Position numbers and translations under genes: made by a program. The notes under the pieces were generated by a model. It was given only the letters and a program-made list of their open reading frames with translations, was not told where the DNA came from and did not search any database. A DNA stretch of 64,000 nt from Hirudinaria manillensis (taxonomy: Eukaryota > Annelida > Clitellata > Hirudinida > Hirudinidae), in NCBI GenBank assembly GCA_034509925.1, contig CM067533.1, forward strand, positions 947,001-1,011,000, written 5' to 3'. This document shows positions 1 through 64,000 of the stretch, piece by piece (position 1 is the first letter of the stretch; each line of letters begins with the position of its first letter).

Positions 1-3000
1 CAATACCCCAATTCTGGAAGATTTTGGAGACTTTACATAGAACATGAGGTTCAGAACTTTTCCATAATTTCATAACATTTCCATTTCATAATTTATTGAC
101 TTAACATCAAGACTATGTTATCCTTGCCGAGTGACTGTAATTAAATTGTAAATTGAATGTAAATGCGCGAATCGATGCTTCATTAAAAGAAATGTCAAAT
201 TTCTCTCGATGTTGTCGAGATGGGGAAAAAACCTCAGACTCCTCTACGTGTTGGCTTTGTTTTCTCTAGTGGAGAAAATAAAAAGTTTTTGAAAACGTGT
301 CATTTTTTGGCTATCATGGTCGCGTTGATTCGGAGATGCATACCCACTTCTCGTTGTCTTGCTACAATTCTTTATCGGGTGCATTTTGAAAGGCGAGACT
401 TCTTGATATGAGATCTCGCTCACTGCGGCTTTGAGCTCGACCATTTCTGAGTCTTTATCGTCTTTTTCGTCAGAGGGATGATAAGATGCACGTTTTAATC
501 GCTTTTGTTTTTTGCAATGGACTTGACCAGTCTTTGTCGTGATTTAGATTTTATTTGCTACTTTTGCTTGATAACTTTCTCGAACACTTTGTATCAGGCT
601 AGGAACCGTTGCACTGAGTTTAGATTGGCAAGAATTCTTAACGTCTTCGTCTTGGATATAATGATTCGGATTTTGATGTGCTGAGATAAACTGACGACCG
701 TACCATGAGTACAGTATTTCCTTGTTAAATAGCTTGTGAAATTTGGTACCACGACAGTTTGGTAGTGCATTGGAAAGGGAATAAGTTGGCTCGTCTTATA
801 TTGCAAAATTCTTTTTGATCATGCTGACTTTTTTAAATTTTAATTCTAAGTTGACATAATTTAGAGAAACTTGACCTTGCAATTCTGAAGTTATGTTTTC
901 GGCACGTCCAGCCTTCGGGCGGGTTGTTTGAGTATGCAGTGCTTAATGCTCCTATGAGATTGATGCTGGGCCGTGGCATGTGTCGAGAATAATTTTGATT
1001 CAGAGCGCTGGACGGATGTCAAGAATAATTTTGATTCGAGGCGCTGGACACGTGTCAAGAATAATTTTGATTCAAAGCACTGGGCGGTTAAGTACATCCA
1101 AGTGATAAAGTTACGATAACTTCTGAGTTTGGAATACCAATTTGAGATATGATGGGCCATTGTAGAACCTTTTCTGTTATTATTTATGATTATATTCATT
1201 GTCCCTTTTTCTGTTCATGGGATGGGGACCATTGGCTTCTAGTTATTATTTTATAATTTAATGAAAATTTTGATAATAGTTATCATATGCAATGGTGAGC
1301 AACAGAAAAAAAGTTATGCTTAAAGATTATTTTTTCTTGTGTGGAGCTGAAATTTTAATGAATGCCATTTTAGGGCTAAGGTTTTGTTAAGGATGAAACG
1401 TTTCTAGCCAAATAACTTTTTATAACTGAATCGAAATAACAATTTAGACCTGGCATTATCCAATTTTTAATTAATTTATTCAACCTATTAAAAGAGTCGT
1501 ACCCTTTGCTGTCCACGTCGTTGTTGTTGTGTATTAAAAATTTATTAAAATTGAAAGCTTGTGATTTTCAAATCAACTTCATATGTTCTTTTCTTTCCAA
1601 ACAGATGAAGGCAAAATGTTATGACAAAGTAGAGAAAGTAAGTTGCGTGTTTGTTTCGCTTGTTTTTTGTAAAACGATGTCACGTGCATGATATTGATTA
1701 CATGAATATTGATTAATTGATATCATTTTCATGAATATTTATAAGTGCCTATTAATGGCCATGATTTGATATTTATATATGTTAATAGTTTTTGACTGGT
1801 GGTACTACAAATAACATTGAAAGTTAAAAATTAATACCGATGGGGCACCAATCCGATTTTAGGCTAATTTCCTATCAGCTATTTTTTGAAATATATTATT
1901 ATATTTATTATATATGTACAATGTAATAAATGGTTTTTCTCATGATTTTAGACTGGTTAATATTAAAATTGTTAAACCATGCAATTGTAGTTATTCCAAA
2001 GATGTTTACTAAAAGTGTTCCACATAGACATTTGGAAGCTGTACCTATCTTATATAAAGGAAACCAAAGTCAACCTACCTGTTTACAGGTACTATTATTA
2101 TTGTTATCATCATTAATAATAAATAAATAAATAATTATATTTGGTTGTAACTAGGTTTAACTAATCAAGGTTGTCATAATTTTAAATAAACTTTAATTTT
2201 AAAATTATTTATCTTTGAAGGGAAAAAATGGCACAGGCCTACGACTTTGCCCTCGACAAGATAGGCATGGATGTCAATTCATATTCTATTTGGGTCGAAT
2301 ATATTAGCTTCCTAAAATCTGTGTAAGCAATGAATTTCAATGGATGGGATGATAAGATCTTAATTTTTATGAGTTGGCCACCAATTTAGTTAATTTGTCA
2401 GTTAATAACTTTTTGGAAGTTGGAAATTCATTAGTAGTTATGATTGAATTCTCGGTTTTCGATCAGAGAGGCTGTCGGATCTTATGCTGAGAACCAGAAG
2501 ATATCTGCTGTTAGGAAGGTTTACCAGAAGGGCATATTAAATCCAATGGTCAACATTGATCTCTTCTGGAAGGACTACTGCAGTTTTGAGAATGTAAGTT
2601 TCCGTAGCCATGTTTGTTTGTAATTTATATTTCTTTTCATTTAAATAAAATTGTCCTTCTACACACATTTGGCATTTCTTAAACATCTTGCAGCAAATTA
2701 ATTGTTTGAAATATTCTTTCAATTTTCTAATTTTATTGATAACCATAAATGGCTCAAAATAAGAGTTGAGAAATGACTCCAAATCTAGGCAAAAATTTTG
2801 GGATTTGCAATCAGATAAGTCTAGTAAAGGCATAAATAAATTAATTAATTAAAGTAACTGAATTGCCTCCTCTCACAGAACATCAACCCACTAATAGCCA
2901 AGAAGATGCAGGAGGATAGGAGCAGGGACTATACCAATGCCAAGCGAGTGGCCAAAGAATTTGAGACAGTCACTAAGGGCATCAACAAGAACGCCCCCTC

Positions 3001-6000
3001 GGTTCCGCCCCGAAACACCCCCGAGGAGGCAAAGCAGGTGGAGCTGTGGAAGAAGTACATTCAGTGGGAGAAGTCCAATCCTCTGAGAACCGAGGACCAG
3101 ACCATCATTACCAAGAGAGGTGGGAACCTTTATTAATTATTACACAACTGTTATCAATATTATTATTATTATTACTGTTAATATTACTAGTTCTGATTAC
3201 TGATTATAACATAACAATACCACGACTACTACTACTACTAATAATAATAATAATAGTTAAGAGAGTGCTACTTGGAAATTGGTTAGAAATGATATCATTT
3301 CAAAACCTTGTATCCGCTACAATACTTTATTATTATTATTATTATTTTTATCGATCAAAATATTAATTTTAGGTCTAATTTTAGAGCAACAAACATTAGT
3401 TATTAACAGATAACTGTTGATAGACTTTAATCTGCAATTGGTCAGCACTAATTACTCTAAACTAGTAGTATTATTATTCTCATTCTTATTCTTTTTCTTC
3501 CTCTTATTATTATTATTATCATCATTATCATCACATTATTACTCTATTGATATTCCAGTAATGTTCGCCTACGAGCAATGCTTCCTGTGTCTCGGTCTCC
3601 ATCCAGACGTCTGGATCGAAGCGGCCTCTTTCCTGGAGGACTCCAGTAAGATGCTCAACGAGAGGGGAGCCAATGCCGCAGGGAAAATGTTTTCCGAAGA
3701 AGCGAGCAACATCTACGAACGAGCTCTCTCAATGGGCCTCAAGAACTGCCTGCTCATCTACTTTGCCTATGCCGACTTGGAAGAGGTCGGTTCGATTGAC
3801 ATCCGATTGACTTTAATTACTTTGGCAGTGATGTCTGATTCAATTGATGTTTAGACATCAGATGTTACACGGCTAATTAGCTGAGCTTTGAACTAAAAGT
3901 CACCCTTAACTACCAATAAACAATCAATCCATCAGAGTCGAATGAAATATGAAAAGGTCCACTCGATCTACAAGAGAGCATTGGAGCTGAAAGAAGTGGA
4001 GACAACATTGGTCTACATCCAGTACATGAGGTTTGCCAGGAGGGCGGAGGGCATCAAGTCCTCCAGGGCCATATTCAAGCAGGCCAGGGAAGATCTGCGG
4101 ACCAAGTACCATGTCTACGTGACGGCCGCACGCATGGAACACTACAACAACAAGGACAACGGCGTCGCTCTGAGGATCTTCGAGCTGGCCTTCAAGAAGT
4201 ACGGAGGGCAGCACGACTTCGCGAAGGAGTTTCTCGATTATTCAATGAATGTCAATGGTCGGTCTTTAGCAGATTCGCGTTAATAATATTATTGAATAAA
4301 TAATAATAATAAATAATAATAGTATTAAATTAAAAAGCATTTGTTAAGTCACATTTAATCATTTTAAATATGGTAAAACCTGTGAATTTGGGCACCCAAG
4401 AATAGTAGGATGAAACCTGACTTAAGGGCCATTTTTCTCTATGAATCAATTTTAACATTTGACACCTGATAAAAGGAACAACCTCCTTATAGGGACACCA
4501 TTTTCATGCAAAATGTAGCTGTCCCTATAGGCAGATTTCAGTGTACATGAATAACATTTATAATTATTGGTTAAGTGATAAAATTAACTAAAATAATAAT
4601 TAAAACTTTCATTTGCAATAATATTTACAAACTGTTGAGGGGCAATCGTCACACTCTTTAAGAAATTGCAACATGCATTCATCATCATTTTTTTTTAAAG
4701 TCTCACCAACTTCAACAACAGAATATTTGGTTTGTTTACATTACTAATAGTTAACTAATTATTATTTAATTCCTTAACAGACGACAATAACACGAGGGTC
4801 CTTTACGAACGCATCCTGACCTCTGGTGTTGAACCGCAAGAAATGTCGCTGTGAGTGTTTGTCGATGTATATTGTTTCCAACTGCACGGTCGCTGGTTCC
4901 ATAATCAAATATTGTTTGTAAAAATATAAAATTAATATAATTGTAAAATCAAAATATAAAAATAAGAGATAATAGTTAGTAAATAATTAATTAATTGGTC
5001 CATTTTTAATATTAATAATATTATGTTATTATTATAATAAATAGCTATTTATTATATTTTTGTTGGTATTATAATAAATAGCTATTTATTATATTTTTGT
5101 TGGTATTATAATAAATAGATAATAGTAACTCTTATTGGTATTACAATATGAGATAACAGTAGTTTTGATTGGCATCGAGAGGGCCGTAATTTTTAATAAA
5201 TTAACTAATAAATAAACAAAACACAATATTTTCAACATCTCCTGCTTATGCAGTAATTTTTAATAAATTAACTAATAAATAAATAAACAAAATATTTTCA
5301 CATTACTTAAATAAACACAATATTTTCAACATCTCCTGCTTATGCATTTCCAGCGACATTTGGAACAAGTTCGTGGAATTTGAGGCAAACGTTGGCAGCC
5401 TATCGAGCATCTTCAACTCTGAGAAGAGGAGACTGCAAGCCTTTGGGAAGGTGGGCGGATGTTGTTGTTGCTGCCGTTGTTGTTGTTGCTGTTGTGGATG
5501 TTGTTGTTTACTCTGCCAGTCGATTAACTGAATTTCCTTTGACGATGTTTGTCAATGTCAGAGATATTTGTATTTCGGAAGCTTAAGAGGTTTTACTCTG
5601 TGGTTGTTTAGGGTTAGTGCTGAGGTTGGGGTTAGGGTAAGGGTTTGAATTAGGGTTAGTGTTAGTCTACATTCACTTAGAGATGATTCATTCAGAGATT
5701 TATAATTAATTTCAAATCAATGTTTAATCTGACTGTTAATTTTTATTTCCAATATTATGAGTGACATTTTTTAATTATTAAATTTTTATTTTATTTCAAA
5801 GAAATAATATTATTACTTATATTTATTACTTATTATTATTAATTTTATTATTATATTATATACTTATTACTTATAATTATGCAAAGCCAGTCCATTGGTT
5901 GGCTGTAGTCAGTGACACTACCAAGCTAGCCAAATACATCTTGAGAACTCATCTCATATTTGCATCTCATGAATACATTAAACCCTTGCTAAAGCATTAA

Positions 6001-7260
6001 GGGAATTCAATTTGAATAAATTTTCAATCAAATTCAACCGACCAATAGGAGTTCGAAGGGAAGGAGACTTCGCTGGTGATTGACAGGTACAAGTTCCTCG
6101 ACCTTCTGCCATGCAACGCCACGGAACTCAAGGCGATGGGCCTCAAGGTTTTGATGGATGAATTTTATTTATTTATTTATTTTATTTTATTAATTTATCA
6201 AAATTAAATTACTATCAAATATTAGATTCAATGATAGTTAATGAGCATGCTTCATTATTGTTGATATTATTTATTAATTATTTTTTCAAAATTGAATTCA
6301 AATTTAGAAGTTATTTCCTTATCATTTTGTTGTTATTGTGTCAAATTGTGTCAAACACTTTTTGGCCACTTTATAATATATATGTCATTTATACTGAGGA
6401 ATGAGAGTTAATTACTTGATTAATTAATTAATGTGAAATTCAATCAATCAAATCAATGCAGGAGCCCACGAAGGTCATGCCCTACCCTATCAGCACCTCC
6501 TTCACGGAGAACGGCCCAGAACCTTTCACCAACAGTGACCCAGACGACACGACCCGAACCCAAAAGGGCAAGGTCTACAGCCCCGACCTCTGTCAGATGA
6601 TGCCCTTCAAGCCAAAGATGAACGACACCGGCTGCTCCATCCCTGGTGGCGTGTTCGCCCAACCGTCTTGCATAACCGATCTCATCAAGTACCTGCCGCC
6701 GCCGTCGTGCTTCAGCGGACCATTTGTCAGGGTTGAACCTTTCATGGAATACCTCCTGACCATCCTGGTGCCTGAAGGTGGGGAAGGGGTGTGTGGATAT
6801 TTGAGAGTGAGGGGGTGGGTGAGTGAGTGAGTGAGTGAGTGAATGGGTGGATGTATGAGAGTGAATGAGGTAATCAGGAACCAGAATAAATCATCATTTA
6901 TGTATTTATGTATGTCGTTCATTATTATACAAAGCAACTCTCTTCTGCTGTAGCCATACTTGAAAAGCTTTGGATTTCTAAAGATAATCTGGGTTAATAA
7001 TGATTATTGATTATTATAACATTTATTTTCTGAAGCATTTTAAAGTATTACGATCATCCTTAATTCAACCCAATCCTGCAGACTGCTCTCAGTTGGAGTC
7101 AGAGGTTGATCTGTCAAGGGTCGACCCAGGTACCCTGCACAGCATCTCCCTGGGCAACCTGAAACGCAAGAGGACAGACAGCTTGGATGAGGATGACTCA
7201 TGTCCCATCTCGCACAACAATCCATACATGGCCAGGCAGCAGAAGAGGAACAAGTTCTGA
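1..7260 (+). CDS. CSTF3: CSTF3, cleavage stimulation factor subunit 3 (CstF-77), 5'-truncated
   Basis: Scaffold subunit of the nuclear CstF complex, which binds the GU-rich element downstream of poly(A) sites; the HAT repeats dimerise and hold CstF-50 and CstF-64. Exons read from the sequence: 1-48, 1605-1637, 1991-2088, 2221-2322, 2467-2593, 2879-3119, 3559-3785, 3936-4257, 4781-4850, 5354-5450, 6049-6147, 6462-6777, 7082-7260. They total 1959 nt with matching phases at every junction and end in TGA, giving 652 residues. Diagnostic segments include [11 protein letters not shown] (bases 16-48), [82 protein letters not shown] and the C-terminal ARQQKR. The N-terminal exons lie upstream of the window. 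Most donors are good GTAAGT/GTGAGT types; those at 49 (GTTCAG) and 6148 (GTTTTG) are weak. The linker before the C-terminal tail is shorter than in vertebrate CSTF3. Confidence 0.96.
49..1604 (+). other. CSTF3 intron, no gene seen
   Basis: This 1.56-kb intron separates the exon ending IEHE from the 33-bp exon coding [11 protein letters not shown]. The donor is GTTCAG at 49; the acceptor is TTTCCAAACAG ending at 1604. I see no other exon in it. It carries a three-copy 36-bp tandem repeat (979-1086). Confidence 0.75.
979..1086. repeat. 36-bp tandem repeat, 3 copies
   Basis: The core AGAATAATTTTGATTC recurs at 985, 1021 and 1057, i.e. every 36 bases, followed by a GCGCTGGACG-like segment. On the minus strand the unit reads ESKLF.T.VQR in an open frame, but a 36-base period simply keeps a frame open. 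It lies inside a CSTF3 intron. Confidence 0.85.
5031..5118. repeat. 37-bp tandem repeat, about 2.4 copies
   Basis: ATAGCTATTT recurs at 5041 and 5078, with a third truncated unit at 5115. The unit contains a near-palindrome, AATAAATAGCTATTTATT. It lies in the CSTF3 intron between 4850 and 5354. Confidence 0.8.
5185..5348. repeat. Direct duplication just upstream of a CSTF3 splice acceptor
   Basis: The segment starting TAATTTTTAATAAATTAAC and ending ATCTCCTGCTTATGCA occurs twice in tandem. The second copy runs into the true acceptor (TTTCCAG ending at 5353). The first copy ends TTATGCAG, an AG dinucleotide that could act as a decoy acceptor. Confidence 0.75.
5607..5665 (+). repeat. Interstitial telomere-like TTAGGG motifs
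   Basis: A run of degenerate TTAGGG units (TTTAGGGTTAG, GGGTTAGGGTAAGGG, ATTAGGGTTAG) lies in the CSTF3 intron between 5451 and 6048. TTAGGG is the usual animal telomere repeat. Short interstitial copies usually arise by repair or slippage. Confidence 0.7.
6820..6843. repeat. (GTGA)n microsatellite
   Basis: A run of GTGA units lies just inside the last CSTF3 intron, about 40 bases after the donor at 6778. Confidence 0.85.
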
Positions 7261-7313
7261 CACCAGATGTCAGATGTGGTGTTCCAATTTTACATATTTA
7301 GTAATTAGCCATT

Positions 7314-7344
<31 letters not shown>

Positions 7345-9981
7345 GTTGTTAATTTCTAACATTGTTAGAAAATGGTCTTTGTTTTATTTATTAATTATTA
7401 TTATTATAATTATTATTTATTTTTGCTATTATTATTTTTTGTACAAAAAAGGATTGCAATTCTGACTGATACCCATGGATTGTGTTTTCTTTTTGGACCG
7501 AAAGAAGTTATAAAAACTGAACGACCATAATTTAGAATTATTCGCAGTTGGCAACAAAAATTTTTGAATTAAAATTTTTAAATCTTATAATTGGTCATTT
7601 TAATAGCTTTTTTTCTCGTTTGGAATTAAATTAAAAGGAATTGTTTTAAAATTAATTAAACTTTTGCTGTTGTTGTTGTTGATGCTTATTGGTCAGAAAT
7701 ATTTCATAATTATGAGACTTGAGGTATATAACTTACTAGTTCTTCCGAGGAGTCTTATTCCTTTTTCATGGACTTTCAGAAGGATATTGATAAAATAGTA
7801 TTCAAAATTTGAAAGCGATAACAGAAAACATTGATATTATGGACGTATAGGTTGTCGCAAATGATAACAATGGAAATGACAACAATGGCGTCGTTCCGAC
7901 ACCATTTGCAAGACGTAGGTAAATAAATATCGTGCTACATGAATTAATAAGCGACGGTAAAACTGATAAAAGTTTGCAAAAGTCGTCGTCATCGTCGCCT
8001 TCATCTTCAGGGTTTAGCACCAACAACATTAATAATCTCATCGCGACTAATGATAGGTACCTGCATGCTCTCACTTGTCTACTTTCTCCCGCTCACCGAA
8101 ACGCACACACTATCTCTCTAATCCATTTTCATTCTGTTTGGAAACGAAACCAAAAAACCCCTTACCTGACTCGAAAGTCGCTCAAAAACGGCGTGGGCAG
8201 GAAGCTCAGACCATTCTATTTCATATTCAGACGGCGATCGTAGTCGTCGGAAGTCCTGGAGTCTGGGGAGCGGGAAACGCTTTTCATCCAGATGCAATAA
8301 TCCACCAGGAGTGGCCGGATGCGCGGAGATTGACCGATGGTGCGTCGGCCATTAGCACGAGTGCCCGGCATTTTTCCGTTTTTGATTAACAATTGGCATT
8401 GCTATTCGGCTGATGGCGCTTCGAGGACTCGTTCGGAAGCGATAGAGAGATGATGATGATGATGGTGGTGGTGGTGATGACGACGGCGACTATTACAGAG
8501 ATGGTAATGGTCATCCTTTTGACTGTGGCGATCTTTATGTATTTGGCTATAGTGACAGCTTCCAATCCAAACCTCGAATAAATTTAAGATCTAAGTAAAA
8601 TTCGACAACCAATTAATTTTCAGATTTAAGTCGAATGGATAACTAGCTGGATGGAGCTGGTACAAATAGATCGCCAAATGGCCGTCAAATGAAGGGATGG
8701 TTTGATGGAATAATGAATGAGGAACCGAAGAGTCGCAGATTAAGAATTCTGCCCGACATCTGATCTGATTTTGATTAATCTCTGAAAAGTTATGTCAAAT
8801 GTTGAGAGAAATTTTTTAAAGACATATTAATGCTTCATAAAAATCAACACTTACAGATAACAAACATTATAAATTGTTGATAATGATGTATTTGTAGTTT
8901 AATAAGTAAAAATGCCAGCTTAGCAATGATAAATTTGGCAAATAGGCAATAATAATACATTGGATCATTATATTTACCCCGAACTGCCATTATTACAATC
9001 CAGAATTTTAGATTTGCAGCCGTCCTATATTTTGCTATAATTTAATATCATAACTTTTTAACGACAAATGTAGAAATTGAACCGGGAGACATTTAACCTG
9101 AAAAGTCGCGAACGCAATGATATCCCGCTTAGGAGTTGCTTAATGGAACATGTGAGCCAGGGGAAATTGGACCTAATGAGTGTTGATTGACTGATCGTCC
9201 ACAATAAAGAAATAAGCCGTGTTGAGACTGAATCCTTTGGAAATTAAATATTAAATAACTTTGAAAAGTCATCCACTATTTCGAGATTAGCTGCTACTTT
9301 TGAGTAGACTTTATTCACCGGATTTTGTATTTTGAAATGCTTTTTATATTTTGTAATTTTTTGTTAAAACAAACGAGGCTTGCCTTTCGTTGTTTTTGTT
9401 GTTAACTTTTCTGTCTTCGATGCTATGGAACTGAGTTTGTCCATTCTGTAAACTGCTTGGACATGTTAGATAATAACTTCTTTATAAAGGTCTGAGACTT
9501 GAAGACGTAGGTTTCAGTTAAGGTTATACATGTCGTATATGTTTCCGATTTCTAACTTTGTATCTACGTTCCATTACTTTATTGCAGACAAACATGACAC
9601 TTCACAATAAGTGATTATTGTCTAGCCTTTAAAGAAATTTCTGGATGATTTCTCTGCGGTAGTTCAATCAAATTTTCAATATTGCATCTTTGATCATAGG
9701 TATATTGGTAAGTAATGATGGACAAAAGTTAGGACTTTCCAAGTTTTCCAAGTTTATGATAAACTAAAAGGTTAGTCGTTTTTTTCTGTGTCTGACACGT
9801 TTTGTGTATCAGTATTAAGCTCATTAAGAACTCCATGACCAATTCAATTTTGGAATGGTCTTGTTTAAGCAATTTGATTTCATTAGATCGCAAAACGAAC
9901 ACCTAAAGTAATTTATTACAATATCTCGAAAGTTTGCAATTCATTTTAACGAGTAGCATCTTTTTAAAAGCAAAACATCCG
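7261..9981. other. Intergenic: CSTF3 3' flank to homeobox gene 3' end
   Basis: CSTF3 (+) and the homeobox gene (-) converge here. An ATT microsatellite lies at 7311-7340 and another ATT-rich block at 7390-7440. Several short open frames between 7800 and 8390 have a serine-rich or aspartate-rich look from GTC/ATC-type simple sequence. I could not chain them into exons of a recognisable gene. GATGAT/GGTGGT simple sequence lies at 8450-8490. From about 8500 to 9980 I see nothing gene-like. Confidence 0.6.
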
Positions 9982-11036
9982 TCACAACAGCGGATACCCA
10001 ACGTAAAAGCTTCTCCAAGGATAGTGGCTAGAAAGAGGTTGAGAGTTTCTATCGAATTGTTCAAACGACGAACGATCAAAGGGAATTAATTGACGAGCAA
10101 TGAATTCATTTCTGAGCATTTGTGCCTGCTGGTCCTTCTCAGAGATTTCAGGAGATGTTTTGAAATGGGCTAAGCAGAATGGCGATAGTCCATTGAAACA
10201 AATGTCGTTTCGGAATGCGTTGCAGCACACTTGGCACATCTTTTGCTGTTCTGGAGTCACAATGGGATCAAAAAGTGACCGCAGTGGATTGAACTGACTG
10301 AAACTGCTGTTGAAACGACTTGTCAGGTACAGAGAAGACAGATGTACTGGAATAAGCGGATTTGGAGCAGACAAGCAGAGGTTGAATTCTCTCTTTTCGT
10401 CTAGTGGATTCTTCTGAAGAGGAAGAAATGGATTCCATTGGCTACCGCCTTTAGATTCAGAGCTCAATGGGGCAGGAGAACTGCACTCAGTGACCTGTTG
10501 AAGAGGAAGAACTTTGGAGTCCATTGTCGCGTTGTTTGGTGAGTTGAAAGTTGTCTTGATAGCCATGCTGTCATCGCTAGATTGTGGCATTGCTTGCTTT
10601 TTGAGTTTGTAGCGATGATTTTGAAACCATATCTTTACCTGCAGATATGATAGTATAAAGTAACTCTATTTTCTATTGATTAAGCCAAAAACTAATGAGT
10701 ATGACAAAATATATTTGAATTATCACATCTTTATCCGAGGTCACGAGTAGAATAGATAATATAAAGTAACATTCTCTACTACTTAAGCGAACAATTAATA
10801 AAGAAGTACGACTATACAGATATGAATTAAATTTCTTCAAATCCTTATCTTACCTTAAATCTAAGGCTTAGAACATACCTTACCTGACTTGGCCTGAGGC
10901 CAATAAAGGAAGCCAATTGTTCTCTTTCGGCGGAGGATAAGTAGTTCTGTCTTTGGAACCGTCCTTCCAGTTCTCTGGTCTGAACTTTGGAAAAGAGAAC
11001 TCTCCTTTTCTTTTTCTTGATGTTCAGAGATTCCAT
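9982..11036 (-). CDS. NK2-class homeobox transcription factor (5' part uncertain)
   Basis: Sequence-specific nuclear DNA-binding protein. Minus-strand exons: 10884-11036 and 9982-10638, giving 269 residues from the first ATG seen. The homeodomain spans residues 8-67: KRRVLFSKVQTRELEGRF, then exon 2 beginning VKIWFQNHRYKLKK. Trp48, Phe49, Asn51 and Tyr54 are present; Tyr54 is the NK2-class hallmark. The donor CAG/GTAAGG follows PSQ and the acceptor CTGCAG precedes VKIW, so the intron falls exactly between homeodomain positions 44 and 45. The 202-residue tail is Ser/Pro-rich with a Cys cluster (MCQVCCNAF). I see no TN domain. The frame stays open upstream to a TAA near 11116, so an upstream exon with the true start is likely. 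The nearest named families are NK2.1/NK2.2. Confidence 0.93.
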
Positions 11037-12987
11037 TTTGGTTTGTCTGAGGTGATGATGATTCAAACTTCCGCTAAAGTTTAATGAATAAGGGTCTTTG
11101 CGTGTTTTCCAAGTTTATGATAAATACAGATAAAGACGATTATTTGAAATTCAAATTGTTAATCATTGCTGATTTACTTGATCTTTGAACTTTGACTTTT
11201 ATAGGCTTACGAAATGTGGATGCTTACAATTCTATTTATACATTTGCACAGAATTTAAATAGATGTCAAATACTTGAATAATGCATTTAATATCGACAAA
11301 TTTAACATTTAGAGCTACCTTTAGTGTAACTATTATTTTAGTGAATATTGCAATAATACAATAAATATTATTATAAATAAATAGTAATATTTTACTATGA
11401 GAACAAGAGAAAGAAATGGTCTAACTATTCCAACAAGGCGCGTCTTTAAATACCGAGTATCCCGTGGTGCGCGCAAAGTTAAGCATCATCTCCTTAAACA
11501 AAGTCTTAACCAGAGAAAATTTTGAACAAAGAACTTTTTAACGTTTAATGAATAAATAAATAAATTAATTACAAATTATGTTTAATTTAAAATAAATCTT
11601 TTTCATCGCTCTTTGTAACCTTAATACAAGGTGGTCATCATCACCACGAATGTTAGGTTGAAAATATTTCAAGATGTCACTTTTCAGTATTTTTTCAAAA
11701 ATTGAACAATTATCATTTATAAAATGTAAAAAAAACTTTTTGCAGTTAATATAGAAATAACTTTTATTATAACAAAAAAATTTAGAAATCGTTCTCTGGA
11801 TGGCTGTAGCAGACACGGATTGCGAGAAATTATCCGTTTCTTCACCAGATGGTACACGCCATCTAGCTCCCATTTCTCATTTTCAGTTTCAAGTACAAAC
11901 AATCCAAACAGTTTTCAAAATGATGAGGAAGATTGGATGAGGTCTGCAACATCGATGGCCAAGTTTGATGATCCCTCGAGATGATTATGATCACGGCCTC
12001 ATTGGTTTAACGTACATAAGTAAAACTAATTTCATCATAGAGATAATAAATATCATAGCAAGATTAAGTTAAGACATTTCTTAATTATTTTTTTTATTAT
12101 GTAAATTGGACCAGTTGAATGTTATGCTAAATATCATTAGTTTGGTTTAATAACTGGTTCAGTATCGTTATTTATAAAAATTAATAATTTTAACAAAAAT
12201 TTTGAAATAATTAAATTAAATCAATTTATTAAGCTGACCATTTTCAGTTTAACAAAGATTCCGCTTAGCGAGTTATAAATCTTACTTTATCTGATTTATT
12301 TGCTTCAATTTGTTAAATAATAGTTAGTAAATCTTTAATGAATTTTGGAAGGTTTTATGAAATTAATGGTCTTCTGAAATAAGTAATGTTTACTTGATAA
12401 TTAATGTCTCTAATGTTTAATCAGTTCATCGATATCCTTCCAAGCCGATGGTCTCAAAACGTACCACGTTAAATCTTACCTGTATTATCTCTAACTACAA
12501 CAGCAGTGTGGACTGGAAATTTCAAAGTTACCATTGGTATTAGCGATCTTGGGGCAGGTTTTCAATGTACCAATTCAACGAATCAATTTTTGAGTTTTGA
12601 ATTTAAATTCAATTTCTTAAAAATTAAAAAATTAAGCAATTAATTAATTAATTAAACAGTTTCATCTGCCTTGAGTTAGAATACTTCAAGCAACCTGACA
12701 TTCTACCTTCTGATTGCCCTGTTAAGGTAGCTGCAATCAGAAACTAGGTATGGTTGAAGATATTATTGGAAGATTAGAGACAAGTCGATCATTTCAAATA
12801 ATTTATGAAGTTAACAACTTGGTTAACAAACCTACTACTGTAGTTAAAATAAGACACGAGTTTAACTTGCCAAAAAAGAGGATGATTTCTTTAACAGAGA
12901 TTGAACCTCCTTTGGTGAATCCCATATGGATATTGGTAATTGGAGATTTGTACTGCATATGATTACAGGCTTGCACTCAAAGGTTTA
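11037..12987. other. Intergenic, no supported gene
   Basis: Upstream of the homeobox gene. Only short, unsupported open frames occur, for example 12750-12962 (+). A stretch near 11450-11520 faintly resembles the internal part of 5S rRNA but is too divergent to call. Upstream exons or regulatory DNA of the homeobox gene could be here; I cannot point to them. Confidence 0.5.
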
Positions 12988-13215
12988 TTAAAAGATTAAA
13001 TAAAGGATGATGATGTCCATGTATTTGACATTACACTTCTGGAGTAGGAGATACAAGCATTGATCCATAAGATGTGATTGTGCATCATCCCAGAGATGGT
13101 AACTGCTTTTTTCAGGTGGAGTCTTACCGATGATAAACATTGGAGCAATGCGCAAGGTAAAATTATTTGAAGTCTTCCAGTACCAAAGAATGGTAGTATA
13201 ATTATTAGTTTATGT
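12988..13215 (-). other. Unassigned minus-strand open frame beside the array
   Basis: A stop-bounded frame of about 72 codons with no early ATG contains FTLRIAPMFIIGKTPPEKSS and then HLWDDAQSHLMDQC. Its composition looks protein-like rather than random AT-rich DNA. It could be an exon or a decayed gene or transposon fragment. It lies immediately left of the array boundary and is not repeated in the array. I do not recognise the family. Confidence 0.3.
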
Positions 13216-13908
13216 ATATTTAAAATAATATTAACATTAGGATAATTTATAATGTTATACACTTTATAAATCACATTAGTTGTCCTATTAACATTGGTTA
13301 TCGATGAAATTGCAGATTTCAACTGGTAATAGCAGCACTTCTTAAAGGTCAATATCAACTTCGTCATTTCAAGTACCATGAATAAAATAATAATGCAAAT
13401 GCTTAGCAATAATAAAACTTAAGATTAATGTCGGTCACCAGGTATAATTAATGACTATAAATTAAATTTCAACGTTATTGAGCACAATTTGAGTCCAAGC
13501 AAAGAAAGTGTTTGTGAAAACTTAAACGATTGTATTTTAAAGACAAATATAATTTCATTTCAAATAGTTTTCAGATATTAGAGGTTTAAATGGAAAATCC
13601 GCAGAAACTAATTCTATAGACTTATACGAGTGAACCAAAAACTTTTTCCAAACAATTTATGTTAACCAATAATTGTTATCTATTCCAATTTTAAAAAATT
13701 TATCAAGCTTCTCAGTATTTTATATTAAGGAAAGAAATATTTGATAAATGACAAAAAATGGTTCAATCATTTCATCAACGAAGTTTATTGTATATCGTGA
13801 CAAAGTAGTTCTAATAATAATTCCTTCAATCAGTTTTAAGAATTTTGGGGATAATTTGAAAAACCGCAGAATTAATTTCGAATGAGTCAAAAACGATTTT
13901 CAAGTAAA

Positions 13909-16843
13909 TTACCTCATCCAATCATCACCATATCTACTTGCTTTTGTATTAACAGCTAAAAATATTTTCTCCTCCACCACCTCAAAGAAAATATGAAAAA
14001 TATTTTTAAAATTAATTTAAATAATAAGACTTTGCCAAAATTGGCTCATCAAATCCCAGTATAGAATATTTGGTTTGGGACTCATTTGGACCATAATTAA
14101 AGTTAATAAGTAAATATAAATATTTAATGAAACGATGAAAATAAATTATTATTATCACAATCCCTATTTGCATTAAAATTAATTTTACAATAAAACATCC
14201 AAATTTCACACCTCATCTATTTTTTCTCCTTTAAGCAACTTTGTTAAATCCTCCATTAAATATTCGTATCTTTTTGGTAATATCAAAAATGGACTGAAGA
14301 AATATTTCGTTTGAGAATAACATGTTAAATTGTAAAATAAAAAAAAAACATTGTTCAGACCATTGTTTAATCAAAATCTCGATCAACCAAGGGATTTTGC
14401 CCCTTCTCGATGCTTCAGTTGTAGCAGCTCTGAGGTACTTGTTTATTTTACAATAATGAGTTCTAAATAAATCGGCATCGTAGTCAATAAAATCGCCCGG
14501 TGTCTGAAATGAAACACAAGTGAATCACCATGTTACAATAAAGTTAACTTTGTTTACGAATCTACCTGGAGGAGTTCTTGGCAAAGCGTGCAAGCTGTGT
14601 GCATTATGTTAATTAAAATCAGAACTTTGACAAAACTATCAAAGAAAAGATATTTTTCTATCGAAAAATCGTGACTATCCTTATCGCCATCAACAGAGTT
14701 ATTTGGACAGTCGTATTTAAGATGGACGTTTGAATCATTGTAAACCTGCTCTCTGTCACATTCCAGATATGGTTCGACATCGCAACCAAACAGTTCCTCC
14801 ATTTTTCTCAGTTCGTCATCTGAATAAACCGTGCCCTTAAATGGATAAAGTTATAAATTATAACGTTATGTAGTAATATTTTTATATGTTAATCATTTAC
14901 ATTGCAGAAATTGTTGTGAGTATAGGTCTAGGGATAATATAATAACAAATTAACTAATGTGGTTAACTTACATCCAAAACATTACGGAAAATTTTGTCGA
15001 ATGCTGAAAAAAAATCAAAAACACTCCTTCCCATGACAGTTTCAGTCTCTCGTTCACAAATAATCTCAACTGTATTTCCAGGTTTTTCCATATTCTTTTA
15101 ACAAATATATTTAATTTTATCAAATATAAGATAACTTCAAAATTAACTTTATCGTTTAGTTACTCAAGTGCCTAGTAACTTCACTAATACAATTAAATTT
15201 CATTGATTTGGAATGCGAAAACATTAAGTCGATGGGTTTAGATTATTGCATGGCTTCATTTTTAGCAATCATTCAATAGCAGAATCAAATACAATTCGTT
15301 GCCAAATATTGTTCGAAACAATTTATGCGACACATATAATCCATTTCCGTTAAAAATAAACAAAGTTAAAAATATTTCTAATTATTACGCCGCGATATCC
15401 TCCCACAAGAAAGTCTTTTATCCTTTTCTTCTTCTCTTCATCATTGGTTGCAGACATGAAGAACGAGTAAAGGTGATCACTTGTAATTTGATATAGAAAA
15501 TGTCCCCATTTTATACGATTTATGTATCTTATACCGCACTGTTCAATATGCAACATAATAAAAAGTTTTATGATTAAGCATTGCATTTTAACGAAATGGT
15601 AATATGTAATTATAATAATTCAAAATGTTGAATTAACTTTCAGAAAATTAATTTTCAAGCATATTCTAACCTCTGGATCACTGTCATTCATATCAATCCA
15701 TTTCTGACTATATATTTTCTCACTATATATTGATACATCAAGGTGTATTGTTTCAATTATGGAAGATGCTGTAAATAAAAAATATTGTTTATCTTGGAAG
15801 ATAAAATCTTTTGATTATTTTAAAAGTATCAATTCAAATTTCATACAATTCAAATCTATTTTATATATACTATATCATGAAGTATACATCATAATTTAAT
15901 ATTTTATAAGATATAATATGATTAGTGATTCACTTTGTTTCACAATCCAGTCTGCGATACGCCTTTGTTCGGGATTTTTTCCTTGAGGAATTTTTGGCAA
16001 GTACGTCAACACCCAATATATCTCTGCAACAAATATCCATTGAATATATAAATAGACTAAATATTATTTTATAAATATTATGTACTAAATATTATAATAT
16101 TTAAATACACTTATTGCAATGTTTAACAATATATATATATATATATATATATGTATTACCTGTATCATATGCTGGAATTGTGTCCAACGAAGAACTCCTT
16201 TCTCTGCCAAGAGCAGCCTTAAATATCTTCAAGCAGAAGCAGATTCTTCTTATATTTGTTGGTCCTAATAATTGTCTAATGCATCTGATAAATTTTTAAA
16301 AAGTGTCAATATTATTAATTATTAATATTAGAAATGAATGATTGGATATTTTATAATTTTATTTATAACTTTCTTACCCCGGAAAGTATCCTTTACAATC
16401 CTCAACAGTTTTATCTTTTGCCGTTTGCATCACCTGGAGAAATGTGTTTTCCAAAATCCGACACGGTAATGTTGTATAATATGTTATCTTCGAAATTAAA
16501 AATATTTTAATTTAGTTTTGACGAAGGCAATTGTTAGCTGAATAATTTACCCTAATTAACATTAATCACAATATATAATATCTTGTCATTATTCAATTGA
16601 AAAAATTTATTATTTTAAACTATTTACGTAATAATATCTCAACCAACAAACCATATCTAAGCTAATAAGATAGTAGCAGTCGACACATTTCGTTAGGATT
16701 TTACTTGTGTTTTTTAAAGAGACACCTTTCGAAATAAAATTAATCGTATTAAATTCTACAAAGTACTAAATAGAATTAAAATAATAAACACTGACCTGAT
16801 ATGTCTTCTCCATGTAAGTTATCATTTTTATATAAAATATCAT
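13909..16843 (-). CDS. Array gene A1, unknown family, intact
   Basis: Eleven exons, minus strand: 16796-16843, 16378-16487, 16160-16284, 15934-16023, 15671-15768, 15389-15538, 14972-15094, 14566-14835, 14361-14503, 14212-14293, 13909-13980. Total 1311 nt, all phases consistent, TAA stop: 436 residues. The start is the first ATG after an in-frame TAG; a second in-frame ATG (MEKTYQ) lies 30 bases on. Exon 2 frame is supported because A/B differences fall largely at third positions. Recognisable segments: RILENTFLQV (exon 2), RRICFCLKIFK (3), YWVLTYLPKIPQGKNP (4), FFMSATNDEEKKKR (6), SDDELRKMEELFGCD (8), MHTACTLCQELLQ (8), YEYLMEDLTKLLKGEK (10), VVEEKIFLAVNT (11). No signal peptide and no clear membrane span; moderately Cys-rich. 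No family recognised, so no function given. Confidence 0.8.
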
Positions 16844-18785
16844 CTATCTCAACACTGGAGTTATCTGTCAATTTTGGCAAAGTGTCGCTAAAGCATTGGA
16901 ATTTTTCGTTATTATAATGAATAATTTATTGTATTATATATATTATTGTTTAATATATTATATAAAAATTATTACATTGATTTTGTTACCTACGAACTTA
17001 TAATTATAATTGCAACTAGAAGTTATGGACTACATATTGATTATTCAACAACCTCAAATATTTGGAAATTTGCAGGAACAGTTTCATACTGTTTTCTGAA
17101 AGCTAATAATTTTTGTTATAATATTTATTTATGCACAATAATTATCGGATTTGTAATATAAATAATTCTATTTATAGCAACGGCAACGAAAATTATTCAA
17201 ACTTTTCCATTTTCTTTATATTCTTCTCTCAATGTTTTCAGTTCCTTAAGCATTCCCATACCTAAAAGTTCCAACATGTTTTTTTGTTTATATTTGTTCG
17301 ATATTTCTTGAAATAATTTATAAATGTTATTATAGATAATTTTCAATTTTCTCCATTATTGGAAATTTAATCTTACTAATCGATCTTTTGATTCTTATAA
17401 TGTCAAGATTTATATCTGAGATTTTCTTTCTGAGTTACAATCACAATTATTTCATTTGATTTGGACTATAACAATACAAAGATAGGAACTCAATTTTCTA
17501 TACAATTTTAAAATTTATTAACCAATTTTTAAAATTCTTGAATTCTTTTATTATAGGTTATTGATAAATTTTTGAAATATAAGCGATTCTATGAAATAAT
17601 AAATCTCAGATGGAGAAAGTAAATCACCATTGTCATTAGCAAAGGAAAAAGAGTTGCTTCTAGTGCTAGAATGATATCCTATTAGAGATTTAATAACATC
17701 CCAAGTTTTGTGCATACTGGATTTATGTTTGATAAAGAGCTTGTCATGATATATCTTTTTAGCAGCTAATTTACATTTCCTGACAGTGTTACTGAAGTTA
17801 ATGATAGCCTGTTTATTTTTATCTGTGTGGTATTAAAGGAAAGTTCTAAATAATTTGTTCTCTGCATTGGAAGACTTCAGCAAGGATATATTCATCCAAG
17901 TTGTTTGAAATTTCTGATTGGCCTATGTTGGTCGGGCACTAGAGGAAAGGCTTCATTGTACACACTTAAGTAAATAGAAATAAATACTTTCATAACAATT
18001 CATTCATACAATGACTTAACACACGAGACCAATCATTGTCACTTAAACTAAGTGCATTTTGAAACTTATTTTTAGAATGGTTGTTAATTTGTCTATATTT
18101 CTTATGCTTTGTATTTGCCCGATCACATTTTATAGGAATCTATAGAAATATGGGAAAATAATCTGCGATATCTGCTATCAGGAATTTAGTTAAGCAATTG
18201 TGGAGAGGTTAGTATCAACTTCGTCATTTGTTGATCGCCAATTTCAGTACCATGAATACAATAATAATGCAAATGTTTAGCAATAATAAAACTTAAGATT
18301 AATGTCGGTCACCATATATAATTAATGACTATAAATTAAATTTCAACGTTATTGAACACAATTTGAGTCCAAGCAAAGAAAGTGTTTGTGAAATCTTAAA
18401 CAATTGTATTTTAAAGACAAATATAATTTCATTTCAAATAGTTTCAGATATTAGAGGTTTAAATGGAAAATCCGCAGAAACTAATTCTATAGACTTATAC
18501 GAGTGAACCAACAACTTTTTCCAAACAATTTATGTTGACCAATAATTTTTATCTATTCCAATTTTAAAAAATTTATCAAGCTTCTCAGTATTTTACATTA
18601 AGGAATAGAAATATTTGATAAATGACAAAAAAAATGGTTCAATCATTTCATCAACGAAGTTTATTGTATATCGTGACAAAGTGGTTCTAATATTAATTCC
18701 TTCAATCAGTTTTAAGAATTTTGGGGATAATTTGAAAAAGCCGCAGAATTAATTTCGAATGAGTCAAATACGCTTTTCAAGTAAA
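16844..18785. other. A1-B2 spacer with conserved upstream blocks
   Basis: Upstream of A1 three short blocks are conserved in all units: 16844-16885; about 17055-17105 (contains ATGAAACTGTTCCTGC on the minus strand); and 17203-17277, a 25-codon minus-strand frame beginning with ATG and containing GMGMLKELKTL, same length in A and B. They may be 5'UTR exons, upstream ORFs or an alternative first exon; I could not join them in phase to exon 1. The rest holds a LINE fragment (17585-18190) and the B2 3' flank. Confidence 0.55.
17585..18190 (-). mobile_element. LINE fragment in A1-B2 spacer
   Basis: The minus strand encodes pieces typical of the region between endonuclease and reverse transcriptase in CR1/jockey-like non-LTR elements: NRANTKHKKYRQINN, then KLAAKKIYHDKLFIKHKSSM and KTWDVIKSLIGYHS. 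Frame breaks lie between the pieces, so it is decayed. Near-identical copies lie after A3 and A5, so it was part of the ancestral A-B dyad. Confidence 0.7.
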
Positions 18786-21700
18786 TTACCTTATCCAATC
18801 ATCATAACTATCTGCATGTGTATTAACAGCTAAAAATATTTTCTCCTCCACCACCTCAAAGAAAATATAAAAAATATTTTTAAAATTAATTTAAATAATA
18901 AGACTTTGCCAAAATTGGCTCATCAAATCCCAGTATAGAATATTTGGCTTGGGACACATTTGGACCATAATTAAACTAAATAAGTAAATATAAATAATTA
19001 ATGAAACTATGAAAATGAATTATTATTATCCCAATCCCTATTTGCATTAAAATTAATATTACAATAAAACATCCAAATTTCACACCTCATCTACTTTTTC
19101 TCCTTTAAGCAACTTTGTTAAATCCTCCATTAAATATTCGTATCTTTTTGGTAATATCAAAAACGGACTGAAGAAATATTTCGTTTGAGAATAACATGTT
19201 AAATTGTAACATAAAAAAAAATATTGTTCAGACCATTGTTTAATCAATATCTCGATCAACCAAGGGATTTTGCCCCTTCTCGATGCTTCGGTTGTAGCAG
19301 CTCTGAGGTACTTGTTTATTTTACGATGATGAGTTCTAAATAACTCGGCATCGTAGTCAATAAAATCGCCAGGCGTCTGAAATGAAACACAAGTGAATCA
19401 CCACGTTACAATAAACTTAACTTTGTTTATGAATCTACCTGGAGTAGTTCTTGGCAAAGCGTGCAAGCTGTGTGCATTATGTTAATTAAATTCAGAACTT
19501 TGACAAAACTATCAAAGAAAAGATATTTTTCGATCGAAAATTCGTGACTATCCTTATCGCCATCTTCAGAGTTATTTGGACAGTCGCATTTAAGATGGAC
19601 GTTTGAATCATTGTAAACCTGCTCTCTGTCACATTCCAGATATGGTTCGACATCGCAACCAAACAGTTCCTCCATTTTTCTCAGTTCGTCATCTGAATAA
19701 ACCTTGCCCTTAAATTGTTAAAGTGTTAAATTATAACGTTATGTAGTAATATTTTTAAATGTTAATCATTTGCTTTTCAGAAATCGTTGTGAGTAAAGGT
19801 CTAGGGATAATATAATTACAAATTAATTAAGGAGTGGCCGTGTGGTTAACCTACATCCAAAATAACTTCGAAGATATCGTTGAATGTTGAAAGAAAATCA
19901 CAAATACTCCTATGCATGACCGTGGCAGTATTCGGATCACAACTCATAATCTTAATCTCTTCTCCCATACGTTTTACATCGTCTAGATCCTTTAACGGAT
20001 AAAATTAATTTTGAAAAATGGAATACTATTTAATTTTGATAAATGTAAAAGAATTTCGAAGTTATATTGATCTGTTAATGAATTACATAATAACTAATAC
20101 AATTCAATTTGTTTGGTTTCGAAATCGAAAACATTCAATCGAGGGACCAACATTCCTGCATAACTTCATTCCACAACGGAATCAAATACAATTGGTTCCA
20201 TTGTTATTTGAAATACGAGTTCATAATATAAATATGCTATAAATAAGCCACTGAGTAAAAATCTTTCTATAAATAATTTTTAAAATATTACTCTGCATGA
20301 TTGACCCATAAGATAATCTTCCATTCGTTTCATCTTCTCTTCATCATTGGTTGCAGACATGAAGAACGTGTGAAGAAGGTCACAAGTAACATGATATACT
20401 TTTGGTGCGTAACGTATACGATTAGCGTATCTGATATCGTACTGTTCAATAAGCAAAATAATAACATGAAAATTAAAGAAATACGTTCCACAACGTAAAG
20501 GTAATATTAGTTTGTAATAATTGACTAATGTTGAATCAATTTTTCAACAAATTATTTTAAAGGCATATTCTAACCTCTGGATCGCTGTTATACATTTTAA
20601 TCAAATTCCGAGTTTTCTCAGTGTATATTGATTCATCGAGGTGGAATGCTTCAATTATGGAAGATGCTGTAAATCAGAAATATTTTTTATATTTGAAGAT
20701 GGAACATTTTAGGTTATTTCAAGAATATCGATTCGTATTTCATGCAATTCCAATCTGTTTGATATACTTCATACAAAGAAGTATAAATCATAGTTTAATA
20801 TTTTATACGACATGGTAAGTGTAATATGTATACATATAACATGTACAAGAAGATACATTGAAATCAGTGATTTACTTTGTTTCACAATCCAGTCTGTGAT
20901 ACGCCTTTGTACGGGATTTTTTCCTTGTGGGATATTTGGCAAGTACGTCAACACCCAATAATATGCATCTACAATAAATACACAATGTATTTATAATTAA
21001 TAATCTTAAATATTTTAATATTCAAATAGTATTTTTTAGTAATTAACATTTTACATTTTTTAACTTTAAATATTTCATATTTACATATTAAATAAACGAT
21101 CGTAAGTAAGCCCCCCAAAAAAGCGAGGCAAGTCGGTCCCATGTTTTTTTTTTCATGAGTATCCCAATATTCTGAAGCCATGTTATTTTTTTGTCGGAAA
21201 GTTGCGCGCGATAGAAAGAACATTAATGTAGCGTTTCTGGAAGAGGCGAGCTCGATCGCCGGATGCGCCCCATCTACGAGAGCCTATCAGGATTCAGGGC
21301 TTTGGAGGGGGCAAATCCATTGAATGTCTCTACCAGAAGGCTTGTTAGAGCGTTTCAATCAATATTATATATATATTACCACTATCGCAGTAAGGAACTC
21401 CGTCCATCAAGACATTCCTGTGTCTGCCAAGAGCAGTCTTAAGTATCTTCAAACAGAAGCAAATTCTGCTCGTATTTGTTGGATTTAATAATTCTCTTAT
21501 GCACCTGATAGATATAAATATTCTTATTTAATATTACTATTAATGTTAAATGAAGGTCTGAAAAGTTATGATTTTTACGTCCGAATGGAATATTCATATT
21601 TCTTAATAAGTTTATTTTTCGCCATCTGTATAACTTGGAGAAATGTGTTTTCCAAAATTCGACACGGTGGTGTTGCATAATTTCTCATCTTTAAAATGAA

Positions 21701-22038
21701 ATTTTTGTAAACTTTAAATAAGAAAATTTTTAAATTTATTTTAACCTAATTCATAATAATCACAATTTATAATACTTTGCCATTATTAAATTAAAAAGTC
21801 TATTATTTTAAACTATTTACTTAATAATATGTAAACCAACAAACCAAATCTAAGCTAATACGATAGTGGCATCCGACACATTTCATTAGATTTTCACTTG
21901 TGATTTTTAAAGAGACACCTTTCGAAATAAAATACATCGTATTATCAATTCTACAAAGAACTAAATAGAATCAAAATAACAAACACTGACCTGATATGTC
22001 TTCTCCATGTAAGTTATCATTTTTATATAAAATATCAT
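18786..22038 (-). CDS. Array gene B2, unknown family, intact
   Basis: Eleven exons, minus strand: 21991-22038, 21579-21688, 21380-21504, 20876-20968, 20575-20666, 20292-20441, 19855-19989, 19439-19708, 19234-19376, 19086-19167, 18786-18854. Total 1317 nt, phases consistent, TAA stop: 438 residues. It differs from type A mainly in exons 2-7: exon 3 has RICFCLKILKTALGRHR, exon 5 is two codons shorter, exon 6 has YDIRYANRIRYAPKVYHV, exon 7 is 45 rather than 41 codons and almost unrelated (DLDDVKRMGEEIKIMS). Exons 8-11 are nearly identical to type A. Intron 9 (19168-19233) is 66 nt with no stop, so retaining it would leave the frame open. Intron 3 carries a GC-richer insertion shared by all B copies. 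Function unknown. Confidence 0.8.
21090..21365 (+). mobile_element. GC-richer retroelement-like insert in B2 intron 3
   Basis: A segment far richer in GC than its surroundings lies between exons 3 and 4. On the plus strand it reads ..STRAYQDSGLWRGQIH and, after a stop, MSLPEGLLERF. This aligns loosely with the segment at 57760-57830 (REFQGSG.., SPEAFFARKR). Both look like pieces of one element family; the inference rests on this short similarity. Copies occur in B4 and B6. Confidence 0.5.
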
Positions 22039-23553
22039 CTATCTCAAAAACGGAGTCATCTGACAATTTTGGCAAATTGTCGCTACAGCATTGGAATTTT
22101 GGACGTTTTTATAATTAATAATTAATTATATTATATATATTATTATTTATTATAATATAAAAATTTTTTATAATTGATTTTGTTAACTATGAACTTATAA
22201 TTATAATTGCAACTAGAAGTTATGAACTACATATTGATTATTCAACAACCTCAAATATTTGGATATTTGCAGGAATAGTTTCATACTGTTTTCTGAAAGC
22301 TAATAATTTTTGTTATAATATTTATTTATGCACAATAATTATCGGATATATACAATAATATATATTAATTTATATCAACAACAAGGAAAATTATTCCAAC
22401 TTTTCTTTTGCTTTCAATTTCTTTAAGCAATGTCTTCAGTTCCTTAAGCATTCCCATACCTGAAAGTTCTGTCATGGGTTTTTTTATTAAATTTGTTTGA
22501 TATTCTTGCAAATAGTTTATAAATGTTATTATAGATATCTTTCAATGTGCTCCATTACGTGAAAATTTAATCTTACTGAGCGAACTATCAATACTTTTCC
22601 TTTCAAGATTTATATCTAAGATTTTTTTATGAGCTATTATTAGTCAATTTAAGTGTTTTGGAGTATAACAAACCAAAGAACATGAACTCAATTTTACATA
22701 AAGTTTTATAAATTAATTAATCACTTTTTAAAATATTGGATTTCTACGTATATTTGATACAATCAAGCTTTATTGAAGAACGATTAGAAAGCTGTGTGTT
22801 TGGAGTATAATCTTTGAACATTTAAGTATCATTCAAATCATTTTGTAATAAAAATTGCATCTAAGGCTACGTTGCCCTTTTCGATGGTTTCGGAGTTTAT
22901 TCTCTGTTGATAAAGTTTATCCGCAAATCACAGAAGTCGTTAAGATTATACTATTGTTAGGTAATCATTAAATCTATTTTCAGTAATACGTCCTATATGA
23001 ATTACTTGCACGTCTTCATAATATGTTTGCAATTTTAATTTTTTTGTGACGTTTTTAACATAATAGCAAATATATATTTATTTACTTTGTTGTACTGGGC
23101 AATATTAAACTTTAATACAAAATTGTTAATCCTAACTTTGGTTAATGAATGTTTTAATCCTCGTATTACGAATTAATATTGGTCGTATTTTGATCAGAAT
23201 TCATGTATTATTATTGGTCATTAAACATGTCGATAAAATTTCAGATACAATTGCAGGAACGAAGTTTATTGTGAACCAAAATCTTTTTCCAAACAATTTA
23301 TGTTAACCAAAAATTGTTATCTATTCCAATTTTAAAAAATTTATCAAGCTTCTCAGTATTTTATATTAAGGAATAGAAATATTTGATAAATGACAAAAAA
23401 AATGGTTCAATCATTTCATCAAGGAAGTTTATTGTATATCGTGACAAAGTAGTTCTAATATTAATTCCTTCAATCAGTTTTAAGAAATTTGGGGATAATT
23501 TGAAAAAACCGCAGAATTAATTTCGAATGAGTCAAATACGCTTTTCAAGTAAA
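22039..23553. other. B2-A3 spacer
   Basis: Contains B-type versions of the conserved upstream blocks (including the ATG frame with GMGMLKELKTL near 22395-22470). Then comes AT-rich DNA unique to B-to-A spacers (about 22600-23250) and the A3 3' flank. At 23247-23255 it has the empty site (CAATTGCAGG) of the LINE 3'-end insertion found before A5 and A7. No gene seen. Confidence 0.6.
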
Positions 23554-26435
23554 TTACCTCATCCAATCATCACCATATCTATTTGCTTTTGTGTTAACAG
23601 CTAAAATTATTTTCTCCTCCACCACCTCAAAGAAAATATAAAATATATTTTTAAAATTAATTTAAATAATAAGACTTTGCCAAAAATGGCTCATTAAATC
23701 CCAGTATAGAATATTTGGCTTGGGACTCATTTGGACCATAATTAAACTTAATAAATAAATATAAATATTTAATGAAACGATGAAAATAAATTATTATTAT
23801 CACAATCCCTATTTGCATTAAAATTAATATTACAATAAAACATCCAAATTTCACACCTCATCTATTTTTTCTCCTTTAAGCAACTTTGTTAAATCCTCCA
23901 TTAAATATTCGTATCTTTTTGGTAATATCAAAAATGGACTGAAGAAATATTTCGTTTGAGAATAACATGTTAAATTGTAACATAAAAAAAAAATCATTGT
24001 TCAGACCATTGTTTAATCAAAATCTCGATCAACCAAGGGATTTTGCCCCTTCTCGATGCTTCAGTTGTAGCAGCTCTGAGGTACTTGTTTATTTTACAAT
24101 AATGAGTTCTAAATAAATGGGCATCGTAGTCAATAAAATCGCCAGGTGTCTGAAATAAAACACAAGTGAATTACCACGTTACAATAAACTTAACTTTGTT
24201 TATGAATCTACCTGGAGGAGTTCTTGGCAAAGCGTGCAAGCTGTGTGCATTATATTAATTAAAGTCAGAACTTTGACAAAACTATCAAAGAAAAGATATT
24301 TTTCGATCGAAAATTCGTGACTATCCTTATCGCCATCTTCAGAGTTATTTGGACAGTCGTATTTAAGATGGACGTTTGAATCATTGTAAACCTGCTCTCT
24401 GTCACTTTCCAGATATGGTTCGACATCGCAACCAAACAGTTCCTCCATTTTTCTCAGTTCGTCATCTGAATAAACCGTGCCCTTAAATGGATAAAGTTAT
24501 AAATTATAACGTTATGTAGTAATATTTTTATATGTTAATCATTTACATTGCAGAAATCGTTGTGAGTATAGGTCTAGGGATAATATAATTACATATTAAC
24601 TAATGTTGTTAACTTACATCCAAAATATCACGGAAAATTCTGTCGAATGATGAAAAAAAATCAAAAACACTCCTTCTCATGACAGTTTCAGTCTCTCGTT
24701 CACAAATAATCTCAACTGTATTTCCAGGTTTTTCCATATTCTTTTAACAAATATATTTAATTTTATCAAATATAAGATAACTTCAAAATTAACTTTATCG
24801 TTTAGTTACTCAAGTGCCTAGTAACTTCACTAATACAATTAAATTTCATTGACTTGGAATGCGAAAATATTAACTCGAGTGGTTTACATTCTTGCATGGC
24901 TTCATTTTAAACAATCATTCAATAGCAGAATCAAATACAATTCGTTGCCAAATATTGTTCGAAACAACTTATGCGACACATATAATCCATTGCCGTTAAA
25001 AATAAACAAATTTAAAAATATTTCTAATTATTACATCGCGATATCCTCCCACAAGAAAGTCTTTTATCCTTTTTTTCTTCTCTTCATCATTGGTTGCAGA
25101 CATGAAGAACGAGTAAAGGTGATCACTTGTAATTTGATATAGAAAATGTCCCCATTTTATACGATTTATGTATCTTATACCGCACTGTTCAATATGCAAC
25201 ATAATAAAAAGTTTTATGATTAAGCATTGCATTTTAACGAAATGGTATTATGTAATTATAATAATTCAAAATGTTGAATTTTCAGAAAATTAATTTACAA
25301 GCATATTCTAACCTCTGGATCACTGTCATTCATATTAATCCATTTCTGACTATATATTTTCTCACTATATATTGATACATCAAGGTGTATTGTTTCAATT
25401 ATGGAAGATGCTGTAAGTAATAAAATATTATTTATCTTGGAAGATAAAATTTTTTTGATTATTTTAAAAGTATCAATTCAAATCTATTTTGTATATACTA
25501 AACTATAATATGATTAGTGATTTACTTTGTTTCACAATCCAGTCTGCGATACGCCTTTGTTCGGGATTTTTTCCTTGTGGGATATTTGGCAAGTACATCA
25601 AAACCCAATATATCGCTGCAACAAATACCAAGTGAATATATAAATAGACTAAATATTATTTTATAAATATTATGTACCAAATATTATAATTTTAAATGCA
25701 CTTATTGCCATGTTTAAGAAATGGATATATATATATAAGTATGTATTACCTGTATCATCTGCTGGAATTGTGTCCAACGAAGAACTCCTTTCTCTGCCAA
25801 GAGCAGCCTTAAATATCTTCAAGCAGAAGCAGATTCTTCTTATATTTGTTGGTCCTAATAATTGTCTAATGCATCTGATAAATTTTAAAAAAGTGTCAAT
25901 ATTATTAATTATTAATATTAGAAATGAATGATTATATATATCATAATTTTATTTATAACTTTCTTACCCCGGAAAGTATCCTTTACAATCCTCAACAATT
26001 TTATCTTTTGCCGTTTGCATCACCTGGAGAAATGTGTTTTCCAAAATCCGACACGGTAATGTTGTATAATATGTTATCTTCGAAATTAAAAATATTTTAA
26101 TTTAGTTTTGACGAAGGCAATTGTTAGCTGAATAATTTACCCTAATTAACATTAATCACAATATATAACATTTTGTCATTATTCAATTGAAAAAATTTAT
26201 TATTTTAAACTATTTACGTAATAATATCTCAACCAACAAACCATATCTAAGCTAATAAGATAGTAGCAGTCGACACATTTCGTCAGGTTTTTACTTGTGA
26301 TTTTAAAAGAGACACCTTTCGAAATAAAATTAATCGTATTATAAATTCTACAAAGTACTAAATAGAATTAAAATAACAAACACTGACCTGATATGTCTTC
26401 TCCATGTAAGTTATCAGTTTTATATAAAATATCAT
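23554..26435 (-). CDS. Array gene A3, unknown family, intact
   Basis: Eleven exons, minus strand: 26388-26435, 25968-26077, 25750-25874, 25526-25615, 25313-25410, 25035-25184, 24618-24740, 24212-24481, 24007-24149, 23857-23938, 23554-23625. Exon lengths equal those of A1 and the frame is open throughout: 436 residues. The second ATG of A1's exon 1 is CTG here; the first (26435) and third (26405) remain. Differences from A1 are mostly substitutions, for example YRD for YRG at the end of exon 6. Function unknown. Confidence 0.8.
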
Positions 26436-27109
26436 CTATCTCAAAAATGGAGTCATCTGACAATTTTGGCATATTGTCGCTGAAACATTGGAATTGTACG
26501 TTATTATAATTGATTTTGTAAACTATGAATTTATAATTATAATTGCAACGAGAAGTTATGGACTACATATTGAATATTCAACAACCTCAAATATTTGGAT
26601 ATTTGCAGGAACAGTTTCATACTGTTTTCTGAAAGCTAATAATTTTTGTTATAATATTTATTTATGCACAATAATTATCGGATTTGTAATATAAATAAGT
26701 CTATTTATAGCAACGGCAACGAAAATTATTCAAACTTTTCCATTTTCTTTATATTCTTCTCTCAATGTTTTCAGTTCCTTAAGCATTCCCATACCTAAAA
26801 GTTCCAACATGTTTTTTGTTTATATTTGTTCGATATTTCTTGAAATAATTTTAAAATGTTATTATAGATAATTTTCAATTTTCTCCATTCTTGGAAATTT
26901 AATCTTACTTATCGAACTTTTGTTGGTTATGATGTCTAGATTTATATCTGAGATTTTCTTTCTGAGTTACAATCACAATTATTTCATTTAATTTGGACTA
27001 TAACAATACAAAGATAGGAACTCAATTTTCCATAAAAATTTTAAAATTTATTAACCAATTTTTAAAATTCTTGAATTCTTTTATTACGTGCTGTTGATAA
27101 ATTTTTGAA

Positions 27110-27740
27110 ATATACGCGATTGTATGAAATAATAAATCTCAGATGGAGAAAGTAAATCACCATTGTCATTAGCAAAAGAAAAAGAGTTGCTTCCAGTGCT
27201 AGAATGATATCCTATTAGAGATTTAATAACATTCCAAGTTTTGTGCATACTGGATTTATGTTTGATAAAGAGCTCGTCATGATATATCTTTTTAGCAGCT
27301 AATTTAGATTTCCTGACAGTGTTACTGAAGTTAATGATAGCCTGTTTATTTTTATCTGTGTGGTATTAAAGGAAAGTTCTAAATAATTTGTTCTCTGCAT
27401 TGGAAGACTTCAGCAAGGATATATTCATCCAAGTTGTTTGAAATTTCTGATTGGCCTATGTTGGTCGGGCACTAGAGGAAAGGCTTCATTGTACACACTT
27501 AAGTAAATAGAAATAAATACTTTCATAACAATTCATTCATACAATGACTTAACACACGAGACCAATCATTGTCACTTAAACTAAGTGCATTTTGAAACTT
27601 ATTTTTAGAATGGTTGTTAATTTGTCTATATTTCTTATGCTTTGTATTTGCCCGATCACATTTTATAGGAATCTATAGAAATATGGGAAAATGATCTGCG
27701 ATATCTGCTATCAGGATTTTAGGTAAGCAATTGTGGAGAG
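27110..27740 (-). mobile_element. LINE fragment in A3-B4 spacer
   Basis: Same minus-strand LINE fragment as after A1, with minor substitutions (for example TCGTCATGATATATC near 27270). It confirms the A-to-B spacer is part of the repeated unit. Confidence 0.7.
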
Positions 27741-27790
27741 GTTAGTATCAACTTCGTCATTTGTTGCTCGCCAATTTAAGTTCCATGAAT

Positions 27791-27795
27791 AAAAT
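27791..27795. repeat. Target-site duplication, left copy
   Basis: AAAAT directly precedes the left LTR at 27796. The same five bases follow the right LTR at 32177-32181. A 5-bp duplication is usual for Ty3/gypsy integrases. Confidence 0.93.
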
Positions 27796-27903
27796 TGTTA
27801 AGTCTTTAGAAACGAAACAAACTTCAAACTTCGAAAGAACCAACACGCTCCAAACTATCGTTCGACAACATCCGGCCCCGCCTCCTCGCACATCGTCACA
27901 ACA
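27796..27903 (-). repeat. 3' LTR of the Ty3/gypsy element
   Basis: 108 bp, identical to 32069-32176. In element orientation it begins TGTTGTGACG and ends ACTTAACA. The gag-pol stop codon lies in its first bases (27896-27898). Confidence 0.95.
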
Positions 27904-30900
27904 CCTCCACGCCAGCCGAAAAGTTTCTCAGAGCTTTTAGGCGTAACCTCTCTGAGTGTCGAGGAAGTGTAGTCTCAGAATCCGGGACTATTGGCCGTTG
28001 GAAGTTTCTTCGTCCTTTTGGCCGACCCCTGGGTCTCCTCGGGACTGTGGTTTGCGCAGTTGTAGAAGTTGAAATGTTCCTTGAATTGGGAGTGGGACCC
28101 GGCACCATGCCCGGATCATCGTCTTCCTCTACCCCATGTCTGGGCCTCAATTGTTCGACGTGCCTTTTCAAAGTGGGTCCTTTTGGCACTGCCTGTATTA
28201 AGACATGACGAGGACCCAAGACTTGAATCACCACTGCCGGGATCCATCTAGGAATGCGATCCTTGCCTGGACCGCTGCGTTGAACGTAGCATGGCTTCCC
28301 GACGGTGAATTGGGTGTTACTCGATCTCTTTGATGTAGGCTTGTTCTGACGGTTTTGTAGTTCCTGGGCAATGTGCGGCACTGAAGGCAAAAGCGCATCT
28401 AATTTGCTTCGTAATTGTCTTCCGTTCAGAAGTTCACTAGGAGAGTAACCAGACTCCAAAGGAGTTCGACGATATTGCATGAGGAATTCCTGTAGCGCCT
28501 GGATAGTTGGAAGCCGCGATTTCTTCAGGGATTGTTTAAAAGTTTGGACTAATCTTTCCGCCTGCCCGTTTGTAGCTGGATGGTATGGGGCTCCTCTCAG
28601 GTGTAGAATACCTCTTTCCCTGAGATACTCTTGAAATTCTGAGGATGTAAATGTGGGCGCATTGTCCGTTACGAGAGTATGGGGATATCCAAAATGAGCA
28701 AAATCCTCCTCCAGTAATTCCATAGTCGTTCTGGCAGTTATGCTTGAAGTAGAATGGATGCATGGGTACTTAGAATAACTATCGACTACCACCAGCCAGT
28801 TCTTTCCCATGAAATTAACTGCGTGATCTACGTGGATTCTACTCCAAGGTCTTTCTGGTAGCATCCACGGATGATTTGAGAACTTTGGTGGGTTGTTCTG
28901 ATGTTCCGCGCAAGATGTGCATTTCCTACACATCTCCTCAATGTCGGCATCAATTCCCGGCCAGTAAATAACGGTTCGTGCCAGTTGCTTCATTCTCCTC
29001 ATACCGCAATGTCCAAGGTGCAATAGACCCATAACGTGTAGTCTAAGTTTCTCAGGAACTACGATTCTGTTTCCGAAGATAAGACAATCATTTTGCACTG
29101 TCAGAGCATCTTCCAACTTTTGAAAATGTCGAATTTGTGCATCTACAACTCGAGGCCATCCCTCTTTTAAGAATCGTACGACAGTTGAAATTATCCTGTC
29201 TCTGCGCGATTCCTTTGTCAAGACCTGAGAATCAGTTGGTCGGATCTGTTTACTTATGGCACTGATTGTACAAACTGTAAGGTCGTCGTCTTCATCCTCA
29301 CCGGCGTCAAAATTGTCATCTTTCCCACTTGGTAACCGACTAAGTGCATCCGCGTTACCATGACTTTCGGATCGTCGGTACTCTATCGAATAATCGTACT
29401 GGTGTAGTATCAATGCCCATCGGGCTAAACGATTTGCTGCTAATAATGGGGTGAGTTTTGAAGGGCTGAAAAGCGACAACAAAGGTTTGTGATCCGTCAC
29501 TAAGATAAAGTTTCGTCCGTAAAGGTATTGATGGAATTTCTGCAGCGCGTAAATAATCGAAAGTGCTTCCTTATGTATCTGACTATAATTTCTTTGTGAT
29601 GTTGACAGTGTCTTTGAAATGTGCAATATTGGTCGTTCACTTCCATCCGGATATCTGTGAAACAAAACTGCACCGATTCCAACATCTGATGCATCACATG
29701 CAATTCCCAAAGGAAGAGATTTGTCAAAATGTGCAAGCTGCACCTCGTTCGCTAAGATCTCCTTCAACTTTTGAAACGACTTCTCTGCTTCCAAACTCCA
29801 TCTCCAGAGTGATTCTTTTCTGGTGAGGCTCGTCAACGGTTCCGCAATCGTTGAAAGGTTTGGAATGAACTTGTGGTAAAACTGAACTGAACCCAAAAAC
29901 GATCGCAATGTCGGGACATTTGTTGGTCTTGGCATGCTAGTCAAGGCATCAACTCGTTTCCCTTTTTCTATTCCGCTTTTTGAAACAACAAGTCCAAGAT
30001 ATTCAATTGAATCTTTAGCAAAAATGCATTTCTTTTTGTTACATCTGAGACCTTTGTCTCTCAATCGTTGAAGTAATACTTTCAGGTTTTGAATATGTTC
30101 TTTGGAATTCGAACCTCCGACAAGAATATCGTCCAAATAGACTGCTACTCCTTGCAGATCGCAAGTTAGTTTGTCCATTATCTCTTGGAAATAACCCGGG
30201 GCTGAAATGATACCAAAAGGTAGTCTCGTTTGAAGAAGCACTCCTCTATTTGTTGTCAGCGCGAGCTTCTTCTGGCTCGCAGGTGCAAGTTTAATTTGGT
30301 TGAATGCGTCTGCCAAATCGATTTTACTGAAGTATCGACTTCCTCCCAGTTTTCTCATCAGATCCTCTGGAAGGGGCATAGGATACCTATGTGGTTCTAA
30401 TTGTGAATTTACGGTAACAGAATAATCGCCACAGATTCTAAAATTGGCTTTCTGCTCTCCAGGTTTCAGACTCTTTCGAATCGGTACAATTGGAGTTCCG
30501 TAATCATTGAAATGAGTTGGGGTCCAAATCCCTTTCTTTATTCCTGCATCAAGAGCCTGGTTTAGATCTTCCTGAATTGCAAATGGCACTGTTCTTGCCT
30601 TGACAAAAATTGGCGATGAGTCTGGTTTGAATTTTACCTCTAACTCGAAATCTTTCAAACAACCAAGTTCTGGCTCGAAGCATTCTTTGAAATCGTGGCA
30701 AATTTTATAACACGCTTTTTCAACGGTTTTCGAATCAAGATCTTCATCAATTTTCAAAACGTGGTTGTGTAGCAAGCTTGAAACGTCGATTTTTAATTCG
30801 ACTATGGCTTTCCTCCCAATGATGTTGAGCTTTGGTAACTTGGTGACATTGAATTCTAGAGCTACGTTTTTGACGTCCGATGTCGAAACTATGACTTCGC

Positions 30901-32020
30901 AGACTCCTATGTTCGGAATGGGATCACCTGTTGCCGAAACATATCTTGTACTGGAAAAGTTTAGCCTGGGCTTTCCCCACATTTTCCAAGTTTCGATTGC
31001 ACAAAAATTGTCCCTGGCTCCACTATCTAATTCAAAAACAAATTCTGAATGTGCAATTTGTAGCACCTGAGTCAGAGGTGTGTGGCTCGGAATTGTGTGG
31101 ATTGAATTTACATGCCTGTCTCTTTTGAACTTCTTTTTAAAACATGCCTTTTCAATGTGTCCAATGATTCCACAGAAATGACATTTAGCTTTAATATGTC
31201 TGCAGTCATTGGCGTGGTGTCCTTTGTTTCCACATCTTGGACAAGTTCCTTTCGGGAATGTAAATTTTGAAAATTGCTGTCTTTGTTGTTGAGGTTTTCG
31301 TATTGGCTTGGAATCTGCTTTGTCCGGTTTACTTTCTGTCTCTTTTGAAATTTTATTTACCAGTTCCCGATTGTCCTCTGGTGTGCCGTGTACTGTAGCT
31401 TTCGCAACTTTGGCAGACTCTTCAACTTCCATAGCAATTTCAATTGCTCGATTGAATGTTAGTTCATCTTCTGGAACTTTGAACAACGCTTTGAGCACAG
31501 CCTCGTTGTCAACTGAACACATGAATCTTGTTCTTAAAGCTTCATCTAGTGTGTCTTCTATACTAGGGAAGTCACATGTGGTGGCGGCATTTCGAATTTT
31601 CGCCGCGAGTTCCTGAATTGTTTCACCTGGTTGTCTTTTTAGCTCAGTCCAAAATTTGAATCTCTCTCGAATCACAAATCTCTTGGGGTTGAAGTTATGC
31701 ATCATCACCGCTTGGATTTCAGCAAAGTCCAATTTATTTACTTCGCACGGCGTTGGTTTTTGAGAAGCTGTTGTTTGCAAAAGTTTGTAAATAGAAGCGG
31801 ACTGGTTTGTCAGAAACACTTGCGTAATTTTCGATGCTGGAATTGAATTCGCTTCAATGAATGACTGGAAGCGGTTCATATAATCATTCCACAATTCTTT
31901 GCTAGGTTCGAAAGGAATAAAATTCGGAACGGTGTGGTGTGTAGCGTTTGTAGCTATTGAACGAACCAACAATTCCATTTGCTGTGTAAATGCTTCCAAC
32001 AACTTTGCAACGTCGGCCAT
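27896..32020 (-). CDS. Ty3/gypsy Gag-Pol polyprotein, single intact frame
   Basis: Encodes the capsid and enzymes for reverse transcription and integration of the element. From the ATG at 32020 (MADVAKLLEAF) it gives 1374 residues. The frame is open further into the 5' LTR, but this is the first ATG after the primer-binding site. Order: Gag (1-300) with two CX2CX4HX4C zinc knuckles (260-273, 280-293); aspartic protease with LDSGA (Asp332); reverse transcriptase with YLDD (628-631); RNase H with Asp776, Glu818, Asp843; integrase with an HHCC finger (His1001, His1004, Cys1034, Cys1037) and DDE core (Asp1065, Asp1119, Glu1155). All catalytic residues are present, with no internal stop. Gag and Pol share one frame with no frameshift. 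It belongs to the K02A2.6-like invertebrate Ty3/gypsy type. Confidence 0.97.
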   Translation of the reverse strand: MADVAKLLEAFTQQMELLVRSIATNATHHTVPNFIPFEPSKELWNDYMNRFQSFIEANSIPASKITQVFLTNQSASIYKLLQTTASQKPTPCEVNKLDFAEIQAVMMHNFNPKRFVIRERFKFWTELKRQPGETIQELAAKIRNAATTCDFPSIEDTLDEALRTRFMCSVDNEAVLKALFKVPEDELTFNRAIEIAMEVEESAKVAKATVHGTPEDNRELVNKISKETESKPDKADSKPIRKPQQQRQQFSKFTFPKGTCPRCGNKGHHANDCRHIKAKCHFCGIIGHIEKACFKKKFKRDRHVNSIHTIPSHTPLTQVLQIAHSEFVFELDSGARDNFCAIETWKMWGKPRLNFSSTRYVSATGDPIPNIGVCEVIVSTSDVKNVALEFNVTKLPKLNIIGRKAIVELKIDVSSLLHNHVLKIDEDLDSKTVEKACYKICHDFKECFEPELGCLKDFELEVKFKPDSSPIFVKARTVPFAIQEDLNQALDAGIKKGIWTPTHFNDYGTPIVPIRKSLKPGEQKANFRICGDYSVTVNSQLEPHRYPMPLPEDLMRKLGGSRYFSKIDLADAFNQIKLAPASQKKLALTTNRGVLLQTRLPFGIISAPGYFQEIMDKLTCDLQGVAVYLDDILVGGSNSKEHIQNLKVLLQRLRDKGLRCNKKKCIFAKDSIEYLGLVVSKSGIEKGKRVDALTSMPRPTNVPTLRSFLGSVQFYHKFIPNLSTIAEPLTSLTRKESLWRWSLEAEKSFQKLKEILANEVQLAHFDKSLPLGIACDASDVGIGAVLFHRYPDGSERPILHISKTLSTSQRNYSQIHKEALSIIYALQKFHQYLYGRNFILVTDHKPLLSLFSPSKLTPLLAANRLARWALILHQYDYSIEYRRSESHGNADALSRLPSGKDDNFDAGEDEDDDLTVCTISAISKQIRPTDSQVLTKESRRDRIISTVVRFLKEGWPRVVDAQIRHFQKLEDALTVQNDCLIFGNRIVVPEKLRLHVMGLLHLGHCGMRRMKQLARTVIYWPGIDADIEEMCRKCTSCAEHQNNPPKFSNHPWMLPERPWSRIHVDHAVNFMGKNWLVVVDSYSKYPCIHSTSSITARTTMELLEEDFAHFGYPHTLVTDNAPTFTSSEFQEYLRERGILHLRGAPYHPATNGQAERLVQTFKQSLKKSRLPTIQALQEFLMQYRRTPLESGYSPSELLNGRQLRSKLDALLPSVPHIAQELQNRQNKPTSKRSSNTQFTVGKPCYVQRSGPGKDRIPRWIPAVVIQVLGPRHVLIQAVPKGPTLKRHVEQLRPRHGVEEDDDPGMVPGPTPNSRNISTSTTAQTTVPRRPRGRPKGRRNFQRPIVPDSETTLPRHSERLRLKALRNFSAGVEVL

Positions 32021-32068
32021 TTTGGAAACTAAACAAATTTTGAACTTTCTTTTGTCGACTGCGCCAGT

Positions 32069-32176
32069 TGTTAAGTCTTTAGAAACGAAACAAACTTCAA
32101 ACTTCGAAAGAACCAACACGCTCCAAACTATCGTTCGACAACATCCGGCCCCGCCTCCTCGCACATCGTCACAACA
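32069..32176 (-). repeat. 5' LTR of the Ty3/gypsy element
   Basis: 108 bp, identical to the other LTR; it would carry the promoter of the element. Followed by the AAAAT target duplication at 32177-32181. Confidence 0.95.
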
Positions 32177-32697
32177 AAAATAATAATGCAAATGTTTAGC
32201 AATAATAAAACTTAAGATTAATGTCGGTCACCAGGTATAATTAATGACTATAAATTAAATTTCAACGTTATTGAGCACAATTTTAGTTCAAGCAAAGAAA
32301 GTGTTTGTGAAAACTTAAACGATTGTATTTTAAAGACAAATATAATTTCATTTCAAATAGTTTCAGATATTAGAGGTTTGAATCCGCAGAAACTAATTCT
32401 ATAGATTTATTCGAGTGAACCAAAATCTTTTTACATACAATTTATGTTAACCAAAAATTGTTATCTATTCCAATTTTAAAACATTTATCAAAGTTCTCAG
32501 TATTTTATATTAAGGAATAGAAATATTTGCTAAATGACAAAAAAAATGGTTCAATCATTTCATCAACGAAGTTTATTGTATATCGTGACAAAGTGGTTCT
32601 AATATTAATTCCTTCAATCAGTTTTAAGAATTTTGGGGATAATTTGAAAAAACCGCAGAATTAATTTCGAATGAGTCAAAAACGCTTTTCAAGTAAA

Positions 32698-35600
32698 TTA
32701 CCTTATCCAATCATCATAACTATCTGCATGTGTATTAACAGCTAAAAATATTTTCTCCTCCACCACCTCAAAGAAAATATAAAAAATATTTTTAAAATTA
32801 ATTTAAATAATAAGACTTTGCCAAAATTGGCTCATCAAATCCCAGTATAGAATATTTGGCTTGGGACACATTTGGACCATAATGAAACTTAATAAGTAAA
32901 TATAAATAATTAATGAAACTATGAAAATGAATTATTATTATCCCAATCCCTATTTGCATTAAAATTAATATTACAATAAAACATCCAAATTTCACACCTC
33001 ATCTACTTTTTCTCCTTTAAGCAACTTTGTTAAATCCTCCATTAAATATTCGTATCTTTTTGGTAATATCAAAAACGGACTGAAGAAATATTTCGTTTGA
33101 GAATAACATATTAAATTGTAACATAAAAAAATCATTGTTCAGACCATTTTTTAATCAAAATCTCGATCAACCAAGGGATTTTGCCCCTTCTCGATGCTAC
33201 AGTTGTAGCAGCTCTGAGGTACTTGTTTATTTTATGATGATGAGTTCTAAATAACTCGGCATCGTAGTCAATAAAATCGCCAGGCGTCTGAAATGAAATA
33301 CAAGTGAATTACCACGTTACAATAAACTTAACTTTGTTTATGAATCTACCTGGAGTAGTTCTTGGCAAAGCGTGCAAGCTGTGTGCATTATGTTAATTAA
33401 ATTCAGAACTTTGACAAAACTATCAAAGAAAAGATATTTTTCGATCGAAAATTCGTGACTATCCTTATCGCCATCTTCAGAGTTATTTGGACAGTCGTAT
33501 TTAAGATGGACGTTTGAATCATTGTAAACCTGCTCTCTGTCACATTCCAGATATGGTTCGACATCGCAGCCAAACAGTTCCTCCATTTTTCTCAGTTCGT
33601 CATCTGAATAAACCTTGCCCTTAAATTGTTAAAGTGTTAAATTATAACGTTATGTAGTAATATTTTTAAATGTTAATCATTTGCTTTTCAAAAATCGTTG
33701 TGAGTAAAGGTCTAGGGATAATATAATTACAAATTAATTAGGGAGGTGCCGTGTGGTTAACCTACATCTAAAATAACTTCGAAGATATCGTTGAATGTTG
33801 AAAAGATATCCCCAATACTCCTATGCATGACCGTGGCTGTATTCGGATCACAACTCATAATCTTAATCTCTTCTCCCATACGTTTTACATCGTCTAGATC
33901 CTTTAACGGATAAAATTAATTTTGAAAAATGGAATACTATTTAATTTTGATAAATGTAAAAGAATTTCGAAGTTATATTGATCTGTTAATGAATTATATA
34001 TTACATAATAACTAATACAATTCAATTTGTTTGGTTTCGAAATCGAAAACATTCAATCGAGGGACCAACATTCCTGCATAACTTCATTCCACAACGCAAT
34101 CAGATACAATTGGTTCCATTGTTATTGTTATTTGAAATACGAGTTCATAATATAAATATGCTATAAATAAGCCACTGAGTAAATATCTTTGTATAAATAA
34201 TTTTTAAAATATTACTCTGCATGATTGACCCATAAGATAATCTTCCATTCGTTTCATCTTCTCTTCATCATTGGTTGCAGACATGAAGAACGTGTGAAGA
34301 AGGTCACAAGTAACATGATATACTTTTGGTGCGTAACATATACGATTAGCGTATCTGATATCGTACTGTTCAATAAGCAAAATAATAACATGAAAATTAA
34401 AGAAATACGTTCCACAACGTAAAGGTAATATTAGTTTGTAATAATTGACTAATGTTGAATCCATTTTGAACAAATTATTTTAAAGGCATATTCTAACCTC
34501 TGGATCGCTGTTATACATTTTAATCAAATTCCGAGTTTTCTCAGTGTATATTGATTCATCGAGGTGGAATGCTTCAATTATGGAAGATGCTGTAAATCAG
34601 AAATATTTTTTATCTTGGAAGATAAAACTTTTTAGGTTATTTCAAAAATATCGATTCGTATTTTATGTAATTCAAATCTGTTTGATATACTTCACACAAA
34701 GAAGTATAAATTATAGTTTAATATTTTATACGACATGGTAAGTGTAGTATGTATACATATAACATGTACAGGAAGATACATTGAAATCAGTGATTTACTT
34801 TGTTTCACAATCCAGTCTGTGATACGCCTTTGTACGGGATTTTTTCCTTGAGGAATCTTTGGCAAGTACGTCAACACCCAATAATATGCATCTACAATAA
34901 ATACACAATGTATTTATAATTAATAATCTTAAATATTTTAATATTCAAATAGTATTTTTTAGTAATTAACATTTTACATTTTTTAACTTTAAATATTTCA
35001 TATTTACATATTAAATAAACGATCGTAAGTAAGCCCCCCAAAAAAGCGAGGCAAGTCGGTCCCATGTTTTTTTTTTCATGAGTATCCCAATATTCTGAGG
35101 CCGTGTTATTTTTTTGTCGGAAAGTTGCGCGCGATAGAAAGAACATTAATGTAGAGTTTCTGGAAGAGGCGAGCTCGATCGCCGGATGCGCCCCATCTAC
35201 GAGAGCCTATCAGGATTCAGGGCTTTGGAGGGGGCAAATCCATTGAATGTCTCTACCAGAAGGCTTGTTAGAGCGTTTCAATCAATATTATATATATATT
35301 ACCACTATCGCAGTAAGGAACTCCGTCCAACAAGACATTCCTGTGTCTGCCAAGAGCAGTCTTAAGTATCTTCAAACAGAAGCAAATTCTGCTCGTATTT
35401 GTTGGATTTAATAATTCTCTTATGCACCTGATAGATATAAATATTCTTATTTAATATTACTATTAATGTTAAATGAAGGTCTGAAAAGTTATGATTTTTA
35501 CGTCCGAATGGAATATTCATATTTCTTAATAAGTTTATTTTTCGCCATCTGTATAACTTGGAGAAATGTGTTTTCCAAAATTCGACACGGTGGTGTTGCA

Positions 35601-35952
35601 TAATTTCTCATCTTTAAAATTAAATTTTTGTAAACTTTAAGTAAGAAAATTTTTAAATATATTTTAACCTAATTCATAATAATCACAATACTTTGCCATT
35701 ATTAAATTAAAAAGTGTATTATTTTAAACTATTTACTTAATAATATGTAAACCAACAAACCAAATCTAAGCTAATACGATAGTGGCATCCGACACATTTC
35801 ATTAGGTTTTCACTCGTGATTTTAAAAGAGACACCTTTCGAAATAAAATTAATCTTATTAAATTCTACAAAGAACTAAATAGAATTAAAATAACAAACTC
35901 TGACCTGATATGTCTTCTCCATATAAGTTATCAGTTTTATATAAAATATCAT
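32698..35952 (-). CDS. Array gene B4, unknown family, intact
   Basis: Eleven exons, minus strand: 35905-35952, 35502-35611, 35303-35427, 34799-34891, 34498-34589, 34216-34365, 33766-33900, 33350-33619, 33145-33287, 32998-33079, 32698-32766. Lengths equal B2 and the frame is open: 438 residues. Exon 7 differs from B2 by a clustered change (IGDIFSTF for ICDFLSTF). Intron 9 is 65 nt with a TGA just after the donor, so unlike B2 it cannot be read through. Function unknown. Confidence 0.78.
35013..35290 (+). mobile_element. GC-richer retroelement-like insert in B4 intron 3
   Basis: Same insert as in B2 intron 3 with a few substitutions. Confidence 0.5.
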
Positions 35953-37919
35953 CTATCTCAAAAATTGAATCATCTGACAGTTTTGGCAAATTGTCGCTGA
36001 AACATTGGAATTGTACGTTATTATAATTAATAATTTATTATACTATATATATCGTTATTTATTATAATATGAAAATTTTTTATAATTGATTTTGTTAACT
36101 ATGAACTTATAATTATAATTGCAACTAGAAGTTATGGACTACATATTGATTATTCAACAACCTCAAATATTTGGATATTTGCAGGAATAGTTTCATACTG
36201 TTTTCTGAAAGCTAATAATTTTTGTTATAATATTTATTTATGCACAATAATTATCGGATATATACAATAATATATATTAATTTATATCAACAACAAGGAA
36301 AATTATTCCAACTTTTCTTTTGCTTTCAATTTCTTTAAGCAATGTCTTCAGTTCCTTAAGCATTCCCATACCTGAAAGTTCTGTCGTGGGTTTTTTTATT
36401 AAATTTGTTTGATATTCTGGCAAATAGTTTATAATATTATTATAGATAGCTTTCAATGTGCTTCATTACGTGAAAATTTAATCTTACTGATCGAACAACC
36501 AATACTTTTCCTTTCAAGCGTTATATCTAAGATTTTTTTATAAGTTATAATTACAGTCAGTTTATGTGTTTTGGAGTATAACAAACCAAAGAATATAAAC
36601 TCAGAATATGAACATAAAGTTATATAAATTAATTAATCACTTTTTAAAATATTGGATTTCTACGTATATTTGATACAATCAAGCTTTATTGAAGAACGGT
36701 TAGAAAGCTGTGTGTTTGGAGTATAATCTTTGAACATTTAAGTATCATTCAAATCATTTTGTAATAAAAATTGCATCTAAGGCTATGTTGCCCTTTTCGA
36801 TGGTTTCGGAGTTTATTCTCTGTTGATAAAGTTTATCCGCAAATCACAGAGGTCGTTAAGATTATACTATTGTAAGGTAATCATTAAATCTATTTTCAGT
36901 AATACGTCATATATGCATTACTTGCACGTTTTCATAAGATGTTTGCAATTTTAATTTATTTGTGACGTAAAAACATAATAGCAAATATATATTTATTTAC
37001 TTTGTTGTACTGGGCAATATTAAACTTTAATACAAAATTGTTAATCCTAACTTTGGTTAATGAATGTTTTAATCCTCGTATTACGAATTAATATTGGTCG
37101 TATTTTGATCAGAATTCATGTATTATTATTGGTCATTAAACATGTCGATAGAATTTCAGTTACAATAATCGTTTATTGTTATACTGATAGATTAAAAATT
37201 TTGAAACTGCCCTCCCTGGTGTACAGACGAAAAAGGGCTGATTTGATATTGATGTTCAATATCATCAGAGGAACTGCACCAGAATTCCTATGCCCTAGGC
37301 TTATGTTTTGCCCAGAGGAGAGAACGAGGGGCCATGATTGGAAACTATCAACAAACATTGCTCACAGGGATTTGAGGAAGTTTTTTCTCAGCAATAGAGT
37401 TGTCCAAGAGTGGAATGATCTTCCTCGGTCGGTTGTCGGTGCTCCAAACCTGGACATCTTCAAAATGTTATTGGATGATTTTTTTGGGGATTGTAAATAT
37501 TTGATGTGACTGGTTGTTTTATTGTTTGTTTGATATGTAGAGGGTTTTGCTTTTTGTTTACTTAAGTAATTTGTGTTAGGCGAGGGGTTCGCCCGTGCCT
37601 TTATGTGATAATAATAATTGCAGGAACGAAGTTTATTGTGAACCAAAAACTTTTTCCAAACAATTTATGTTAACCAATAATTGTTATCTATTCCAATTTT
37701 AAAAAATTTATCAAGCTTCTCAGTATTTTATATTAAGGAATAGAAATATTTGATAAATGACAAAAAAAATGGTTCAATCATTTCATCAAGGAAGTTTATT
37801 GTATATCGTGACAAAGTAGTTCTAATAATAATTCCTTCAATCAGTTTTAAGAATTTTGGGGATAATTTGAAAAACCGCAGAATTAATTTCGAATGAGTCA
37901 AAAACGATTTTCAAGTAAA
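35953..37919. other. B4-A5 spacer
   Basis: B-type upstream blocks, then the B-to-A spacer sequence carrying a LINE 3'-end insertion (37167-37618), then the A5 3' flank. No host gene seen. Confidence 0.6.
37167..37618 (+). mobile_element. 5'-truncated LINE 3' end before A5
   Basis: Codes for the C-terminal end of a CR1/jockey-like ORF2: YTDRLKILKLPSLVYRRKR, RTRGHDWKL, NRVVQEWNDLP, with stop at 37507-37509, then an untranslated tail ending in an ATAATAATA microsatellite. The empty site before A3 reads CAATTGCAGG; here CAAT and AATTGCAGG flank the insert. That fits a target-primed insertion with a very short duplication. Confidence 0.85.
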
Positions 37920-40855
37920 TTACCTTATCCAATCATCACCATAGCTATTTGCTTTTGTGTTAACAGCTAAAAATATTTTCTCCTCCACCACCTGAAAGAA
38001 AATATGAAAAATATTTTTAAAATTAATTTAAATAATAAGACTTTGCCAAAAATGGCTCATTAAATCCCAGTATAGAATATTTGGCTTGGGACTCATTTGG
38101 ACCATAATTAAAGTTAATAAGTAAATATAAATAATTAATGAAACTATGAAAATGAATTATTATTATCCCAATCCCTATTTGAATTGAAATTAATATTACA
38201 ATAAAACATCCAAATTTCACACCTCATCTATTTTTTCTCCTTTAAGCAACTTTGTTAAATCCTCCATTAAATATTCGTATCTTTTTGGTAATATCAAAAA
38301 TGGACTGAAGAAATATTTCGTTTGAGAATAACATGTTAAATAGTAACATAAAAAAAAAATCATTGTTCAGACCATTGTTTAATCAAAATCTCGATCAACC
38401 AAGGGATTTTGCCCCTTCTCGATGCTTCGGTTGTAGCAGCTCTGAGGTACTTGTTTATTTTACGATGATGAGTTCTAAATAAATGGGCATCGTAGTCAAT
38501 AAAATCGCCAGGTGTCTGAAATGAAACACAAGTGAATCACCATGTTACAATAAAGTTAACTTTGTTTACGAATCTACCTGGAGGAGTTCTTGGCAAAGCG
38601 TGCAAGCTGTGTGCATTATGTTAATTAAATTCAGAACTTTGACAAAACTATCAAAGAAAAGATATTTTTCTATCGAAAAATCGTGAGTATCCTTAACGCC
38701 ATCATCAGTGTTATTTGGACAGTCGTATTTAAGATGGACGTTTGAATCATTGTAAACCTGCTCTCTGTCACATTCCAGATATGGTTCGACATCGCAACCA
38801 AACAGTTCCTCCATTTTTCTCAGTTCGTCATCTGAATAAACCGTGCCCTTAAATGGATAAAGTTATAAATTATAACGTTATGTATTATTCTCTTTATATA
38901 ATCATTTACATTGCAGAAATCGTTGTGAGTGAAGGTCTATGGATAATATAATTACAAATTAACTAATGTTGTTAACTTACATCCAAAATATCACGGAAAA
39001 TTCTGTCGAATGATGAAAAAAAAATCAAAAACACTCCTTCTCATGACAGTTTCAGTCTCTCGTTCACAAATAATCTCAACTGTATTTCCAGGTTTTTCCA
39101 TATTCTTTTAACAAATATATTTAATTTTATCAAATATAAGATAACTTCAAAATTAACTTTATCGTTTAGTTACTCAAGCGCCTAGTAACTTCACTAATAC
39201 AATTTAATTTCATTGACTTGGAATGCGAAAACATTAAGTCGATGGGTTTAGATTATTGCATGGCTTCATTTTAAACAATCATTCAATAGCAGAATCAAAT
39301 ACAATTCGTTGCCAAATATTGTTTGAAACAATTTATGCGACACATATAATCCATTGCCGTTAAAAATAAACAAAGTTAAAAATATTTCTAAATATTACAC
39401 GGCGATATCCTCCCACAAGAAAGTCTTTTATCCTTTTCTTCTTCTCTTCATCATTGGTTGCAGACATGAAGAACGAGTAAAGGTGATCACTTGTAATTTG
39501 ATATAGAAAATGTCCCCATGTTATACGATTTATGTATCTTATACCGCACTGTTCAATATGCAACATAATGAAAGGTTTTATGATTAAGCATTGCATTTTA
39601 ACGAAATGGTAATATGTATTTATAATAATTCAAAATGTTGAATTAACTTTCATAAAATTAATTTACAAGCATATTCTAACCTCTGGATCACTGTCATATA
39701 TATTAATCCATTTCTGACTATATATTTTCTCACTATATATTGATACATCAAGTTGTATTGATTCAATTATGGAAGATGCTGTAAATAAAAAAATATTATT
39801 TATCTTGGAAGATAAAATTTTTTTGATTATTTTAAAAGTATCAATTCAAATTTCATACAATTCAAATCTATTTTATATATACTATATCATGAAGTATACA
39901 TCATAATCTAATATTTTATAAGATATAATATGATTAGTGATTTACTTTGTTTCACAATCCAGTCTGCGATACGCCTTTGTTCGGGATTTTTTCCTTGAGG
40001 GATCTTTGGCAAGTACGTCAAAACCCAATATATCGCTGCAACAAATACCCAGTGAATATATAAATGGACTAAATATTATTTTATAAATATTATGTACCAA
40101 ATATTATAATTTTAAATGCACTTATTGCCATGTTTAAGAAATGGATATATATATATAAGTATGTATTACCTGTATCATATGCTGGAATTGTGTCCAACGA
40201 AGAACTCCTTTCTCTGCCAAGAGCAGCCTTAAATATCTTCAAGCAGAAGCAGATTCTTCTTATATTTGTTGGTCCTAATAATTGTCTAATGCATCTGATA
40301 AATTTTAAAAAAGTGTCAATATTATTAATTATTAATATTAGAAATGAATGATTATATATATCATAATTTTATTTATAACTTTCTTACCCCGGAAAGTATC
40401 CTTTACAATCCTCAACAATTTTATCTTTTGCCGTTTGCATCACCTGGAGAAATGTGTTTTCCAAAATCCGACACGGTAATGTTGTATAATATGTTATCTT
40501 CGAAATTAAAAATATTTTAATTTAGTTTTGACGAAGGCAATTGTTAGCTGAATAATTTACCCTAATTAACATTAATCACAATATATAACATTTTGTCATT
40601 ATTCAATTGAAAAAATTTATTATTTTAAACTATTTACGTAATAATATCTCAACCAACAAACCATATCTAAGCTAATAAGATAGTAGCAGTCGACACATTT
40701 CGTCAGGTTTTTACTTGTGATTTTAAAAGAGACACCTTTCGAAATAAAATTAATCGTATTATAAATTCTACAAAGTACTAAATAGAATTAAAATAACAAA
40801 CACTGACCTGATATGTCTTCTCCATGTAAGTTATCAGTTTTATATAAAATATCAT
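37920..40855 (-). pseudogene. Array gene A5, one-base frameshift in exon 7
   Basis: Exons by homology, minus strand: 40808-40855, 40388-40497, 40170-40294, 39946-40035, 39681-39778, 39399-39548, 38981-39104, 38578-38847, 38373-38515, 38223-38304, 37920-37991. Exon 7 is 124 nt rather than 123 because an A-run (T-run on the coding strand) at 39016-39024 has nine bases instead of eight. This brings a stop soon after, about residue 245. All other exons are open and nearly identical to A7. A homopolymer error in the assembly is a real alternative. Confidence 0.75.
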
Positions 40856-41529
40856 CTATCTCAAAAATGGAGTCATCTGACAATTTTGGCATATTGTCGC
40901 TGAAACGTTGGAATTGTACGTTATTATAATTGATTTTGTAAACTATGAATTTATAATTATAATTGCAACGAGAAGTTATGGACTACATATTGATTATTCA
41001 ACAACCTCAAATATTTGGATATTTGCAGGAATAGTTTCATACTGTTTTCTGAAAGCTAATAATTTTTGTTATAATATTTATTTATGCAGAATAATTATCG
41101 GATTTGTAATATAAATAATTCTATTTATAGCAACGGCAACGAAAATTATTCAAACTTTTCCATTTTCTTTATATTCTTCTCTCAATGTTTTCAGTTCCTT
41201 AAGCATTCCCATACCTAAAAGTTCCAACATGTTTTTTGTTTATATTTGTTCGATATTTCTTGAAATAATTTTAAAATGTTATTATAGATAATTTTCAATT
41301 TTCTCCATTCTTGGAAATTTAATCTTACTAATCGATCTTTTGATTCTTATAATGTCAAGATTTATATCTGAGATTTTCTTTCTGAGTTACAATCACAATT
41401 ATTTCATTTGATTTGGACTATAACAATACAAAGATAGGAACTCAATTTTCTATACAATTTTAAAATTTATTAACCAATTTTTAAAATTCTTGAATTCTTT
41501 TATTATAGGTTATTGATAAATTTTTGAAA

Positions 41530-42140
41530 TATAAGCGATTCTATGAAATAATAAATCTCAGATGGAGAAAGTAAATCACCATTGTCATTAGCAAAGGAAA
41601 AAGAGTTGCTTCTAGTGCTAGAATGATATCCTATTAGAGATTTAATAACATCCCAAGTTTTGTGCATACTGGATTTATGTTTGATAAAGAGCTTGTCATG
41701 ATATATCTTTTTAGCAGCTAATTTACATTTCCTGACAGTGTTACTGAAGTTAATGATAGCCTGTTTATTTTTATCTGTGTGGTATTAAAGGAAAGTTCTA
41801 AATAATTTGTTCTCTGCATTGGAAGACTTCAGCAAGGATATATTCATCCAAGTTGTTTGAAATTTCTGATTGGCCTATGTTGGTCGGGCACTAGAGGAAA
41901 GGCTTCATTGTACACACTTAAGTAAATAGAAATAAATACTTTCATAACAATTCATTCATACAATGACTTAACACACGAGACCAATCATTGTCACTTAAAC
42001 TAAGTGCATTTTGAAACTTATTTTTAGAATGGTTGTTAATTTGTCTATATTTCTTATGCTTTGTATTTGCCCGATCACATTTTATAGGAATCTATAGAAA
42101 TATGGGAAAATGATCTGCGATATCTGCTATCAGGAATTTA
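41530..42140 (-). mobile_element. LINE fragment in A5-B6 spacer
   Basis: Third copy of the minus-strand LINE fragment. It is closer to the A1-B2 copy than to the A3-B4 copy: the sequence at 41502-41560 matches 17553-17611 and differs from 27086-27140. Confidence 0.7.
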
Positions 42141-42736
42141 GTTAAGCAATTGTGGAGAGGTTAGTATCAACTTCGTCATTTGTTGATCCCCAATTTCAGT
42201 ACCATGAATACAATAATAATGCAAATGTTTAGCAATAATAAAACTTAAGATTAATGTCGGTCACCATATATAATTAATGACTATAAATTAAATTTCAACG
42301 TTATTGAACACAATTTGAGTCCAAGCAAAGAAAGTGATTGTGAAATCTTAAACAATTGTATTTTAAAGACAAATATAATTTCATTTCAAATAGTTTCAGA
42401 TATTAGAGGTTTAAATGGAAAATCCGCAGAAACTAATTCTATAGACTTATACGAGTGAACCAACAACTTTTTCCAAACAATTTATGTTGACCAATAATTG
42501 TTATCTATTCCAATTTTAAAAAATTTATCAAGCTTCTCAGTATTTTACATTAAGGAATAGAAATATTTGATAAATGACAAAAAATGGTTCAATCATTTCA
42601 TCAACAAAGTTTATTGTGACAAAGCGACAAAGCAGTTCTAATATTAATTCCTTCAATCAGTTTTAAGAATTTTGGGGATAATTTGAAAAAGCCGCAGAAT
42701 TAATTTCGAATGAGTCAAATACGCTTTTCAAGTAAA

Positions 42737-45700
42737 TTACCTTATCCAATCATCATAACTATCTGCATGTGTATTAACAGCTAAAAATATTTTCTCCTCC
42801 ACCACCTCAAAGAAAATATAAAAAATATTTTTAAAATTAATTTAAATAATAAGACTTTGCCAAAATTGGCTCATCAAATCCCAGTATAGAATATTTGGCT
42901 TGGGACACATTTGGACCATAATTAAACTTAATAAGTAAATATAAATAATTAATGAAACTATGAAAATGAATTATTATTATCCCAATCCCTATTTGCATTA
43001 AAATTAATATTACAATAAAACATCCAAATTTCACACCTCATCTACTTTTTCTCCTTTAAGCAACTTTGTTAAATCCTCCATTAAATATTCGTATCTTTTT
43101 GGTAATATCAAAAACGGACTGAAGAAATATTTCGTTTGAGAATAACATGTTAAATTGTAACATAAAAAAAAATATTGTTCAGACCATTGTTTAATCAATA
43201 TCTCGATCAACCAAGGGATTTTGCCCCTTCTCGATGCTACGGTTGTAGCAGCTCTGAGGTACTTGTTTATTTTTAGATATGGAGTTCTAAATAACTCGGC
43301 ATCGTAGTCAATAAAATCGCCAGGCGTCTGAAATGAAACACAAGTGAATCACCACGTTACAATAAACTTAACTTTGTTTATGAATCTACCTGGAGTAGTT
43401 CTTGGCAAAGCGTGCAAGCTGTGTGCATTATGTTAATTAAATTCAGAACTTTGACAAAACTATCAAAGAAAAGATATTTTTCGATCGAAAATTCGTGACT
43501 ATCCTTATCGCCATCTTCAGAGTTATTTGGACAGTCGCATTTAAGATGGACGTTTGAATCATTGTAAACCTGCTCTCTGTCACATTCCAGATATGGTTCG
43601 ACATCGCAACCAAACAGTTCCTCCATTTTTCTCAGTTCGTCATCTGAATAAACCTTGCCCTTAAATTGTTAAAGTGTTAAATTATAACGTTATGTAGTAA
43701 TATTTTTAAATGTTAATCATTTGCTTTTCAGAAATCGTTGTGAGTAAAGGTCTAGGGATAATATAATTACAAATTAATTAAGGAGTGGCCGTGTGGTTAA
43801 CCTACATCCAAAATAACTTCGAAGATATCGTTGAATGTTGAAAGAAAATCACAAATACTCCTATGCATGACCGTGGCAGTATTCGGATCACAACTCATAA
43901 TCTTAATCTCTTCTCCCATACGTTTTACATCGTCTAGATCCTTTAACGGATAAAATTAATTTTGAAAAATGGAATACTATTTAATTTTGATAAATGTAAA
44001 AGAATTTCGAAGTTATATTGATCTGTTAATGAATTACATAATAACTAATACAATTCAATTTGTTTGGTTTCGAAATCGAAAACATTCAATCGAGGGACCA
44101 ACATTCCTGCATAACTTCATTCCACAACGGAATCAAATACAATTGGTTCCATTGTTATTTGAAATACGAGTTCATAATATAAATATGCTATAAATAAGCC
44201 ACTGAGTAAAAATCTTTCTATAAATAATTTTTAAAATATTAATCTGCATGATTTACCCATAAGATAATCTTCCATTCGTTTTCATCTTCTCTTCATCATT
44301 GGTTGCAGACATGAAGAACGTGTGAAGAAGGTCACAAGTAACATGATATACTTTTGGTGCGTAACGTATACGATTAGCGTATCTGATATCGTACTGTTCA
44401 ATAAGCAAAATAATAACATGAAAATTAAAGAAATACGTTCCACAACGTAAAGGTAATATTAGTTTGTAATAATTGACTAATGTTGAATCAATTTTTCAAC
44501 AAATTATTTTAAAGGCATATTCTAACCTCTGGATCGCTGTTATACATTTTAATCAAATTCCGAGTTTTCTCAGTGTATATTGATTCATCGAGGTGGAATG
44601 CTTCAATTATGGAAGATGCTGTAAATCAGAAATATTTTTTATATTTGAAGATGGAACTTTTTAGGTTATTTCAAGAATATCGATTCGTATTTCATGCAAT
44701 TCCAATCTGTTTGATATACTTCATACAAAGAAGTATAAATCATAGTTTAATATTTTATACGACATGGTAAGTGTAATATGTATACATATAACATGTACAA
44801 GAAGATACATTGAAATCAGTGATTTACTTTGTTTCACAATCCAGTCTGTGATACGCCTTTGTACGGGATTTTTTCCTTGTGGGATATTTGGCAAGTACGT
44901 CAACACCCAATAATATGCATCTACAATAAATACACAATGTATTTATAATTAATAATCTTAAATATTTTAATATTCAAATAGTATTTTTTAGTAATTAACA
45001 TTTTACATTTTTTAACTTTAAATATTTCATATTTACATATTAAATAAACGATCGTAAGTAAGCCTCCAAAAAAAGCGAGGCAAGTCGGTCCCAGGTTTTT
45101 TTTTTCATGAGTATCCCAATATTCTGAGGCCATGTTATTTTTTTGTCGGAAAGTTGCGCGCGATAGAAAGAACATTAATGTAGCGTTTCTGGAAGAGGCG
45201 AGCTCGATCACCGGATGCGCCCCATCTACGAGAGCCTATCAGGATTCAGGGCTTTGGAGGGGGCAAATCCATCGAATGTCTCTATCAGAAGGCTTGTTAG
45301 AGCGTTTCAATCAATATTATATATATATTACCACTATCGCAGTAAGGAACTCCGTCCAACAAGACATTCCTGTGTCTGCCAAGAGCAGTCTTAAGTATCT
45401 TCAAACAGAAGCAAATTCTGCTCGTATTTGTTGGATTTAATAATTCTCTTATGCACCTGATAAATATAAATATTCTTATTTAATATTACTATTAATGTTA
45501 AATGAAGGTTTGAAAACTTATGATTTTTACGTCCGAATGGAATATTCATATTTCTTAATAAGTTTATTTTTCGCCATCTGTATAACTTGGAGAAATGTGT
45601 TTTCCAAAATTCGACACGGTGGTGTTGCATAATTTCTCATCTTTAAAATGAAAATTTTGTCAACATTAAGTAAAAAAAATTTTTAAATATATTTTAACCT

Positions 45701-45991
45701 AATTCATAATAATCACAATTTATAATACTTTGCCATTATTAAATTAAAAAGTCTATTATTTTAAACTATTTACTTAATAATATGTAAACCAACAAACCAA
45801 ATCTAAGCTAATACGATAGTGGCATCCGACACATTTCATTAGATTTTTACTCGTGATTTTTAAAGAGACACCTTTCGAAATAAAATACATCGTATTATCA
45901 ATTCTACAAAGAACTAAATAGAATCAAAATAACAAACACTGACCTGATATGTCTTCTCCATGTAAGTTATCATTTTTATATAAAATATCAT
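42737..45991 (-). pseudogene. Array gene B6, frameshift and lost splice donor in exon 6
   Basis: Exons by homology, minus strand: 45944-45991, 45531-45640, 45332-45456, 44828-44920, 44527-44618, 44243-44393, 43806-43940, 43390-43659, 43185-43327, 43037-43118, 42737-42805. Exon 6 has one extra T near 44279-44282 (CGTTTTCATC against CGTTTCATC in B2 and B4). This shifts the frame into a TAA. The exon 6 donor, GTAATA in B2 and B4, is TTAATA here (44241-44242). Two independent lesions in one exon make this a likely true pseudogene. Otherwise it is nearly identical to B2, including the open 66-nt intron 9. Confidence 0.85.
45047..45310 (+). mobile_element. GC-richer retroelement-like insert in B6 intron 3
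   Basis: Third copy of the insert found in B2 and B4. Here the frame on the plus strand stays open longer (45132-45440) because a TGA present in the other copies is CGA. It still reads through exon 3 antisense and is not a gene. Confidence 0.5.
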
Positions 45992-47958
45992 CTATCTCAA
46001 AAACGGAGTCATCTGACAATTTTGGCAAATTGTCGCTAAAGCATTGGAATTTTGGACGTTTTTATAATTAATAATTAATTATATTATATATATTATTATT
46101 TATTATAATATAAAAATTTTTATAATTGATTTTGTTAACTATGAACTTATAATTATAATTGCAACTAGAAGTTATGAACTACATATTGGTTATTCAACAA
46201 CCTCAAATATTTGGAAATTTGCAGGAATAGTTTCATACTGTTTTCTGAAAGCTAATAATTTTTGTTATAATATTTATTTATGCACAATAATTATCTTATA
46301 TATATAATAATAAATATTAATTTATATCAACTACAAGTAAAATTATTCCAACTTTTCTTTTGCTTTCAATTTCTTTAAGCAATGTCTTCAGTTCCTTAAG
46401 CATTCCCATACCTGAAAGTTCTGACATAGTTTTTTATTACATTCGTTCGATATTCTTGCAAATAGTTTATAAATGTTATTATAGATATCTTTCAATGTGC
46501 TCCATTACGTGAAAATTTAATCTTACTGAGCGAACTATCAATACTTTTCCTTTCAAGATTTATATCTAAGATTTTTTTATAAGTTATAATTACAGTCAGT
46601 TTATGTGTTTTGGAGTATAACAAACCAAAGAATATAAACTCAGAATATGAACATAAAGTTATATAAATTAATTAATCACTTTTTAAAATATTGGATTTCT
46701 ACGTATATTTGATACAATCAAGCTTTATTGAAGAACGGTTAGAAAGCTGTGTGTTTGGAGTATAATCTTTGAACATTTAAGTATCATTCAAATCATTTTG
46801 TAATAAAAATTGCATCTAAGGCTATGTTGCCCTTTTCGATGGTTTCGGAGTTTATTCTCTGTTGATAAAGTTTATCCGCAAATCACAGAGGTCGTTAAGA
46901 TTATACTATTGTTAGGTAATCATTAAATCTATTTTCAGTAATACGTCATATATGCATTACTTGCACGTTTTCATAAGATGTTTGCAATTTTAATTTATTT
47001 GTGACGTAAAAACATAATAGCAAATATATATTTATTTACTTTGTTGTACTGGGCAATATTAAACTTTAATACAAAATTGTTAATCCTAACTTTGGTTAAT
47101 GAATGTTTTAATCCTCGTATTACGAATTAATATTGGTCGTATTTTGATCAGAATTCATGTATTATTATTGGTCATTAAACATGTCGATAGAATTTCAGTT
47201 ACAATAATCGTTTATTGTTATACTGATAGATTAAAAATTTTGAAACTGCCCTCCCTGGTGTACAGACGAAAAAGGGCTGATTTGATATTGATGTTCAATA
47301 TCATCAGAGGAACTGCACCAGAATTCCTATGCCCTAGGCTTATGTTTTGCCCAGAGGAGAGAACGAGGGGCCATGATTGGAAACTATCAACAAACATTGC
47401 TCACAGGGATTTGAGGAAGTTTTTTTTCAGCAATAGAGTTGTCCAAGAGTGGAATGATCTTCCTCGGTCGGTTGTCGGTGCTCCAAACCTGGACATCTTC
47501 AAAATGTTATTGGATGATTTTTTTGGGGATTGTAAATATTTGATGTGACTGGTTGTTTTATTGTTTGTTTGATATGTAGAGGGTTTTGCTTTTTGTTTAC
47601 TTAAGTAATTTGTGTTAGGCGAGGGGTTCGCCCGTGCCTTTATGTGATAATAATAATTGCAGGAACGAAGTTTATTGTGAACCAAAAACTTTTTCCAAAC
47701 AATTTATGTTAACCAATAATTGTTATCTATTCCAATTTTAAAAAATTTATCAAGCTTCTCAGTATTTTACATTAAGGAATAGAAATATTTGATAAATGAC
47801 AAAAAAAATGGTTCAATCATTTCATCAAGGAAGTTTATTGTATATCGTGACAAAGTAGTTCTAATAATAATTCCTTCAATCAGTTTTAAGAATTTTGGGG
47901 ATAATTTGAAAAACCGCAGAATTAATTTCGAATGAGTCAAAAACGATTTTCAAGTAAA
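45992..47958. other. B6-A7 spacer
   Basis: Same structure as the B4-A5 spacer, including a LINE 3'-end insertion (47206-47657) at the identical site. No host gene seen. Confidence 0.6.
47206..47657 (+). mobile_element. 5'-truncated LINE 3' end before A7
   Basis: Nearly identical to 37167-37618, differing by one residue in the coding part (Leu to Phe in the KFFLSNR segment). Same insertion site and ends, so it is one insertion copied by segmental duplication. Confidence 0.85.
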
Positions 47959-50854
47959 TTACCTTATCCAATCATCACCATAGCTATTTGCTTTTGTGTT
48001 AACAGCTAAAAATATTTTCTCCTCCACCACCTGAAAGAAAATATGAAAAATATTTTTAAAATTAATTTAAATAATAAGACTGCCAAAAATGGCTCATTAA
48101 ATCCCAGTATAGAATATTTGGCTTGGGACTCATTTGGACCATAATTAAAGTTAATAAGTAAATATAAATAATTAATGAAACTATGAAAATGAATTATTAT
48201 TATCCCAATCCCTATTTGCATTGAAATTAATATTACAATAAAACATCCAAATTTCACACCTCATCTATTTTTTCTCCTTTAAGCAACTTTGTTAAATCCT
48301 CCATTAAATATTCGTATCTTTTTGGTAATATCAAAAATGGACTGAAGAAATATTTCGTTTGAGAATAACATGTTAAATAGTAACATAAAAAAAAATCATT
48401 GTTCAGACCATTGTTTAATCAAAATCTCGATCAACCAAGGGATTTTGCCCCTTCTCGATGCTTCGGTTGTAGCAGCTCTGAGGTACTTGTTTATTTTACG
48501 ATGATGAGTTCTAAATAAATGGGCATCGTAGTCAATAAAATCGCCAGGTGTCTGAAATGAAACACAAGTGAATCACCATGTTACAATAAAGTTAACTTTG
48601 TTTACGAATCTACCTGGAGGAGTTCTTGGCAAAGCGTGCAAGCTGTGTGCATTATGTTAATTAAATTCAGAACTTTGACAAAACTATCAAAGAAAAGATA
48701 TTTTTCTATCGAAAAATCGTGAGTATCCTTAACGCCATCATCAGTGTTATTTGGACAGTCGTATTTAAGATGGACGTTTGAATCATTGTAAACCTGCTCT
48801 CTGTCACATTCCAGATATGGTTCGACATCGCAACCAAACAGTTCCTCCATTTTTCTCAGTTCGTCATCTGAATAAACCGTGCCCTTAAATGGATAAAGTT
48901 ATAAATTATAACGTTATGTATTATTCTCTTTATATAATCATTTACATTGCAGAAATCGTTGTGAGTGAAGGTCTATGGATAATATAATTACAAATTAACT
49001 AATGTTGTTAACTTACATCCAAAATATCACGGAAAATTCTGTCGAATGATGAAAAAAAATCAAAAACACTCCTTCTCATGACAGTTTCAGTCTCTCGTTC
49101 ACAAATAATCTCAACTGTATTTCCAGGTTTTTCCATATTCTTTTAACAAATATATTTAATTTTATCAAATATAAGATAACTTCAAAATTAACTTTATCGT
49201 TTAGTTACTCAAGCGCCTAGTAACTTCACTAATACAATTTAATTTCATTGACTTGGAATGCGAAAACATTAAGTCGATGGGTTTAGATTATTGCATGGCT
49301 TCATTTTAAACAATCATTCAATAGCAGAATCAAATACAATTCGTTGCCAAATATTGTTTGAAACAATTTATGCGACACATATAATCCATTGCCGTTAAAA
49401 ATAAACAAAGTTAAAAATATTTCTAAATATTACACGGCGATATCCTCCCACAAGAAAGTCTTTTATCCTTTTCTTCTTCTCTTCATCATTGGTTGCAGAC
49501 ATGAAGAACGAGTAAAGGTGATCACTTGTAATTTGATATAGAAAATGTCCCCATGTTATACGATTTATGTATCTTATACCGCACTGTTCAATATGCAACA
49601 TAATGAAAGGTTTTATGATTAAGCATTGCATTTTAACGAAATGGTAATATGTATTTATAATAATTCAAAATGTTGAATTAACTTTCATAAAATTAATTTA
49701 CAAGCATATTCTAACCTCTGGATCACTGTCATATATATTAATCCATTTCTGACTATATATTTTCTCACTATATATTGATACATCAAGGTGTATTGTTTCA
49801 ATTATGGAAGATGCTGTAAGTAATAAAATATTATTTATCTTGGAAGATAAAATTTTTTTGATTATTTTAAAAGTATCAATTCAAATTTCATGCAATTCAA
49901 ATCTATTTTGTATATACTATACTATAATATGATTAGTGATTTACTTTGTTTCACAATCCAGTCTGCGATACGCCTTTGTTCGGGATTTTTTCCTTGTGGG
50001 ATATTTGGCAAGTACGTCAAAACCCAATATATCGCTGCAACAAATACCAAGTGAATATATAAATAGACTAAATATTATTTTATAAATATTATGTACCAAA
50101 TATTATAATTTTAAATGCACTCATTGCCATGTTTAAGAAATGGATATATATATATAAGTATATATTACCTGTATCATCTGCTGGAATTGTGTCCAACGAA
50201 GAACTCCTTTCTCTGCCAAGAGCAGCCTTAAATATCTTCAAGCAGAAGCAGATTCTTCTTATATTTGTTGGTCCTAATAATTGTCTAATGCATCTGATAA
50301 ATTTTAAAAAAGTGTCAATATTATTAATTATTAATATTAGAAATGAATGATTATATATATCATAATTTTATTTATAACTTTCTTACCCCGGAAAGTATCC
50401 TTTACAATCCTCAACAATTTTATCTTTTGCCGTTTGCATCACCTGGAGAAATGTGTTTTCCAAAATCCGACACGGTAATGTTGTATAATATGTTATCTTC
50501 GAAATTAAAAATATTTTAATTTAGTTTTGACGAAGGCAATTGTTAGCTGAATAATTTACCCTAATTAACATTAATCACAATATATAACATTTTGTCATTA
50601 TTCAATTGAAAAAATTTATTATTTTAAACTATTTACGTAATAATATCTTAACCAACAAACCATATCTAAGCTAATAAGATAGTAGCAGTCGACACATTTC
50701 GTCAGGTTTTTACTTGTGATTTTAAAAGAGACACCTTTCGAAATAAAATTAATCGTATTATAAATTCTACAAAGTACTAAATAGAATTAAAATAACAAAC
50801 ACTGACCTGATATGTCTTCTCCATGTAAGTTATCAGTTTTATATAAAATATCAT
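47959..50854 (-). CDS. Array gene A7, unknown family, intact
   Basis: Eleven exons, minus strand: 50807-50854, 50387-50496, 50169-50293, 49945-50034, 49716-49813, 49434-49583, 49017-49139, 48614-48883, 48409-48551, 48260-48341, 47959-48030. Open throughout: 436 residues. The 3' half (exons 6-11) is almost identical to A5. The 5' part from exon 5 upward follows A3, for example GTAAGTAATAAAAT just before exon 5 and SSAG where A1 and A5 have SYAG on the complementary strand. The exon 11 acceptor is TTTCAG here and in A5, stronger than TTTGAG elsewhere. Function unknown. Confidence 0.8.
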
Positions 50855-52699
50855 CTATCTCAAAAATGGAGTCATCTGACAATTTTGGCATATTGTCGCT
50901 GAAACGTTGGAATTGTACGTTATTATAATTGATTTTGTAAACTATGAATTTATAATTATAATTGCAACGAGAAGTTATGGACTACATATTGAATATTCAA
51001 CAACCTCAAATATTTGGATATTTGCAGGAATAGTTTCATACTGTTTTCTGAAAGCTAATAATTTTTGTTATAATATTTATTTATGCAGAATAATTATCGG
51101 ATTTGTAATATAAATAATTCTATTTATAGCAACGGCAACGAAAATTATTCAAACTTTTCCATTTTCTTTATATTCTTCTCTCAATGTTTTCAGTTCCTTA
51201 AGTATTCCCATACCTAAAAGTTCCAACATGTTTTTTGTTTATATTTGTTCGATATTTCTTGAAATAATTTATAAATGTTATTATAGATAATTTTCAATTT
51301 TCTCCATTATTGGAAATTTAATCTTACTAATCGATCTTTTGATGCTTATGATGCTTATAATGTCAAGAGATTTTCTTTCTGGGTTACAATCACAATTATT
51401 TCATTTAATTTGGACTACAACAATACAAAGATATGAACTCAATTTTCTATAAAATTTTTATTATTTATTAACCAATTCTTAAAATTCTTGAATTCTTTTA
51501 TTACACGCTGTTGATGGATTTTTTAAATATACGCGATTGCTTGAACCAATAAATCTCTCATGGATTAGATGTAGTAGGTAATTCTATCTACCCAACACCT
51601 TATGCACTCAGTTCTAATGTTCGTTGTGGCAATACAAACTCCTACCGATTGATAAAATGCCAACCCAACGAATTTCAAAATATCGAGTCGTTTCTCAACG
51701 ATTGTCATCAAACATGGAAGCATTGTCATGACCTGAGTTGGCATTTGCAGCAGATAATTAAGTTTTGTAAATACCGGAAGAGGCGACAGTTCAGAGTTCA
51801 GAGGATCAAAGTTCAATTGTTTGATTGCGCCCTTTGCCCTTGATATGAATTTCCATGTTTAGAAGTGTATCATATATTCCCCTGCACATAAATCTGTCCC
51901 CACTAGTTATCTTTTTTTTTTTGGTACAAGGTCAAGCCACAGGTACCATGTGTTGTTCAGTTTATAAAGGGATTTCAGTAGATTCATCATTACAAACACG
52001 TTGTTTTCAATGCGTTCAATGGAGCTTCAATCACTGTGTAATACTTTGCTAATATTATCCGCAAAGTTACCTGTAGTGTACCAGATAAAGAAACCTCTCA
52101 AACAATTCACTATTCCATATGTAAGCATCAGTGCCAATTTCAAGGTTTAGAAGGACAGCGAAAATCGACTTAACGAATGTCAGACCAACGATTTCAGAAC
52201 AGAGTGGAATTTAAAGGGACCACTATGAACTGTCTACGAGCTGTTCACGATTAATATAACCAATGTAATTTTTGTTGATTATTTTCTATGCAAGCTCCAA
52301 TGTTGTAATAAGGCATTGATGGTTTGATCGGTGCGCGTTCAAAAATATTTTGTATTCAACTGTTTTTATTATTAAATTAATTATATTAAATTGCGACAGG
52401 GTGGTAGAACTTCCACAAATATTCCAGAGTTATCTGACAATTGAGCATATCGTAGCCATTTGCGTCATTCCAAAAAGAATGGTTTAGTGGATTAACATTA
52501 TGTTAAAAAGGCTTTAATAAAGGGAACGTCGACGGTGAAGTTATGAGAAATCAGTATTTGGCCCGGCGTTTCACAAACATTATCTGCGATCTTCTAATTT
52601 TGAAATGTAACAATTACAGATATAATATGCAAGTTTTAAATATAAGAAATTCCAGGATATTCAGCAAGACATGTGAAAGTAATCAAGCAACGGAAAATT
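50855..52699. other. Right edge of the array and unassigned DNA
   Basis: A-type upstream blocks continue to about 51300. Similarity to the other A units fades by 51560, and the LINE fragment seen after A1, A3 and A5 is absent. From 51560 to 52699 there are two overlapping short open frames (51565-51816 minus, 51649-51843 plus) of unknown meaning and no recognisable gene. Confidence 0.55.
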
Positions 52700-52774
52700 A
52701 GAAGCGTCGTTTTCATAAGTTTGTGGTGGCGAAAATCCATTATGATGCAACATAATTTGATGTAATATGATATT

Positions 52775-53596
52775 ATGTTTGTTGTGAGCGTTAATAGAGT
52801 GCGGGCAGGTTTACCTTTCTCCGTTGATTTTTCGGCAAATTTGTTTGAAATGGCGAGGTCGCTAACGCCGGATAGCCTTGAAATGATTCTGAACGCTGTT
52901 ATGAAACAAGCGAATGAAAATTCGAACCTCCTGACAAAACAGCTGGGGGAGCACATGACGAATGCAATTGGCCAAATGAACACCAATATGAATAAGATGT
53001 TGGAGGCATTTTCAACAACAATTCAGGTCATGATGTCGCAAATAACCAAAACGTTGACTGAAGCTCTGAATGAGATGACTAAAACGTTTCTGACCAGGAT
53101 GGAGACTCTCGAACAGTCATTTGTAACTCGTGCCCCCAGCGTGGATTTGACAGAGATCAAGAATGTCTTGTTGAACGCCGAAAAAGAAAGAGTTGAGAAG
53201 AGCAGGCGCTCAACAAATGTTATTGTTTCCGGCTTACCAGCTCAGCCAACACTCGACGATACCAAACTTTTACATAACTTCATCGAGCAGAATCTCACTG
53301 TGAAGCCTGCCATCACAAATATACGTCGTTTTGGGAAAGATCCCACTAATACTAAGCTCTGTATCACTCTCTCGAACTCTGAGGCAGTAAGAGACTTGAT
53401 CTCGTCTTCTAGAATTCTCAGAATTTCCCAAGATGCTGCCGTCAGAAAAGTATTCATGAACTATGACTTGACGCCCAGCGAAGCTGAAGCGGCCTACCAG
53501 AAAAGATGCCAGAGAAGACTGAAAACCGCTCAGAGTGGCTCAACAAAGGCATCCACAACCGAGACACAACCAACCTCTCAGCCCTTTCGGAAATGA
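52775..53596 (+). CDS. LINE ORF1 protein
   Basis: 273 residues from the first ATG; a second ATG at 52850 (MARSLTPDSLEM) may be the real start. The N-terminal half is rich in Met/Gln/Asn/Thr with a coiled-coil look (QITKTLTEALNEMTKTFLTR). The middle has RRSTNVIVSGLP followed by NIRRFGK, the pattern of the RRM-like domain in LINE ORF1 proteins that bind element RNA. No zinc knuckle. Its 3' end overlaps the ORF2 frame by about 60 bases, common in LINEs. Confidence 0.85.
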   Translation: MFVVSVNRVRAGLPFSVDFSANLFEMARSLTPDSLEMILNAVMKQANENSNLLTKQLGEHMTNAIGQMNTNMNKMLEAFSTTIQVMMSQITKTLTEALNEMTKTFLTRMETLEQSFVTRAPSVDLTEIKNVLLNAEKERVEKSRRSTNVIVSGLPAQPTLDDTKLLHNFIEQNLTVKPAITNIRRFGKDPTNTKLCITLSNSEAVRDLISSSRILRISQDAAVRKVFMNYDLTPSEAEAAYQKRCQRRLKTAQSGSTKASTTETQPTSQPFRK

Positions 53597-55742
53597 ACCA
53601 AAATCATGGGCCTCCACAAATATCAGAAGCCTAATCAGCAAAAGAGAAGAACTATCTTTGTTTTTGAAAAGCCACAACCTAGAGGTTTTTGGTTTGGCTG
53701 AAACTTGGTTGGACAACGAACCCGATGGCTTATTTCTGTTAAAAGAATATCAGGCTTTTCGTTGCGACAGGGGCTCTCGGGGTGGAGGTGTTGCTCTACT
53801 TGTAAAGAAAAATCTTAAAGTTAGACAAATACCCATATCGTTGGAGTACAAATCCATTGAAATCGTTTGTGTTGATATTCTTACGTGTTGTTCAACTTGC
53901 CGAGTTATTACCTATTACAGACCAACCGGGTTCAATTCAAATTCCGTTGAGTATGCCAAAAAAAGTGTACAGTGTTTGGACTATCTGTGCAGGAGTACTG
54001 GACTGGTATGCGTCATGGGAGATTTCAACCTTCCGTGTGTCAACTGGCAAAACCACTCCCACCCCAACAATGAAATCTATAATACATTTATCAACCTATT
54101 TGACGAGATGGGACTTCACCAATTTGTCCAGTCACCAACGCGACAATCTAACATCTTAGACCTGCTCTTCTCCAACGATTCATGTTTCATATCAGACATC
54201 AGGATAATGCCACCAATCTCCCAGAGCGACCATAACACCATTGTCTTCAAAGTGAATCTTCCAACCCAACCAGTCACAATTCATAACCTGAGATACAGAC
54301 ACTTAACTAAATCAGCCTATGAAAATCTAGACAGCTACCTTTGCAACATAAATTGGAATGAGTTGTTCCAATACTGCTTCTCTGTTGATGACTGTTGGAG
54401 AGTGTTTACAGATATTGTTAGCAACGGCATCAATAGCATCGCTCCCGAACGTGTCAAACTCGGCACCACTATAAAATCACTCAAGCCTTCCTACCCCAGT
54501 TTCATTCTAAAGGCTCAAAAACTAAAGCTTAAAGCCTTTCGCAAGTGGCATCAAAGCAAAAGAAGCGAAGACAAAATTATTTTCAACGCTTTCTCCAAAA
54601 AACTCAAGAAAGTCATAGATGAACACCACGAAATCCAGGAAAACAGGCTGGCACTGACCGGCAATTTAGGACAGTTTTACCGCTTCATCAACAACAAACT
54701 TTCAGCCCATAACCCAGTGCAAGAGCTAAAAGCCCAAGATGGACTCTACACATCAGATCCAGATAAAATAGCAAATATTTTCAATAGATACTTTTGCAGT
54801 GTTTTCACAATCGATGATGGAATATGCCATGCTATGTCTCCACGCACCAGCAAAAAAATTGATCAATTAATGTTCACTCCTGATCGCACATACCAGACAC
54901 TCCGCAAGCTCAAACCGTCCCTCTCATCTGGTCCGGATGGAATCACTAACACTCTCCTCAGAAACTGCGCTGCTGGTCTCTGTTTGCCACTCTCCCATAT
55001 CTTCAACTTCTCCTTCAATATGCACGAATTACCCCTTGATTGGAGATCTGCCCATGTAACCCCCGTACACAAAAAAGGGGCCACTTCTGATCCTGGTAAC
55101 TACCGACCAATATCGCTCACATCCTCCTGCTGTCGAGCAATGGAACGGATGATCAACAAAGACATCTTAAACTACCTTCAAGCTAACAACCTCATATCAC
55201 CTGAACAGCATGGCTTTTTAAATTCCAGATCTACGTGCTCCAACCTGATTGAATGTACATATGATTGGTCGGCATCAATGAACCAGGGAACAGACATAAT
55301 ATACTTTGACTTTAGAAAAGCCTTCGACTCGGTGTCTCACCTAAAGCTACTATCTAAACTTCAGGCCTATGGCATCTCAGGCAATCTACTTTTATGGCTT
55401 GAAGCTTTCTTATCCAACCGAACCCAGGCAGTAAAAATTAATGGCCACCTTTCCAATGAAATGGACGTGATTAGTGGCGTGCCTCAGGGGAGTGTGCTTG
55501 GACCTACACTTTTCCTTATATACATTAACGATGTTACCGATACGCTTAACGATAACTACGTCAAATCAAAACTATTTGCTGACGATATCAAACTGTACTC
55601 AGCATCACCACTCACTCAAAGTTCCTCCCTGCAGTCTGCTATTAATAAGTTGGTGTCATGGAGCAACAGGTGGCAACTACAGCTTGCTCCGGAGAAATGC
55701 ATCCAAATCTGTCAGGTCAGCTCGTACCAGGACTCCACCTAG
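53535..55742 (+). pseudogene. LINE ORF2, endonuclease and reverse transcriptase part
   Basis: Frame open from about 53535 (no early ATG, so the start is unclear) to a stop at 55740-55742. Endonuclease motifs: AETWLD, GDFNLP, SQSDHN. Reverse transcriptase motifs: SGPDGI, FDFRKAFDSVSH, SGVPQGSVLGP, LFADDIKLY. The frame is lost just after PEKCIQIC; the continuation is in another frame from about 55720. The break makes this copy inactive unless it is an assembly error. Confidence 0.9.
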
Positions 55743-56388
55743 ACATTATACAATTGCATCACAAACAGTACCTCTATTAGAAACTACCCGGGATCTCGGA
55801 GTCCTCATCGACGACAAACTTACTTACAAGGCACACATCAGCAATATTGTCCACAAAGCATTTGTGAGGTTACATTTGATTTCCAAATGCTTTCGCACCA
55901 GGAACAAAAACATTTTAACCAAAGCATACTGCTCCTTCGTCCGGCCGATTCTCGAATACTGCTCCCCAATATGGAACCCACACACCAAACAGCTTAAAAC
56001 TAAAATAGAAAAGGTGCAAAAATATTTCACAAGAATGATTCCTGGTCTCAGAGCTCTGCCCTACCCCAACAGACTAAAACAACTCGGACTCAAAACACTC
56101 GAACATCGTCGCCTCATCTGTGACTTATGCCTATGCTACAAAATAATCCACGGCCATACTATATGCAAGATTCCAGAGTTCCCTACATTTCTAACTTCCA
56201 GAACCCGTGGTCATCCCCTTCGTCTACGCCAAGAGAAGTGTCTCACCAGTCACAGGCAGAACTTTTTCACCAACCGGATCATCAAGCCCTGGAACTCCTT
56301 ACCCCTTGATATAATAAACTCCTCAACTTTATCCCGATTTAAATCCTGCATCTCGACTACTGACTTCAACAAATACCTATCAATTTAA
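55720..56388 (+). pseudogene. LINE ORF2 C-terminal part in shifted frame
   Basis: Continuation of ORF2 after the frameshift. It contains TTRDLGVLIDDKLTYKAHI, FVRPILEYCSPIW, RTRGHPLRL and NRIIKPWNSLP, the usual C-terminal thumb region of CR1/jockey-like proteins. Stop at 56386-56388. Confidence 0.9.
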
Positions 56389-56507
56389 GCTTGCTTCTGC
56401 ACTTTATTTACGCTCAATTTGCTGTACTTATTCAAATTTGTGTTAGTGGTCATTGGATGACCCTTCAATTTGAGAAATAAATAAATAAAATAAATAAATA
56501 AATAAAT

Positions 56508-57860
56508 GTTAAATTAGGTCCAACTTGCAGAAGTGGGGTCACTCCGACACGTGCTTTCATCACGCAGGCACGCCCTTGCTAAAGGTCGCTATACATGGCG
56601 AAATAATCAAGTCCTGCAGGTCGTGATCGAGTCGACAAAGACGGCATGCTCCCGAGAAATCGCGGCACCAAGGATATACTTCTTAAGAGAGGGCTCAACA
56701 CAGCACCGCAGAAAGAACAAGGCCCAAAGGAGGGGCTTGCCGTCCACAGCCAAAGGCCGGACAATTTTGGATTGCGACAGATAAGCAGGGAGGATATCCG
56801 GAAAATTCATTGCCGAAAAGTTTTAAAGGGTTACTAAACGAGGATGATCATTTTGAATAGAATCGGATAACATGCACATTTAAAGATTTTATTTAAAACA
56901 TGACTCAGCATTCTCTCGGAACTTCTGCTTCTGCGGGAAATCAAAAACTTGGTTCCTTTGTGTGTGTCTTAAAAAGTCCTTTGGAATAACCAACTCAATT
57001 AAAGACAGTGAATTCGACTTAGGGGAAAATGGGATAATGTGGAGCACCTATAAAACATTTTATTAATGATTTAAGCTATAATTAATTATGCTTCTCTTTT
57101 GTATCTGTCGAACGCACAATGTGACAAGTTCAATGTTAGCGCGATGAACTTTCCGGCGACGAATTTTCCGTTCGATGAATTTTTCGCAAACCCGCAGGGA
57201 GAGGCACTGCCACCAGGTGTTGCAAGAGAGTGGCAAGCGACTTCATTTGTTGCTGGCATCGGCAGTAACCAATTCCTTCATCATGGTCGAACTAACGGTC
57301 CTTTGGAAAGACAGAATGGAACTCAGTAATGCTCTGAAGAGCAACCGTTACGAAGAGCTGTCAATGGAGCTAGAGATACAGCACCCGTGTGTCCATAGAG
57401 GTCGGAGCGAGAGGACTCGTAGGCAAATTTACCTGCTCCTTTATCATAGGGAATAAGGCCTTGCAAACAGGCAGACTAAGAAAGTAGCCGAGACCGCAGT
57501 CTTCTGACTGAATTTGGGCCAAGAAGGATCGCAAGCAAGCCCAAGACAATACGAGAAAAGTCGGTCCCGTCCACTTCTTCAAAACAGGGACATCGGAGTA
57601 AGACCAATAAAGAAACACCCCGGATAGCATTAACACCAAATCGATATAAGAAGCGTCCCAATAGCAAGTTTGTCGGTTTAGTCGGACCGCGGAGACTCGC
57701 GCGTTTTCGCGTGGGTGTCCGTGTGAGTCTGTCGGAAAGCTGATGCTGCCCGGCCCCCGAGAGTTTCAGGGTTCAGGGCCGACACATTCGTCGATGGGCC
57801 AATCCCCTGAAGCTTTCTTTGCCAGAAAGCGCGCCCAAGAGATACAAACAACAATGTAAT
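56508..57860 (+). mobile_element. Decayed retroelement-like segment of higher GC
   Basis: A block of near-50% GC between the LINE tail and AT-rich DNA. It holds broken pieces: SRRHALAKGRYTWRNNQVLQ and APRIYFLREG (56550-56710), MVELTVLWKDRMEL (from about 57283), and FQGSG..SPEAFFARKR (57760-57835). To my knowledge such strings occur together in multicopy reverse-transcriptase-associated proteins of marine invertebrates. This is recognition by memory, not a search. AT-rich DNA at 56830-57240 interrupts it. Frameshifts and stops are many. Confidence 0.5.
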
Positions 57861-60030
57861 AATATTATTATTATAATAATATATCTGATGAATTTTCACG
57901 CGTGACACTAGAACCCCTCAATCTGGAATCCTTCAATTACGTATTCCGCTTATCAGTCAAAAGATTCGTTATCCGACCAAAATAGATGATGGAATCAGAC
58001 ATTTGTCCTCATCATACCGCAGCGAATATTTATCAACTCCAAGCAAATGGTGGTCAATCATGAACCAGAAATGGCCTTTTTACTGGGACGCTTTCTTTTA
58101 CGTCCTCCCATCTCGTTATCATCATCCTCGTCGTCGTTGTCATCATCGTTGCTCATGCGACAACGAAGACAACAGAAACAAGAGATTCACTCTTTCATTT
58201 AAGAAATTGAGATCCATCATTCACATGACCTTTCATGAAGATACACTGAAACCATTTTCTAGGGTTTAGTCAGATGAACATAAAAAAAAGATGCCTTGAA
58301 ATTAAACAAATATTATAATTTTGAACTTACGTAATCACAAATATTGTAAAAAAAAATACATAAATTTAAATACAAACATATATAATATAAAATTTTGGTT
58401 CCAAGTTTAATGTCTCAGTGCTGATAATTAGAATAATTTATTTTATTTACCATAATTACTGTAAATATTCAAAATAACCTTCTTTTTACATTTTTTTTTA
58501 AATAAATGTTTTATTGAAATTAATATTTTATTTTAAATAATTGGTATTTAATAAAGGAATTAATAAAAATGAAACGCTTTATACAAGAGAAATTTTATTT
58601 TGTAATTAAAATTAATAATAATGAAAATTCATTGAAGCTTCTCACGACGGCTCGTAATAGCAGACAAATAGAGCATTGTTCCATTCCAATTCTTTAAGAT
58701 GGTTGCAAACACTTGAAGAACATCCAATTCTTTTGGTTTCTGTCCTTACATAAGAAATACTTTATATTTTTTATTAAATAATAACACATAAAATAACTGA
58801 AAAAGTAAAAATAATTATAATTATTATTATAATTGTTTTTATTTATTATATTACTTTTATTTATGTTTATAATTATTACTGCCCTATCTGGAATAATATA
58901 GACAGACATATCATTGACATATTCATTGAGAATGAAATGTATTTTCCAAATCAATCATTAAATATATTTATATTTATTAAGATTATTTTATTTTAAATAA
59001 AATTATTTTAAATTTTATTTGATGTTTTGTTATAAGTTCTAAAATTCATCTGAAAAATGGCTTGGAATGGAATATAATTAGGAAAACATCGTGTTGAAAA
59101 AGATGAAATCATCGAATTGAAAGCCATTAATAAAAATAATAAAAATAATAAATATAATAAGCGAATAAATATAATAAGCAAAACAAATTACATTAAAATA
59201 TTTAATTATAGTTTATTTTTAATAAGCTCGAGTTTACTAGTTTGTGACAGTTATAATTATGTGAATAATAAATAATTAGTTTATAATATGTAGAGGTTAT
59301 AACCTTATAGTTATTAATATACAATATTCTTATATACTTAAGTACTCTATTCTTCTACTAAAATTGGAATTCTTATTAATGATCAAAACGTTTTGCTCAA
59401 AATAACAGTGTAATATTATTATTATTATTATTACGTAATTTATTGGATTATAATTATATTTTGATGATTATTGATTAATATTCTTATTATTTTGCATTTC
59501 TTTATTCCATCTCAAAGTGAATGTTTAAATGTTGAATAATGTTTAATTGTTGAATAATTATTAATTATTTCAATTTATATTATGCATAACATGACTGCTT
59601 ACTTACTACCAATAGAACCATTAACTCAATCTAGTTAACCAAAAAACCTGAAATTAAATTCAGCTTTGTCAGAAATAACAAAAAAAAAAAGCATTTCCAA
59701 ATGATGCTAATATGCCATGGATATTCTGCAAAACATTGGCTATTTGAAACCCAATATCAATTGAATTTAAACATACCACTAGAAAATGAAGCAAATGTAA
59801 CTTTTATTTAGTTCAATTAAATAAAAATTTTTTACAAATCAGAATAATTTTTCAATTTCTTCCAACCAAAATAATAATAATAATATTAATAATAATAATA
59901 ATAATGCACAGTGTACAGGCCAGCTGAATCATAAAATGATAAAATAATGATAATAATAATTATATTAGCTATTAAATTATGTTTTTTATATCAAAATAAA
60001 TCAAAATAATAATGTCATTTTCTTTCAAAC

Positions 60031-60072
<42 letters not shown>

Positions 60073-60377
60073 TAATAAAAATTCAGTCAACTAATAATTG
60101 CCAATAAGAAACTAATTTTATAAATAACCGATCTAAACCATTACTAAAACGAGTTAAACATATCAATAAACTAGGTCGTTAACACTTCAATTACATGAAA
60201 TAATCAGGAAATGCCTTAACTTACTTTTCCCATTCTCTGATAAAATTAATTTTACGTACGTACGTGGATGTTCGTTATGAATAAAAATTAATCGGGCGAG
60301 ATTCTAATCAACTCGAGGTATCATCAAACTTCGATCCAACTGGCCATCGACTTTACAGACCCCACCCAATCCCCCAG
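57861..60377. other. AT-rich intergenic or intronic DNA, no gene seen
   Basis: Very AT-rich with microsatellites: TAA-type at 59876-59905 and 60031-60079. A short GC-normal stretch at 57900-58260 is open on the plus strand from 58003 but resembles no family. It may be intronic to the gene whose last exons begin at 60378. Confidence 0.5.
60031..60079. repeat. (TAA)n microsatellite
   Basis: About 14 TAA units with one substitution near the end (GATAATAA). Confidence 0.9.
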
Positions 60378-60649
60378 GCTACCTCACGACCTTTGGAGCT
60401 CCAAATGTACCCCCTGGTGAGACCGTGGACGCCTTCGACGTCTCATCAATCGATCAATCATCCATCCATCCATCCATTCATCTAGTCGGTCAATATTTCA
60501 AATTACCATCAATTGCTTCGCCAAAGCTGGTTCAAAGGTCGTGCTTTGAAAGGTCTGCACTGTGCCAGTCTCTTTGAAGAGACGTGTGCGTAAAGTCTTA
60601 TGGCCTTGTGTTAAAGTTGCAATATGGCGACTTATTATCATTATTATTA

Positions 60650-60695
<46 letters not shown>

Positions 60696-60978
60696 CATTG
60701 TTATTATTATTATTTATTGTTGTTGTTGTTGTTGTTGTTATTACATAAAAAAGTTTTCAATTCATTTAATTGACAATTTATAATACCAACGCCAAGTCCT
60801 AAAAGCATCCCTTCCTTCCTTCCTCCTTTTCTTCCTCCCTTCCTTACTTTTCACAATTTATTCTTCCGTTTCGTTCCCAGGCGACGAAATGGACGCCTTG
60901 GTTGAACTTAAACTGGCCGAGATGGATCGCTACCACCTGGAGCATGGCTACCTGGACTTAAAACAGCAACAACCATAA
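60378..60978 (+). CDS. Last two exons of an unidentified gene
   Basis: Exon 60378-60416 (acceptor CCCCCAG, donor GTGAGA) codes YLTTFGAPNVPP. Exon 60881-60978 (acceptor TCGTTCCCAG) codes DEMDALVELKLAEMDRYHLE, then HGYLDLKQQQ, and ends in TAA. Phases match (1 base + 2 bases making a Gly codon), so the joined C-terminus reads ..NVPP-G-DEMDAL.. The second exon looks like an amphipathic or coiled-coil tail. Upstream exons are not apparent within 3 kb, so a long AT-rich intron is implied. I do not recognise the gene. Confidence 0.65.
60632..60740. repeat. (ATT)n then (TTG)n compound microsatellite
   Basis: About 28 ATT/ATC units followed by about eight TTG units. It lies in the intron between the two exons at 60378 and 60881. 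Confidence 0.92.
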
Positions 60979-62013
60979 CGACATCTGCAGCAAGGAGAAC
61001 AGCAACAACTCGGATTCTGGAAAGGACTGCTATTACTTTAAAAAAAAAACTGTGATTCTCTGAGAGAAGCTGATAATCAATAAATTAATCATTTAATCAA
61101 TCATTCGTGCATTCACCCACTAATTTGCTCATCAATCGATCAATCAATACATCCATCCATTCAACTACTCGTTCAATATTTCAACATCACTAACATCAAA
61201 GATACAAAAGATACAACACCATCTTATTATAATATCACAATCATTCTTATAAATAAATATTATTACTGTACGGAAGGGGTGGCAGGAGTTGGAGAACGAA
61301 GCGTCCGTTAGAAGAGTAGAAGTTGAACTCCATGATGAATGAAGATGATGTTAGTCTGGTACTGGGTTTATTGATAATTAAGAGCATGATTACATTCAAA
61401 TACAGGTAATATTATAATTTATAGGTTTTCATTGCTGACCACAAAACATTAAGTACATTTAAAAAACTCACTTAAACAGAATGCAGAGTACAAAAATCCT
61501 TCAAAGAAACACATGTGATGACAACAGAGAACAATATTATACCAGTTAATTGTTTACCATAAACCAACAAAAATAAAAGAAAATCAATCAAAAATAGTCA
61601 AAAATAACGTCTCACTGTTTATCTAAGCTCTTCAGCATGAAATGCTGTAAGAATGTATAAACCATGCGACCGTCTAGTGATCCATGTGAAATCAATGATG
61701 GTTAATAGAATTACTTATGGAATAAAACAAAACTCTAATAATTATTAATTTATAAATTTAAAATGATAGATGCTTTTTTCCGCAACAGCTTAACGATTTC
61801 ACTCAACAGTTGCCTTTCTCTCGGCTTTTTAAATTTACCTACATTTAACTACAAAATTAAAAATTAAAATAAAATATTTACAAAGTTGAATTTAAATGAT
61901 TTATTTAAACAACGAAATTTAATTATGAAATTTAATTAGTTTTTAAGATCTACTGCGTGCATCCATTGAAACGTGGACGTAAACATTTTCCGGTTTTACA
62001 TCATAGCTTAGGC
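60979..62013. other. 3' flank of the 60978 gene and intergenic DNA
   Basis: Begins with a probable 3'UTR. ATCAATCA and CATCCATC simple sequence at 61075-61160 echoes that at 60440-60485. AATAAA occurs at 61080 and 61252. No gene seen before the ATG at 62014. Confidence 0.5.
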
Positions 62014-62498
62014 ATGGGTCGGGAACCGAAAAAGAAAACTTTGTCGGAGGATGCCGTGGCATCGTTTGGAGTAATCAAAGATGTTACTGGTGCGAAGAGG
62101 AACGTTTGCAGTACATGCAACCTGTACCACTGCAAAGGAGATGTTTTTGCAAGACACCTGGAAGGTTGCCAGAGCACGGAAAAAAACGATATTGTCTGGA
62201 AATGTGCCTTCTGTAATCACGATAAAGGTACATACAGCAACACAAGGGACCATGTCAAAGAAAGTCATTTGTGCAAAAGGCACAACAAGCTGGGCTGCTG
62301 CAGGTTTATTGACTTTTTTTTTATCTAATTATTACAAATTCAAAGTTTCAATTTTCGGTTAAAAATATAGTTTAATTTCATATTGATAGCAACTAAAGAT
62401 CAGGATCAGGATCAGGCCCAGTGATTGTTCCACAGAAGAGAAGAAAGAAGATTAACCTTAAGATTGAACTTCTTTCAGAAAAAAATATTAAATGCTAG
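62014..62498 (+). CDS. Small two-finger zinc-finger protein (predicted)
   Basis: Predicted exons 62014-62303 (donor CAG/GTTTAT) and 62399-62498 (acceptor AACTAAAG): 390 nt, 129 residues. It starts MGREPKKKTLSEDAVASFG. Two zinc-binding units follow in tandem: CX2CX12HX3C (C2HC, beginning VCSTCNLYHCKGD) and CX2CX12HX4H (C2H2, beginning KCAFCNHDKG). The tail is basic (QKRRKKINLKI). A nuclear nucleic-acid-binding role is likely from the fingers and basic tail; the target is unknown. Exon 2 is supported only by splice signals and phase. Without splicing the frame ends at 62326-62328. Confidence 0.6.
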
Positions 62499-64000
62499 TT
62501 GACTTCAAAAACGAAATTAAAACGTTTGGGGTTGGTTTATGAATAGCTAATTTGATAAGAAGGCCAGTAAATAAGAACCAAATGAAATGAAGATTCATGT
62601 TTGAAATGAAGATTTCCACATAAAATACAACACAAAAACCACTTCCAACTTACAATCCAAACTATTTACTCATTGAAACATTGCTAAGGTGCTAAGGTGA
62701 CTTAAAAAACAATCAGTCTTTAATAAAGCACAGTTAAAACTAAACTAAAAGGCAATCAATTCTTAGAATTAAATCAATTAATAAACAGGAAGAGCAAAGT
62801 ATCTGTTACTTAATTTATAAAATGCAATTAATATACAAGTTAATGCCATAGAAAAACTTACAAGAACCAAGTTAAAATAGTAAAAAATAACCTCAGAAGT
62901 TAAATTAGCCAAATGAAAGAATTAATAAGCAATTGTTAATAATCACTTAATAATTTTAATTTAACCAAGTTATTATAATTTAACTAAACAATATTAAACT
63001 TAATAGTCAAGATGAAAATAAACAAAAGGCTTTCAAATATTTAAATGTTGATGTTATAAATCATGATTATATTCACTAGAGCAACCAGAATTGACTTCCA
63101 CCAGCCTTATACTGTATCATCATTTATGATCAAAATGAAATTTATAAACAAAAATACTTAATGCTTAGATGTCTTAATTAGTAGCTCCATAATTCATGCA
63201 CACCAGTCCTAGAGGTCTTTGCTTGTGGCCAGATGGGTTTAAAAAAAAACTGTTTTTTAGCTCTGCCTCTAAAATAAGCAATCTAAAGTAGCAATGCAAT
63301 TAAATTGGTTCAAAGGCCAATGTTATGGTCGAGTGGTGCCTACAGCATATTTAACGACACTAATGTATTGTAATTTCTGGCTGCAACGTATTAGTAATGA
63401 TGATATCGGTAACGCCTGTCATTTATTTACAAATGCAGCCCCGCCCGTAACTTTGACTCCTCCCCCGGCGCGTGCTTAGTAATGGTCCGAAATATTGTTT
63501 ACGTTAATAAAAACAAGCTCATTCAACCGAAAATATATGTAATAAATCTAAAATATGATAAAGTTGTGCATGTATTTTACTAAAATTGTATTAAATATGC
63601 CTTTGGAATGATGCCGCTTAATAACTCGTTTATTTATTTATATTTTAATAAAAATAAACTCTTCCAGATATTTTCTAAAATTTCCTAGACAAAGCGATGA
63701 GTCAGCTCTTTAGTAAGCATGCTGCGTTGAAATTACCCAATCAGAGAGTTAAGCATTTTATGATGATTTGTCATTTTATTCAAAAAAAAAACATTTCCTT
63801 TGTTTACATGAGTAAGTTGTGCCTTGAGGTCATTCAATAAGATTAATGTAAAAAACATCAACAAATCAATATTGTTACCAATTACAATAATAGCACAAGT
63901 CCTGCACAAATAATACTATCAATACTATGAAATAATCACATACACATTAATGCATTGTAAACATGTCCAAGATGTGCATGCAATTCACATAAGGGTAAAA
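62499..64000. other. AT-rich DNA with one GC-rich spot
   Basis: No gene recognised. A GC-rich patch at 63436-63476 includes CCCCGCCCG and CTCCTCCCCCGGCG, unlike its surroundings. It may be a promoter-proximal element of a gene beyond the window, or part of the open frame 63294-63479, which resembles no family. Confidence 0.4.

Follow-up and report, generated by a model that had tools for sequence, protein, structure and literature searches.

Introduction

Expansions of NOD-like receptor genes in invertebrates, a sponge among them, are large lineage-specific tandem families that evolve by birth and death. The gene family described here, from the leech Hirudinaria manillensis, resembles them in its tandem clusters, dispersed groups, dead copies and combination of fast-evolving and conserved parts, but it differs in that Pfam searches found neither an NLR nor an F-box domain in it, nor any other. 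Tandem expansion is also known in leeches themselves. According to the available part of its description, GLB3 is present in seven or eight tandem copies in blood-feeding leeches, including H. manillensis (PMC10087013). As far as this part of the source goes, our array is similar to GLB3 in being a tandem expansion of comparable copy number in a leech; however, the protein is different, and the array family has no globin match in Pfam. The available text of a second report states that the antithrombotic genes of H. manillensis form multi-gene families (PMC10671345). The array likewise belongs to a clustered multi-gene family of the same species. In contrast, the antithrombotic families were named, in that text, by homology to known leech factors, and the array family has neither a named relative nor a signal-like N-terminus by hydropathy.

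Organization of the array and the gene model

We analysed a stretch of 64,000 nucleotides of the H. manillensis genome (the window). Comparison of the window with itself confirmed the seven-copy tandem array in minus orientation proposed in the first-pass annotation: seven gene copies, all on the minus strand, occupy approximately positions 13,346-51,564 (Table 1). The copies are arranged head to tail in the order A1, B1, A2, B2, A3, B3, A4, and thus represent two alternating types. Across the aligned unit, the four A copies are identical to each other at 0.92-0.98, and the three B copies at 0.97-0.98. The self-comparison shows the A+B pair, some 9.6 kb long, repeated at about 97% identity, so the array appears to have expanded mainly through duplication of the pair. 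Outside the window, at C8:933.6-941.5 kb, there are one A-type and one B-type copy in the opposite orientation; the model of this B-type copy starts only at exon 7.

The gene model was derived from splice signals and checked with a spliced protein-to-DNA aligner, and its 5' end was corrected from paralogues. The first two exons are based on spliced alignments and on corresponding exons that precede several paralogues located on other contigs. Instead of the eleven exons and 436-438 codons initially predicted, the corrected model contains 14 coding exons, with 517 codons in type A and 519 in type B. The exon structure is indeed shared among the copies, as had been claimed: the splice sites of 13 introns are aligned throughout the array, the acceptor AG is found at all 13 sites in all seven copies, and the set of donor GTs is complete (13 of 13) in six copies, with 12 of 13 in B3. 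The count of five open copies out of seven also held, now over 517-519 codons. The start codon of the A and B genes is uncertain. The first ATG is present in six of the seven copies (B2 has ACG at that site), and codon 7 is an in-frame ATG in every copy. An additional 5' exon is possible, because several paralogues appear to carry one. Two copies, A3 and B3, are damaged. The single-base frameshift of A3 is either a true lesion or an assembly error; B3, in which the frameshift lies beside the lost splice donor, is clearly broken. Exon 6 is followed in B1 by an intron (20969-21379) some 280 bases longer than its counterpart in A4 (411 versus 134 bases), and similar 104-aa frames are found in this intron in all three B copies (B1, B2, B3).

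Table 1. Gene copies of the array, the retrotransposon inserted between them and intronless relatives elsewhere in the genome
Feature	Position	Strand	Description
Copy A1	13909..17277	-	14 coding exons, 517 aa, open
Copy B1	18786..22475	-	14 coding exons, 519 aa, open
Copy A2	23554..26810	-	14 coding exons, 517 aa, open
Ty3/gypsy-type retrotransposon	27795..32176	-	between A2 and B2 (copies 3 and 4); reverse transcriptase, RNase H and integrase by Pfam, in one long frame
Copy B2	32698..36387	-	open over 519 codons; ACG in place of the first ATG, in-frame ATG at codon 7
Copy A3	37920..41230	-	one-base frameshift in the T-run of exon 10
Copy B3	42737..46427	-	broken: frameshift in exon 9 and loss of the exon 9 donor
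Copy A4	47959..51229	-	14 coding exons, 517 aa, open
Intronless relative	L039:1459-2886		one open frame, 475 codons
Intronless relative	L040:1570-3273		one open frame, 567 codons

Members of the family elsewhere in the genome

The genome (148,429,096 bases in 23 contigs) was searched with B1, an intronless protein from contig C9 and an intronless protein from contig C10, which gave 124, 91 and 25 matches, respectively. To count sites, we used only the rows spanning the long central exon (47 of the 124 and 67 of the 91, entered by hand) and merged overlaps. It turned out that the family occupies at least 92 sites spread over 11 contigs; C6 carries 29 of them, and the array accounts for seven. 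This count is a lower bound in which not every site is a whole gene and the weakest retained row has an E-value of 0.019. The third genome search revealed two extra sites with E < 1e-5, on C5 and C13. Within this large family, the array represents a young branch. The first-pass annotation had described an undescribed family of protein-coding genes. Its coding nature and the lack of a credible known match were upheld; the array, however, is a small part of the whole.

Twenty regions were fetched, of which two contain intronless members and 18 were modelled. There are three intronless members, one on C9 and two on C10, the C10 pair being 98% identical. The relatives L039 and L040 are about 23% identical to each other and are possibly old retrocopies. 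Introns were compared with those of B1 in 15 of the 18 modelled loci, three being dropped as cut or partial (L051, L056, L057); the 15 models include the A-type copy adjoining the window (L050) and one poor model (L043). In 167 of the 194 comparisons, the intron had the same phase as in B1 and lay within 6 residues of its position there, a tally made without a shuffled control from an aligner informed by GT-AG, the protein and a rough splice score alone. Six introns are common to all 15 paralogues. The remaining 27 comparisons were unmatched, 19 introns of the models lie elsewhere, and a stop is present in four of the 15 models. In the alignment of 11 members, the paralogues share 22-51% protein identity with B1, and 19 columns are invariant, including a CPF motif near the C-terminus.

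Divergence of the two types and selection

Using the exon numbers of the 14-exon model, we compared types A and B within the array by segments, introns included. The identity was 0.89-0.94 for exons 2-4, 0.72-0.73 for exons 5-10 and 0.95-0.96 for exons 11-14. In exons 5, 6, 9 and 10, the identity of B1 to the A copies (0.66-0.74) is much like that of the adjoining introns (0.64-0.78, one 0.87). Exons 7 and 8 (0.91-0.92 and 0.83-0.84) are better preserved than the introns adjoining them. Such a mosaic would fit gene conversion of the ends, or else a chimeric origin, with the middle coming from another paralogue. Similar ends around a diverged middle lead to predictions on gene conversion and on diversifying selection that can be tested. 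Of the two causes of expansion initially suggested, dosage and diversity, the mosaic leans to diversity. If dosage were the cause, extra copies would be retained to make more of the same protein, and the divergence of A and B would be incidental. This agrees with the high identity of copies of the same type and with a dN/dS of 0.25 (NG86) between B1 and B2. However, two types alternate in the array with 0.72 identity in the middle, and the sites elsewhere fall into many diverged groups whose proteins are far from B1. We therefore regard dosage as possible but doubtful.

Pairwise comparison (NG86) of A with B gave a dN/dS of 0.63-0.77. The excess of differences at third codon positions, reported earlier for exon 2, does not extend to the whole coding sequence, in which the A-B differences are spread across codon positions (72/61/80 at first/second/third positions for B1 versus A1). 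By the same method, the A copies compared among themselves have a dN/dS of 0.6-0.9. Against the paralogue on C4, the values were 0.30 for B1 and 0.36 for A4 (NG86), with 0.13 for the last two exons alone, all of them rough because dS is greater than 1. For the other paralogues, NG86 gave 0.40 for L048 versus L053, about 0.56 for L049 and L052 versus L054, and near or above 1 for the young pairs L041-L055 and L053-L058; some pairs on C6 and C8 are also near or above 1. Thus, constraint is evident in deep comparisons, whereas young copies show little or none of it. The protein-coding constraint proposed in the first-pass annotation is accordingly weak when judged from the window, and it is the C4 paralogue and the conserved exon structure that argue for it.

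Values near 1 in young pairs also fit relaxed constraint. It could be that the whole array is relaxed or dying and consists of drifting duplicates with little function, as the A-B and A-A values and the damage to A3 and B3 would allow. Yet five copies have remained open over their full length with all splice sites present, and B1 and B2 differ with a low dN/dS, which makes this explanation quite unlikely. Exon 10 ranks with the fastest blocks in several of the cleanly modelled pairs; in C6 pairs, the first exons tie with it or exceed it. It is the hardest exon to model, and we do not claim positive selection there from pairwise values.

Searches for known relatives

Searches of Pfam, NCBIfam and PDB with single members, a profile of the whole family and profiles of its parts revealed no credible relative by sequence; they were run with the earlier model of 497/495 aa, which contains little of the final first exon. 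The matches were weak and not common between members, except for Ribosomal_L27e, found in two of 11 members with a best E-value of 0.12. The lowest E-value, 0.0033, belonged to the NADH-quinone oxidoreductase model NF004505 in one of eleven members and was taken as chance. PDB entry 9fa0 (E 0.024, whole-family profile) and APP1_cat (E 0.032, one member) were stray matches. The CPFLILPK motif resembles a stretch that, we assume, precedes HECT domains; the idea of a HECT ubiquitin ligase was dropped, because none of the 11 members matched HECT in Pfam. No published description of such a family is among the matches listed, in the parts of the literature available.

We also considered whether the protein derives from a mobile element or a virus and has spread as such. 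The family is multi-copy and dispersed, three of its members are intronless, and retrotransposons lie close by. On the other hand, the genes have 13 introns at mostly matching positions. Among the 11 members scanned with Pfam there was no transposase, integrase or reverse-transcriptase domain, and of 29 pattern matches to viral contigs, none was confirmed by tblastn. Mobile or viral origin is thus very unlikely.

Properties of the proteins

The hydropathy of the proteins was calculated from models that lack the final first exon. The two proteins of the window, A and B, contain no strongly hydrophobic stretch (the maximum 19-residue mean is 1.26), which suggests that they are probably soluble and unsecreted. 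On the same scale, stretches of some paralogues reach 1.75, some of them in doubtful models, and these paralogues may have membrane segments. Read by eye from the sequence, the fold is probably mostly helical.

A secreted salivary factor multiplied for blood feeding would be in keeping with a blood-feeding leech that has multi-gene antithrombotic families, as the available part of PMC10671345 describes. However, the N-terminus of the window proteins shows no signal-like stretch in these models, as judged by hydropathy and not by a dedicated predictor. In addition, the antithrombotic names used in PMC10671345 presumably fit other proteins, which also counts against a salivary factor. We consider this origin hardly credible.

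Proposed explanation

Taken as a whole, function included, we find it likely that the array arose when host genes of a large leech family, one not filed before, were amplified locally. The A+B pair would have been duplicated locally by unequal crossing-over. The ends may have been homogenised by gene conversion, or one type may have acquired its middle from a different paralogue. A scaffold common to the family could be formed by the conserved C-terminal part, and the parts that diverge fast would contact variable partners. The family would then evolve by birth and death and act as a set of cytosolic recognition or adaptor proteins, of the kind seen in innate immunity or reproduction. It resembles families that profit from diversity, such as those of immune or reproductive recognition, in its tandem clusters, its damaged copies, its mosaic divergence and its combination of fast parts with a conserved C-terminus. 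The functional step taken alone, a cytosolic recognition or adaptor family with turnover driven by diversity, is tentative. Still bolder, and in our opinion unlikely, would be a new kind of expanded cytosolic recognition system of leeches, with a helical scaffold, a conserved C-terminal part, fast middle exons and about 90 or more genes shuffled by gene conversion, that plays a role of the NLR type. Against the proposed explanation we counted the dN/dS near 1 in young pairs, the two damaged copies, the unmatched introns (27/194), the 19 introns at other places, the four models with a stop, the more hydrophobic stretches of some paralogues and the by-eye reading of the helices.

About 90 or more sites that have no credible relative in Pfam, NCBIfam or PDB represent a sizeable uncharted share of the leech gene set. 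The number of genes in H. manillensis is given as 18,106 in the available part of PMC10087013, and as 21,828 or 25,331, depending on the method, in that of PMC10671345.

Neighbouring elements and genes

The Ty3/gypsy element within the array is bounded by two terminal direct repeats of 109 bp. The repeats are identical, which suggests a recent insertion. AAAA flanks the element on both sides and may be the target duplication, though it is of low complexity. LINE-type frames with endonuclease and reverse-transcriptase domains are located on the plus strand at 52766-56388. Between the copies, LINE-like fragments at 17580-18000, 37051-37509 and 47090-47548 were, as read by eye, duplicated along with the array. 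The window also contains a partial suppressor-of-forked (CSTF3-like) gene with HAT repeats on the plus strand (3414-4283) and a homeobox gene on the minus strand (9982-11045). The latter is NK2-like by eye and has an intron within the homeodomain; its Pfam match covers the last 19 residues of the domain. Elsewhere in the genome, COX1 was found on C23, which we read as the mitochondrial contig. It is 73% identical to an annelid-like consensus, in keeping with an annelid; a sponge is not supported (64% to a demosponge-like consensus), nor is a tunicate, as a GH6 search with an uninformative control gave no match. A full-length second COX1 copy with an equal score lies at G000:C9:3026416-3027747 and reflects either recent transfer of mitochondrial DNA to the nucleus or a mis-join.
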